Source: Norana najaformis (taxonomy: Eukaryota; Annelida; Clitellata; Crassiclitellata; Hormogastridae). Taken from it: a stretch of 64,000 bases of DNA. Both the position numbers and the translations under genes were made by a program. The stretch spans positions 41,643,924 to 41,707,923 of the forward strand of contig OZ029914.1 in the NCBI GenBank assembly GCA_964023275.1, written 5' to 3'. This document shows, in pieces, positions 1 to 64,000 of the stretch; within the stretch, counting starts at the first letter, position 1, and each line of letters opens with the position of its first letter. The notes below the pieces were generated by a model that searched no databases, had not been told where the DNA came from, and saw only the letters and a program-made list of their open reading frames with translations.

Positions 1-2281
1 TTGTCAAGTAAGCAGGTATATTTCGCAGCTTTTCTGAGGCCTCGGGTCTTAGGAAGATTGAGAGTGACACTAAAAAGTTATTCAATAAGCCAACATTCAT
101 GTTTGATTTTCTATGGGAGGCATTTGCGGCAGAGAACCTAACCGGTGCTGAAACTGTTTACTATTTGGATGGAAAGCAATCCGTGGAATAATTCACTAGC
201 TGTCGTCCAGAAAGCTATGCTTCTAAAAGGTTCTGTAAATGAGTTCAAGCATGCAAATGCGTTACTTTGACCATTCCAACTTTTATATCAGACATTTTTT
301 TCATTGCTTCAATATTTATGCGTGTTACATATAAACTGATGAAGTTTTACATATTACGTCAAGTTTTACATATTACGTCATATTACGTGCTACTATTTTG
401 ATCTAAGTAAGAGAGCATGCGTGTATTGTACGAACATCTGCCACTTGACTCAAACGTGTTGGAGATTCATGTGGCGCCTTCATACCCCTTCGAATGCACT
501 TATAGATATTTAAAGTTATACAACGGTTGTTTTAGATGGAGACATTGAAATTGTGAACGTTTTACCTTATCTAGTAGCGTTTTCGTCGTGCAGCTGTTGT
601 ATTTGCAGTCATTGTAAATGTGAAACATTATCAATGTGTTCTATTTCTAGGTGCATGCTTATTTTAGGTTAGGTGCATATTTATGAGTTTAAGTACTTAA
701 GCACTTTAAGTACTTACGTGTGCGGCTGATGTTTGCTTATGTAGTTAAATGATTTAAAGCGATCAGTTTCCTTTCAGTTTGGTTGGCAACTTTTCCTTTT
801 GATCTAGGCTCGTCTTGCTTAAACGACATTTGCAATTCCTGGAAACAACCTATTAGTAAGAGCTGTCTAATAATGATACTGAATTCATTATACTTGAAAG
901 CTAAAATAGTTATAAATCTAGGTCAAGTTTTGAGTCCTAGCATCTTACACAGATTGATACAAAATTATACGAAAACACACAATAAGTGCACTACTATATT
1001 GTCCCAGCCATCCAGCGAGCTACTTCGAGCCAAGAAAACTGGTTTCCTGAATATGTCATCTAAACGCAGTCGTGTGATTTATTAGTTTTGTTCCAAGTGC
1101 AATTAGGTATGATAATTGCTTAAGTAAAATTAAATTACGGTTCGCTCTAAATAATACTTTTAATTAAGCATTGCCTATTGTAAAAAAGTTAAGCACAAAT
1201 AGCAGTTACAGGAATTTATTATGTATTCATGTATCCGTTACCGTATGCATTTATTGTGAATTTATCACGGTATGCAACTGGATATTTCTGTAGAGCCTTA
1301 ACGAATCTCTCACAATCTCTGGAACATGGTTATCTAAGTGCTGGTCTTGATAAAATAAATATGTAATATGATAACATTTATATACCGCCAGTTCTGCCTC
1401 CCATTTTTGAAATGCCCTCGTTGCTTTAGAGACAAATAACTTTTTCCGAAAAGGGATGAACGTTTCTAGGCATCAGTTTAAAAAATAAATAAGCAAAAAA
1501 CATCTATATATCACCAGCTGTTCCTTCCCGGAATCCTGAGCAGTGGACGATATTTCAGGACAGAAGATCATGGACAGAAGCCAAATGTTGACTTCAGTTT
1601 TATATCGATTTTGACAACTGAGGGATCCAGAGTATGATGCATTTATAGTCTAATTGTAGCGGACTGGATATGAGAACTGGCTTATGAAAGCGGTGTTTGC
1701 AGGATGGAGCTAATTCTGAGGCGGACACTTGACAATTGAGCAAGTCCACTCTGAAACAACTTACTTGTTTAGTGCCACCGAATAACGTACTGTCAAAGTC
1801 GGTCATCCCGCTTTCGTATAGCAATGTTTGCATCTTGAATGATGAGCACTCGCTTTGCAATTGTGGTAAACATAAGGATGAACATTGTGGCCTAACTTTA
1901 TGACGGCCATCTGGCGATTAACTAGACCACGAAATGAGCATACTTCACCAACGTTTCTGCAGATGCATGAGAACCTTTGAACCATAATGGAAGCCTATAT
2001 CATTTCTCCTACTTGGTTCTGTGTACGTGATCACATAATAATCCTAATGTCGTCACCATTTTGCATTTACAGTTCAACTGAACGGTTTAAAGTCTCGTTA
2101 ATTGTCTAGCATTTTTCTCGAAATGCTTTTATCTGATTCGGTGCTATAGATACCGGTATTAACCAAAAAGAGAAAGCAAGTTTCTAGATATGGGATTAGT
2201 GTAACAGCAGATTAAGCCTGAAAATACTTAATACTTAATACCAGTTCATAGAATTCAACTTGTGTGTTTACAATCTTTTAG
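1..2281 (+). other. R0: last intron of a receptor gene that starts before the window
   Basis: This stretch is non-coding and aligns by eye with 30,910-33,136, the last intron of R2. Shared landmarks are the TTTCTGAGGCCTCGGGTC block near 30, the TCCCAGCCATCCAGCGAGC block near 1000 and the GGCCATCTGGCGATTAACTAGA block near 1905. It ends at a CTTTTAG acceptor at 2281. The longest open frame (783-1085) is not kept open in the R2 copy, so I do not call a gene here. Confidence 0.7.
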
Positions 2282-2485
2282 AATGTTGGCATGGACGGAA
2301 CTATCTACACGGAAGTCAGCATAGCAAGAGGAAGTCACGGGCCTCCCATAATGCAACAACGCGAACCTTTGTTCAACACATCAGTCTATGCACAAATGGA
2401 CCACACGGTTCACAATATACCGCCACCACGTCAACCCAAAGTAATAATACGCGAACAGTATCTTCTTGACGGAACTGATGCTTGA
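2282..2485 (+). CDS. R0: last exon, type I cytoplasmic tail
   Basis: This is the terminal exon of a type I receptor whose other exons lie upstream of the window. The phase 0 start follows the acceptor CTTTTAG, the same junction as in R2 at 33,137. It encodes 67 residues: a TIYTEV motif (TxYxxV, the ITSM consensus), then TSVYAQM (YxxM, a PI3-kinase SH2-type site), then a proline-rich NIPPPRQ stretch. It diverges from R2 only at the C-terminus, where it adds a REQYLLDG extension, so the stop position is shifted. The reading frame and tyrosine motifs are kept in both copies although the surrounding intron has drifted, which supports it as a coding exon. Tyrosine phosphorylation is inferred from the motifs. 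Confidence 0.7.
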   Translation, partial: NVGMDGTIYTEVSIARGSHGPPIMQQREPLFNTSVYAQMDHTVHNIPPPRQPKVIIREQYLLDGTDA

Positions 2486-2576
2486 TAGAGTCAACCGGCT
2501 GAGACTCAAACACAATATCAATCTGATGACAGGGCATATATCTAAATATACAGACGAATACATACGTATTGGCAAA

Positions 2577-2685
2577 CATACATGCATGCATGTATACGTG
2601 CATATGTATATAAGTACGTACTGTATGTATGTATGTAGGCATGCATATATTCATGTATGCATGTATGTATGTATGCAGTTTGTAT
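2577..2685. repeat. (TATG)n / (TGCA)n microsatellite
   Basis: Imperfect TATG, TACG and CATGCATG tandem repeats follow R0. They generate spurious Tyr/Met/Cys/His-rich open frames on both strands. Confidence 0.85.
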
Positions 2686-3568
2686 TAAGTACGTATATTT
2701 ATGTTTGCAAACAAGTACAAATAATTGCAAAAACGCGCAGGCTACTATGTAGTTCACGATTGCACAATAGTTTGCAGATTAATGTAAGTATTTGTAAATG
2801 GTCCAGGTTTTTACATGTATGAAAGTAAACCATCCAGTCTTCTTGATAAGAAACTTTGTACAATACTAACAGACTACTTACTAAATAAGTTATATCACTT
2901 AAGAGTAAACTATGGAACTGAACATCATTTTCTTTACTGATATCTGAGATCATTATTGGGACTTTTTAATTTGTGGGCTCATGTGGCCGGCTTAACATGA
3001 TGTATGGACTATCGACGCCGATGCTGGTTGAGAGCTAAGAAAAATTCGTCAACAAGGAAGCCTCTCATTCTTTCACCTTGCATCATCGCCCAGTTGGAAG
3101 TGAGGCAGAACAATAACAGCTCTCTGCAGTTCATACTAAAATGCTTCAGAATCTATGCATGGTTATCAGTCAGATGCATGCATGTAAATATGTATGTATG
3201 TATGTATGCATCTATGTAGGTAGGTAAGAAGGTAAATAGGCATGTGTGCAAGTAGTTGGCTTTATGCTTCAATGTTATTGTTATTTAACGACACGCTCGT
3301 GTTGTTCTGCACAGTATAATAACAGGACTGGTGATTTAAGACTGGCGTAGGACTTATGCAATACCACCCACTCCCACTGATCACTGGTAGAACAGCGTGA
3401 TTGCTCGACGCCAGCGGACAATTAGAGACAGGTAGGTATCTCTCAGCAGGTTTTAGTATTCGATGACTTAACTATATGCTGTTCATACAGTGACGAATCC
3501 AAACGAATCTCATAGTCTTTTCTCTTGGGCTAAATTTGATTACAAGGCTCACGCGTTGTGCAAGCAAT
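2686..3568. other. Intergenic sequence with a second TATG microsatellite
   Basis: No gene was recognised. A short (TATG)n tract lies at 3180-3220. Confidence 0.5.
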
Positions 3569-3684
3569 AATGTCCTTCCAGCGATAGTTATTATTTACTT
3601 CACTGTGACTGTTGTTATTGTGTTTTTGAGTATAGTAGTAATCCTGAGGGATATACAAATTTTGCCTTCAAACACTGAATCAAG
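3569..3684 (+). other. Possible orphan transmembrane exon
   Basis: The plus-strand frame encodes a continuous hydrophobic stretch beginning NVLPAIVIIYFTVTVV, about 25 residues long. It is closed by a basic/acidic LRDIQ juxtamembrane segment and followed by a good donor, CAAG|GTATGT, at 3685. A strong acceptor (TTCATACAG at about 3489) is out of frame with it. The end phase is 2, not the phase 1 of the receptor TM exons. It could be a decayed TM exon of a related receptor, or a chance hydrophobic frame in AT-rich DNA. Confidence 0.28.
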
Positions 3685-3689
3685 GTATG

Positions 3690-4299
3690 TAGCCTAAGGT
3701 ATATTACTCTGAGCCATGACAGAGAATTACAGTACAATCGGGAATAACTATTTACACCATAAGTCGATTCTTTGTGTCGATGGAACAGATGATTCGAGAA
3801 AAATACGTATTGCTATTTAATACATAATCAATTGAATTTGATCGATTTAAATAATTAAATGCAAATAGTAAAGTATTGTGAGCACATTGTATTCTGTGGA
3901 ACAAGTGATTCTATCCATGCATCCATTTGTGACCAAAAGCTCATGCGAATCTTTAAATCCAATCACATGGTCCAGTTTCCTTCTCCATTCGTCCACAGAA
4001 GCAGAGAGGTGCGTGGCTTAAGCTGCTCCATAACTGCAGTCAGTTTACGTCAAATAATCATATTGCTATGACACTTATACAGAGTATTTCCTTTGAAAGC
4101 TTCACATTCTTCTCTACTGACCTAAACTAACAAACACCTGCTTAACTCACACAATATTTGACAATGTTGAGTTTGAAATGTCTTAGCAAATAGTATGTTT
4201 GCTAATTATGAAGGATATTTAATCATTACATAGTACAAACAATAAACAAACTTGTAGCGATGTCGCGTTCATGCAAAACCTTGGACAAATTTATCAGCT
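3690..4299. other. Intergenic, nothing recognised
   Basis: I see no coding pattern or repeat here that I can name. Confidence 0.4.
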
Positions 4300-4568
4300 A
4301 CACCAAACTTTCCCTGACATGAGACTATCGGTCCGATTTCTCACGGCGCGGATTCAGCAATTCTGCATCAACCATATGGAATAGTCTTCCTGTTTACATT
4401 ACTCACGACAGTATCTCGCTAGACACATTCGTAAAGCGACTGAAGACCTATTTGTATCGTATTGTTTTCGTAGTCTGACCGCTGTGACCCACCCACGCCT
4501 ACGATTCCTCGCTCTGCTGATGGACATATGGCATGTTAACAAATGAATTACTTACTTACTTACTTAAC
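4300..4568 (+). mobile_element. Non-LTR retrotransposon 3' fragment (CR1/L2-like)
   Basis: The frame running to the TGA near 4478 reads SNSASTIWNSLPVYI and then LDTFVKRLKTYLY. This is the conserved C-terminal tail of CR1/L2-type ORF2 proteins, which typically read ..WNSLP..LR.. and ..F[KR]..LK..L. It is followed by about 90 bp of 3' sequence and a short (TTAC)n tail at 4550-4568, as expected for a LINE 3' end. Only the end of the element is present, consistent with 5' truncation at insertion. Confidence 0.75.
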
Positions 4569-5514
4569 GATCTGTCCGCATTAAATGTCATAATGTCCGT
4601 AACATTGGACCGGAGTAAGCCAAATATATCTCACCAAAGTAAAGGTTAAAACATACACAGATTTGTGATAACTAGCAATTAAAATTGTTCATACAAGTAG
4701 CGGTAGTAATAGTGGTGGTAGTGTTTCTTTTAGAATAAAATTTGAAGATATAATGTGATGTACGTACACATACGATATATCTGTGGGATCATCTATATAG
4801 CATCTCTCTAGGAACCTTTTAAATAGCTGTGAAGAGATGTACTAATTATCGGCGTCATATGATAATTTTAGGGTAACTTTTGTGTTCTGCTACATCAACC
4901 TTTTCTGACAGTTGGAAGATTAGTGAAAATGAAAGTATGAGTTGTGGCGGTGGTTGTGGTGATGGTAGTGGGTTGAGAAAAATTATTAGTAATAAGAAAT
5001 TCAGCAATTATTATAAAAATAAAAAATGTTCAAAATATAAATATGAATATAATAAAATTATATTAATCTTTACAATTAATTAAATAGGATTAAAATTATA
5101 ATTAAACGTAATTGTAATTTCTTTTCAATAATGTTTAAAATAAACCTTGCGTGGGCCTGTGTTAGGGTTATGGCTGTGGTTATGGTTAGGGATAGGTAAA
5201 TCAGTTCGAATTGCGTCACATATAAGGGTATTCAGGTAGGCAAGAGGATAAAAAATATTAAAAATTGCTGCACCATATATACCTTCTAAAAAGTATTTCA
5301 GTAGAATCAAAGTACAAGCCGATAGGGTGGTGATGTGAAAACATGTCCTTTAAAAACATGAGTGTTTTACTCAAATAGACGACAGGCGATGCCCTGTGGT
5401 AATGCAACAGAGGGTGACATTGAATAAAACAAATGAATAACCAAGTAAATTAATAAATACAATTCAAATAGACAACAAACGAGTTATTACAATGAACACA
5501 GTATTTGAAAAAAG
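4569..5514. other. Intergenic, AT-rich low complexity
   Basis: This contains an AT-rich tract (4980-5120) and a short degenerate GGTTATGG/GGTTAGGG run (5160-5195) too irregular to be telomeric. No gene is recognised. Confidence 0.45.
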
Positions 5515-5800
5515 TGAGATTCTGATTAATCGCCAGATGGCCGCAGTAAAGTTTGACTGCGGCATTCACCTTTATGTTAGTCAACGTTGCAAAGCGAGAG
5601 TTGGTCATTCAAGATGCAAATATCGCTATAGGAAATAGGAATGACTGACTGATTTGATGGGACGTCAATCGGTAGCAATCTGTAGCTGTATTGCAATGCA
5701 GCGAGTATCTCGATGCTTGGCTAAAGGATCCATCTGTAAAAATTCTCTTTACCTTCCTAAGCCAGAGAGAGCGCATTTTGTGAATTGTCTGCATAGATGC
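5515..5800 (-). pseudogene. Inverted copy of part of the type I receptor last intron
   Basis: Read on the minus strand, 5640 to 5525 matches plus-strand 1805 to 1925, including GCATCTTGAATGA, CTCGCTTTGCAA and GGCCATCTGGCGATTAA. The same block occurs in R2 near 32,650-32,780. The matching sequence in R0 and R2 is intronic, so this is not coding. It shows that part of a type I receptor gene sits here inverted. No tail exon was found where one would be expected further down the minus strand (around 5,170). Confidence 0.65.
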
Positions 5801-7014
5801 GTAAAAAAATAATGACGATGTTTAATTACTCTCCAACGGTAAACAAGCGACGTCGCTTAAGTCTGCCCCAGCTAAATTTATCGGAAATAAGTTTCTTTGG
5901 CGGTATGGCCAAACGTCTCTAACATCTTGAGATATTCATTTTTATGACTGGTCTATCGTTATAAAATACGTTTCTCAGTGTTACCAATTCTGGATCAAAC
6001 TTGCTGGTCCTTGCTGGTTTGATCTATAAAGCAAACAGCACGATAATTAACGCGAATGCACATCCAGGCCGTTTGCTTCATCGTCTGCTATTTAAAGTGT
6101 GCCCTTCAAATGTATGTGTAAAATTTCTCAAATCCCCAAACCACGACCACCAGCAATTTACGTTCTCTCTTCAGTGGCAAACTTAACGGTCTGTTAGGGC
6201 GTTTGCTCCAGTAGGTTCATCCACCACAGTCCATTTAATTCATTTAACACACTTTGCCGTTGGAGGCTAAGTAGAATGCGCGCTCCTTTTAAAACGTGCG
6301 ACGAGCGATTGTGTATGCAAGACTGTTTGCCGGTTTTGATAAAAAAACAATCATCAGCAATCTGTGTACCTAGCTACTCGCCGGAAAGCGTGGGATAAGA
6401 TGACTGGCCAGTTTCATATAACCGTTGATTTTTTTTGTTACATATCGCCCTGCCGGATTCATCTGTGAGTTTTCTCCCGCAGCTTTCTTTCTATCTTTAA
6501 TCACCTGCTAGTCAATAAGGGCCAGGCTTACTTAATGAATGTTGGCCTTCACTCACCATGTCATACGTAACGTCATTGGGTGTTTAGGCACCACAGTAGT
6601 CTTAACGGGGTGACGACATCATTCGCCACTCTACCGCACTCTGATAGAGACTGCTTATTGGTCGATGAATCGTCGTTTATTTCGCAGCTAACCTCAAGTC
6701 GCAAAGTCGTTTACAAATAACTGGCAAAAAACTAGTTTCTATTTTCGATCGTTTGATTTACAATGTCTATTTGCAATTTCCAATTTACACAGGTCCCCCT
6801 TAAACATAATTAAAAACAACTGCGATATAGTCACACAAAAGAAATCACCAAAAAATATTGTTTAAAAAAGATTATTTTCTGTTTTACATGTATCATTTCT
6901 GCTCCCTTCCCAATAACATTTATGTTTAACCTGAGCGTATTTAACATCAATACTAAAACATTGAGCAATTAAGCAACACGATTACCGGATATGTAAATGT
7001 TTTGACTTTCCCCT
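5801..7014. other. Intergenic or intron of an inverted relic, nothing recognised
   Basis: No convincing exon on either strand. It lies between the inverted intron block and the minus-strand TM exon, so it may be degenerate intron of an inverted receptor. Confidence 0.35.
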
Positions 7015-7157
7015 TCAGATGTCAGTGGATTCCTTTTGTTGCAGCGGTGATAAAGTGATTATAATAGCAACTAAACCTACGATAAGAATTACTGGTATAA
7101 CAGCAGGTATGACAGAAGTTGATTGGCTTTCTGTAGTTTTGAGCTCATCGTTCAGAT
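7015..7157 (-). CDS. Minus-strand transmembrane exon of an inverted receptor relic
   Basis: The minus strand starts after a TTATTTTTATCAG acceptor in phase 1, as all receptor TM exons here do. It encodes a Ser/Thr/Glu-rich stalk (DELKTTESQSTS), then a hydrophobic helix (VIPAVIPVILIVGLVAIIITL), then SPLQQKESTDI and a TGA at 7017-7015. This matches the layout of the array's TM exons but is diverged. It ends in a stop rather than a splice donor, so a product would have almost no tail. No Ig exon was found further along the minus strand up to 10.5 kb. An orphan exon or relic is most likely; a chance hydrophobic frame is possible. Confidence 0.45.
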
Positions 7158-8349
7158 CTGATAAAAATAACAAAATGCGATAGGCAAACGGTTATTATCT
7201 AACACGTTTAAACAAAAACTAATCATCCCTTTAATAATCTTTGACTAGAGAATGAAACTTGGCAGAATCTGTAGTCATTCTGTAACTCTCAAATTTTGTT
7301 TTTAAGCGTTCATTGACACAAGGATAGGTCTCTGCTAGATCTGTCAATCAAATTATATCGTCCCGATCCGATTTACTGTATGGCCTGACAAGTCCCTCTC
7401 CACCAGTGTAGACGTCACCTGCTTACCATATTGTCAAGTAACAGCTTTGTTTGTGTCAGTTGAACATTATTTATTTATTATTTACTGCCGTAATTATTTA
7501 TTATTTACTGCAGTCCAACTGCGGACAACTGCACGATCAGCTTCTTCTTCACCTGGTCGTTTATATATAATCGATGTTCCTCTTTTAATTAATATACTTG
7601 TCAATCATGAACATTAACAACTATCGTTCGAACGACAAACAGGCAAAAGTTCGTCTATTCAATTACGTGAAGACGCCTTAATATTGCTGCCTTAGATTTT
7701 TACACATGCCACTCTCATACTCGTCGTTAAGCGGGGTACTTAATGCCGGCTGTTCGGCCACTCTGTAAAAATCTTGTGCGAACTGGAATTATGGTTTCAC
7801 TACGACTGGATTTATTCAGCGGTTTAGCTTGTGCAAGTTTTACGGAGTCGACTACTACTAAGCTGTTTTCTTGTGTTTTGTTGTCAAATTCTGTTTTTTT
7901 ATCCTTGTGTAATTTTTCTGAATTCTTTGCCTTGCTTGGGGAAAGGTGAAACTGGAAACGGGAAATGCGCTAGAGAAACAAGTCTACTTGCTTACTATTC
8001 TAGATGCATGGTGTTTTTGCATTTATGAAAGTTTCACAGCAACAGTATTTTTATTTCACAGAAACAATGCAGTAGGATTAGGTGAAAAGCTTGGTCCCTG
8101 TTCCCAGATTAGAATGATTCGTATTTTTTTCTCTTGAATAATGATCATTTAATGATTAAAAAGGACATAGTTTTTCTGTTTCTTTTTCTGTTGCTGGCCA
8201 AAGGTTCTGCAAAACACTGAAAGAATCTGTTAGCTCTGCTGTGTATCCTTTTTCGACTCGACGCTTTTATTTCATCCTGCTTATCATCCTTGAGTTGCAT
8301 TTCTGTCTCACACGACTGACCCTTGGAAATTACTGGATTGCGAATCTGT
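7158..8349. other. Intergenic, nothing recognised
   Basis: A short direct duplication (TTATTTATTATTTACTGC) lies at about 7468-7512. Short open frames at 7743-8137 have no recognisable motif. Confidence 0.35.
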
Positions 8350-8570
8350 TTTGCAGCGTCATCGACTGATGCCAAGTGCATTATTATGATAGCGCTATAG
8401 AAGTTCTAAGATTGCATTGAGATTATCTATTTATTTAGCGCTACTATCTAAAGACAAAGTATTGATCGATGTCGCTGATCAATCGTGGGTAAAGGACTTG
8501 TTCAAAATCCCAAACAATTACAGTCTCAGAGGAACTTTAAACGTGCACACTCCGCTTTGCAAGGCTAGGG
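8350..8570. repeat. Dispersed repeat with GCGCTATAGAAG core
   Basis: It contains TCATCGACTGATGCC..AGCGCTATAGAAGTTCTAAG and then TTTATTTAGCGCTACTATCTAAAGAC..GATCAATCGTG. Related blocks occur at 9062-9130, 29,585-29,690 and 38,885-38,960, and inverted at 21,100-21,150 and 56,870-56,920. It is probably SINE/MITE tail material. No protein is supported. Confidence 0.55.
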
Positions 8571-9061
8571 TGAGACCAGTAGGCCATTGTGTCATGCAAG
8601 TTAGCCAAGGCACAAGATTCTTCGGTATTGACAGTATACCATATGAAAATTTAGGCTTAACATATTCAGAAGTAGTATGATAATAAAAAGACGACAGATT
8701 AATACACGGGTCAGTTGGATCATGGAATTAGGGTCATAAAAACAGGAGTGCCTATTTATGACATGGAAGAGGGAGACCATCAACTAATGACGTAAAGGAA
8801 GGATATAATGATGAAAGAATGCTGAATTAGCCTGATTCATCATCATCATATATGTAGTGACCCTCTCTAAAGTGATGCCGTTTTAACAACATATTGCCAG
8901 CAACTTGTGTTCGTGACCCTCTTAAAATTATCTTCCGAGCTAACCTGAAAATTTCAGACTGTTTGTGGCTCTTAATGTTTCCTGTTTCCCGGCTTCAATG
9001 TGCACTTCTAAACTTTGTAGCGACAGCATTATTAAATTATAGTCGTATTGTATTGTGTTGA

Positions 9062-9130
9062 AGCAACCATCGACCGAAGCCATGTGTATTGTGATAACGG
9101 TGCCAAAAAGTCATTAGATTAGACTAGACT
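9062..9130 (+). repeat. Copy of the ACCATCGACxGAxGCC repeat with a GATTA tail
   Basis: CAACCATCGACCGAAGCCATGTG is followed by ATTAGATTAGACTAGAC, the same order of blocks as at 29,585-29,690. Confidence 0.5.
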
Positions 9131-9204
9131 ATGTTTCAGTGAAGGTGATGTTAAACAGACATAAATGACACTTGAAATGCTGTTCACTCACTGCAATATA
9201 GGAT

Positions 9205-10030
9205 GTCTCTCAATGATCTTTGATAAAAACATGAGGTTTGACATCGGTCGGTAGTTGCCTATTACATCCATGTCCTATCCCAGCCTTCTCAGGGAAAGTA
9301 TGTTTCAAGCCGAAGCCAGCAAACAGCTTCCTCAGCTGCTCCGCCCAGGGATAGCTGAGATCCTCCACGTGAACATCGAGATCACCTGTCACAACCATCT
9401 GGCTATTAAATGTGGCTAATGCCTCAAAGAGGACAGTGAACTCTTTGATGTACGGAGACGATGGAGGCAGAGAGCCCGGGCGGTAGACAGCGGCAACCGC
9501 AACTGGGCCACGTGACGTTGAGAACGAGCAGAGGATGACCTCGGATGTAGTATACTTCACTTACTCGTTTCGCCCGCAGGTTTGTACGATGGAAGATTGC
9601 AATCCCTCCTCCACCGCGATAAGGAGTGAGAAGGTCAGAACTGCGCCGTGACGACTCGACGAGGAGGTACCCCTTAGGCGCGGCCCTTTGAAGTGCGACA
9701 TCCGAAGCCGACTGATGCCATGTTTCGACCGCAACAAGGATATCAAGAGCCTAGCTAGTAATAGTATCAGCAACCGTCGTGGACTTGTTGCCGAGGCTTC
9801 GGACATTCCATGCCCCGAACCGAAGTCCAGTCGGTTGGGTTCTGCTATCGTCTGACGATGGAGGAGGAGGCAGACGCGTAGAGATCTCTTTGAGACCTCG
9901 GCCGCCAGATGCGCAACGTAAACAACGTTTTCCTCACAGAGCGTAGCACCGGCAGACTTACACGGTTGAGTAGCCTCAACGACTCAGAACTGTACACGAG
10001 CAGGTGCACACCTGGGGTGTGTCCATACCG
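9205..10030 (-). mobile_element. Non-LTR retrotransposon apurinic endonuclease fragment
   Basis: Minus-strand frames, broken by frameshifts, spell an APE-type endonuclease domain: LRFGAWNVRSLGNKS, then ILVAVETWHQSASD (the catalytic Glu region), then GGGIAIFHRTNLRAKRVSE, then VAAVYRPGSLPP and VVTGDLDVHVED (the family's GDFNxH block). A PPPPSSDD-like stretch precedes it. The reverse transcriptase is absent, so this is a dead 5' fragment. It lies just upstream of R1 Ig1 in the opposite orientation and may have disrupted the R1 leader or promoter, neither of which I could find. Confidence 0.8.
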
Positions 10031-10549
10031 CCAACACCAAAACTACACTTCGAACGCCAAGTCAATTAAGTAATCGAACAAAAAGGTATCCAGGAAAGTA
10101 CGTCAGAAGACTCTGTCATCTAACTGGAAAACTGGCCAAAAAAACTAGCAGAACCGACTGTTTTAACCGAGAAAAATAATAATAATAAGCTAGCTGATGA
10201 TTCAAACTATATAATCCATTAAAATAAAACTCTTAAAATCGAAAAAAATTTAAATTCAGTACCTTGAATGGGTTTGGTATTACTTGTGATTGCCAATATG
10301 CAATTAAAATTTTTGCCATATTGCTTCTCTAAAACTGGGGTTCTAATAAACACATTTAAGAGGTATGTATATTTGCACATTTGTACCGCGCTTTACAGAA
10401 TTTTTCAAGGGCACAAGTGATTCACATTAAAAGAACTGCTATTTGTATGTTCACCTGCAACTTATTTCCGTTTTTTAGATTAGCTGATTTACACCTGAGT
10501 CACTTGAATTCTTTCAAATAATTGCAACATTTTACTTATTTCATTTTAG

Positions 10550-10879
10550 ACAAAAGCCTGTTGGAGATTGACTTTCCACAAAACATAGCTGTTCTTGCCG
10601 GCCAACAGACAACAATTCACTGTCGATCAGAAGCTAACATATGGTGGAAATACAGAGCGAGAGCTGAACATATATGGGACGTAGTTCTCTTTAAAGATGG
10701 CAATTTCTCTGATGATTTTGAACGATTCACTATGGATTCTACTGAACCAAAGCAGTTTGATCAAATCAAACGCAACACACGACTGGCAGATGCAGGAACT
10801 TACGCTTGCGTTGAAACATTCCTAAACACAACAAATCATACAATAACTGCAGCCCACTATTCGGAATTGATTGTTATTG
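10550..10879 (+). CDS. R1: first Ig1 exon (V-like Ig domain)
   Basis: This 330-bp phase 1-1 exon lies between TTCATTTTAG and G|GTAAGC. It has the canonical Ig cysteines (TIHC at residue 25, TYAC at 87), the core Trp pair IWWKY at 32-33, and the DAGTYAC motif of V/I-set F strands. In R2, R4, R5 and R6, and in the disrupted second Ig1 of R1, two extra cysteines occur as DDCxRC at 57 and 60; here both are Phe (DDFERF). EPKRD is replaced by EHIWD. N-glycosylation sequons NFS, NTT and NHT are present. The frame is fully open. A leader exon is missing, so expression is doubtful. Confidence 0.8.
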
Positions 10880-11439
10880 GTAAGCGTTCATTTTGCAACA
10901 TATAAAACCACAGTGTCAAGAATAAAAGTTCTAACCAACACGAGCAAAAGTGGAATAAAATGGCTGTGTTCAAGACTTCTCTCAGTTGTTTAAATTATAC
11001 CTCGCGGAGTGCTTATATTGTTTAAACTGATAGGGCAAGATGAGAAAATTCAAAAGTAAATAATTGTAAAAAAATTCTAATATTCTGAAACGATAAAATT
11101 AACATTTAGATTTTCTTTATTCTTTAACGCCTGTAAGACATCTGATGTGTCCTAGGGTGCGACTCCGCAGAGATTAATTACAGGCAGAGAATGATAGACG
11201 AAGATCAAGAAATTGAAATATCGTTAAATTCTAAACGAAGGTCATATTGATTGCAATTGTCCGCCATAGCGTCTAAACATGAAGGCACCACAAACTTGAG
11301 TGAAGGTTAGCAGATGGCTTTTCTTGAAGTAGCCTTGAATTCATATATAAATTTTACCCAGCAATGGACTATTCAAATGAAAACACGGAAGAAATTATTT
11401 CTTCTCTACTAAATATTGCTCTAAGCATAATCGTAGAAT
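10880..11439 (+). other. R1 intron, unique part
   Basis: Non-coding; related by eye to the start of the Ig1-Ig2 introns of the other copies. Confidence 0.5.
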
Positions 11440-12680
11440 CTGAGCTCATTAAAATACTTAAAGGCTGCCTCCCTATCTATGTCTGAAAAGGCCTGTGCGT
11501 GTGTTCTCTTAGCGAGAATAAAGGATATACTGTTACAACTGAGACGTATTCAACACAGCGGCATAATTTCTGGTAGATCCACTGTTGATCGTATTTTACC
11601 GCTGAATAACCAGATTCAATGAAGGAGGGAGTTACGGCAGCTGTTGTGGATTACCTATGTAGAACTGAATGCGGTTTTTCATTCTGTAGACTGCCCAGCT
11701 ATCTGGAAATTGCTCTTCTTTCATTACTTTCCGGACAAAATTGTGGAATTTATGACAGCTCTACATGAAGACAATATATGCTGTGTATGCTTGCGGTGTG
11801 ACATCAAACTGGTTTAGCGTAGAGAGTGAACAACGATTGGGCTGCAAACTTTCCCAACACTGTTCTTACCGCCGATGGATCAGGTCATGGAACAGACTGT
11901 CGCCTAGGGTCACGCAGGTGCACGCATTGGATTGGACATCTCTGACCAGGACTTTGCCGATGATGTAGCCCTTCTTTCTAAAATTCAGAAGAATCTGGCA
12001 CTGTCCTTGATAGGAGAATTCATCTACCTTTGGTTGAATGTCAAGGTTGATGGCACCAGCGATCCGGAGGTTCGTCTTTTAATAGCATTTGCCAATGACT
12101 GTATAAACAGATTTAATCGGGGAATTTGTGGTACAAATACTTGGCCGGGCAGAAAAATCCGCGTGTTTAGATCTTGCATATCACCTGTGCTCTTTATGGG
12201 CTCTGACCTGGAACGTTGATGGTTGTGGCCATATAAAAGAAGCCTGCCTGCCAGCATACTGCTTGAGGATAGTCAAGCGAAATCCATAATTTGCGCACAA
12301 GACCAATGCACAAATGTCAGGCGCACGTGACACACTCCAGTCTCGAAGTTGATCAGGGCAAGAGGTCTTTGGATGTTTGGACACTTCGCACGGTGGGATG
12401 GCAGGAGGGGGTCACGATAGGGCGCTCAGAGCGTTAATCTCCACAAGAGCAGTGGAAGGGACCAGTCGAACTACCAAGATGACCCCGACGGTGGAGGCCG
12501 ATCTTCACTTACAGGATATGGGGCTAAACACAGCTCAAAGGCAAGCTCAGCCCATGACCGGTACGGTTATCAAACAGTCATAGAAACGGCAATGCTCCGG
12601 AGAGGGGTAATTGATGACGATGATGCCAGCATCATATCAAAACAGCAGCACCTGACCTGTAGAAAGTTAACGCGAGAAGC
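11440..12680 (+). mobile_element. LINE relic with reverse transcriptase motifs (R1 Ig1-Ig2 intron)
   Basis: Degenerate plus-strand frames give RT blocks in the right order: HSGIISGRSTVDRILPLN, then YVELNAVFHSVDCPAIWK (equivalent to the RT ..AFDSV..R.LW block), then DISDQDFADDVALLSKIQ with the catalytic FADD box. A C-terminal segment around 12,370-12,580 reads MFGHFARWDGRRG and then TPTVEADLHLQDMGL. It ends in a GATGACGATGATGCCAGCATCAT tail near 12,615. Stops and frameshifts make it non-functional. The same 3' end sits in the equivalent intron of every copy; this is the longest version. Confidence 0.8.
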
Positions 12681-13023
12681 GAAGAACGCAAAGCTATAAG
12701 GACAATCGTCTAACTTATATTCTAACACTCTGTATAGTACCTTTCAGATTGTCTTCGATTTCTTTGGTGGGGCTAAATGAACAAACAATATGAATGCGAG
12801 TTATCTGTGGATGAGCGACGGTGCAATTCCTTGTAGATTACTTAAAGGCCGTAAAATTATAATAGCATAGTCGAATAGTATTTAATATAAAAAATATTGT
12901 TTATATCTTATGGCTATAAATTTGTACAGCTCCTTTTCCGATCTGTTCAAAGACGCAAGTGACATATTAAAAGAACTGCAATATGTGTCTGAAGCCATAT
13001 ACATTTGCTTTGTTCTGCCACAG

Positions 13024-13389
13024 CGTCTGATCCTGAATGCAGCACAAACTTGACAAATCCGGATAATTCTTTGTGTAAAGACGATTATTTGTTGATACTG
13101 TGCGTTGTTGAGTTCAGAGGTAAATTTTACCCAACGATGGATTGGAGAAACGAAAACACTGGAAAAATTATTTCTTCTCAACTAAATATTACTCCAAACA
13201 GAGACGTCAAATCTGAGCTCATTATAAAAATAAAATGTGAGGATCATGGAGTCACGTTTTCTTGCTCTACGTATTTCAATTCAACAAATGTTGACAACAT
13301 CGTGCACAATTTTTCTAATCACCGTGACGCCGCGAAGAATGTTCCGCTTTACAAAAATACTTGGATTTCTCCAAGAGTAAACATTTCGG
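13024..13389 (+). CDS. R1: first Ig2 exon
   Basis: This 366-bp phase 1-1 exon lies between TTCTGCCACAG and CGG|GTAAGA. It encodes a second Ig-like domain with Cys at residues 6, 18, 27, 72 and 81 and core Trp 41 (MDWRNENTG). The F-strand motif is the atypical HGVTFSC rather than DxGxYxC. The C27-C81 pair with W41 is the likely Ig core. Sequons include NLT, NIT and NST. All six Ig2 exons in the window are exactly 366 bp, which argues for purifying selection on length and frame. Confidence 0.82.
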
Positions 13390-13664
13390 GTAAGACTAAA
13401 TTTTTATGAACAAATTAAATTTAATCTCTTCGTCATGCATCTGACTTTAATTTAAGTGTCTGTTTATAATTGCTTCAAAAACCTAAGCTACAACATACTT
13501 TGTCTTTCATGCTTGACGCATCAGTGGCAAAAGACCCATTTCACAGTAGTTGCAAAAGCGTTCGAAAACTACTTCTCATTTGAAATTGAAGTACTTATTA
13601 AGTCCAATCAACGATACCAAGCGCAGATTAAAAATAAACAAACTGATTGGCACATTCATTTTAG

Positions 13665-13727
13665 ACCAGAACGACTGCATATGCAGAAATATACCTGCAA
13701 ACAGAGTCACTTCATTTCGAACATTTG
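13665..13727 (+). CDS. R1: first stalk microexon (CxC)
   Basis: This 63-bp phase 1-1 exon lies between TTCATTTTAG and TTTG|GTGAGT and encodes DQNDCICRNIPANRV plus six residues. It has the same size, phase, acceptor and donor in six copies. Confidence 0.6.
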
Positions 13728-14429
13728 GTGAGTCTAACAGTGAACATAAGAAAACATTAGAATCCGTGCTGAAATATATTGGCCAAAAAGAGTTTGGTGC
13801 CTGTTGTGAATGACTAATTTTTAATATATTCACCAAATTAATTCACATTTTAAAATCCTTTTGACAGCAGCAGCTTTATTTGTGTTTCTAGTTTTACCAG
13901 AAAGTGAAAGAAACGAGTGCTCATATAAAATATGAGAAACATAATCATTCATACTTTTAGTTTTGCTCTAGTTTTTGTTAAAAGCCAAGGAATCGTCTAA
14001 TGCGAGAAATCGGCGCATGTATGTGTGTTTCTATTTATACCGCGCCTTTTAAGACCTAAAAATGACGTCGCAGTCATTTCGTCAGTTTTCCCAAAGTACA
14101 ATTCAATGGCATTATTTCCTAGTCTGAATTACGTATGGTTGAGGATAATATTAGATTTCGGATCAAGGTAGCTGCTTATGTAGAATAGGTTAAATGTTCT
14201 CCTTTGCCCCAGAAGTTATTTCTTGCTCTGTTAAATCTAGTATTTATGTGAAGGTCATTCAAACTCGAACCATAAAGCGTGAACAAATAAATAGATTACA
14301 GTCTATCGTATACAGTTTACTTAAGTTACTTACTAATGTTGTATCACCTCCGCCTTCAGTGACCAACAACAAAAGCATCTTGTAGATCAAAGTTGACAAC
14401 GACATACACGTAGTTCTTAGCCGCACCTG

Positions 14430-14460
14430 TTTTTTTGTGCTCCAATTTTCCATATTTCTT
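14430..14460 (+). other. R1 fusion junction
   Basis: Left of about 14,445 the sequence follows R4 44,340-44,555, the DNA just before its TM exon, ending in CTTAGCCGCACCTGTTT..GTGCTCC. Right of it, TTCCATATTTCTTCTCTAAAA matches 10,316-10,335, the DNA upstream of an Ig1 exon. The intervening TM, tail, promoter and leader are missing. Confidence 0.6.
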
Positions 14461-14693
14461 CTCTAAAAGTGAAGTTCCAATAATCATACATTGAAATGTC
14501 ATGTATAGCCTATGGCTGCATATTTGTACAGGTCATTTTCCGATCTGTTCAAAGACCCAAGTAACTCATCTTGAACGAACTGCAACATGGATTTTCGGCT
14601 ATAAATCACTTTCATCATTTTGATGAATTGAATTTCGTTATACCGTAGTCACATAAATTCTTTCAAATATTTGCAAAACTTTCTTTATTCTAG

Positions 14694-15009
14694 CCAAAAG
14701 CCTCGTGGAGATTGACTTTCCACAAAACATAGCTGTTCTAACCGGCCAAAAGACGACAATTCACTGTCGATCAGAAGCTAACATATGGTGGAAATACAGA
14801 GCGAGAGCTGAACCTAAACGAGATGTTCTTCTCTTTAAAGATGGCAATTTCTCTGATGACTGTGAACGATGCACTATGAATTCTACTGAACCAAATCATA
14901 CGCAACACACGACAGGCAGATGCAGGAACTTACGCTTGCGTTGAAACACTCCTAAACGAAATATATCTCAAAATAACTGCAGAGCACTATTCGGAATTAA
15001 TTGTTATTG
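14694..15009 (+). pseudogene. R1: second Ig1 exon, 14-bp deletion
   Basis: The splice sites are kept (TTATTCTAG acceptor, G|GTAAGC donor), but the exon is 316 bp instead of 330. After NSTEP about 14 bp corresponding to KQFDL are lost and the frame shifts before the second core Cys. Inclusion would truncate the protein. Skipping this exon together with neighbouring phase 1-1 exons would keep the frame. Confidence 0.8.
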
Positions 15010-15584
15010 GTAAGCACTTTTAATCTTTTGATTTTGTGAACAACAGAGTGTTAACAGTGAAAGTTTTACCCAACGGGAGCAAAAGTATAATAAAATAGTT
15101 GTGTGCTCAAACATTGCTCACGGTTCTTTGAATAATACGTTGAGGAGTGCTGATGTTAAAACAGGTGTGAAAAGATGAGGAAAAAAGCAGAAGTCAGTAA
15201 TTGTGCTAAAATTTTAATGTTCTGAAAAGGTAACAAATAATATGCAGAATTTCATTTCTGTCACATCTCAAAAGCACATGACATATGCTAGAGTGCGATT
15301 CCTCCGAGCTTAATCACAGTCAAGCATTTGATAGACCAAGTTGAAGAAAATGAAATATCGTAAAATCTTTAACGAAGGTCGTATTATTTGCCTCCTTCCG
15401 GTATTGCGGCCGAACCTAGTGTAGTACAAAACTGAGTGAATTTTGGAAGACAACTATTTGTTGATGTGTTGCGTCGTTGCGTTCAAATGTAATTTTTATG
15501 CAACAATCGGCTAGAGAAACAAAAACACCGGATAAACTATTTCTTCTCAACTTGCTCTGAAGAAAATCGTAGAACCTGACGATT

Positions 15585-15700
15585 GGCAAAGTGCAATGGA
15601 AATGGCAACGCTCCAGTGAAGGGCAACTGATGATGATGATGATGATGTTGATGAAGCAAGCATCATTTCAAAATTACCAAGCGACCGACCAGTAGACAGT
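15585..15700 (+). mobile_element. LINE 3' end relic (second R1 Ig1-Ig2 intron)
   Basis: This retains only the end of the intronic LINE (GGCAACGCTCCAGTGAAGGG, a (GAT)n tail at 15,631-15,652, then AGCATCATTTCAAAA). It is the shortest of the intronic LINE copies. Confidence 0.65.
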
Positions 15701-16004
15701 TAACGCGGGAAGTGAAGAATGCAAAGCTATAATGGCAAACGTCCAAAATGTGTTCTAACACTCAGTATTGTGTGTTTCAGATTACTTTTCATTTCTTATA
15801 TAAGCGAATTTTCAGTGGATGTGCTATGGTGCGATTCCTAATAAGTTAATTACAGAAGATAAATAGTATTACATTATCAGTCAGATATAATTATATTATA
15901 GCCACTTATTATTATATTACAGTCAGATAGTATTTACTCAAGAAGCAAAATTATTGTTCAAATCTTAAGCTTAACTCACATCTATTTTCTTTGGTCTGCC
16001 ACAG

Positions 16005-16370
16005 AGTCTGGTCCTGAATGCAGCACAAACCTGACTGAATCTGGTGATTCTTTGTGTGAAGACGATTATTTGTTGATTTCTTGCGTCTTTGACTTCAGAG
16101 GTAATTTTTACCCAACGATGGGGTGGAGAAACGAAAACACTGGAAAAATTGTTTCTTCTCAACTAAATATTACTCCAAACAGAGACGTAAAATCTGGGCT
16201 CATTATAAAACTTAAATGTGACGATCATGGAGTCACATTTTCTTGCACTACATATTTCAATTCAGTAAATGTTGACAACATCGTGAACAATTTTCGTCAT
16301 CACCGTGACGCCGCGAAGAATGTTTCGCTCTACAGGAACACTTGGATATCACCAAGAATGAACATTTCAC
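16005..16370 (+). CDS. R1: second Ig2 exon
   Basis: This 366-bp phase 1-1 exon (GCCACAG acceptor, CAC|GTAAGA donor) is open throughout. The Cys pattern is 6, 18, 27, 72 and 81 with Trp 41 in the variant MGWRNENTG, plus HGVTFSC. Other differences are an ESGPEC start and SCVFDFRG in place of RCVVEFRG. It belongs to the disrupted half of R1 but is itself intact. Confidence 0.78.
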
Positions 16371-16652
16371 GTAAGATGAAATTTTTGTGACCAAATTAAA
16401 TTTTATTTCTGCAGAGTGCATCTGACTCACAGTTTAATTTAAGTGTCTGTATATAATTGTGAAAATTTAAGCTACAGTAGAGTTTGACTGTCATTCTTTA
16501 CACGTATCCTTTTCAGTGGCAAATGACCCATTTGACAATAGTTGCAAAAGCGTTCGAACAATACTTCTTGTTCGAAACTGAAAGATATATTGAGTCCAGC
16601 AAATGATATCAAGCACAGGTTAAAAATAAACTGAGTAGCACATTCATTTTAG

Positions 16653-16715
16653 ACCAGAACGACTGTATATGCCGAAATACACTTGCAAACAGCTCTACGG
16701 CAATACGCAGAAATG
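16653..16715 (+). CDS. R1: second stalk microexon (CxC)
   Basis: A 63-bp phase 1-1 exon, DCICRNTLANSS core, with TTCATTTTAG acceptor and AATG|GTGAGT donor. Confidence 0.58.
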
Positions 16716-17509
16716 GTGAGTCTATCAATGAGCATAAGAAAGTATAATGAAATCCTTACGGAAATATATCGCCCACAGAGAAATTGGCGTCTGTGAAGTG
16801 TAATTTTTATTATCGTCACTATGATCATTCACCTTCAAAATTCATTTTGGCAGCAGCAACTGTGTTTGTGTTTTCCAATCTTACCGGAGTGAAAGAAATG
16901 AGTGTACATATAAAATATGAGAAGCACATTCAATCGTACTTTAAGTTTTGCTTTAGTTTGTTTTAAAAGCCAAGGAATTGTCTAGTGTGATCAATCGACG
17001 CCATATATATGTGTGGCTATTTATGCAGCGCCTTTTGATACCTAAAAAAGACGTCGCAGTCATTTCGTCAGTCAGCCCACAGTACGATTGAGTGGCATTA
17101 CTTCCTAGTCTGCAACAAGTTTGGCTTATGATGAAATTATTAAGGATCAAGGCAGCTGTTTATGTAGAATAAGTTAAATATTCTCCTTTGTTTTAGAAGT
17201 TATTTCTTTCTCTGCGAAGTCTAGTATTTATGCAAAACTCAATCAACCTAGAACCATAAGCGCTTAATAGATTACAGTTTATCGTATACAATTTATTTAA
17301 GTTCATTAATAATGTTGTGTCACTTACGCCTTTAATGGCCAATAACAAAAGCACATGGTAAATTAAAAATGACAAAGACATAGACGAAGTCCTTAGGCCC
17401 ATCTGTTTGCCTGTGCTCCAAAAAATCGAGACCCCGTGAATGAGTTCTAGATTTGTGAAAAAAATTTTAAGGCGAGTTTACTGTTTCCATTTGCTCTATA
17501 ACGTTGTAG

Positions 17510-17719
17510 TTTCGTCATCTACAGGAAGTGAAAACACTTTTCTTATGTCATCTACTGATTCTTCACTTGTTGCACTGGTAGTTACCGTAATCGCTGTGTT
17601 GCTTCTATCAGTTGCTATCATCTGCTTCAAAGTGTTAAGGAAGTCAGAGCAAAGGAGATATTTCAAGAATTTCTACTTCTATATTTTTAAAATGAAATTA
17701 TTCATGAGTTTGTACGTAG
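17510..17719 (+). CDS. R1: transmembrane exon with lost GC donor
   Basis: Phase 1 start after ACGTTGTAG; a second in-frame AG lies 15 bp on (TCTACAG). It encodes SSTGSENTFLMSSTDSSL, then the helix VALVVTVIAVLLLSVAIICF, then KVLRKSEQ. The other copies have CAAG|GCAGGT here; R1 has CAAAGGAGAT, so the GC donor is destroyed. The frame stays open to a weaker GTAG|GTATTA donor at 17,720, also phase 1, which would add about 22 residues. End taken at that donor. Confidence 0.6.
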
Positions 17720-18195
17720 GTATTACCAACTACCTTAGACTGGCTGATTTTGTCCAAATGCAGCAAAATAATTTTATTATAACCTCAAATGACTATATAT
17801 TGAGCAGCAATATATATTTTTTCCATGATTATTGTATGCTTCAGTTTTCTTTCTAGGGGTCGTATTAATCCACCATTTGCGTTTAAGCCGTAACAAGCTA
17901 AAACGAAAATATCATTTGACTCATTATCATAGCGCTATTATTGTTTGTCGAAATAATTTCCATTTGACCTGTTTCAACTTCTTTTGAAACTAACCGACGA
18001 TTATTTATAATCATTATAAAAAGATGGTTAGGCAGAATAGCGTAATGAAATCTTTATATGCCAATTATAACTTTTGTTTATCTTTCGATGAAATTAAAAA
18101 AATTAAAGAAGAACTCTGAATTCAATAGATTGAACAAACTTTATTTTATCTGCTCGGGTGTGGCTTAATAGTTTATTTTATTATTAACGTTTCAG

Positions 18196-18522
18196 TAAGA
18201 GATGATAATGTCCAGCAAGAAGAGCCTCTCTCCGTTCATGAAATTGTACGTGCTGATGGCAATATCTTGCCAGGAGCCTCACTGAGTCACAGACAAGCAT
18301 CTGCTGTGGACTACGCAGAACTGAATACACTCGATCGCGATCGAAAAATTTAACACTGAAGGATCAGCTCAGATTTCTATATACGAAAACGCTGGAGCTT
18401 CGGAAATATTAGAGAATAATAGCTTAATGACTTCTGTAGTGCCTGCATCTAGCGCAGAATGCATCGACCATGAGGATTAAAAGCAAGAGAATAATGACTA
18501 TATTAATGTATTTGCTAACTAA
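18196..18522 (+). pseudogene. R1: type II tail exon, frameshifted
   Basis: Starts in phase 1 after ACGTTTCAG with VRDDNVQQEEPLSVHE and keeps one ITIM-like VDYAEL. A deletion of about 14 bp after DRDRK causes a TAA at 18,351. Downstream homology continues to 18,522 with another stop (GAGGATTAA). The ITAM-like second half and the YxN motifs are lost. Confidence 0.8.
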
Positions 18523-20061
18523 TAAGAAATTGCAGGCTTGATGTTAAAGAGTAGGTGTGTAGTCTCGCATTTCAGGGAACTTAATTGAATTCTAATTTGA
18601 AGTTAAAATAAGTCATATTTGTTATATTCCCTTCTTTTTCAAGATGATTCTAACACAAGTTTGCAACAAATATATATTCAAGTGACAACTATTGCCATTA
18701 TAAATGCATCACCCTCAACTCGAATGCGTTCTCGGCATAGATTATAATCGCTTCAAATAGTTCTTAAAAACTGTCTAAATATCGCCTTTGTAATGGGCAT
18801 GTCATTTCTGTAATATGTAGGAGTAATGTGATGTGCAATTAAAAAATGAAATTCAATTAGCGAATTAACTTTCTGATAATTTTAGTATAATTAATTACAG
18901 TACAATTTGTTAAATAAATGTCCCGGAATGATTGATAAATAAAAGGAAGTATATGACAAATTCGCATAAAAGGGTTTCATTATATGAAAGGCAGACAATT
19001 ATCTCACAGTAGGCTATAAAGACATCTAACCTACATGTCATTTTAATTTTTCGTCCCCATTTACACAGAAGTAGAAATAATGGGCGGGCGCTAGCTGCTG
19101 TTAACAAGACGCTGTTAGCAAATACAGTGATGCTGAATACAAAACTTGATTTGTTACTTCTTCGATAACTGACAGTTTATCAAATACCAGATCAACTAAG
19201 TCCTCTGTCTCTCTGGGGTTGGCATATGAGTATCAGCGCAATTTGGGAGATTAAAAGGTGCTGTGACATTGAATTGATGTTGTCGAGTTTGCGCCTCAGC
19301 CAAAAGATCTTTCAATGTTGGGGATAATTATAGGCCTACTTCTCAGGAGTGTCCATAGAATCGTGTCTTCGGTAAGAGGGACCAGGAGCTAGAATTGGGG
19401 AATTCGAAGAACGATTCGGACTGGAGGAGCGATGGGAATCTGAGAAGCTGAGAAGAGCTTAGAGTCGCTTAATCTTCGTTTCGTAAGTGAAGATATATGT
19501 ACTGTATATATATATTGAGTGTGAAATTGTGTAGGTATTCAGAGTATATAAGCCTATATATTTGTGGGTGCTTAGTAAAGAGTATGCTTTTGTCGTATAT
19601 AAATGGTCTCGAGCGTGTGTAAAATTTGATGGAAAGTTCGCCTTAGTCAAAGTGAAGTGCGATATGTATGTATACATATATATATATTTATATGTGGGCC
19701 TATATGACTAGCGGTTACTTTTAGTTGAATCTAAGTCATAATGCGACTAGTCATCCGAAAAAGATATGAAGCTAAAGAAGGGAAATTTGCTCATGAAACG
19801 ATTGGAACGAGACCACACTGAATGTTGAACTATTCTGTAGTTGAGTAGTATTAAAAATAACTAAACACAGTAATGCAAAACTATGGATTGATTTGTGCAG
19901 CTTATCCCCGAGTACGATAGTCAAAGATAATTGAAAATGTTAAAAAGGCTACAGTTAATAAGTGAATGATGAATTTTTCTTCAGCCTAACAGTGCATTCT
20001 ATGCCATGGAAAAGTTTATGAGGAGAGGCTTGATATTGTACTGCGGGTAATTATTCTGTCA
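18523..20061. other. Intergenic: R1 3' region and R2 upstream region
   Basis: AATAAA occurs at about 18,911, like the R5 3' region. A (TA)n-rich patch lies near 19,495-19,690. From about 18,523 to 19,340 it resembles 54,177-54,980. I found no intact MKVF-type alternative leader here. Confidence 0.5.
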
Positions 20062-20115
20062 TATAAACTAAACAGTCTGAAGTCATCTGCTCTGTTCTGT
20101 CTAAGCCGTGCAAGT
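20062..20115 (+). promoter_or_regulatory. R2: conserved TATA block
   Basis: TATAAA at 20,062-20,067 is followed by the shared block CAGTCTGAAGTCATCTGCTC. The box lies 380 bp before the leader ATG; in R4, R5 and R6 the same spacing is 363, 380 and 376 bp. A possible 5'UTR intron runs from GCAAG|TATGTT to TTCTACAG. Confidence 0.5.
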
Positions 20116-20441
20116 ATGTTTTAATATTTTCTAACGTATTGCAATCAGCTTTAATATGTTCCAATATGTTCTCTTCTACAGTTGTTCATCCGAGAGAAGT
20201 TTAGGGTTAAAGACGGGCGAGCCGTAGATAAGCGTGAATGTACACATCCGCTCTAAGAGTTATGTATAATAAAAGAGACCTAGTTTCCTTTTTAGCTGTC
20301 TGCTTTCACTTGTCTGCATGCATTAAAGTTATCCTTTTTGGTCCATTTTAAGCTGCATCAGATAATACTACTACTATAATCTTAGGAATAACAACTTCAT
20401 TTATTTTGTTGTTCAGTTAAACTTGGATGTGGCATTGTAAT

Positions 20442-20481
20442 GGAGTTACTATTTGTTTGTATGTCGATAGTTGCTTCGGGT
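20442..20481 (+). CDS. R2: leader exon
   Basis: ATG plus 13 codons ending phase 1 at TCGG|GTAAGT: MELLFVCMSIVASG. It is a short hydrophobic signal sequence, 40 bp as in R4, R5 and R6. Confidence 0.65.
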
Positions 20482-23400
20482 AAGTAATAAACATTTGTTC
20501 TTGATGAATTTTTGTACCATTTAGGTTAGCTCAGGGGCTTTTAACTGAGGTATCTAAATGTACTATGTTAAATGTTTTACATAATAAATAAAAATATATT
20601 TGCTAATTTGGCAAGAGTTATAAGTACATAAAATATGCTTTTTGATCTTCCTCACCATTCCAACTTCTGTATACATTATGGCTAAGCGTTGACTTATTCT
20701 CTCGTCGACTGTACATGAGAACATGTAGGCCTATGCATAATTAGTGTATTTGCATCATTTACACAGGAACAGTTTTAAAATATATCCACCAAAATTTTCA
20801 TATTAGATCACAAACACAAATATATCCAAGAACAGTTTTAAAATATATCCACCAAAGCTTTCTATTAGGTCACGTATCAACTTTCTTAGAAAACTTCCAT
20901 TTACAACATTTATTTTAGATGGATGCAAACTTTGTAACAAATTAGGAATAGTTTAATAATAAACCGATATATTACAGCCAAGGTTATAGACTCTTCTTAG
21001 TATAAACTGATTCTTATATTACCTTTATTATTATCTGTATTTTACTAAATTATACAAAAGATCGGTTGTAACAATAACATAATAGTAATAACTTAAGAAC
21101 TTCTATAGCGCCACTGTAATAATGATCGGTTCATCAGTCGATGGTCACTGTGAAGCAAATTCCGTCTATAAGCCAAATTCCAGAATATTATTATTGTTAT
21201 TGTACCAGGCATAAAAGCACTTAAATACCTAGTAACCAAAGCGTCATTATCGCAATTTTGTGATTGTTATAAAGCGCATTATATTGATTCAAAGCATGCA
21301 GATTTGTCAAAATATTGTATAAGAACACGAAGAAATTTATGCATAAAGAAAACCAATTATTTTCTAACCTTATTACCAACTCAAAACCTTAACATGGATC
21401 TCATTTACTTGAACATTTGATGATCTGCAACAAAATGGAGGTCCAGAATTATCCCATTATTACCAAGAGTAGGTTATTTTATTAACAGTAAGATTTAAAT
21501 TCTTCTTTTGATGCTCAATTAGTCGACTATTGCATATAATTGCCGAACTTGCTTAACTCGAGCCTGAACATTCTAGTAGCAGTTTGTCGGCTGCTTGAAT
21601 TGCATAGACTAACTATGTTACATAAGCTTAGTTGGATGTTGACAGAATATAATATAACTAGGGTTTTAAGTGTTTCAGAAGACACATAATGTATGTTAGA
21701 ACCATTGTAAATTACCGTGAATGCTACTGCCTTATTTTTTAAAGGCTGTGATAGTGTCCACTGAGACATTATATCATCCGAACCATTTCACACATCTACA
21801 ACTCTTGCAGAGTATAATTATTTGTCATTTTAGCTATGGTTGATAATTTAAAACAAATGCGAGATTGCACAGTGAGATGAGTTGATCCATTAGAGTATAA
21901 CAGAACGGATGTTGAGATAAAACATTAGTAATGTAACGTATGACTTTTACTGTTACAACTCTATATAGCCTATGCTTCATCTGTCATATCCTTTTCCAAT
22001 AAATCCGCAAAATTAATTTAAACATAAATGCATTAAGATAATTGGCCTGAAGCATTTAAGGCCGATTCCGCCTTTTTATTTGTTGAATGTTTCTGCGTTT
22101 TCTCTTTGATCCTGGCTGTCTGCTGTATCAGTTTTGCGGTTGTCCTTGTATCTCTATTTCTCTCTTCGTTTGTCTATTGTATTTGCTTTTTGTTCTATTT
22201 TAATTCTCAGCATTCAAATCTCCTAGTTGCTAGTTGAATCTACTACAACAATCCACTTCTCATCAGTATCTTGAAATTAAATTTGCAGAAACTATAAATG
22301 TCTCAGAATTCTCTGGCTAGAGTCATAACATAGGCCCCAAATGACCTCATATAACTCCATATTGCGTCATTACATTGAGTGCCTATCGAGCAAAGAATTC
22401 AGTTTAAAACGTGGCTTTCTACAAGGTATTACATTTTGATCATCCGTCCCCAAAATCATTACTCTGCTTCATCTTCAACCCTACTGCCGTGAAACTATTT
22501 AATGTGCATCATGCCAACGTAACTAGAGACACAATTAGATTAGATTAGATCAGATCACACCATCCCAAGAAATTAGAGATTTAATAATTTACTTTACATT
22601 AGAAGTAATAAGATTATATTAGATTAGAACAGATTGTCAAAATTAGAGATTCTATGCTTTTGCAGATGCCTTCCACGAGTGATTCACATTAAACGTATTG
22701 CAATACATAGTTTGTTTAGATCATCTGAATTTAAAAGCATAGCATAAACACAAAACGTCTGCTGTTTATAAAAGTTTACCTATTTCGTTTTAGCCAAATG
22801 TCTTCTGGAGATTGACTTTCCACAAAACATAGCTGTTCTTGCCGGACAACAGACAACAATTCACTGTCGATCAGAAGCTATCATATTGTGGAAATACAAA
22901 GCGAAAGCTGAACTTAAACGAGATGTTGTTCTCTTTAAAGAAGGCAATTTCTCTGATGACTGTGATCGATGCACTATGAATTCTAGTGAACCAAAGCAGT
23001 TTGATTTAATCAAACGTAACACACGACAGGCAGATGCAGGAACTTACTTATGCACTGAAACATTCCTAAACGAGACAAATCTCACAGTGACTGCAAAACA
23101 CTATTCGGAATTGATTGTCATTGGTAAGCCTTTATTTGTGCAATTTTAAGAAAACAACAGTGACCTGAGGAATAAGATTTTTAACCACCACGCATAATTT
23201 TAAATAGAATAAAAATGGCCGTGAATTTGATGGCAACATTAGAAAGTTCTAGAGGAGACTTAGAATGGCAAATTAGAAATTTCTGTGATATTTAAAGCAT
23301 GAAGTAAAACATTCATAAGCTAATCTAATATATGTCTCTATGTTGTGATAATGAAATTAGAACATTTATTTATTCTTCAAATGCACCTTAATATTATAAC

Positions 23401-26400
23401 TGAGTAGGCACCACATACATTTTTGTCAAAGTACATTAAAAAGATTTGTACTTAATTAGGATTTGCTATTGTAACGTAATGTATTTTGTTTAGTTATTAA
23501 GTAATGCGATGAATTTCTATAGCGCACTTTGGCAGCTGGAGCAATTTAACAGAGCATTACTAAATCAGAAAAACATTCGTATGTCAGCTGCCGTAGTGTG
23601 AATAAAGAAGGTCTTCTGCAGACCTTTGAACCAACTCATAGGCTTTGCGAATCCAATCTCAACAAATGGATCTCACTTCAGGCCTTAGAACCCTCTACGA
23701 TCACCCACATGTTCACAGATTGCAGATATATTATGAAATGCGTTCTGGAGCAAAATTAATGTCTGCCGAGTACATTTCACTTGGAAGAACCAAATTACTC
23801 ACCGTCTACGTCAAAATCTGTTCTGTAGAAAATATGTTCTTGATGGAGACGAATTATTTTTAATATTAACGCGTAAATCCCATTTAGGGCGAAATGCTAT
23901 TATGAGGAACGAAGTGGTGATAAGCAAAAGCGTCGTAGCACGGCGGTTCTTTTTTTTTTTTAATTAATGAATTCTATGCATTCGAGTAATCTCAGATATG
24001 CCCTAAGAAATGTCGCATGCGACATTCTTTATTTCCTGTTTTCACTAAACACCATGTAGTGATTGAGTAACGTGGAGGCAAATTTATTGTTCGTGATTGC
24101 TCAACAAGCTCGGGCTGTTGAAAGCAAGTATCGTAGAGAGATTTCAAAGCTCATTTTTGCCGCCTCACGCTTAGGCTATCGTAAATTGAGTCATGGACAG
24201 TAATTTAATTGAGTGCAGTGAAATTACTTAGCCAAGTGCCTTACTTAATCGTAGGCTCTAAGCAAATTTTATTGGATAGGAAATCTGTTTGGTGGTTGAC
24301 GTCGTCCCACCTTATTTAAATTTATTAAATGCGTGACATTAAAAATGTTTTAAGTGTGTGGTAAAGAATGGCAGTAGCAGTTGAAATTTGAGTCTGTGAG
24401 TAGGTTTTATTAAGAAATAATTCTTTACAGCCTGCGTCGGAATTACCTCCGATGTTGGATTACATACAGGTTGCATGAAACATGCTCGAACTGGTAAGAG
24501 GGTTGATTCATCACTTGTTGCAATGGTTCACAAACCCTGGATCAAACATCGAGGTTAATGGCGGCAGCGTATCTGAGATGCGGCGGCAAATAGCAACTGC
24601 CCGTTGCTGTACGAACAGCCCTATTCGGGTAATCAGGAGTGAAATATTCTGCTGAGTACAAAATTCCGCCTGTTTACATCTTACATAATACATGTACTCT
24701 TTTATGGATTGTGACCTGTAACTCACTGTGGCCTGAGAGAAGAAGTTGAATGCTTTCCAACAATGGTGTTTGATAAGAATTACTTGAAATCCATATGATG
24801 CATACATCACCAATGCAGAAATATACAGATGCATGAGACAGACACGGATGACACGCGAATAACTGAAAGAAGAGCACTCCGGATGTTTGGACACTTTGCA
24901 CGGGGCGATGGCAGACCGGATCACGAATAGGACCCTCGTAGCGTTAATTTTCGGCCTCCCGAGGCTTGGAAAAGACGAGTAAGACGAAAAACGACCAAAA
25001 CTATGGAGACCGAACTTCATCTACTGAACTTTGGGCTATACAGGCGGAGACGAGCCCATGACCGCTACGGTTATCAAAAGCATAGAACACGGTAATGCTG
25101 CGGCGAGGGGCGAATAATGACGATGATCCCAGCATCATACCAAAAATAGCAACCGACTGACTTGTAGATAGTTGACTCGAGAAGAGAAGAACGCAAAACT
25201 ATAAGGACAGTCGTCTAAATTATGTTCTAACACTCTGTATTGTGATGTTTAGATTGTCTTTGATTTCTTTGGTGGGCGAAATGAAAAAACAATATGTTAT
25301 CGAGTTTTCTGTGGAAGAGCTATGGTGCGATGGTTCTAGGACAATAACCCCCCGGACAATTACCCCCCGGACAATAACCCCCGGACAATAACCCCCGGGA
25401 CAATAACCCCCATGCAAATAACCCCCCGGACAGTAACCCCCTATACTGATATATTAATTTTATAAATATACAAATAATGTATATTAATCATACAGTTTAT
25501 ATATTAATTTATTAGACATATATTGGAGAACCAAGCAACGTCACAGTATGAAATAAAATGTGTAACAGAAAGTGCTGTTCATTGTTTATTAGTTTATTGA
25601 ACTTAAAAGGAAAGTTTGTGAGCTTCCACGTAGATAGTCAAGAACATTGCGCTCATTGTAGTTGCTAAAGACGGCCAAAATCCGTGCATTGGAGTCAGCA
25701 TACTTCTTCCTTGGAGGTTGTGATGGGTGACCAGCCAGAAATTGGCTGCAGTGAACTTGCTGTAATGCTTGTTCTCTTTGAATAAATCCAATGAACTTCC
25801 AAATGGTTGGATGAAAACTGCCGACGTTCGGCTGAATTGTCTAATAATTGTCCAATATTTAGTTTTGGATGTTTGGTAATTCTTTCATGTCTACTCTGTG
25901 CCCAGTTGTCTAATAATTGTTTAATAATTAGTTTTTGATATATGGTAAAGTCTTTCATGTCTACTCTTTACTGTATGTACTGTATCAGTACAAGGGTTAC
26001 TGTCCGGGGGGTTATTTGCATGGGGGGTTATTGTTCCGGGGTTATTGTCCGGGGGTAATTGTCCGGGGGGTAATTGTCCGGGGGGTAATTGTCCGGGGGG
26101 TTATTGTCCTGTTACCGGTGCGATTCTTTGTAGTTTAATTTCAGGCCATAAAATAATAGTTTTATAGTCGAATAGTATTTACTCAAAAAATAAAAATATT
26201 GTTTATACCTTAAATTTAAGTCACATCTATTTTCTTTGTTCTGCCACAGCGTCTGATCCTGAATGCAGCACAAACCTGACTAAATCGGATAATTCTCTGT
26301 GTGAAGATGACTATTTGTTGATTTCTTGCGTCGTTGACTTCAGAGGAAACTTTCACCCAACTATGGAATGGAGAAACGAAAACACCGGAGAAATTATTTC

Positions 26401-29400
26401 TTCTCAACTAAATATTATTCCAAACAGATTCGTAAAATCTGAGCTCATTATAAAACTTAAATGTGACGATCATGGAGTCACATTTTCTTGTACTACTTAT
26501 TTCAATTCAACAAGTGTTGTCAACATCGTGGACAATTTTACTCATGAACGTTACGCCGCGAAGAATGTTCCACTCTACAGGAACACATGGATATCACTAA
26601 GAATGAACACTTCGCGTAAGAAGAAATTTTTATGAACAAACTAAATTTTATCTCTACATCATGCATCTGTCTGTATATAATTGCATTTGCAGCAGTGTTA
26701 AATTATGAAAACCTAAAGGCGAAATACACTGTATCTTTTATTCTGTACATGTAAAATATTCAGTGGCAAATGACTCATTTCACAATAGTTGCAAAAGCGT
26801 TCGAAAGCTATTGCTCATTTGAAACTGAATAACATACGATTATATTAAATTCAATAAACGATATTAAGTACAAATTAAGATTAAAACTAACTGATTAGCA
26901 CATTAATTTTAGAACAGAACAACTGCATATGCAGAATTACACCTGCAAGCAGAGTCATTACCTTTCGAACAATTGGTGAGTCTAACAATGAACATAAGAA
27001 AATATATTAAAATCCGTTCAGAAATATATTGGCACAAAGAGATTGGTGCCTATTGTGTATGAATAATTGTTTATCGTCACCAAATTCATTCACCTTCAAA
27101 AATTCTTTTGGCAGCAACAGCTTTGTTTGTGTTTCTAGTATTACCAGAAGGTGAAAGAAATGTGTGTAAATATGAAATATGAGAAAGATATTCAATCTTC
27201 CTTTTACTTTTTGCTTTCGTTTATATGATAAAAATTTAAAACCTTAATAAAACTCTCTCTTCATCTATGCTTCTGTTGAAGTTTTGTTATGTGCTCCTAA
27301 TTCTATAATGCTAACTTCTCGAAAGATATTTAAAGGTGTGATTTGACGATTCAACTTTCTAACCAGTTGAAGAGGTCTTGGAACGTGGTCTCTTACCTAA
27401 AACCTTCTTTAAACTCAATGAGTGCAATGCTGAACATTAGAAAAACCACCAGTGAATATAGTTTGGCTTTTACATTGCGACTGGAGTAATGTATGATTAG
27501 GATCTGCTTCGTCACCAGCACGTTAGCCTGTTTTGTTTGCCATTTGAATTCTTAGCTTTACTTCGTACGCCTGCACTCTTAGCTGAATTAACGCCTGCTT
27601 AATATAAAGACTACGATAAAGCGGGAAAGAACGGTCAGAAGTTGAATGCCACGTAAAGTCACCATAGCATGAAATGATACAGAGACCTGAAAAGTGGCGT
27701 GAAAGAATGGATGCAAGGCAGAGACATAGGAGCAGATAATTATACACGCAGGCAGAGCAAGAGACTAGATTAACCTGCAGATGGTGGCAGCATGAAGCGC
27801 GTGGATGATTTTGATGGGATCGTTTTGTAGATACAGTGAAGTTCGAGTCCGAGAGACTTGGGAGAATCAGAAATAAGGAGCTAGTTTGGTTAATACAGCT
27901 GAGCCGAGGAAGAATTGTGATTAAAAGGGCTGCTGATTTACCAAAACTTTTAATGGCGAGCTTATTGCTTTCATTTGCTTTCTAACATTGTAGTTTTGTC
28001 ATCTACAGAAAATGATAACACTTCTCTGATGCCCTCTAGTGATTCATCACTTGTAGCACTGATAGTTACTGTTGTGGCTATGCTGCTTCTATCAGTTGCT
28101 ATCATTTGCTTCAAGGTGTTAAAAAGGCCAGAACAAGGCAGGTTTCTCAAGGATTTTTACTTCTCTTTTGAAATTAAAATTAATAATTAGATTGTAGGTA
28201 TTATCAAAAACAATTAGGCTTGCTGATTTTGCCATAGTGCAGCAAAATAATTTTACCTTAACTTTAACGTTTTACTCCATTGTGGAATTGTATAATATAA
28301 TTCGCAAATAAGTCAGTAGTAATTGGTTCGTAGACTATAGGCAGCTGGAGCATAATATGCTATCAATTGCCTGATTTTAAAAGTGTAACATGATATATTT
28401 ACAGAGGCACAATGTGAAACGTTCTCAGATGAGGCTTAATTTACTATAAACGTTTTTATATGTAAGGCTTAAACATCTAATATTTCGTGGAGTTTTAAAT
28501 ATTTTAAATAAAATAAACAATAAACTGTCATTCAAATGTTGCCACTTTAAAACAATGAATTCTGTCCTTAGATTTTCAGAAACTTCCTTCTTTAACGTGA
28601 CACTCTGTTTTGGTCTGGACCTTCCAAAAATTTAGCGTTTACTTAACACCGCTCTAGTTTACTACCAAACAGTGAAACTGAACGCATTTTTTTTACTGTT
28701 TTCGCACAATTTTTATTGCATTCGCGCTTCATTATGAAAAGGATGTTTTCATAATTCGTCTACCGATCCCGTCGTCCAATTCCTGGAAAACACTCGAGGT
28801 AGGCTGTGATGCGTAATATGTAAATATATCCAAATAGGCTTTCGGTTATAATTTGAATTTAGCTCAGATGATTTATGATTATAATTTGTGCCCTTTCAGT
28901 AGCAGACCATTCGACAAACGTTGTCGCACCTGGAGGCTAAGGATATCATTTTAGTTTGTACTTTTTATGTATCATTTTAGTTTGTACTTTTTATGTATCT
29001 TCACAAAAGAATCTCAAAATGGCGTGGGTCTGAAAAGTGTTACCTCATCCTAATGTCCAAAATCAGTGTTCAAATGAAGCGCCCACTTTCTCTATGACCT
29101 GGGAGGGAGTTTTTCCTTCAGTTTAAAATTGATCAACCAGGTTTTAAACCATAAAAGCGTACAGACGTGTAATTTGAAGATTCATGTTAGCACCGCTTAA
29201 AAAGTTTGTTGAACGCTAATGGCAATCAAAAGACTTATTAAAAGTCAACGAATCGTCGAGTTTGATTAATCGGCGATTTGTATGTATGCGGCTATTTAAA
29301 CAGCGTCTTTTAAGACCTCAAAAATACGCTGTTCATGAAACTTGTCCTTTTTAGAAGCGTACCTGCGCTTAATGCTGACGCTGGTACCATTGGCGAGTAC

Positions 29401-32400
29401 CCGCAACACACAGTAACACCGACTGATGAGATATCTTCGACCTGTAGTAGTATGCGAATTGCACATAGTATACGTTAATATTTATGTGAGAAACTGTAAA
29501 TAGTCCTAGCTGAATCGCCGCCGTCAGAAATAAAAGCGACAGGAAATTCTTGCATGAAAGTCTTTAGCTATTAACACCAGAATAAAGCGACCATCGACTG
29601 ATGCCTTGGACATCATGATAACGACGCTATAGAAGTCTTTAGATTAGATTAGTTTAGTTTAGATTAGTTTAGATTAGATTAGATTAGATAATTGAATCCT
29701 GACACTGCTTCATTTACAAGTAGCGTCGAGATCCATTTTACAAGTCGCTGAGCGAGTCAGCAATTTCGCCAAGCAATATTTCCTTATGTACATATATTAT
29801 GTTCTAAAGCAGTTTCAGAAGAAATACTGAATGTATAGCCTCCGTTGAAACAGGAGATGAGCGTATCTATTATGGAGATCCAACAGAAAGCGCTGACTCC
29901 ATGCCAGCAACACGTAATGAAGATGCTAGATTCAACTTCCCCAACAACTCCCAAGATACAATCCAGCAAAACATAGATAGTGCAGTCAGTGAAAGCCTTG
30001 CATTTGGAAGTAAGCATTGTGACAACTCTTCACATCAAGCAATCAGAAATAATGTACAAAATAAATTAAAAATTATCGATCTCTGCTGCAATAGACATTT
30101 GCAGCTATTCACAAATAATTCCAAGGCCATATTTAAAAAGTGCGTTGACTTCTTCAAATACACGCGATATACAAGACATACAAAGCATCAAAGTAATTTG
30201 CTTCTGGATACATTATTATTTTACTGACTATGTAATAGTTAATTAATTAGTTTTGTCCATGGGCACTCTCCTTCTTAGAAGCATAGCTGCTCTCCATGCT
30301 GACACTATTGTTCAATTACTATTAACTATTGTTCAGTTAGACTTGACTAGTGCTCAATTAGACATTGTTTTATAAACTTGCGATGAGGCAGATAAATTTG
30401 GACAGGCATACCGTTCTCTTAAAAGCAGTATTTGTTTCTTTACACATTTAAAACTTATTCCAAAATGTTCCATATTTGTATGATTTAATGTAAGATACCG
30501 GAAATAGGCAACACCATGGTTTGTTATGAAGATTTCGGCCACACATTCAGTCAAAATTCGTTCGGAGGGCTAGATAATAGAATATTTCAGTCCCCAACAC
30601 TTTAATTTCAACGCAGAACATGGACACAGCGACTGACGGCTTGCAGTTGTACCCACCCTAAGGCCTAGGGTGGTATATTCAAAAAATGTTATCTAACGAT
30701 AAGGCGCCTCCGTAACTGCCGCTTAGGCATTCCCGCACTGTGTTTTACTTTTTGATTTGTTGATGTAGCTAGGAACAGTGTTGGAACCTACGACTACATA
30801 GACATCAATCATCAAAGGAGCTTTGGTTACCAACAGAGACAGGATATTCCAGTTCCCGAAGTCACAACAGAAAGACCAGCAAATGTATGTTTATATACAA
30901 TTGTTATCATGTTATCATGTATATTTCACACCTTTTCTGAGGCCTCGGGTCATAGGAAGATTGAGAGTAGCACTATAATTTCTTGAATAAGCCAACATTC
31001 ACGCTTGATTTTCTAAGAGTGGCACCTAGCGCAGAGAACCTTGAAAGGTGCTGAGCCTGTTTAGTATTTGGGTGGGAGCCCGTACGTGGAATACCTCATC
31101 ACCAGCTGTTGTCCAGAATGCTATGCTTCTGAAAGGTTCTGTAATCGAGTCCAAGCAAGTACGTTACTTTAACAACTTCAACTTTTATTTTAGACAATTT
31201 TTTTGCTGCAATGTTTATGCATGTTACATATATACTGATGAAGTTTTACATATTAAGTCATATTACGTGCTACTATTTTGATCTAAGTAAGAGAGCATGC
31301 GTTTATTGTACGAACATGTGCAAGTTCACTCAAACGTGCTGGACATTCGTGTGGCGCCTTCATGCCCCTTCGAATGCGCTTATAGATATTTAGAGTTATA
31401 TAACGGTTGTTTTGAATGGAGGCATTCAAATTGTGAACGTTTTGCGTTATCTAGTAGATTTTTCGACGTGCTGTTGCTGTATTTAAAATTATTATAATGT
31501 GAAACGTTACTATTGTTTTCTATTTCTAGATGCATGATTATTTTATGTTAGGTGCACATTTATGAGTTTGAACATTATGTACTTACGTATGCGGCTGATT
31601 TTTGATTAGATGGCTAAATGCTCTAAAGCGATCAGTTTTCCTTTCACTTTGGTTGGCAACTTTTTTATCTAGACTCGTCTTGCTTAAAAGACATTTGCAC
31701 TTCCTGGAAACAACCTATTAGTATGACCTGTCTAATAATGATACTGAACAAATTATACTTGAAAACTAAAATAGTTATAACTCTAGATCAAGTTTTGAGT
31801 CCTAGCATAATATCAGATTGATGCAAAATTCTATCAAAACACAATAATTGCGCAACTATATTGTCCCAGCCATCCAGCGAGCTACTTCGAGACATGAAAA
31901 GTTGTTTCCGTATTATCACATCTAAGTGCAGTTGTGTGATATATTAGTTTTGTTCCCAGTGCAATTAGATATGATAATTGCTTAAGTAAAATTACATGAT
32001 GGTTCGCTCCAAATAATACCTTTTACTAGGCATTCCTCATGGTAAAAAAGTTAAACACGCATAGCAGTTACTGGAATTTATTATGCATCCATGTATTCAT
32101 GACGGTATGTATTTATTTTTGAATTCATGACGGTATGCATCTGGATATTTCTGTAGAGCCTTAAAGAGCCTCTCGCAATCCCTGGAACATGGTTATCTAA
32201 GTGCTGGTCTTGATAAAATAAATATGCAATATGTTAACACTTATATACCGCCAGTTCTGCCTCACATATTTGAAATACCCTCGTTGCTTTATAGACAAAT
32301 ATTTTTCCGAAAATGGAAGAACTCTTCTAGGCACCGGTTTAAAAATAAATATGCAACAAACATCTATATACACTAGTTGTTCTTTCCCGGAATCCTGAGC

Positions 32401-33310
32401 AGTGGACGATATTTTGGGAGTGCAGGTCATCGACAGAAGCCAAATTTTGATTTTAGTTTTATATCGACTATGACAACTGAAGGAGCCCCGGAACGATGCA
32501 GTTATAGTCTACTTGCATCTGACTGGATGAGTACTGGCTTATGAAAGCGGTGTGTGCAGGCTGGAGACGGTCATTGTATAGGGACTTTGAGCAAGTCCAT
32601 TTTGAAAATACAACTTACTTGTTTAGTGCCACCGATTAATGTACTGTCAAAGTCAATCATCCCCCTTTCCTATAGCGATGTTTGCATCTAGAATGACCGG
32701 TACTCGTTTTGCAATAGTGGCAAACTTAAGGGTGAACGCTGGCGCCTAACTTTATGGCGGCCATCTGGCGATTAACTAGACCACGATATGAGCATACTTC
32801 ACCAACGTTTCTGCAGATGCATGAGAACCTTTGGACCATAATGGAAGCCTGTACCATTTCTCCTGCTTGGTTCAGTGCATGTCATCACATAATAATCCTA
32901 ATGTCGTCACCATTTTGCACTTGCAGTCCAACTGAACGGGTTTAAGTCTTCGTCAATGGTCTAACATGTTTCTCGAAATGCCTCTATGTGATTTGGTGCT
33001 ATAGAGACCGGTATCGACCACAAAGAGAAAGCAAGTTTCTAGATATGGGATCAATGTAGCAGCAGATTAAGCCTGAAAATAGTTAATACTTAATACCAGT
33101 TCATATAATTTAACTAGTGTGTTTACAATCTTTCAGAATGTTGGCATGGACGGAACTATCTACACGGAAGTCAACATAGCAAGAGGAAGCCACGGGCCTC
33201 CCATAATGCAACAACGTGAACCTTTGTTCAACACATCAGTCTATGCACAAATGGACCACACGGTTCACAATATACCGCCACCACGTCAAACCATAAGCAC
33301 TAATATGTGA
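20442..33310 (+). CDS. R2: intact type I Ig receptor gene (7-8 exons)
   Basis: Exons: leader 20442-20481, Ig1 22794-23123, Ig2 26250-26615, stalk 26913-26975, TM 27994-28137, tail 29854-30009, 30769-30884 and 33137-33310. Joined in phase they give 462 residues with no internal stop: leader 1-13, Ig1 14-123, Ig2 124-245, stalk 246-266, TM exon 267-314, tail 315-462. Tail tyrosines are Y320/Y321 (RIYYGDP), Y374/Y376 (TYDYIDI), Y414 (TIYTEV, ITSM-like) and Y441 (SVYAQM). The predicted product is a type I membrane receptor with a signalling tail. TM splicing must use the GC donor at 28,138, since read-through meets a stop at 28,190. AATAAA is at 33,748. Confidence 0.72.
20482..22793 (+). other. 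R2 first intron
   Basis: Holds an inverted copy of the GCGCTATAGAAG repeat (21,100-21,150) and a (GATTA)n tract at 22,533-22,556. Much of it aligns with the R6 first intron (56,307-58,577). R4 and R5 lack most of this intron: theirs are about 480 bp. Confidence 0.55.
22794..23123 (+). CDS. R2: Ig1 exon
   Basis: 330-bp phase 1-1 exon between TTCGTTTTAG and G|GTAAGC. Core Cys 25 (TIHC) and 87 (TYLC), DDCDRC at 57/60, DAGTYLC motif. It is the most divergent Ig1 in the window: IILWKYKAKAELK replaces NIWWKYRARAEPK, losing one Trp of the pair, and residue 3 is Cys (AKCLLEID) instead of Ser, giving an unpaired cysteine. Sequons: NFS, NSS, NET, NLT. Confidence 0.82.
23124..24429 (+). other. R2 intron, unique part
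   Basis: Non-coding; aligns with 59,000-60,150 in R6 and 49,600-50,500 in R5. Short frames such as 23,645-23,863 are fossil repeat sequence shared by the copies, not exons. Confidence 0.5.
24430..25140 (+). mobile_element. LINE 3' relic (R2 Ig1-Ig2 intron)
   Basis: Plus-strand fragments of the RT C-terminal region: ATARCCTNS around 24,595, then MFGHFARGDGR near 24,880 and TMETELHLLNFGLYRRRRAH near 25,000. Ends in a GATGATCCCAGCATCATACC tail. The long open frame on the opposite strand (24,511-25,020) is antisense to it. Confidence 0.75.
25332..26116. mobile_element. hAT-like MITE with 8-bp target duplication
   Basis: A 785-bp element flanked by direct repeats GGTGCGAT at 25,324-25,331 and 26,117-26,124. 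The other copies have one uninterrupted GGTGCGATTCCTTGTAG at this place. Inverted ends are GGTTCTAGGACAATAACC and, read inward from the right, GGTAACAGGACAATAACC. Each end continues into 5-7 tandem GGACAATAACCCCC-type units. No transposase; the interior has a short internal duplication (CTTTCATGTCTACTCT, twice). An 8-bp duplication fits the hAT superfamily. Confidence 0.85.
26250..26615 (+). CDS. R2: Ig2 exon
   Basis: 366-bp phase 1-1 exon between TTCTGCCACAG and CGC|GTAAGA. Cys 6, 18, 27, 72 and 81; Trp 41 (MEWRNENTG); HGVTFSC. The MITE ends only 133 bp upstream of it. Distinct residues include ISCVVDFRG, the loss of the NIT sequon (NIIPNRF) and a SLRMNTS C-terminus. Confidence 0.82.
26764..26822 (+). 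other. R2: possible alternative terminal exon
   Basis: After an ATTCAG acceptor in phase 1, 19 codons read VANDSFHNSCKSVRKLLLI and stop. Similar in R1 (twice), R4 and R5; deleted in R6. Would give a protein without TM. Confidence 0.28.
26913..26975 (+). CDS. R2: stalk microexon (CxC)
   Basis: 63-bp phase 1-1 exon with NCICRITPASRV core, TTAATTTTAG acceptor and ATTG|GTGAGT donor. Confidence 0.6.
26976..27993 (+). other. R2 intron between stalk and TM
   Basis: Contains a candidate 36-bp phase 1-1 exon at about 27,115-27,150 (TALFVFLVLPE, donor GAAG|GTGAAA) that is in frame in R2, the first R1 half and R6 but not in the others. Otherwise nothing coding. The LINE present in R6 at 63,075-63,348 is absent here. 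Confidence 0.4.
27994..28190 (+). CDS. R2: transmembrane exon
   Basis: Phase 1 start after ACATTGTAG (a second AG 15 bp later keeps frame). Ser/Thr-rich stalk STENDNTSLMPSSDSSL, helix VALIVTVVAMLLLSVAIICF, then KVLKRPEQ. The spliced form ends at 28,137 at the GC donor CAAG|GCAGGT in phase 1. Without splicing the frame continues FLKDFYFSFEIKINN and stops at 28,190, giving a tailless form; the span listed includes that read-through. Confidence 0.7.
28191..29853 (+). other. R2 intron between TM and tail
   Basis: Non-coding. Carries the ACCATCGACTGATGCC..GACGCTATAGAAG repeat (29,585-29,636) and its (GATTA)n tail. Confidence 0.5.
29637..29690. repeat. (TTAGA/TTAGT)n pentamer tract
   Basis: TTAGATTAGATTAGTTTAG repeats directly follow a GCTATAGAAG core; similar tracts are at 22,533-22,556 and 58,305-58,345. 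Confidence 0.8.
29854..30009 (+). CDS. R2: type I tail exon 1
   Basis: Phase 1-1 exon between GTTGAAACAG and TTTGGAA|GTAAGC. Joined to the TM exon it reads PEQGDERIYYGDPTESADS, followed by NEDARFNFPNNSQD and SESLAFG. Its YYGDP has no standard ITIM form. It is acidic and Asn/Gln/Ser-rich. Homologous relics with an in-frame stop sit in R3 (37,531) and R4 (45,500). The phase fit to both neighbours supports it; the acceptor has a weak pyrimidine tract. Confidence 0.55.
30769..30884 (+). CDS. R2: type I tail exon 2 (TYDYIDI)
   Basis: Phase 1-0 exon between GTTGATGTAG and GCAAAT|GTATGT. It encodes RNSVGTYDYIDINHQRS, then FGYQQRQDIPVPEVTTERPAN. DYIDI is a YxxI motif. Its phase 0 end matches the phase 0 start of the last exon, the only phase 0 junction in the family. 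The equivalent R0 exon would lie just before position 1. Confidence 0.6.
30885..33136 (+). other. R2 last intron
   Basis: Colinear with 1-2281, with small indels. No exon seen. Confidence 0.65.
33137..33310 (+). CDS. R2: last exon, ITSM and YxxM motifs
   Basis: Phase 0 start after CTTTCAG. 57 residues: NVGMDGTIYTEVNIARG, then PLFNTSVYAQM, then NIPPPRQTISTNM and a TGA. TIYTEV fits TxYxxV (ITSM, the SH2D1A/SHP-type site) and SVYAQM fits the PI3-kinase YxxM site. Nearly identical to R0 up to NIPPPRQ. Confidence 0.72.
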   Translation, partial: NVGMDGTIYTEVNIARGSHGPPIMQQREPLFNTSVYAQMDHTVHNIPPPRQTISTNM

Positions 33311-36300
33311 ACAGTATCTTCTTGACAGAACTGATGCTTGACAGAGTCAACCGACTCAGACGCAAACACGACAGTAACAATCCGACGACGGGGCATATAT
33401 CTAAATATATACACGAATACATACATACGCACATGCGCGCATGCATACATGCATTTAACGGGTAATAGATTTGTTTACATGCCTCTCTAGAAGCTCTTCA
33501 GAAGCATGACCCCCGTTGCCTAAACATGATCAGAAAAACCGAACGACAGGACACATTTTGTACATCACAATTTGCATTGGTACTAATTTACTGACCCCTT
33601 TTAAAGAAAGGTCAACGAGTGTTAAATTAATTATCCTCCGTAATGAAATGCGTGACGATAATGCTAGACATATAACTTTGCTACTGTAGTCGTAGTAGGA
33701 AACTTGGTGGGCAGTTGCAGAAGCTAACACTAAGTGTAGCCAATTAAAATAAAAACGTCCGAACTATAGAGACCATATCACTTTATCACTTCGTTAGAGT
33801 TTTCCATTTGTGTAAAAAAATAAGTAAAAAGCGTTGCTGCTAAAAAATAGACGAAGCAGTCCCACTGCTGCGCTTGTGGATCATGACTATCAGTGGATCA
33901 ATCGCATAAAACACGTTAACGGCATTAGACCTACACGAGTGGTATTTGAATCTTACACAAAATGCAAACAAAATCAAGACAACAATTCGACAATGCACTG
34001 CCTTAGCTTTTTAATCCTGGGACCGACTACCCCAAGGATTCTTTGTGTGACTAACTGGGCTGGGCTGAGCTTGCCTGGGAGTACTTCTGAAGTAAATATC
34101 TCAAAGAGGCGCTATATAAGTAGCAGTAATTCGCCTGTGGTTTAGCTAACAGAAACCCCGACAAACTGCTGGTTTCTTTATATGGCACAGTCGGCTGGAT
34201 GGCCCAGGTAGCTGACGGGCACAAATCTAGTTATTCATTTGTGAATTCATCAATCGAATTATTACAATTAACTACAAGCTGTCCAATCAAAAGATAGCTG
34301 CTCTGGTTATCTGGTATTTTTCGCTAACAGATCCGCTAATCTGAATAGCTCACTGTGAAATGCCGACAATATCATACTTATTCATGGTGTTATATATATT
34401 GACTATAAGTGGGGCACAGCTTACTCTAAATGTTACGGTTAGCGAAAAGAAATGAATAAATAGGCTTACGTGTCGCTTTTTGTTCAGGTACCTGAATGAT
34501 ATATGTTAGGTACATACATGTAAATGAGTTTATGTATTGTATGCAACATGACAGGTGAGAGAGATGACAGGTCTACTGCCCCGCTTCCATTGAGTGTTTG
34601 CAGTGTTAAGTAAGGCATCACATCTTGCTAATCCAGCGAAGCTTTACCGGAAAACACAAATAAAGGTCTTGTTCCAAAGAGTGCTTATCTTGATATGGAT
34701 TTTTCTGAGGTATTTTGAGTTTTAACTGTTGATGAGAACTCTTAATTTTTTCGGGTCATCATAGGGTGCTAAAATTGATAACGGAACAACAGTAGTATAA
34801 AAAAATAGGAGACGTTTGCATACGTTGCCAACTCCTCCAGTTTTATTTTCCAGTCGAACTGGGTCATTACTGCGGCGATGCCTTATACATTAGGCCTGTG
34901 CGGTGTGATATGATTGTAGGTCTATATACAAGTGCTACATATTAATTTTTAAATATAGCGTTTCCTAAACCTCTCGAGATTGCTTCTCTAAAACGTATCA
35001 CGTAATATTAATGCCCACTAATAGTGTTCTTGTCTATCGTTAATTAGAGATGCTTTGAAACATGATGAGTTACGATGAGTGCATGCACAAACAAGGCGAC
35101 CGAATGAAAATACCCTGGCACATATCGGTGCGTTAACGAATTCGGGACAATCACACTAGATTCTGTTGGCAAAAATACAGTCCGAAATCGTGCTGCTAGA
35201 GGGATTTGAAATTATTATAGTATAAAATTCTGTAACTCCCATGTACATAGCTCAAGACCACAACCGATGGCGCACCAAAACAAAGCCGCAATCAGATGAA
35301 AAACCAGAAAGCCAGTCCGCTGAGACAGAGAGACAGTCTATGGAATTGATGCAGACAAAACAGCCTAAAGAGCCTCATTTATATCTGCGCATCGGATTGA
35401 GAGTAAAAAAATCGTCGGGTGTTTGCATCTAAGTCTACCCATGGAATCTCCATAATATGGAACTAATATCCGCATTCGTTTGGGCTCGAGTGGCACGTAG
35501 ATATCTGTCTTATGTAATAGTTGTGGTTACTGCCAAATTATTGCGCTGTGATACAAACGGGTATTTATATAGCGCCATTTGACGAATATTCAGCAGTGGT
35601 GCCAACCATCAACATAAATTCTCCATCAAACACAACGGTTTTCGTACTATGACGATACCAAGGCAGAGAAGGTTCAAAGAGTCTTTCTCTTATGGTAGGC
35701 CAACTATAGCAAAGTTCTCGTGGAAATTCTAAAGGAAAACAAGCAAATCACACCTGTGGCAAGGCAAAGAGATCTGTGATTAGAAATAAGAAAGCATAAG
35801 TGCATGAAAAGTATTATCGAAGGCAAATTTCTGACAAGCCAGCCAACCTAAATTTTTGGTAAAGTCTTCATAATATTATGTACGCATGCTGGACAGTCGG
35901 CATCTAAGTTAGTGTTAAATGCATAATTAGTGTTAATCAAAGAAGTAACGTGAAAGTTGTGGTTATATACCTAATATGAATGTTGTTTTAAAACAGTCAG
36001 CGGTAGAGCGCAAGCTAACCTGCGAGTTATCAATTCAGGTTGTTTTCGCATTCGATACATTTATCATCAAACTAAAACTCATTTGAAAATTCTTATCATA
36101 TATTCGATACATTTCACATAAAACGATAACTCATTTGAAATTTCTGTCATCTTGTTCATAAAGTGACGCCAAATACAGTTGCAAGAAAAGATAAGTTGAA
36201 CAAGATTCAAAGTAGTTATAAGTAACAATCAAAATAAGCATAACATCGATGGATGGCAATTTAAAAAATGTAAACGGCGTTACTTAAAGGTTGATTAGTT

Positions 36301-36440
36301 GCCTACCTATTGCATATAAAAATGAGCATATCTTCTGAATTCAACAAATGCCACATTTTAAATACCTTATAGCAACATCAGTGTTACATAAACGTTACTT
36401 AAAGGATGTTTGACATTTTGCATTTTGTATTTTACTTGTA
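33311..36440. other. Intergenic between R2 and R3
   Basis: A possible R2 polyadenylation signal AATAAA is at 33,748. Two open frames of 103 and 63 codons (33,834-34,145 and 35,241-35,432) have no recognisable motif. No Ig or leader exon belonging to R3 is present. R3 homology to R4 begins abruptly near 36,440. Confidence 0.5.
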
Positions 36441-36651
36441 CTTTCTCTAATTAATTGCTAATGTTGGTTCACTTACGCCTTCAGTGATCAACACAAAAGC
36501 ATCTTAAAACGAAGTTGACAAAAACATATACGTGTCCTTAGCCGCACCTGTTTGTCTGTGCTCCGGAAAATCGAGACCTCATGAATCCGTTCTAGATTTC
36601 TAAAATTTTTAAGGCTAGCTTATTGCTTTCATTTGCTTTATAATATTGTAG

Positions 36652-36830
36652 TTTCATCATCTACAGAAAGCGATAACACTTCTCTGATGTCCTCTACTGA
36701 TTCATCACCTGTTACACTGATAGTTATCGTTGTAGCTGTGTTGCTTTTACCAGTTGCTATCGTTTCCTTCAAAGTCTTAAGGAAATCTGAGCAAGGCAGG
36801 TTTTTCAAGGATTTCTACTTCTATTATTAG
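36652..36830 (+). CDS. R3: transmembrane exon
   Basis: Phase 1 after TATTGTAG. STESDNTSLMSSTDSSP, then helix VTLIVIVVAVLLLPVAIVSF with a Pro inside the helix that the other copies lack, then KVLRKSEQ. GC donor CAAG|GCAGGT at 36,796; read-through ends FFKDFYFYY at 36,830. Confidence 0.65.
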
Positions 36831-38414
36831 AATGAAATTATCCATGAGTTTGTAGGTGTTATCAAATACCGTTAGGCTGGCTGATTTTTGTCCAAGTGCA
36901 GCAAAATAATTTTATCTTAACTTCAACGTTTTCCTACGTTGTGGAAATTCTCCACATAATTCGCAAAATAAGTCAGAAATTGGCTCGTAAACTATGTGGG
37001 CGGTCTGAGCATATTATACTCTCAGCTGACTGAACATATAAGTTTATTATGGTGTATTTACATGGGCACAATGTGACTACAGAATGTTCGCATAGAAGGT
37101 TTAACTTACATCGCTATAGACGTTTCTTATATATAAGACTTAAACATTCAGCGTTTTGTATACAGGGTTGTTAGTATTTTGACTAAAAAAAATATCCAAC
37201 TGCCATTCATATGCTGCAAGTTTCAAATAATGAACTCTGTGCTTAGATTTCAAGAACTGTAGTAGTATGCTAATTGCACATATATACTATTAGTTTGGAT
37301 CGCTAGGAGAAACTGTAAATATCTCTAGCTGAAAGGCCGATGTCAGAAATAAAATCTACTGCAAACTGTTGCACGAAGGTCTCTGAGTTTTTTGTAGCGG
37401 AGTGTAACCATAACATTGATTTGCTTGTAAGTTTACAAGCCCCTAAGCGTGTCATCGATTTCGCCAAGCAATGTTTCGTTATGCACTTAAGTTATGTTCT
37501 AAAGCATTTTCAGATAAAATACTGAAACAGGCGATTAGCGTATCTATTATGAAGATCCAGCACAAGCCTGTTATAAAGGATACTAAATCTTTTTCTACAG
37601 TACTTTTGTCTTAATTCTTAATTGTGTGTACTGAGCAACAGTATATACTATTTTGCATGATGTTTTCTTCAGTTTTCTTTCTAGGCGTCTTATTAATCCA
37701 CCGTTTGCGTTTAAGTCGTAACAAGCTAAAACGAAAATATCATTTGACATATTGTCATAGCGCTATTATTGCCTATCGAAATGATTTCGATTTGACCTAT
37801 TTCACATACAGTTCAAACAAACCCAAGATTTTTAATAATCATGATAAATGAACTATACATTACATAGCTGTTTAGGAGGCATATAAAACACTGAACCCTC
37901 TATGCCAGTCATAATTTTCATCCTTCGATGCGATTTTTAAGTTTCTAAGGTTTTTTGAGATGAAAGCTCATTTCAATAGACTAACCCAGCTTTATTTAAT
38001 CTTCACGGATGTTGCATAACATTTTATTTTTTGTTATTATCGTTTGCAGTAAGAGATCAAAATGACCAGCAAGAGGAATCTCCATCCGTCCATCAAAGTG
38101 TACGTATTGATGGCAACGTCTTGCAAGAAGCCCCTATAAGTCATAGCCAAGCATCCAACATAACCTACGCAGAGCTGGAATGGAACTACGCAGAGCTGAA
38201 TACACTCGACCGCTGTCGAAAAAACGTCTACGCAACCTTGAACACTGAAGGATCAACTCAGATTCCTATATACGAAAACGCTGGAGCTTCGGAAATATTA
38301 GAGAATAATAGCCTAATGACTTCTGTAGTGCCGGCATCTAGCGCAGAATGCATCGATCATGAGAATGGAAAGCAAGAGAATAATGACTATATTAACGCTT
38401 TTGCTAAGGAATAA
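36652..38414 (+). CDS. R3: ectodomain-less TM plus type II tail cassette
   Basis: Consists of a TM exon (36652-36795 to the GC donor) and a type II tail exon (38050-38414), nearly identical to R4 44,642-46,383. No leader, Ig1, Ig2 or stalk lies between R2's end and here. Both exons start in phase 1, so R2 Ig2 or stalk could splice straight to the R3 TM exon. R3 may be an alternative 3' end of R2 rather than a gene, or simply a broken duplicate. AATAAA at 38,798. Confidence 0.55.
37531..37600 (+). pseudogene. R3: relic of type I tail exon 1
   Basis: After CTGAAACAG the frame reads GD, then TAG, then RIYYEDPAQACYKG, matching R2 29,854 (GDERIYYGDP). The stop is fixed in both R3 and R4. Confidence 0.6.
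37685..37851 (+). other. R3: conserved open frame of unclear status
   Basis: After TTTCTTTCTAG a phase 1 frame reads GVLLIHRLRLSRNKLKRKYH and runs to a stop at 37,851. It is present in R1, R3 and R4 and frameshifted in R5. There is no good donor, so it would be an alternative terminal exon giving a short basic tail. It may simply be conserved by recent duplication. Confidence 0.25.
38050..38414 (+). CDS. R3: type II tail exon
   Basis: Phase 1 after CGTTTGCAG. 121 residues with ITYAELEWNYAEL, NVYATL, PIYENA and NDYINAF. Differs from R4 by one residue (DRCRKN versus DRGRKN). Motifs as for R4. Confidence 0.7.
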
Positions 38415-38884
38415 GAAATTGCAGACACGATGTTAAAGAATAGAAGTTGAGTCTCGCATTTTAGAGAAATTCTTTAAATTATGATTTTGGTTTAGAAAGG
38501 TTGAGTAATATTTATGCAACAACCTATATTCAAGTGAAAACTCCCTGATAACATTTTAAAATGCATCATTCGTCACTAGTTGACTTAGAAGGCACAGTTT
38601 GTAAACGCTTCAAATAGCTTATAGAGCTGCGAAAATATCAACTTTGCAATCAACGTGTCATTTCTTTATTATATAAGAGTAAAGCGATGTGCAATTAAAA
38701 AGTGGAAGAGCAAATAGCGAATTAACAAACTCTAATAATTTTAGTGTAATTCGTTACAGTACAATTTGCTAATTAAATATACCGCAGTGATTGATGAAAT
38801 AAAGTAACTTCATCAGTAGCCTAATTCACACATTATGGTTTCATCAAATGAAGGCAGAAGATAATTATCTAATTATTATTTCTG

Positions 38885-39056
38885 AATTTATTAAGCGCCA
38901 CTATCTAATGACTAAGGATCAATCGATGGCGGTGAGCAATTGTGAGTAAAGGAGTTGCTTAAGGTCCTTACACAGTAACCGTCTGAGGGAAGGCTCGAAC
39001 CCGTATTCTCCGCGTTACAGGCTGTGAGCTCTAACCAATGAGCTATCGTGTCCCTT
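38885..39056 (-). mobile_element. tRNA-derived SINE relic (truncated)
   Basis: Minus strand has a pol III A box TAGCTCATTGGTTAGAGCTC (39,045-39,026) and B box GGGTTCGAGCC (39,001-38,991), the spacing of a tRNA head. No complete tRNA fold with discriminator is claimed. Compared with the R4 copy about 195 bp of the body is missing. Confidence 0.7.
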
Positions 39057-39659
39057 TCATTGTAAAGGCAGTCTAGCCAACAAGTAATTGTAATTCTTCG
39101 TTCCGAATTACCAGCAATAGAAATAATGGGGGTGGATCAGTTGGTGTTAACAATAGGCTGTTGGCAAAAAGAATGATGCTATGCAAAACTTGCTTGGTTA
39201 CTTCTTGGATAAGTGGATATCCATCAAATGCTGGACTATATGGTGTAACTTAGTCTTCTGTTTCTCAGTGGTTGGCAAATGAATATCAGCGCAAGTTGGA
39301 AGGTTAAAAGTTGAAATGACGTTGGACGGACGTTGTCGAGTTTTCCCTCAGCCAAAAGCTCCTTCAGTGTTAGAGCCAAACTACTAATGTGTTTATAGAA
39401 TAAAGTCAATTACGATCCACTTTTTTACACAATTAAGAGAAGCGTAAAAGCTGTATTTCTATTGCATAATACGATAATTTGATGACTTAAAGCAACGATG
39501 TTACTGTCTGTAATTAAATATAAAATTAAGGCCACCTGCCACCGGAACAATGATGCCCATTTTCGATTCACTCTTTCGTAACCATGATACATCGATGCAA
39601 ATTCTTTGTACTTGATTTTACATATTTTGTTGATCAATATATAGTACCTGAAACTGAAA
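39057..39659. other. Intergenic, R4 upstream region
   Basis: Colinear with 47,214-47,834 upstream of R5. No gene. Confidence 0.5.
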
Positions 39660-39714
39660 ATGAAAGTATTCACTTTGAATTTCCTTATTTTGGTTTTTCC
39701 TGGACGTTCAGGAA
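39660..39714 (+). CDS. R4: possible alternative leader exon
   Basis: ATG plus 18 codons ending in phase 1 at TCAGGAA|GTGAGT: MKVFTLNFLILVFPGRSG. It has a basic n-region, hydrophobic core and small residues near the end, a more typical signal peptide than the MQLLFVYLSM leader. Phase fits the Ig1 exon. The R5 equivalent (47,835-47,889) has TTG for ATG, and the R6 equivalent (near 55,238) has an in-frame TAG. Confidence 0.42.
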
Positions 39715-40020
39715 GTGAGTTAGTAATTTAATGAATTCAGTATAAGTTTTCTGGGGTCAGAGCATTATGCGCATGATAACATCCGTTAACAAAGTACAAG
39801 GTTCTGTTAGGTTTAGTTAAATCTAAGCCATAATGCAGAGAATCAACCGAGAAAGTAATGAAGCTAAGGACGAGAACTTTGTTCACGTAATGACTGGAGT
39901 TCGAGCACATTGAATTATGCTAAAGTTGACTAGTATTGCAAGTCACCGGTTGTTTCTTGCGGCTCATTTCAGATTGCGATATTCAGAGATAATTGAAATG
40001 TTAAAGAGAGGCTGCGGTTC

Positions 40021-40076
40021 ATAAGTATAAGTATAAGCATAAGCATAAGCATAAATACAAGTATAAGTATAAGTGA
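40021..40076. repeat. (AAGTAT/AAGCAT)n hexamer repeat
   Basis: About nine imperfect hexamers ATAAGT/ATAAGC, absent from the equivalent R5 position. Confidence 0.8.
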
Positions 40077-40194
40077 ATATCCATCAAATGCCGGACCATA
40101 TGATGTTTTTTTTCAATTCAACATAACAATTCTAAGCAATGACAAAGTTTATGAGGAAAGGCTTCATATTGCAGTGTGGGCAATTATTCCATCA

Positions 40195-40250
40195 TATAAA
40201 TTATAGGCAGTCTGAAGTCAACTGCCCTGTTCCGTTTAATTTATGCAATT
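40195..40250 (+). promoter_or_regulatory. R4: conserved TATA block
   Basis: TATAAA at 40,195-40,200, 363 bp before the ATG, followed by CAGTCTGAAGTCAACTGCCC. A second AT-rich box, TATATTTAAAAGAGATCTAG, at about 40,375 is also conserved. Confidence 0.5.
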
Positions 40251-40557
40251 ATATAATAATATTTTTAACGTTTTCTAATCAGCGCTATTATGTTCAGCAG
40301 ACCGAAGTCTAGGGTGAAAGACTTCGCAAGCCGGTAGGTGAAAGTGCATGTATACATACACTCCAACAGTTATGTATATTTAAAAGAGATCTAGTTTCTT
40401 TTTAGCTGTCTGCTAATACTCATCTGTGCTCATCTGGGCTAAAGATATCCGGTTTTGTTCCATTTTAAGCCTGATCAGGTACTACTAATACTAACCTTAG
40501 TAATAAGAACAACTACATTTACTTTGTTGTTCAGTCAGTCTCGACTGAGACATTGCA

Positions 40558-40597
40558 ATGCAGTTACTGTTTGTTTATTTGTCAATGATTCCTTCGG
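40558..40597 (+). CDS. R4: leader exon
   Basis: MQLLFVYLSMIPSG, phase 1 end at TCGG|GTAAGT, 40 bp as in the other copies. Confidence 0.62.
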
Positions 40598-43500
40598 GTA
40601 AGTTATAAGCATTTGTTCATGGCGACATTTTGTACCATTAAGTTTAGCTCAGGAAGCGATTTTTGTGAGGTAGGTTTACTAAAAGGCACTATATTGAATG
40701 TCTATATAATAAACGAATTGATGATATTTTTACTAATTTGCTAAACAATTATGAGAGACATGAAAATATGTTTTTCACGTCCATCATCATTCCAACTTTT
40801 GTATGCATTATGCCCAAGCGTTGAGTGATTCCCATGTATTCGCTCATATAGGCCAATATGAATTTATTTCAATAGCATTTGCCCATACAAGTTAGTATAC
40901 CTTATAAAATGATTAGCGAAGTAAATTTTATTTGACTCTAGTTTCAATTTAAGTTTTACTTATTTTTAATGTTTGAGGTAGCACCATGAAAGGTGACTCA
41001 AGGAATCTGAAAGTACTTGTTTTAGCAAAGACACGTAAATTCTGTCGAGTATTTGCAAATGTTTACTTACTGCATTTTAGCCAAAAGCCTGTTGGAGAAT
41101 AACTTTCCACAAAACACAGCTGTCCTTTCCGGCCAACAGACAACAATTCACTGTCGATCAGCAGCTAACATATGGTGGAAATACAGAGCAAGAGCTGAAC
41201 CTAAACGGGAGGTTGTTCTCTTTAAAGATGGCAATTTCTCTGATGACTGTGAACGATGCTCGATGAATTCTACTGAACCAAAGCAGTTTGATATAATCAT
41301 ACGAAACACACGACCCGCAGATGCCGGTACCTACGCTTGCGTTGAAATGTTTCGAAACACAACAAGTCATTCAGTAACTGCAGCTCACTATTCGGAATTA
41401 ATTGTTATTGGTAAGCGCTTATTTTCTTCTTTTTTTGAAAATTACAGTGACAAAAACAAGACGTTTAACAACCACGCGCAATTTTAAATAGAATAAATGA
41501 CCCTGTAATTGATAACAACATTGGAAAGTTTCCATGGGAAACTATGCATGGCAAATTATAAATTCTTGTAATAGGTTGCACATGAAGAAAAAAGATTGCA
41601 TAATCTAATTTAATATGGATTCAACATTGTTATAATAAAAATAGAACATTTATATATTCTTCAAATGCACCCTTATTTATGTAACTGAGCAGTCAGCACA
41701 CATTTTATAAGAGTACATTAAATAGCTTTGTTACTCATTAAGATTTCCTGTTTCAATGTAATGTACTGTGCTGTAATGCAATGGATTTTTGAAGCAAGTA
41801 TCAAAGCTCATTTTCGCCGCCTTACGCTTAGGCTGTTAGAAACTGGGCCAAAGACGGAAACGATTTGATTGATTACAGTGAAATTACTCGCCACGCGTGT
41901 TTACTTAACATTTTGTGCAAATTTTATAGGGTATAAAATTTGTTTGGTGATTGATGTTTCTCGATTTGTTTCAAATTTATAAAATGCGCGAAGTTAAAAC
42001 TGCTTTAAGTGAATGATAAAGAAGAGCAATAGTTGTTCAAATTTTTTTCTCTTATCAAGTTACATTTCTTAGACATGCTTCACTTACTACATGCATTCAT
42101 TAGCATGATTCCTTTCTGATTGCCTTAATTACTTAAATATTTGGCCATTTGTGTACATACATACTTACATATTTTACTCAATTGATAACTGAATAGCCTA
42201 CCTGCCTATTTAGTAGTTCTTCAGTTTAATGACAGCTTATGACATGAAATGAGTCGGCCTCCTCCTTTATCCAGGCTTGGGACTGGCATTACCCCCCAAC
42301 AAGGCAGTGGCGGAGTTCCTACATACCTAAATACTTATCTACTTATACATAACCTTTCCTCTTTATAACTCATATATATACTTTAATCAGTATATCGGCC
42401 CTCACCATATTTGAAGACTTGGGTTGAACGTCTTGGTGCTTGAGGAAAATCATGCGAATTCCATATACTATCATCATTTCAGAAATTTACAGGGACACAA
42501 GACGAAAGTCGACCTCGGAGATGATTGAAACAAGAAGACTCCGCATGTTTTGGCACTTTTAACGGTGCGATGGCAAGCAGGACCAAGCTAGGGTGCTCCG
42601 AGCCTTGACTTACCGACCCGGGAGTTTGAAGGAACCAGTCAGGCGCCCAAAACACAGAGGGGACCCGGACGGTAGAGAAGGAATTACACCGATTGTACTT
42701 TGGGCAGCACATAGGCTGAAGACGAGCCCGAAACCGGGAGAGTAAACAAACAGTCATGGAAACACCAAAGCTCCGGAAAGGAAATAATGAGGACGATGAT
42801 TACATCTTATGAAAAACAGTAAATTGCCGACCTTTAAATAGTTAATGCGAGAAGTGAAGAACGCAAAAGCTAATAATGATAAACGTCTAAATTATGTTCT
42901 CACACACTGCACATATCGATTTTCAAATTGTCTTTGATTTCTTTGGTGGTCAAATAACCAAACAATATATAAGCAAGTTTTCAGTGGATGTCATATGGGG
43001 CGATTCCTCATCGGTAAATTAAAGGCAATGAATATTATGATATTATGGCCCGCCAGCATTTACTGAAAAATAATAAAATATTGTTAAACTTCTGAAGTAA
43101 GTCATATAAATTTGCTTCATTCTGCCACAGCGTCTGATCCTGAATGCAGCACAAACCTGACTAAACCGGATGAAACTTTGTGTGAAGACGATTATTTGTT
43201 GATGCTTTGCGTCGTTGAGTTCAGAGGAAACTTTCACCCAACGATGGAATGGAGAAACGAAAACAGCAAAGAAGTTGTTTCTTCTCAGCTAAATATTACT
43301 CCAAACAAAGTCGTCAAATCTGAGCTCATCATAAAACCTAAATGCGACGATCATGGAGTCACAGTTTCTTGCACTACGTATTTCAATTCAACAGGTGTTG
43401 ACAACATCATGAACAACTTTTCTCATCATCGTGACGCCGCGAAGAATGTTCCGCTCTACAGGAACACGTGGATTTCTCCAAGAGTAAAGATTTCGAGTAA

Positions 43501-46383
43501 GAAGAAACTTTTATGACCAAATTACATTTTATCTCTGCATCATGCATCTGACTCATAGTTTAATTTAAGTGTCTATATATAATTGTTTAAAAATCTAAGC
43601 TACAACAAAATTTGTATTGCATAGTTTACAAGTATACTTTTCAGTGGCAATTGACCCATTTCACAGTAGTTGCAAAAGCGTTCGAACAATATTCCTTGTT
43701 TGAAACTGAAAGATATATTGAGTCCAATAAACGATAAGAAGCACAGATCAAAAATACACTAACTGATTATCACATTAATTTTAGACCAGAACGACTGTAT
43801 ATGCCGAAATACACCTGCAAACAGCTTTACTGCAATACGCAGAAATGGTGAGTCTATCAATGAGCATAAGAAAGTGTATAAAGTCCGTACGGAAATATAT
43901 CGGCTACAGAAAAATTGGCGTCTGTGAAGTGTAATTTTTATTAACTTCACTCTGATCATTCACCTTCGAAATTCATTTTGGCAGCAGCAACTGTGTTTGT
44001 GTTTTCCAATCTTACTAGAAAGTGAAAGAAATGAGTGTACATACAAAATATGAGAAACATATCCAATCATACTTTTAGCTTTGCCCTAGTTTGTATTAAT
44101 GCCAAGAAATCGTCTAATGTGAGCAATCGGCGCCATGTATGTGTGTGGCTAATCATACAGCGCCCATTAAGACCTAAAAACCGTCGCATTCAGTTCGTCA
44201 GTCAGCCCACAGTTCGACTGAGTGGCATTATTTCCTAGTCCGCATTATGTATAGCGAAGGATGAAATTAGGTTAAGGATCAAGACAGCTGTTTTTGTAGA
44301 ATAGGTTAAATATTCTCTTTGCTCTAGAAGTTATTTCTTGCTCTGTGGTCTAACACTTATGCGAAAGTCATTCAAACTCGAACCACGAAGAGTGCACAAA
44401 TAATTTGATTACAGTTTATCCTATACAATTTTCTCTAATTAATTACTAATGTTGGTTCAGTTACGCCTTAGTGATCAACAACAAAAGCACCTTATAAATC
44501 GAAGTTGACAAAAACATATACTTGTCCTTAGCCGCACCTGTTTGTCTGTGCTCCGTAAAATCGAGACCCCATGAATCCGTTCTAGATTTCTAAAATTTTT
44601 AAGGCTAGCTTATTGCTTTCATTTGCTTTATAATATTGTAGTTTCGTCATCTACAGAAAGCGATAACACTTCTCTGATGTCCTCTACTGATTCATCACCT
44701 GTTGCACTGATAGTTACCGTTGTAGCTGTGTTGCTTCTCTCTGTTGCTATCATTTCCTTCAAAGTCTTAAGGAAGTCAGAGCAAGGCAGGTTTTTCAAGG
44801 ATTTCTACTTCTATTATTAGAATGGAATTATTCATGAGTTTGTAGGTATTATCAAATACCGTTAGGCTGGCTGATTTTTGTCCAAGTGCAGCAAAATAAT
44901 TTTATCTTAACTTCAACTTTTTCCTACGTTGTGGAAATTCTCCAAATAATTCGCAAATGAGTCAGAAATTGGCTCGTAAACTATGTGGGCGGTCTGAGCA
45001 TATTATACTCTCAGCTGACTGAACATATAAGTTTATTACGGTGTTTTTACATGGGCACAATGTGACTACAGAATGTTCGCATAGAAGGTTTAACTTACAT
45101 CGCTATAGACGTTTCTTATATATAAGACTTAAACATTCAGCGTTTTGTATACAGGGTTGTTAGTATTTTGACTAAAATAAATATCAAATTGGCATTCATA
45201 TGCTGCCAGTTTCATATAATGAACCCTATCCTTAGATTTCTAGAACTGTAGTATAGTATTTGGTTGGATCGGTAGGAGAAACTGTAAATATCTCTAGCTG
45301 AAAGGCCGTTGTCAGAAATAAAATCTACTGCAACTTTTTGCACGAAGGTCTCTGAGTTTTTTGTAGCGGAGTGTAACCATAACATTGATTTGCTTGTAAG
45401 TTTACAAGCCCCTAAGCGTGTCATCGATTTTGCCAAGCAATGTTTCGTTATGCACTTAAGTTATGTTCTAAAGCAGCTTCAGATAAAATACTGAAACAGG
45501 CGATTAGCTTATCTATTATGAAGATCCAGCACAAGCCTGTTATAAAGGATACTAAATCTTTTTCTACAGTACTTTTGTCTTAATTCTTAATTGTGTGTAC
45601 TGAACAACAGTATATACTATTTTGCATGATGTTTTCTTCAGTTTTCTTTCTAGGCGTCTTATTAATCCACCGTTTGCGTTTAAGTCGTAGCAAGCTAAAA
45701 CGAAAATATCATTTGACTTATTGTCATAGCGCTATTATTGCCTGTCGAAATGATTTCGATTTGACCTGTTTCACCTACAGTTCAAACAAACCCAAGATTT
45801 TTAATAATCATGATAAATGAACTATACATTACATAGCTGTTTAGGAGGCATATAAAACACTGAACCCTCTATGCCAGTCATAATTTTCATCCTTCGATGC
45901 GATTTTTAAGTTTCTAAGGTTTTTTGAGATGAAAGCTCATTTCAATAGACTAACCCAGCTTTATTTAATCTTCACGGATGTTGCATAACATTTTATTTTT
46001 TGTTATTATCGTTTGCAGTAAGAGATCAAAATGACCAGCAAGAGGAATCTCCATCCGTCCATCAAAGTGTACGTATTGATGGCAACGTCTTGCAAGAAGC
46101 CCCTATAAGTCATAGCCAAGCATCCAACATAACCTACGCAGAGCTGGAATGGAACTACGCAGAGCTGAATACACTCGACCGTGGTCGAAAAAACGTCTAC
46201 GCAACCTTGAACACTGAAGGATCAACTCAGATTCCTATATACGAAAACGCTGGAGCTTCGGAAATATTAGAGAATAATAGCCTAATGACTTCTGTAGTGC
46301 CGGCATCTAGCGCAGAATGCATCGATCATGAGAATGGAAAGCAAGAGAATAATGACTATATTAACGCTTTTGCTAAGGAATAA
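40558..46383 (+). CDS. R4: intact type II Ig receptor gene
   Basis: Exons: leader 40558-40597, Ig1 41081-41410, Ig2 43131-43496, stalk 43785-43847, TM 44642-44785, tail 46019-46383. Joined in phase they give 435 residues: leader 1-13, Ig1 14-123, Ig2 124-245, stalk 246-266, TM exon 267-314, tail 315-435. Tail tyrosines: Y354 ITYAEL (fits the ITIM pattern), Y361 WNYAEL, Y375 NVYATL (YAEL-x10-YATL with Y361, ITAM-like spacing), Y389 YEN and Y428 YIN (Grb2 SH2 type). Predicted plasma-membrane receptor able to recruit SH2 proteins. AATAAA at 46,766 would end a 3'UTR of about 400 nt. Confidence 0.75.
41081..41410 (+). CDS. R4: Ig1 exon
   Basis: 330-bp phase 1-1 exon between TGCATTTTAG and G|GTAAGC. 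Cys 25 and 87, IWWKY at 31-35, DDCERC at 57/60, DAGTYAC. LENNFPQNTAVLSG distinguishes R4 and R5 from the LEIDFPQNIAVLAG group. V-like Ig fold with N-glycosylation sequons NFS, NST and NTT. Confidence 0.85.
42415..42810 (+). mobile_element. LINE 3' relic (R4 Ig1-Ig2 intron)
   Basis: Plus-strand remnants of the intronic LINE: ACTCCGCATGTTTTGGCAC, CGGTGCGATGGCAAGCAGGA and a GCTCCGGAAAGG..GATGATTACATC end. Badly decayed. Confidence 0.65.
43131..43496 (+). CDS. R4: Ig2 exon
   Basis: 366-bp phase 1-1 exon between TTCTGCCACAG and CGA|GTAAGA. Cys 6, 18, 27, 72 and 81; Trp 41 (MEWRNENSK, where the others have NENTG); HGVTVSC. Ends SPRVKIS, so the final sequon is lost. Confidence 0.85.
43645..43703 (+). 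other. R4: possible alternative terminal exon
   Basis: After TACTTTTCAG, phase 1: VAIDPFHSSCKSVRTIFLV and stop. See the R2 equivalent. Confidence 0.28.
43785..43847 (+). CDS. R4: stalk microexon (CxC)
   Basis: 63-bp phase 1-1 exon, QNDCICRNTPANSF core, TTAATTTTAG acceptor and AATG|GTGAGT donor. Confidence 0.6.
44642..44820 (+). CDS. R4: transmembrane exon
   Basis: Phase 1 after TATTGTAG. STESDNTSLMSSTDSSP, helix VALIVTVVAVLLLSVAIISF, KVLRKSEQ. Spliced end 44,785 at GC donor CAAG|GCAGGT (phase 1). Read-through adds FFKDFYFYY and stops at 44,820, giving a tailless form; the span listed includes it. Confidence 0.72.
45500..45569 (+). pseudogene. R4: relic of type I tail exon 1
   Basis: GD, TAG, then LIYYEDPAQACYKG; matches R3 37,531 and R2 29,854. 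Confidence 0.6.
46019..46383 (+). CDS. R4: type II tail exon
   Basis: Phase 1 after CGTTTGCAG. VRDQNDQQEESPSVHQ start, ITYAELEWNYAEL, DRGRKNVYATL, PIYENAGASEI, ECIDHENG, NDYINAFAKE, TAA. Relative to R5 an eight-residue segment duplicating the YAEL unit is present, giving one ITIM plus an ITAM-like pair. Confidence 0.8.
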
Positions 46384-46922
46384 GAAATTGCAGACACGAT
46401 GTTAAAGAATAGAAGTTGAGTCTCGCATTTTAGAGAAATTCTTTAAATTATGATTTTGATTTAGAAAGGTTGAGTAATATTTATGCAACAACCTATATTC
46501 AAGTGAAAACTCCCTGATAACATTTTAAATAGCATCATTCGTCAAAGTTGACTTAGAAGGCACAGTTTGTAAACGCTTCAAATAGCTTATAGAGCTGCGA
46601 AAATATCAACTTTGTAATCAACGTGTCATTTCTTTATTATATAAGAGTAAAGCGATGTGCAATCAAAAAGTGGAAAAGCAAATAGCGAATTAACAAACTC
46701 TAATAATTTTAGTATAATTCGTTACAGTACAATTTGCTAATTAAATATACCGCAGTGATTGATGAAATAAAGTAACTTCATCAGTAGCCTAATTCACACA
46801 TTATGGTTTCATCAAATGAAGACAGAAGCTAACTATTTAATTATTATTTCTGAATTTATTAAGCGCCACTATCTAATGACTAAGATGGCGGTGAGCAATT
46901 GTGAGTAAAGGAGTTGCTTATC

Positions 46923-47213
46923 GTGTTTTTTTTTGTATTTGTGAATGATAACTTGTATAGCGCTTCTTACAGAACAAACTACTCGGAGACGCTTCCAGCG
47001 TGAGAGCCCCTGGGAAGTAAGAACGTCTTTAAACAACGAGCTAACTGAGGTCTATCAAAAACAGTGACCCTAGCACGAAGAGATGGGCGAACAACAGCAA
47101 AATCCCTTTGCTGAGCAAGGTCCTTACACAGTAACCGCCTGAGGGGAGGCTCGAACACGTATTCTAATCGTTACAGGCTGAGAGCTCTAACCAATGAGCT
47201 ACCTTGAGCCTTT
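46923..47213 (-). mobile_element. tRNA-derived SINE
   Basis: Minus strand: A box TAGCTCATTGGTTAGAGCTC, B-box-like GTTCGAGCC (47,158-47,148), then a body containing TTACTTCCCAGGGGCTCTCA and a 3' end AGCGCTATACAAGTTATC with an A-rich CACAAATACAAAAAA tail. It links the GCGCTATA repeat family to a tRNA head. Confidence 0.75.
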
Positions 47214-48304
47214 TATTATAAAAGCAATGTAGCCAACAAGTTATTGTAATTCTTCGTTCCCAATTAACAGCAATAGAAATAATGGGGGTGGCTCAGTTGC
47301 TGTTAACAGTAGGCTATTGGCAAATACAATGATGCTATGCAAAACTTGCTTGGTTACTTCTTGGATAAGTGAATATCCATCAAATGCCGGACTATATGGT
47401 GTAACTTAGTCTTCTGTTTCTCAGTGGTTGGCAAATGAGTATCAGCGCAAGTTGGAAGGTTAAAAGTTGAAATGACGTTGGACGGACGTTGTCGAGTTTT
47501 CCCTCAGCCAAAAGCTCCTTCAGTGTTAGAGCCAAACTACTAATGTGCTTATAGAATAAAGTCAACATTTGTGCACAGTTTAGCTCCACTTTTTTTAAAC
47601 AACTTATGAGAAGTATAAAACCTGTATTTCTATTTTATAATACGATTATTTGATGACTTAAATCAATGATATTACTGTCTGTAATTAAACAAAAACGTCA
47701 GGCCACCTGCCACCGGAACAATGATGGCCATTTTCGATTCACTCTTTCGTAACCAAGATACATCCATGCAACTTCTTTGTACTTCATTTAACATATTTTG
47801 TTGATCAATATAATTATAGTATATGAAACTGAAATTGAAAGTATTCACTTTGGATTTCCTTATTTTAGTTTTTCCTGGACGTTCAGGAAGTGAGTTAGTA
47901 ATTTAATGAATTCAGTATAAGTTTTCTGGGGTCAGAGCATTATACGCATGTTAACATCCGTTAACTAAGTATAAGGTTCTGTTAGGTTTTAGCTGAATCG
48001 AAGTCTTAATGCAGAGAATCAACCGAGAAAGTAATAAAGCTAAAGATGAGAACTTTGTTCACGAAATGACTGGAGCGCGAGCACATTGAATTTTTCCTAA
48101 AGTTGATTAGTATTGCAAATCAATGGTTGTTTCTTGCGCTTCACTCCAGATTGCGATAATCAGAGATAATGTTGAAATGTTTAAGAGAGGCTGCGATTAA
48201 TAAGTCATTTATGCATTTTTTATTCAGCATGACAATGCATTCTAAGCCATGACAAACTTTATGTAGAAAGGCTTCATATTGCAATGTAGGCAATTTTTCC
48301 ATCA
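47214..48304. other. Intergenic, R5 upstream region
   Basis: Includes the dead alternative leader at 47,835-47,889 (TTG instead of ATG, donor GGAA|GTGAGT intact). Colinear with the R4 upstream region. Confidence 0.55.
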
Positions 48305-48356
48305 TATAAACTAGGCAGTCTGAAGTCATTTGCTCTGTTTTGTTTAATCTATGCAA
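48305..48356 (+). promoter_or_regulatory. R5: conserved TATA block
   Basis: TATAAA at 48,305-48,310, 380 bp before the ATG, followed by CAGTCTGAAGTCATTTGCTC. A TATTTAAAAGAGATCTAG box lies at about 48,511. Confidence 0.5.
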
Positions 48357-48684
48357 TTATTATTTTTAAATTTCTTTTGCTTTTTTTAATCAGTGCTTAT
48401 ATGTTCTAATATGTTTTCTGCTTGTTCAGCAGGAGAAGTCTAGGGTGATAGATTTGTAAGCTGGTCGGTAAGAGTGCATGTAGGCCTACACATCCTTTCC
48501 AACGGTTATGCGTATTTAAAAGAGATCTAGTTTCTGTTTTAGCTTATGCTCATCTGAATGGGCTAAAGATATGATCCGGTTTTGGTCCATTTTAAGCCTG
48601 ATCAGATACTAATCCTACTAATTTTAATAATAAGAACAACTCCATTTACTCTGTTGTTCGGTCAAGCTTGACTGCGGCAGTGCA

Positions 48685-48724
48685 ATGCAGTTACTGTTTG
48701 CTTATTTGTCAATGATTGCCTCGA
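48685..48724 (+). CDS. R5: leader exon
   Basis: MQLLFAYLSMIAS, phase 1 end at TCGA|GTAAGT. Confidence 0.62.
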
Positions 48725-51700
48725 GTAAGTTATAAGCATTTGTTCTTGACGAAATTTAGGTTAGCCCAGGAAATGATTTTTGGAGATACTAAAAGGTACT
48801 ATATTATATATTTATATAATGCACATATGTATGACATTTTGGCTAATTTCCTAAGAATTATAAGAGTATGTGAAAATTTGTTTTTCTTTTCCTCACCAAT
48901 CCAAGTTCTGTATGCATTAATTATGCCTAAGCATTGCCTGATTCTCATATATTCGTTGAGTAGACCTATATATATTTATTTATATTGCATTTGCCCGTAC
49001 AAGTTAATACACTTTACAAAATAATTAGTATACTTTACAAAATAATTGGCGAAGTAAATTTCATTTGACTCTAATTTCACATCGAGATTAAGTTTATTCT
49101 TAATGTTTGAGTTAATGCCGTACAATGCGGCTCAAGGAATCTGAAAAAGACTTCTTATAGCAGAGACACATAAATTCTGTCGAGTTTTTGCAAATGTTTA
49201 CTTTTTTCATTTTAGCCAAACACCTTTTAGCGAATAACTTTCCACAAAACACAGCTGTTCTTTCCGGCCAACAGACGACAATTCTCTGTCGATCAGAAGC
49301 AAACATATGGTGGAAATACAAAGCGAGAGCTAAACCTAAACGGGAGGTTGTTCTCTTTAAAGATGGTAATTTCACTGATGACTGTGAACGATGCACTATG
49401 AATTCTACTGAACCAAGGCAGTTTGGTCTAATCATAAGCAACACACGACAGGCAGATGCAGGAACCTACGCCTGCGTTGAAACATTCATAAACAAATCGA
49501 ATCATACAACTGCAACTTCGTATTCAGAAATGATTGTTATTGGTAAGCGCTTATTTTCTATGTTTTTAAACTACAGCGACAAGAATAAGACTTTTAGTCA
49601 CCAATGTTAAAAAATAGTGTTATACTTCATTATGATTTTCTATCGTAACGTAATATATTGGACTGCATTAAAATATAATGCAATGAAATTATAAAGCGCA
49701 GATATGCAGCTGGTGCAATTTAGCAGAGCTTTATTAAATCACAAAAACATGCGTATATCACTTGTCGTGGCATGAATAAAGAAGGTCTTCAGCAGACATT
49801 TAAACCAACTTATAGGTTTTGCGAACCAAATCTCAACCAATGAATCTCATCAGATTGCGGATATGTTGTAAAATACTTTCCGGAGGAAAATTAATGTCTG
49901 CCGATTACACTTCTCTTGGCAGAACCAAATTACTCACCATCTACGTGAAAATCTGTTCCATGAAAAATATGTTCTTAATGCAGACGAATTTTTTAGCATT
50001 AATTAACACGCAAGTCATATTTAGGACAAAATGCGTTCATGACGAACGAAGTGGTGATAAGCAACAGAGTAGTAGCACGGCAGTTTTGTTTTTTTAATGA
50101 ATGGATTCTAAGCATTCGAGTAATGGCAAATATGCTCTAAGAAATATCGCACACCACATTCTTTATTTCCTATTTTCACTAAACACCACGTAGTGGGATT
50201 GAGTAATGTGGAGGCAAATTTATTATTTGTGAATGTTCAGCAAACCCGGGCAGTTGAAAGCATGCAAGTATCATAGATTTCGAAGCTCATTTTTGCCGCC
50301 TCACACTTAGGCTGTCGGAAATTGGTACATGGACGGAAATTTAATTGACTTTAGTGAAATTACTCAGCCACGTGCATTTCCCGAACCGTAGGCTATAAGC
50401 AAATCTTATTGGATAGGAAATCTTTTTGGTGATTGATGTCGTCCGATCTTATTTAAATTTTAAAAAATACGTGACACTAAAGCCGCTTTAAGTGAGTGGT
50501 AAAGAATAACAACAGCAATTGAAAGTTCTACATGTGAGCAGGTTTTATTTACTAGTAATTCTTTGCCTACTACATGCACTCATTGAACACTTCCTTTCCT
50601 ACATACTGGTTGTCTTTGTTTCTTACTTAAATATTCACCTACTCACTCATTTACATACATGCATACTCACAAACTGTAGTTGCCTGCTGACGTAACATCC
50701 TATACTTACCTAAATACTTATCTACCTATGCATATATACTATATTCTTTATATTTAATATAGAATAATATGTTTAATCATTATATTTGGCCTCACAATAT
50801 TTTGTATCCGCTTGTTTATATCTACCATACTGCATGTGCTCTTTTATGGGCTGTGACCTGGAACTCACAACGGCCTTAAAGAAGAAGCTGAATGCCTTTC
50901 AACAATGGTGCTTGATAAGAATTACTCGAAATCCATATTATGCCCACATCACCAATCCAGCTATTTACAGACACAGGTCTCGGAGATAACTGAAACAAGT
51001 GGATGTTGGACACTTTACACGGTGCGATGACAGGCCGGACCACGCTAGGCCCCTTCCACTCTCCGAGGGGTGGAAGAGACGAGTAAGACGAAAAACGACT
51101 AGGACTGCAAATGCCAAACTTCATCTACTGAACTTTGGGCTACACAGCCGGAGACAAGCCCATGACCCCTACGGTTATCAAAATCATAGAACACGGCAAT
51201 GCTCCGGAGAGGGGCAAATGATGACGATGATGCCAGCATCATATCAAAAACGCATGCGACTGACCTGTAGATAGTTAACGCGAGAAGTGAAGAACGCAAA
51301 GCTATAAGGACAGACGTCTAAATTGTGTTCTAACACTCTGTATAGTGATGTTTAGATTGTTTTTGATATCTTTTATGGGTCAAATGAACAAACAATATGT
51401 AAGCTAATTTAATTTTCGGTGGATGAGCTATGTACTTTGAGCTGTGTACTTCCCTGTACTGGTGAATGAGCTATATCCTTGTACATTAATTACAGGCCAT
51501 AAGAATTATAATATTATAGTCGAATAGTATTTACTAAAGAAACAAACATATTGTCTATACCTTCAATTGAAGGTATAACCAGGAATATTCAGTAGATTAC
51601 TTGCTTTATTTTGCCACAGCGTCTGATCCTGAATGCAGCACAAACCTGACTAAAGCGGATGATTCTTTGTGTGAAGACGATTATTTGTTGATGCGATGCG

Positions 51701-54176
51701 TCGTTGAGTTCAGAGGTAACTTTCACCCAGTGATGGAATGGAGAAACGAAAACACCGGAGAAATTATTTCTTCTCAACTTAATATTATTCCAAACCTAGT
51801 CGTCAAATCTGAGCTCATCATAAAACTTAAATACGAAGATGATGGTGTCACATTTTCTTGCACAACGTATTTCCATTCAACAAAAGTTGTCAACATCGTG
51901 AACAATTTTTGTCATCACCGTGACGCCGCGAAGAATGTTCCGCTCTACAGGAACACTTGGATATCACCAAGAATGAACATTTCACGTAAGATGAAATTTT
52001 TATGACCAAATAATTAAATTTTATTTCTGCATAGTGCATCTGACTCACAGTTTAATTTAAGTGTCTGTATATAATTGTGAAACTTTAAGCTACAATATAG
52101 TTTGACTGTCATTCTTTACACTTATTCTTTTCAGTGGCAAATGACCTATTTGACAATAGTTGCAAAAGCGTTCAACCAATACTTCTTGTTCGTAGCTGAA
52201 AGATATATTGAGTCCAGCAAATGATACCAAGCGCACGTTAAAAATAAACTAAATGAGTAGCACATTCATTTTAGACCAGAACGACCGTATATGCCGAAAT
52301 ACACCTGCAAACAGCTCTACGGCAATACGCAGAAATGGTGAGTCTATCAATGAGCATAAGAAAGTATAATGAAATCCTTACGGAAATATATTGGCCACAG
52401 AGAAATTGGCGTCTGTGAAGTGTAATTTTTGTTATCGTCACTATGATCACTCACCTTCAAAATTCATTTTGTCAGCAGCAACTGTGTTTGTGTTTTCCAA
52501 TCTTACCAGAGTGAAAGAAATGAGTGTACATATAAAATATGAGAAGCGCATTCAATCGTACTTTTAGTTTTGCTTTAGTTTGTTTTAAAAGCCAAGGAAT
52601 TGTCTAGTGTGATCAATCGACACCACATATATGTGTGGCTATTTATGGAGCGCCTTTTGTACCTAAAAAAGACGTCGCAGTCATTTCGTCAGTCAGCCCA
52701 CAGTACGATTGAGTGGCATTATTTCCTATTCTGCAACACGTCTGGCTTAGGATGAAATTATTAAGGATCAAGGCAGCTGTTTATGTAGAATAAGTTAAAT
52801 ATTCTCCTTTGTTCTAGAAGTTATTTCTTTTTCTTTTTCTGCGAATTCTAGTATTTATCCGAAAATCAATCAACCTAGAACCTTAAGCGCTTAATAGATT
52901 ACAGTTTTGCGTATACAGTTTACTTAAGTTCATTAATACTGTTGTGTCACTTACGCCTTTAATGCCCAATAACAAAAGCACATTGTAAATTAAAAATGAC
53001 AAAGACATAGACGTAGTCCTTAGGCGCATCTGTTTGCCTGTGCTCCAGAAAATCGAGACCTCGTGAATGAGTTCTAGATTTGTCAAATTTTTAAGGCGTT
53101 CTTACTGTTTCCATTTGCTCTATAACATTATAGTTTCGTCACCTACAGGAAGTGAAAACACTTTTCTGATGTCCTCTACTGATTCTTCACTTGTTGCACT
53201 GGTAGTTACCGTTGTCGCTGTGTTGCTTCTATCAGTTGCTATCATCTGCTTCAAAGTGTTAAGAAAGTCAGAGCAAGGCAGGTTTTTCAAGAATTTCTAC
53301 TTCTATATTTTTAAAATGAAATTATTCATGAGTTTGTACGTAGGTATTACCAACTACCGTAGATTGGCTGATTTTGTCCAAATGCAGCAAAATAATTTTA
53401 TTTTAACTTCAACTGACTATATATTGAGCAACATTATAATATTTTATAGTTTTTTGCATGATGTTTCCTCCAGTTTTCTTTCTAGGCGTCGTATTAAGCC
53501 ATCATTTGCATGCTCAGCCGTAACAAGCTAAAACGAAAATATCATTTGACTCATTATCATAGCGCTATTATTGTTTGTCGAAATAATTTCGATTTGACTT
53601 GTTTCAACTTCAGTTGAAACTAACCGACGATTATTATTTATAATCGTTATAAATGGATGATTAGGCATAGTGGCGTATGAAACACTGAAACCTTTATGCC
53701 AATTATAACTTTTGTTTATCTTTCGATGCAATTTAAGAAGTTTTAAAGAAGACCTCTGAATTCAACAGATTGACCAAACTTTAATTCATCTGCACGGGCA
53801 TTGCTTAATAGGTTATTTTATTATTAACGTTTCAGTAAGAGATGATAATGTCCAGCAAGAGGAGCCTCTCTCCGTTCATGAAATTGTACGTACTGATGTC
53901 AATGTCTTGCCAGGAGCCTCATTGATTCACAGACAAGCATCCGCTGTAGACTACGCAGAGCTGAATATACTCGATCGCGATCGAGTAAACGTCTACGCAG
54001 CATTTAACACCGAAGGATCAGCTCTGATTTCTACATACGAAAATGCTGGAGCTTCAGAAATATTAGAGAATAATAGCCTAATGACTTCTGTAGTGCCTGC
54101 ATTTAGCGCAGAATGCATCGAACATGAGGATGGAAAGCAAGAAAATAATGACTATATTAATGCATTTGCTAACTAA
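48685..54176 (+). CDS. R5: intact type II Ig receptor gene
   Basis: Exons: leader 48685-48724, Ig1 49216-49542, Ig2 51620-51985, stalk 52275-52337, TM 53134-53277, tail 53836-54176. Joined length is 426 residues with no internal stop. Tail tyrosines: Y353 VDYAEL (ITIM pattern), Y367 NVYAAF, Y381 TYENA and Y420 NDYINA (YxN). Compared with R4 it has one YAEL instead of two and F instead of L after YAA, so the ITAM-like pair is imperfect. It lacks two cysteines present in all other copies (Ig2 residue 72, first stalk Cys). AATAAA at 54,560 and 54,585. Confidence 0.75.
49216..49542 (+). CDS. R5: Ig1 exon
   Basis: 327-bp phase 1-1 exon, one codon shorter than the others (SNHTTATSY for NHSVTAAHY). 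Cys 25 and 87, IWWKY, DDCERC, DAGTYAC. Start reads AKHLLANNFPQNTAVLSG, closest to R4. CRS is preceded by TIL rather than TIH. Confidence 0.85.
49543..50779 (+). other. R5 intron, unique part
   Basis: Non-coding; aligns with R6 59,220-60,430 and R2 23,400-24,430. Confidence 0.5.
50780..51265 (+). mobile_element. LINE 3' relic (R5 Ig1-Ig2 intron)
   Basis: Fragments: LYCPYCMCSFMGCDLE-like near 50,820, VGHFTRCDDRPDHAR near 51,005, KLHLLNFGLHSRRQAHD near 51,115, and a GATGACGATGATGCCAGCATC tail. Dead. Confidence 0.75.
51620..51985 (+). CDS. R5: Ig2 exon
   Basis: 366-bp phase 1-1 exon. Cys 6, 18, 27 and 81 with Trp 41 (MEWRNENTG). Cys 72 is Tyr (KLKYEDDGVTFSC), the only copy in which it is lost. 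YFHSTKV replaces YFNST, losing a sequon. Donor CAC|GTAAGA. Confidence 0.85.
52135..52199 (+). other. R5: possible alternative terminal exon
   Basis: After TTCTTTTCAG, phase 1: VANDLFDNSCKSVQPILLVR, S, stop. Confidence 0.28.
52275..52337 (+). CDS. R5: stalk microexon, first Cys lost
   Basis: 63-bp phase 1-1 exon, QNDRICRNTPANSS core: the first Cys of CxC is Arg. Confidence 0.58.
53134..53343 (+). CDS. R5: transmembrane exon
   Basis: Phase 1 after ACATTATAG. STGSENTFLMSSTDSSL, helix VALVVTVVAVLLLSVAIICF, KVLRKSEQ; GC donor CAAG|GCAGGT ends the short form at 53,277. The frame also stays open to GTAG|GTATTA at 53,343 (phase 1), adding FFKNFYFYIFKMKLFMSLYV. Both ends are in phase with the tail. 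Confidence 0.72.
53836..54176 (+). CDS. R5: type II tail exon
   Basis: Phase 1 after ACGTTTCAG. VRDDNVQQEEPLSVHE, SAVDYAELNILD, NVYAAFNTEG, TYENAGASEI, ECIEHEDG, NDYINAFAN, TAA. 113 residues against 121 in R4. Confidence 0.8.
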
Positions 54177-55680
54177 TAATAAATTGCAGGCTTGATGTTA
54201 AAGAGTAGGTGTTGAGTCTCGCATTTCAGAGAACTTCTTTGAATTCTAATTTGAAGTTAAAATGAGTCATATTTGTTATAATCCCTTCTTTGTCAAGATG
54301 ATTCTAATACAAGTTTGCAACACATATATATTCAAGTGACAACTGTTGCCATTTTGACTGCATCACTCTCAACTCGATTGCGTTCTCGCTTCAATCGCTT
54401 CAGATAGTTTTTAAAAACTGTTTAAATATGACCTTTGTAATGGGCATGTGATTTTTGTTATATGTAAGAATAATTTGATGTGCAATCAAAAAATGAAATG
54501 CAATTAGCGAATAATCTTTTTGGTAATTTTAGTATAATTCGTTACAGTACATTTTGTTAAATAAATGTACCGGAGTGATTGATAAATAAAATGAAGTATA
54601 TGACTAATTCGCATATAAAGGTTTCATTATATGAAAGCAGACAATTATCTCACAGTATAAAGGCAATCTAGCCTACTTGTAATTTTAATTTTTCGTCCCT
54701 ATTTCGACAGCAGTAGGAATAATGGGCAGTGGCTAGGTGGCGTTAACAAAACGCTGCTAGCAAGTACAATGATACTCTATACAAAACGTGTTTGGTTACT
54801 TCTTGGAAAAGGGGCAATCCATCAAATGCCAGATCACATTGTGTCAATTAAGTCCTCTGTCCCTCCGGGGTTGGCATATGAGTATCAGTGCCATTTGGGA
54901 GATTAAAAGTGCAGTGACATTGAATTGATGTTGTCGAGTTTGCACCACATCCAAAAGACCTTTCAGTATTGGGGATAATAATAGGACTACTACTGAGGAG
55001 TGTCTATTGAATCGTGTCAACATGTGTGCACACTTTAGCTTTAATTTTTACTTCACTTATAAATTAAGTATAAAAAATGTATCTGTTCACATTTTTCGTT
55101 CATCTATGTTGCAAAACACGATGTTTTGATGACTTAAAGCAATGAAGTATTTATATATGGAATTCTGGCGACCTGGCAACAAAACAATGGGTTGGATTCA
55201 CACTTATCGGTGATCAATAAAGTACTTGAAACTGAAACTGAAAGTGGTCACTTAGATTTTCTTATTTTGGCTTTTCCCTGGTTTTCAGCAAGTGAGTACA
55301 AAATTTAATAAATTCAGTATAAGTTTTCGGGGTCAAAGCAGCATATGCGCATATTAACAACCGTTAACTAAATATAAGGTTCCGTTAGTTTTAGTTGAAT
55401 CTATGTCATAATGCAAAGAGTCACCCGAGGAAGAAATGAAGCTAAAGATGGGAATTTTGCTCATGAAACGATTGGAACGAGAGCACATTGAATGCTGAAC
55501 TGTGCTAATGTTCAGTAGTATTACAAATAACTAAACACAGTAATGCAAAACAACGGATTGATTTGTGCAGCTTATTACCGGTTACGATAGTCAGAGATAA
55601 TTGAAAATGTTAAAAAAGGCTACATTCAGTAAGTGAATGATGAATTTTTCTTCAGCATAACAACATTAAACCATACTCGC
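54177..55680. other. Intergenic between R5 and R6
   Basis: R5 3' region (AATAAA at 54,560 and 54,585) and R6 upstream sequence, including the decayed MKVF-type leader near 55,238 with an in-frame TAG. Confidence 0.55.
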
Positions 55681-55938
55681 ACGGTTTGGACAGAACAGGG
55701 CAGATGACTTCAGTCTGTCTAGTTTATATGACAGAATAATTGCCTACAGTGCAATATCAAGTCCCTCTCCTAAACTTCGCCATGGCTTAGAATGCTAAGC
55801 CATGGCGAAGTTTATGATGAGAGGCTTCTAAGCCATGGCAAAGTTTATGAGGAGAGACCTGATATTGCACGGTAGGCAATTATTCTGGTATATAAACTAG
55901 ACAGTCTGAAGTCATCTGCTCTGTTCTGTCCAAACCGT
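55681..55938. repeat. R6: large inverted repeat across the promoter
   Basis: Left arm ACGGTTTGGACAGAACAGGG.. and right arm ..CTGTTCTGTCCAAACCGT are reverse complements, with the turn at CATGGCTTAGAATGCTAAGCCATG near 55,793. Arms are about 110 bp. The right arm contains an extra partial duplicate (TAAGCCATGGC..AAGTTTATGA). Both arms contain the TATA/CAGTCTGAAGTCATC block, in opposite orientations. Confidence 0.85.
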
Positions 55939-55945
55939 CCAAGTA
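55891..55945 (+). promoter_or_regulatory. R6: conserved TATA block
   Basis: TATAAA at 55,891-55,896, 376 bp before the ATG, followed by CAGTCTGAAGTCATCTGCTC. Part of the right arm of the inverted repeat. Confidence 0.5.
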
Positions 55946-56266
55946 AGTTTGAATATTTTTTAATATATTGTAATCAGCGCTAATATGTTCCGATATGTTC
56001 TCTTCTACAGTTGTTCAGCCGAGACATGTCTAGGGTTAAAGACGTGCAAGCCGGAAGATAAACGTGCATGTACACATACACGCCAACGGTTATGTATATT
56101 TAAAGAGACCTAGTTTCCTTTTTAGGTGTCTGCTGATACTCATCTGTATGCGTTACAGATATCTGTTTTGGTCAATTTTACGCTGCGTCATATACAACTG
56201 CTAATCGTAGTAATAAGAACAACTCCTTTATTTTGTTGTTCATTTAAACTTGGATGCAGCATTGTA

Positions 56267-56306
56267 ATGATGTTACTATTTGTTTATATGCCGATAATTG
56301 CGTCGG
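56267..56306 (+). CDS. R6: leader exon
   Basis: MMLLFVYMPIIASG, phase 1 end at TCGG|GTAAGT. Confidence 0.63.
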
Positions 56307-59300
56307 GTAAGTTATAAACATGGTTCTTGATGAATTCTTACACCATTTAAGTTCGCTCAGTGAGCGTTTTAAGTGAGGTACTAAAAGACACTATATTAAG
56401 CGTTTATATAATAAATAAATAAATAAACGATATAGCCCTACTTGCTAAGAGTTATAAGAGTAGGTAAAATATGCCATTCAATTTTCTCACCATTTCAACA
56501 CCTGTATGCATTATGGCTAGGCCTTGCCTAATTCTTCCGGTTTAGTGTATATAAGAACATGTAGGCTTATGCATATCTAGTGTATTTTCAGCATTTTGTA
56601 TGGTATAGTTTTAAAATATATCCACCAATGTTTTCTATCAGATCACGTATCAGCTTTCGTAGAGAACTTACATTTACAACATTTATTTTGAATAGATGCA
56701 GACTTTGTAACAAATTAAGAATACTTTAATAAAAACCAATATATTACATTGATAGTTATAGTCTTGTTTTAGTGTAGACTGATTCATATATTATCTTTAT
56801 TATTTTCTATAATTTACTACATTATACAAAAGATCGGTAACAATAACATAATAATATTAACTTAAGAACTTCTATAGCGCCACTGCAATGATCGTTTCAT
56901 TAGTCGATGGTCACCTGAAGCAAATCCGTGAATATACCAAATTCCAGGATATTATTATTATATATAAAAGCACTTATATACTTAGTAGCCAAAGCGTAAC
57001 TATCGCTATTTTGTGACTGTTATCAAGCTCATTACACTGATTCAAAGCATGAGGATTTGTTAAAATAACGTACAAAGAAACGTTGAAATTTATACCTGTA
57101 GAAAATATATCACCAATTACTTTCTAACCTTATTACCAAAAACTTGAAATATGATCTCATTTACCTGAACAGTTGATGATTTGCAACGTAACAGAAGTTA
57201 AAAATTATTCCCTTATTACCAAGAGTAGGCTATTTTATTAACAGTAAGATTCAAATTCTTCTTCTGATGCTAAATTAGTCGACTATTGCATAAAACTGCT
57301 GAACTTGCTTACCTCACACACAGCCTAGTGACAGTTTGCCTGCTGCCTGAATTGTCTAGAAAAACTACGTTAGATAAGCATAGTTTGTTGTTGACATAAC
57401 ACAGCATAACAAGGGTTTTAAAATGGTTCAGAAGACATATAATGTGCGTTAGGCCCACTGAAGAGTAACCTAGAACGTTTAATAGCAAATCCTTCTTGCT
57501 TTTTTAAAGACTGTTTTAAAGATTGTGATAGTGTCCACTGAGACACTACTATCATACAAAACCATTTCACAAGCATACAACTCTTGCAGAGTATAATTAC
57601 TTGTTATTTTTGCCAGGTTGAAAATTTGAAACCCATGGGATATTGGATAGCGAAAGATTGGATCCGTTAGAGTATAATAGAAAGAAAGATGTCGAGATAA
57701 AATATTAGTAATGCGAAACATAACTTTTAATGCTACAACATAGTCTAAGTTTTATCTGCCATGTTCTTTTTTTTAAACGCAAAATCAATGCAAACACAAA
57801 TGCATTAAAATAACTGGCCTGTAGCAATAAAGGCTAAATACTTCTTTTCATTGTTGAATGTTTCTGGGTTTTTTCTTTCTTTCTGGTAGTCGGCTTTATG
57901 ACTTTGACGGTCTTCCTTTTATCTCTATTTCTCTCTTCTTTTGTCTATTTTATTTACGTTTTGTTCACTTAGTTCTCAGCATTCAAATATCCTAGTTCCA
58001 AGTTGAATCTACTACAACAGTCTAGATCTCAGTAGTATCTCGAAATGAAATTTGCCGAAATTATAAGTGTCTTAGAATTCTCTGGCAAGAGCCATAACAA
58101 AGAACCCAAAAGTCCACATATTACATCCAAATTGCGTCATTTCAATGAGTGCTGATCGGGCAAAGAATTCAGTTTAAAATATGGCTTATTACAAGGAGTT
58201 ACATTTTGATTAGCCGACATCGAAAACATTACTCTGTTCAGTGTTCACCCTAATGCCAAGAAACTAATACTGTGCGTCATGCTAACGTCACTAGAGACGC
58301 AATTAGACAAGATTATATTAGATTAGATTAGATCAGATCAAACCATCCCACAAAATTATAGGTTTAATAATTTCTTTAGTTTAAAAGTAATTAGATCAAA
58401 TTAGATTAGAACAGATTGTCGAAATTAGAGATTTTGTTTTTATTGATGCCTTCCACAAGTGATTCAAGTTAAAAGTACTAAAATATGTATTTTATTTAGA
58501 TCATATGAATCTGAGAGCATACCATAGACACAAAATTTCTGCTAAGTATTTACAAAAGTACACCTATTTAATTTTAGTCAAAAGCCTGTTGGAGATTGAC
58601 TATCCTCAAGAAACAGCTGTTCTTGCCGGCCAACAGACAACAATTCACTGTCGATCAGAAGCTAACATACTGTGGAAATACAGAGCAAGAGCTGAACCTA
58701 AACGGGACGTCGTTCTCTTTAACAATGGCAATTTCTCTGATGACTGTGAACGATGCTCGATGAATTCTACTGAAACAACGCAGTTTGACCTAATCATACG
58801 CAACACACGACTGGCAGATGCAGGAACTTACGCATGCGTTGAAGTGTTTCTAAACACAACAAATCATTCAATAACTGCAACTCACTATTCGGAATTAATT
58901 GTAATTGGTAAGCATTTATTTTCTATCAAAAAAACTACAGTAACGAGAATAAAACTTTTAACCACCACGCGCAATTTTAAATAGTATAAATGGCCGCGTA
59001 TTTGATAGCAACATTAGAAAGTTACCAGATGAGACTTATGCATTCCAAATTATACATTTTTGTAATTGTTAACGCATGAAGTAAAATATTCATAAGCTAG
59101 ATTAATGTATGTGTAGCACTATGATAATAAAAATAGAACATTTATTTATTCTTCAAATTCACCTTTATATTTACTACTGAATAGTAACCCCACACATTTT
59201 ATCAAAACAAATTAAATATACTTGTACTCCATTATGATTTTTCTATTGTAACATATTGTGCTGTAATGTAATGAAATGAACTTATAAAGTGCAGTTATGC

Positions 59301-62300
59301 AGATGGAACAATTTAACACAGCTTTACTAATCAGAAAAACATGCGTAAATCAGCTGCCGTAGCGTGAATAAAGAAAGTCTTCAGCAGATCTTTGAACCAA
59401 CTGAGAGATTTCGCGAATTAAACTTCAGCCATGGATCTCCTTTCAGGCCTTAGACCCCTCATCGATCACCCACATGTGCCCAGATTGCTGATATGTTATA
59501 AAATGCGTTCCGGAGCAAAATTCGTGTTGGCAGCGTACAATTCCGTTGCCAAAACCAAATTTCTCACCGTCTACGTGAAAATCTGTTCCGTGAAAACTAT
59601 TTTCTTGATGTAGACGAATTATTTTTTAACATTAGTTAACGCGCAAATCCTATTTAGGATAAAATGCGATCATGAGGAACAAAGTGGTGATAAACAACAG
59701 CGTCGTATAGTAACGCAATTCTGTTTTTTATAAATGAATTCTATGCATTGGAATAATGTCAAAATATGCCCTAAGAAATGTCGCATACGACATTCTTTGT
59801 TTGCTATTTTCACTAAACACCATGTAGCGATTGAGTAATGTGGAGGCAAATTTATTATTCGTGTTTGTTCAACAAACTCGTGCTGTTGAAAGCAAGTATC
59901 ATAGAGAGGTTTCAAAGCACATATTTGCCGCCTCACGCTAAGGCTGTCAGAAATTGGATCTTGGGCGGAAATTTAATTGATTGCAATGAAATTGCTCAGC
60001 CACGTGCGTTTCTTAACTGTAGGCTAAAAGCAATTTTTATTGGATAGGAAATCTGTTCGGTGATTGTTGTCGTCCGATCTTGTTTAAATTTATAAAATGC
60101 GCAACATTAAAACTGTTTTAAGTGAGTGGTAAAGAATAGCAATAGCAGTTAAAATTTCTAACTGTGAGCAGGTTTTATTCACTAGAAATTCTTTACTTAC
60201 TATATGCACTCACTGATCATTTCCTCTCTTACTTACTGATTAGTTTAATTACTCACTTAAATACTTACTTGCTCACTCATCTGCTTATATGCATACTCAT
60301 GTACCCTATTCACTTGTTGACTGAACAGCCTCATTGCCTAAATACTGATCTACTTATATATATATGGTATATTCTTTCTACTTTATATAGTATAATATAT
60401 GTTTAATCATTATATTTGGCCTCATCATATTTTGAGTCTTGCGCTGAGCGTCATTTTACTGTCTGGGATTGTATGTCACGTTATCCATTTACACAGTTTT
60501 ATGGAATCATAATGTATTTTGCATCTGAAATATTGGACTTAAGATGTTCTTCGACCTGGACTCTGCCGATGATGTAATCCTTATTGCCGAAATTCTGAGG
60601 ACAATGGTCCTGTCTTTGGAAATACTGTTTCCGGAAGTAAACCAGATTGGACCAAGAACAACGGAGCCAAAACCAAGACACAAGCTGCGTAGGAATTATC
60701 TCCGATGTTGAACCACATACAGATTGCAGGAAACATGGTCGAACTGGTAGGAGGATTCACAAACTGGGTCAAACGTAGAGCCTTATGGCAGCAGCGAATC
60801 TGAGGTGCGGCGAATAGCAACTGCCTGTTGCTGTATGAAGAGCCTTAATCGAGTAATCAGAAGTGAAATATTCGGCTGGGCACAAAAATCTGCCTCTTTA
60901 CATCTTACATACTATATGTGATCTTTTATTAGCTGAAACCTAGAACTCACTGTGGCTTTAGAGAAGAAGCTGAATGCCTTCCAACAATTGTGCTTGAAAA
61001 GAATTACGCGAAATCCATATGATTTTCACATCACCAATGCAGAAATACACAGTTGCATGATACAGACACTGGTCTCGGAGTTCATTGAAACAAGATGACT
61101 CCGGATGTTTGGACACTTTGCACGGTGCGATGGCAGGCTGGACCATGCTATGGCCCTCACAGAGTTAATTTTCGGCCCCCGGCCGGGTGGCAGCGACCAG
61201 TAAGACGGAAAAAGACCAGGAGTGTGGAGACGAAGTTCGTCTATTGAACTTTGGGTTACACAGCCGGAGACGAACCCGAGACCAGTACGGTTATCAAAAT
61301 CAAAGAACACGGCAATTCTTCAGAGAGGGGCAAATGATGACGATGATGCCAGCATTATATTTAAGATAGATAGCTAGCGACTAGCCCGTACATAGTTAAC
61401 GCGAGAATTGAAGAACTCAGAGCTTTAAGGACAGATGTCTAAATTATACTCTAAGACTCCGTATAGTGACGTTTAGATGGTCTTTTATTTCTTTGGCGGG
61501 CCAAACAAAGAAGCAATATGCAAGCGAGCTTTCCGCGGATGAGCTATGGTGCTATTCCTTGTAGATTAATTACAGGCCAAAATATTTTAATATTATAGTC
61601 GAATAGTATTTATTAAAGAAACAAAGATATTGTCTATACCCTTAATTGAAGCCAATCTATTTGCTTTACTCCGCCACAGCGTCTGATCCTGAATGCAGCA
61701 CAAACCTGAATAAATCGGAAGATTCTTCTTGTGAAGATGACTATTTGTTGATGCGTTGCGTCGTTGAGTTCAGAGGTAATTTTTACCCAACGATGGAATG
61801 GAGAAACGAAAACACTGGAGAAATTATTTCTTCTCAACTAAATATTACTCCAAACAGAGTCGTCAATTCGGAGCTCATTATAAGACCTAAATGCGACGAT
61901 GATGGAGCCACATTTTCTTGCACTACGTATTTCAATTCATCAGATACTGCCAACATCGTGAACAATTTTTCTCATCAACGCGAGGCAGCGAGAAATGTTC
62001 CGCTCTACAGAAACACTTGGATTTCTCCAAGAATGAACATTTCGGGTAAGAAGAAATTTGTATGAACAAACTAAATGTTATCTCTGCATCATATATCTGA
62101 CTCACAATTTAATTGTCTGTAAATAATTGCACTGACAGCAATGGGAAAGCCTAAATTCCAAAAGGCAAAACTTTCGTACTGTACATGTATAATTTTCATT
62201 GGCAAATGACCCATTTCAGTTAAAATTGAAGAACATATGAATATATTAAATTCAATTAACGATATTAAGTACAAATTAAGATTAAAACTTACTGACTGGC

Positions 62301-63292
62301 ACGTTAATTTTAGACCAGAACAACTGTATATGCAGAAATATACCTGCAAACAGAGTTACTACATTTCGAACAATTGGTGAGTCTAAGAATGAAGATAAGA
62401 AATCATATTACATCCGTATGGAAGTATATTGGCCACAAAGAGTTTGGTTCCTGTTGCGTATGAGTTATTTTTATTATCGTCACCATATTCATTCATCGTT
62501 TAAAATTCCTTTGGCAGCAGCCGCTTTGTTTGAGTTTCTAGTCTTACCAGAAGGTGACAGAAATGAGTGTGCACATATAAAATCAGGACACATATATTCA
62601 AGCATTCTTTTAGTTTTTGCTTTTTTAGTTTAAATGATTAAAACTTAAAACTTTAATGAATCTCCGACTTTATTTTTACTTCTGTTGTTATGTGCTCTAA
62701 ATTCTATGATGCTTACTTCTTGAAAGATATTTAATGCGCTGATTTGGCGATCCGGTTACTCATCTTTCTAACCAGCTGAAGAGGTCTTGACACGTGGCCT
62801 GTTACCTAAAACCTTTAAACTCAACGAGTACAGTGCTGGATATAAGAAAAACAGAAGTCAATATAGTTTGGCTTCTACACTGCCGCTCGAGGAATGCCTG
62901 AATAGGATCTGCTTTGTCCTTCGCACGCTAGTCTATGGTCTGTCATTTGAATTATCAGCTTTACGTCATATGCCTGCACTCTTAGATGAATACTCGCCTG
63001 CTTAATATAAAGACTACGATAAAGAGGGCAAGAATGGTCAAAAGTAGAACTCCACCTAAATAACTATAGCAAAATTCAGAAAACGTTCCTTCGCGATTGC
63101 CGGACCTGTGGCGTGGAACAGTCTTCCCGAGCATGTAAAGTCGTCCCCTTCACTGGATACATTTAAAACACGGCTAAAAACTTTCCTTTTCAGCTTATCT
63201 TTCGACGGCAGAATGCTTCGGTGAATGTACAGCGCCCTTTTTTCGACCTCAGTCGTGCTAAGGCGCATTATAATTATTATTATTACTACTAT

Positions 63293-63348
<56 letters not shown>

Positions 63349-63813
63349 ATTGAAATGATGCAGGACCTGAAAAGTGGCGTGAAAGAAAGGGTGCAGTACA
63401 TAGGAGCAGATATACAAGCAGGCGGAGCAAGAGACTAAATAATCCTGCAGGCACTGATGGTGGCAGAATGAAGCGGTAAGATGCTTTTGATGGGATAATT
63501 TTGTATACACAGTGACGTTGGAGACCGAGAGACGTGAAAAAATCAGAAATAAGCAGTTAGTTTAGTTAATACAGCTGAGCCGAGGAAGAATTGGTATTAA
63601 AAGTGCTGCTGATTTTTCAAATCTTTTAATGGCGAGCTTATTGCTTTCATTTGCTTTCTAACATTGTAGTTTCGTCATCTACAGAAAGTGATAACACTTC
63701 TCTGATGCCCTCTACTGATTCATCACCTGTTACACTGATTGTTACCGTTGTGGTTATGCTGCTTCTATCAGTTGCTATCATTTGCTTCAAGGTGTTAAAG
63801 AAACCAGAACAAG
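56267..63813 (+). CDS. R6: Ig receptor gene, tail beyond the window
   Basis: Exons: leader 56267-56306, Ig1 58578-58907, Ig2 61680-62045, stalk 62314-62376, TM 63670-63813 (GC donor). All are in phase and open. The TM exon (LMPSTDSSP, KVLKKPEQ, FLKDFYFSF) is closest to R2, as are the long first intron and the sequence before the TM exon, so a type I tail is predicted about 1.7 kb beyond the TM exon, outside the window. The promoter carries an inverted duplication, and a LINE fragment lies in the last visible intron. Confidence 0.72.
56307..58577 (+). other. R6 first intron
   Basis: Colinear with the R2 first intron. Holds the inverted GCGCTATAGAAG repeat at 56,870-56,920 and a (GATTA)n tract at 58,310-58,345. 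No exon seen. Confidence 0.55.
58578..58907 (+). CDS. R6: Ig1 exon
   Basis: 330-bp phase 1-1 exon between TTAATTTTAG and G|GTAAGC. Cys 25 and 87, ILWKY (one Trp of the pair replaced, as in R2), DDCERC, DAGTYAC. LEIDYPQETAVLAG and NNGNFSDD are specific to it. Sequons NFS, NST, NTT, NHS. Confidence 0.85.
58908..60429 (+). other. R6 intron, unique part
   Basis: Non-coding; aligns with the same intron in R2 and R5. Confidence 0.5.
60430..61350 (+). mobile_element. LINE 3' relic with RT active-site remnant (R6 Ig1-Ig2 intron)
   Basis: LDSADDVILIAEILRTMVLS near 60,557 is a remnant of the (Y/F)ADD box. Further on are FGHFARCDGRLDHAM near 61,110 and VRLLNFGLHSRRR near 61,230, then a GATGACGATGATGCCAGCAT tail. 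Dead. Confidence 0.75.
61680..62045 (+). CDS. R6: Ig2 exon
   Basis: 366-bp phase 1-1 exon between CTCCGCCACAG and CGG|GTAAGA. Cys 6, 18, 27, 72 and 81, Trp 41 (MEWRNENTG), DGATFSC. HQREAARN replaces HHRDAAKN. Confidence 0.85.
62314..62376 (+). CDS. R6: stalk microexon (CxC)
   Basis: 63-bp phase 1-1 exon, QNNCICRNIPANRV core, TTAATTTTAG acceptor and ATTG|GTGAGT donor. Confidence 0.6.
63075..63348 (+). mobile_element. LINE 3' fragment with (TAC)n tail
   Basis: FAIAGPVAWNSLPEHVKSSP, then LDTFKTRLKTFLFSLSFDG and a stop near 63,223: the conserved C-terminus of CR1/L2-type ORF2. Ends in (TTA)n(TAC)n at about 63,272-63,348. The R2 equivalent (around 27,660) runs straight from the left to the right flank without it, so the insertion happened after R2 and R6 separated. 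Confidence 0.8.
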
Positions 63814-63873
63814 GCAGGTTTCTCAAGGATTTTTACTTCTCTTTTAAAATTAAAATTATTTATGAGATTGTAG
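63670..63873 (+). CDS. R6: transmembrane exon
   Basis: Phase 1 after ACATTGTAG. STESDNTSLMPSTDSSP, helix VTLIVTVVVMLLLSVAIICF, KVLKKPEQ. GC donor CAAG|GCAGGT at 63,814; also open to GTAG|GTATTA at 63,874 in phase 1. Confidence 0.72.
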
Positions 63874-64000
63874 GTATTATCAAACCCATTAGGCTGGCTG
63901 ATTGTGCCCTAGTGCAGCAAAATAATTTTATCTGAACTTTAACGTTTTGCTACCTTGTGGAAATGCTTCACATAATTCGAAAAAAATAAGTAAGTAGTAA

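Follow-up and report, generated by a model that had tools for sequence, protein, structure and literature searches.

The window, a stretch of 64,000 nucleotides on contig C2 of the 608 Mb, 17-contig assembly that we analysed, holds an array of six Ig-bearing units, U1 to U6, in a single shared orientation (Table 1). Annelid erythrocruorin linkers gave 29 hits in this genome, the best of them closest to linker L1 of 2gtl (from Lumbricus), which indicates an earthworm. A molluscan origin was considered and rejected, as molluscan haemocyanin gave no hit, although such a negative is not proof of absence. The initial annotation had described exon sets repeated on one strand, and this is borne out, as the Ig1 and Ig2 exons each occur six times, all on the plus strand. 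The array extends beyond the window at both ends.

We read exon boundaries at every copy in the window. An intact gene begins with a candidate signal peptide, followed by a V-set Ig domain, a second and divergent Ig domain, the 63-nt linker, a transmembrane (TM) exon and the tyrosine tail. Six sets of 330-, 366-, 63- and 144-nt exons had been proposed. The Ig1, Ig2 and linker exons are indeed present six times each, but this does not amount to six complete genes: U1 lacks a TM exon, and U3b (36652-38414) is an orphan TM and tail without Ig exons. Two of the sizes hold in every copy (366 nt in 6/6 Ig2 exons and 63 nt in 6/6 linkers), whereas Ig1 varies, with four copies of 330 nt, a U5 copy of 327 nt and a copy of 316 nt in the damaged U2, and the TM exon is 144 nt in the five of six that retain a donor. 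Phase 1, claimed throughout, is correct at all boundaries of the intact genes from the signal-peptide exon through the first tail exon. The annotated inventory missed the signal-peptide exon itself, for which our candidate is a short, 40-nt hydrophobic exon with an ATG upstream of U3, U4, U5 and U6, found by hydropathy and a donor scan. For U1, we looked for both a TM exon and a signal-peptide exon and detected neither.

Three copies read without a stop inside the window, as had been reported: U3 (462 aa), U4 (435 aa) and U5 (426 aa). U6 is also open throughout once the exons outside the window are added. Each of these four assembled proteins has a single hydrophobic TM stretch, judged by eye. 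Besides U1, U2 is damaged; within its Ig2 exon the identity to U5 goes from ~84% to 94%, with a mosaic junction near 16260. An Rfam search of the window gave zero matches.

Table 1. Exons of the receptor array, in window positions unless another locus is given.
Unit	Feature	Positions	Strand	Remark
U0	Terminal ITSM-type tail exon	2282..2485	+	Upstream gene; remaining exons precede window (L061/L065)
U1	Ig1 (V-set) exon	10550..10879	+	
	Ig2 exon fragment	11334..11450	+	
U1	Ig2 exon	13024..13389	+	
U1	63-nt linker exon	13665..13727	+	No TM exon between here and U2; incomplete copy
U2	Ig1 exon	14694..15009	+	Frameshifted, 316 nt vs 330
	Ig2 exon fragment	15434..15580	+	With stops
U2	Ig2 exon	16005..16370	+	Mosaic
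U2	63-nt linker exon	16653..16715	+	
U2	TM exon	17510..17653	+	Without the splice donor found in other copies
U2	Type-1 tail	18195..18527	+	Frameshifted
U3	Candidate signal-peptide exon	20440..20479	+	MELLFVCMSIVAS
U3	Ig1 exon	22794..23123	+	
U3	Ig2 exon	26250..26615	+	
U3	63-nt linker exon	26913..26975	+	
U3	TM exon	27994..28137	+	GC donor
U3	Type-2 tail exon e6	29854..30009	+	IYYGDP
U3	Type-2 tail exon e7	30769..30884	+	GTYDYI
U3	Type-2 terminal exon e8	33137..33310	+	TIYTEV ... SVYAQM ... PPP, stop
U3b	TM exon	36652..36795	+	Orphan
U3b	Type-1 tail exon	38050..38414	+	
U4	Candidate signal-peptide exon	40558..40597	+	
U4	Ig1 exon	41081..41410	+	
U4	Ig2 exon	43131..43496	+	
U4	63-nt linker exon	43785..43847	+	
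U4	TM exon	44642..44785	+	GC donor
U4	Type-1 tail exon	46019..46383	+	ITYAEL, NYAEL, VYATL
U5	Candidate signal-peptide exon	48685..48724	+	
U5	Ig1 exon	49216..49542	+	
U5	Ig2 exon	51620..51985	+	
U5	63-nt linker exon	52275..52337	+	
U5	TM exon	53134..53277	+	GC donor
U5	Type-1 tail exon	53836..54176	+	VDYAEL
U6	Candidate signal-peptide exon	56267..56306	+	
U6	Ig1 exon	58578..58907	+	
U6	Ig2 exon	61680..62045	+	
U6	63-nt linker exon	62314..62376	+	
U6	TM exon	63670..63813	+	
U6	Type-2 tail, three exons	L066 1575-1718, 2495-2610, 4821-5009		Beyond window

The TM splice donor and two tail cassettes

There is a GT donor 4 nt downstream of the GC donor of the TM exon. In 3/3 genes tested, splicing there runs into an early stop just past the TM, and we rejected it; the TM exon needs a GC-AG donor. 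Use of the GT donor could produce a tail-less isoform.

There are two tail cassettes. Type 1 is a local ITIM/ITAM-like exon. Type 2, present in U3 and U6, is spread over three exons and ends in an ITSM-type motif; its exons e6, e7 and e8 are open and aligned in three copies. An alternative upstream acceptor for e6 of U3 (exon start 29839) keeps the same frame in U0 and U3 and a different frame in U6. Joining the U3 linker to the U3b TM exon and the U3b type-1 tail is likewise in frame.

A genome search with the terminal type-2 exon (E up to 0.1) found 31 loci, each of them on C2, and 2 of these 31 matches contain a stop. The signature of this exon is GxDGTxYxx[VLM] ... SxYAxIDHT. In a sample of 21 terminal exons (U3 and 20 of the 28 loci outside U0, U3 and U6), both YxxΦ tyrosines with a hydrophobic +3 residue are retained in 21/21, even at ~35-38% identity. 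Of the 21, 19 fit TxYxx[VILT] and 16 have an ITIM at the second site, with the strict ITSM, TxYxx[VI], in only 8. TxYxx[VI] is absent from the type-1 tails, and strict ITIMs in eight selected tails are not in excess over chance (4 observed, 1.9 expected, P 0.12). YxxΦ motifs can double as endocytosis signals.

Constraint among the copies

In frame 0, pN/pS was 0.52 (CI 0.39-0.71) for Ig1 and 0.43 (CI 0.30-0.61) for Ig2, and the other two frames of these exons gave 0.80-1.03 with 46-85 stops. Because the constraint is frame-specific, we can exclude a chance origin. Values over the Ig1, Ig2 and TM exons ranged from 0.39 to 0.52; these exons are constrained and are therefore genes, not decaying repeats. 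For the type-1 tail, constraint was not significant (0.63, CI 0.39-1.18), the very small signal-peptide exon had a CI of 0.29-1.98, and random blocks from the type-2 tail-exon region had a mean of 0.84 (177 blocks).

It could be that the array expanded by chance and is now mostly dead or dying duplicates with few working genes, and the damage to U1 and U2, the orphan U3b, the Ig2 fragments and the two terminal exons with stops would all fit. However, four genes are sequence-intact, the Ig and TM exons are constrained, and the terminal-exon tyrosines persist in every copy we examined. We consider this explanation highly improbable, and the comparison of paralogues within one assembly argues against neutral decay. 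Very probably, these are genes of one IgSF receptor family whose members carry signalling tails. The gene models and the constraint uphold the earlier description of coding IgSF receptors with alternative tyrosine-motif tails accompanied by damaged and mosaic copies.

The ectodomain had also been called polymorphic-looking, and the comparison of paralogues does not bear out this wording: between copies it is mostly constrained, not hypervariable. Positive selection across the whole ectodomain was rejected, as no exon class has a pooled pN/pS of 1 or more, with the 63-nt and signal-peptide exons too short to be informative. Amino-acid change is clustered at codons 87-102 of Ig1, where pN is 0.252 versus 0.098 elsewhere and pS is 0.242 versus 0.225 elsewhere (permutation P 0.005, uncorrected for the three widths and two domains tried). 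This short stretch, which sits behind the F-strand Cys, is the only one that approaches pN = pS, and it appears to occupy the CDR3 position, judging from the V-set sequence motif alone. The same test on Ig2 was not significant (P 0.098-0.165). AlphaFold2 on Ig1, with five sequences from the window, gave no usable model (pLDDT 36.5).

Domain matches and family size

All 11 Ig1 members match the Pfam V-set family (E up to 0.1), and member 1 does so above the Pfam cut-off. Ig2 matches Ig families weakly, with Ig_3 in 10/15 members (member 1 below the cut-off) and C2-set_2 in only 4/15. With an Ig2 profile, the best PDB match was CD22 at 8.6e-05, and the 38 matches (CD22, titin and others) include no SLAM chain; a single-sequence search with Ig2 returned TCR chains only, at E 0.18-0.19. 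For the Ig1 profile, Robo 2 was the top PDB match. Contactin, Dpr/DIP, the polymeric Ig receptor, antibody and TCR chains are also among the best 60 of its 5567 matches, and a SLAM chain is absent from those 60. This Ig1 list is not specific because general Ig profiles match 5567 chains (E up to 1).

Names such as Robo 2, contactin and Dpr/DIP among those 60 raise the idea of a neural or developmental role, in which a clustered family of adhesion receptors would give neurons or tissues their identity labels and feed into adhesion signalling through its tyrosine tails. Many invertebrate IgSF families act in neural wiring, and an ectodomain largely conserved between copies would suit this role. 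Set against it are the breadth of the PDB list and the combination of a V-set with a second Ig, paired ITSM/ITIM-type tails, damaged copies and mosaic tails, which is more typical of recognition families. We think that a neural or developmental role is unlikely.

Among the 150 matches listed for Ig2-like exons, 143 fall on C2, so at least 143 are located there; for comparison, the general Ig_3 model had 8 of its 150 listed matches on C2. At distant loci, we saw by eye that Ig exons are accompanied by TM-like and tyrosine-rich tail exons, some with a third Ig. The initial annotation had likened the locus to recognition-receptor clusters, and the likeness is strengthened by this count and by the shared two-tyrosine tail exon.

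Possible function and comparable systems

Overall, we believe that the earthworm has a tandem family of IgSF receptors, single-pass and expanded within its lineage, that act as SH2-signalling recognition receptors, and we put the probability at roughly 0.65. More likely than not, the receptors serve immune or self/non-self recognition. By analogy, the best reading of their working mode is one like that of SLAM/Siglec-type receptors, with Hydractinia Alr and Botryllus FcoR as analogous systems.

In such a mode, the V-set domain would bind the ligand, with the FG loop (the CDR3 position) as the variable part. Receptors clustered by binding would have their tail tyrosines phosphorylated by Src-type kinases. 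SH2/SH3 proteins (SHP-like phosphatases or SAP-like adaptors) could then be recruited by the ITSM-type pair together with the proline-rich end, and receptors with the type-1 ITIM/ITAM-like tail would have a different output. The tail cassettes are joined via phase-1 exons, and duplication, unequal exchange and gene conversion may reshuffle ectodomains relative to tails, yielding receptors that are alike in specificity and unlike in signal. The likeliest setting would be coelomocytes that recognise microbes or foreign or self cells.

Earthworms are hermaphrodites, so the receptors might serve gamete or mating recognition, in which self and partner gametes are discriminated. There is a precedent in a hermaphroditic ascidian, whose self-sterility is described as being under multi-allelic gene pairs (PMC7018956). 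However, the paired-motif SH2-type tails suggest signalling by a responding cell, not gamete binding alone, and we judge the gamete explanation to be very unlikely.

Returning to recognition by coelomocytes, the vertebrate SLAM family, with its V-like and C2-like Ig ectodomain, type I TM layout and tails with the switch motif, given as TxYxxV/I/L/T (PMC11012012), is a partial parallel: the V-set domain is shared, as is the motif in 19 of the 21 terminal exons, but few Ig2 members match C2-set_2 and the type-1 tails lack TxYxx[VI]. The C2 family differs in being from an annelid, in having 143 or more matches to Ig2-like exons on a single contig, and in a tail that combines one ITSM-type motif with one SxYAxI motif and ends rich in proline; our Ig1 and Ig2 PDB searches did not detect kinship past the Ig fold. 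Hydractinia Alr is described as clustered IgSF genes and pseudogenes in one large region with a single-pass TM (PMC11067881), and candidate Alr genes are reported to bear ITIM/ITAM motifs (PMC12065747). Clustered IgSF receptors, tyrosine tails and pseudogenes are also found on C2. Alr is cnidarian, and Alr1 and Alr2 are highly polymorphic and control allorecognition, whereas the C2 family is known from the sequence of one assembly. According to PMC12065747, Botryllus FcoRs are type I proteins with V and C2 Ig domains and with tails that carry ITIMs, hemITAMs or core YxxΦ motifs, which are swapped by alternative splicing at some loci. The C2 receptors share the type I Ig layout and YxxΦ-type tails. 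In contrast, FcoRs carry a sushi domain and pair with fester genes, our gene models have no sushi exon, and we infer tail swapping on C2 from genomic layout alone. Mammalian KIR and LILR are also tandem Ig receptors with activating and inhibitory versions and rapid copy turnover, but their tails differ, as does the V-set plus second-Ig layout, and the likeness that we can show is one of arrangement.

A 2026 review of earthworm coelomocytes covers graft rejection and gives Toll-like receptors, LBP/BPI proteins and CCF-1 as recognition molecules; in a term search, the word immunoglobulin was absent from its main text. We found no earlier description of the C2 receptor family in the literature. 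Its sequence makes the family good candidates for earthworm recognition of foreign tissue or microbes, and it offers concrete candidate genes and positions for graft rejection. If this is confirmed, annelids would join hydroids and tunicates in using clustered Ig receptors with ITIM/ITAM-type tails for recognition. A bolder and quite doubtful proposal is that the histocompatibility complex of earthworms resides in the C2 clusters. These would then form a set of polymorphic V-set receptors spanning several megabases, in which the loop at the CDR3 position would read ligands, self or foreign, and exchangeable cassettes of the ITSM and ITIM/ITAM kinds would set the sign of the response. Annelid graft rejection would then be an NK-like balance that was built independently of vertebrates, hydroids and tunicates.

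Novel V-set and I-set proteins are also known from Olavius algarvensis, another oligochaete annelid, and the comparison is by counts alone. The pattern-recognition candidates reported from its transcriptome include 9 (22) novel V-set and 16 (17) novel I-set proteins (PMC5117596).

Receptor units and coding constraint

We conclude that the genes in the window belong to a real, constrained and large receptor family. The initial annotation had described six exon sets in one orientation, and repeat search, tblastn and splice-site reading uphold this: there are six each of the V-set exon (Ig1), the divergent second Ig exon (Ig2), the 63-nt linker and the transmembrane (TM) exon, all on the (+) strand. 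The exons group into six Ig-bearing units (U1–U6) and one orphan TM exon with tail (U3b), and a 40-nt candidate signal-peptide exon is present in four intact genes. Three copies are open throughout, the number given in that annotation (U3, 462 aa; U4, 435 aa; U5, 426 aa), and the U6 frame is complete once three exons past the window end are added. U2 is damaged: its Ig1 is short, its TM exon has lost the donor and its tail is frameshifted. In U1 we looked for signal-peptide and TM exons and could detect neither. The splice donor of the TM exon is GC, and use of the neighbouring GT runs into a stop; a receptor spliced at GT would lack its signalling tail. The two donors lie 4 nt apart in five of the six TM exons in the window.

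Pooled frame-0 pN/pS was 0.52 (0.39–0.71) for Ig1 and 0.43 (0.30–0.61) for Ig2, with eight copies of each; the set omitted the U2 Ig1 and U2 tail as broken and took in three receptor copies just upstream (c59, c60 and c61, with c59 giving Ig1 only from the 10 kb fetched). The TM exon gave 0.39 (0.26–0.62) over seven copies, U2 among them. The one-exon, ITIM/ITAM-like type-1 tail gave 0.63 over four copies and cannot alone exclude a ratio of 1, because its interval is 0.39–1.18. The remaining two frames of these four exons contain stops and gave 0.58–1.03. The linker and the signal peptide, at 0.67 and 0.65, are too short for their values to be informative.

Codons 87–102 of Ig1 (16 codons) had pN 0.252 and pS 0.242, against 0.098 and 0.225 in the remainder, with a permutation P of 0.005 at this width and 0.016 and 0.027 at two others, all uncorrected. 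This patch sits immediately after the F-strand motif DAGTYxC. In the V-set topology the stretch after that motif is the CDR3-equivalent FG loop, which the patch is predicted to form. The peak window in Ig2 likewise follows the second Cys and is not significant (P 0.10–0.17).

Family size, fold and literature

Exon matches, which are lower bounds and not gene counts, numbered 58 for Ig1 (50 on contig OZ029914.1, by eye), at least 150 for Ig2 (434 candidates, 150 scored; 143 on this contig among those listed) and at least 150 for the general Pfam Ig_3 model (eight on the contig among those listed, by eye). The Ig2 matches listed on the contig fall into six clusters, the largest spanning 2.8 Mb, with gaps of up to 600 kb bridged. 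Seven distant loci that we examined (L062–L064, L067–L070) all had an Ig2 exon; six had an Ig1-like exon and three carried an additional Ig exon. In several of them a TM-like hydrophobic exon and a tail rich in tyrosines could be made out by eye. Ig1 is V-set in 11 of 11 members. Its profile matched 5567 Ig chains in the PDB at E <= 1 (Robo 2 best), a result that identifies the fold rather than the family. For Ig2, a divergent Ig domain, the C2-type signals are weak, and the best PDB match of its profile is CD22.

The family is without earlier description in the literature searched, where we found no annelid ITIM/Ig receptor family; subscription papers were mostly outside its scope. The word immunoglobulin is absent from the available part of a recent earthworm coelomocyte review (PMC13295531) and, by term search, from the main text of the Eisenia andrei genome paper (PMC7253469), and the available part of a review of invertebrate IgSF proteins (PMC11999971) mentions "annelid" a single time and never "earthworm". 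Excerpts of other papers record annelid graft rejection with short-term memory (PMC2248247), novel Ig proteins in Olavius (PMC5117596), and the Alr and FcoR families, which are our comparators (PMC11067881, PMC12065747).

Signalling tails and their possible exchange

The type-1 tail, with YAEL-type motifs, occurs in U3b, U4, U5, the damaged U2 and an upstream stretch (L060), and as a query on its own genome gave six matches in five places. A third tail, with YEEI, gave three matches. Eight tails, picked for tyrosine richness and some of them paralogous, hold 23 YxxΦ motifs where shuffling predicts 8.2 (0 of 2000 shuffles reach 23), and strict ITIMs are not enriched in them (4 vs 1.9, P 0.12).

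The type-2 tail spans three exons in U3, U6 and U0, the gene upstream. Its first two exons gave six matches (E <= 0.1), only in these genes; exons resembling them by eye lie in L062, ~23 kb past the window. The last exon gave 31 matches at this threshold. We fetched 20 of the 28 outside the three genes and added U3; two of the eight left out contain a stop. These 21 exons follow the pattern GxDGTxYxx[VLM], SxYAxIDHT and a proline-rich run, with some letters varying, and all conserve both tyrosines and the hydrophobic +3 residue. The SLAM-type switch motif, TxYxxV/I/L/T as defined in an excerpt of PMC11012012, is found in 19 (strict TxYxx[VI] in 8), and the second site is an ITIM in 16. As the likeliest mechanism we predict a V-domain recognition receptor with SH2-type signalling.

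U2 and U5 are ~84% identical until midway through the Ig2 exon, and 91–98% from that point through the TM region. U3b and U4 have type-1 tails 99.4% identical, and the U4 Ig exons are 83–90% identical to other copies. Such a mosaic is as expected from unequal exchange or gene conversion, which may set tails under different ectodomains. Alternative splicing of U3 between two signalling tails is possible, since U3b comes after U3 and the join from the U3 linker through the U3b TM exon to its tail keeps the frame.

Coordinates of features in the window, in fetched loci and on contigs
Feature	Location	Coordinates
U0 terminal tail exon	window (+)	2282..2485
Overlapping open frames, LINE-type pieces by eye	window (-)	9210-9983
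Two 15-nt tandem arrays, roughly complementary (GGACAATAACCCCCC, GGGTTATTGTCCGGG), 5' of U3 Ig2 exon	window	25339-26109
Region with U3b, downstream of U3	window	33490-38414
U3b vs U4, 92–100% identity	window	about 36527 to 38960
TM exon with GC and GT donors (example)	window	44642-44789
Long open frame, 579 aa	L068	3388-5124
Long open frame, 496 aa	L063	7095-8582
Third-tail matches (all), tail seen in L064	OZ029914.1	41.18-41.22 Mb
Type-1 tail matches (all)	OZ029914.1	41.63-41.70 Mb
Last type-2 exon matches (all)	OZ029914.1	39.4-50.5 Mb
Run of many erythrocruorin-linker-like domain matches	C5	36.72-36.88 Mb

Other elements and the host genome

The LINE-type open frames had no Pfam match at E <= 0.01. 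The long open frames in receptor loci L068 and L063 are similar by eye, the former with a weak zf-AD match, and are possibly a repeated, transposon-like gene.

The genome is 608.4 Mb in 17 contigs, with OZ029914.1 making up 8.5% and carrying the window at 41643924-41707923. A genome search gave no match to molluscan haemocyanin and 29 to the annelid erythrocruorin-linker domain, the best to linker L1 of 2gtl (187 bits; 159 bits to L1 of 4u8u), so the host is an annelid, most likely an earthworm. We take 2gtl to be Lumbricus and 4u8u Glossoscolex; judged from one linker gene, the host is nearer the former. The run of linker-like domains on another contig, C5, suggests a second expanded family.
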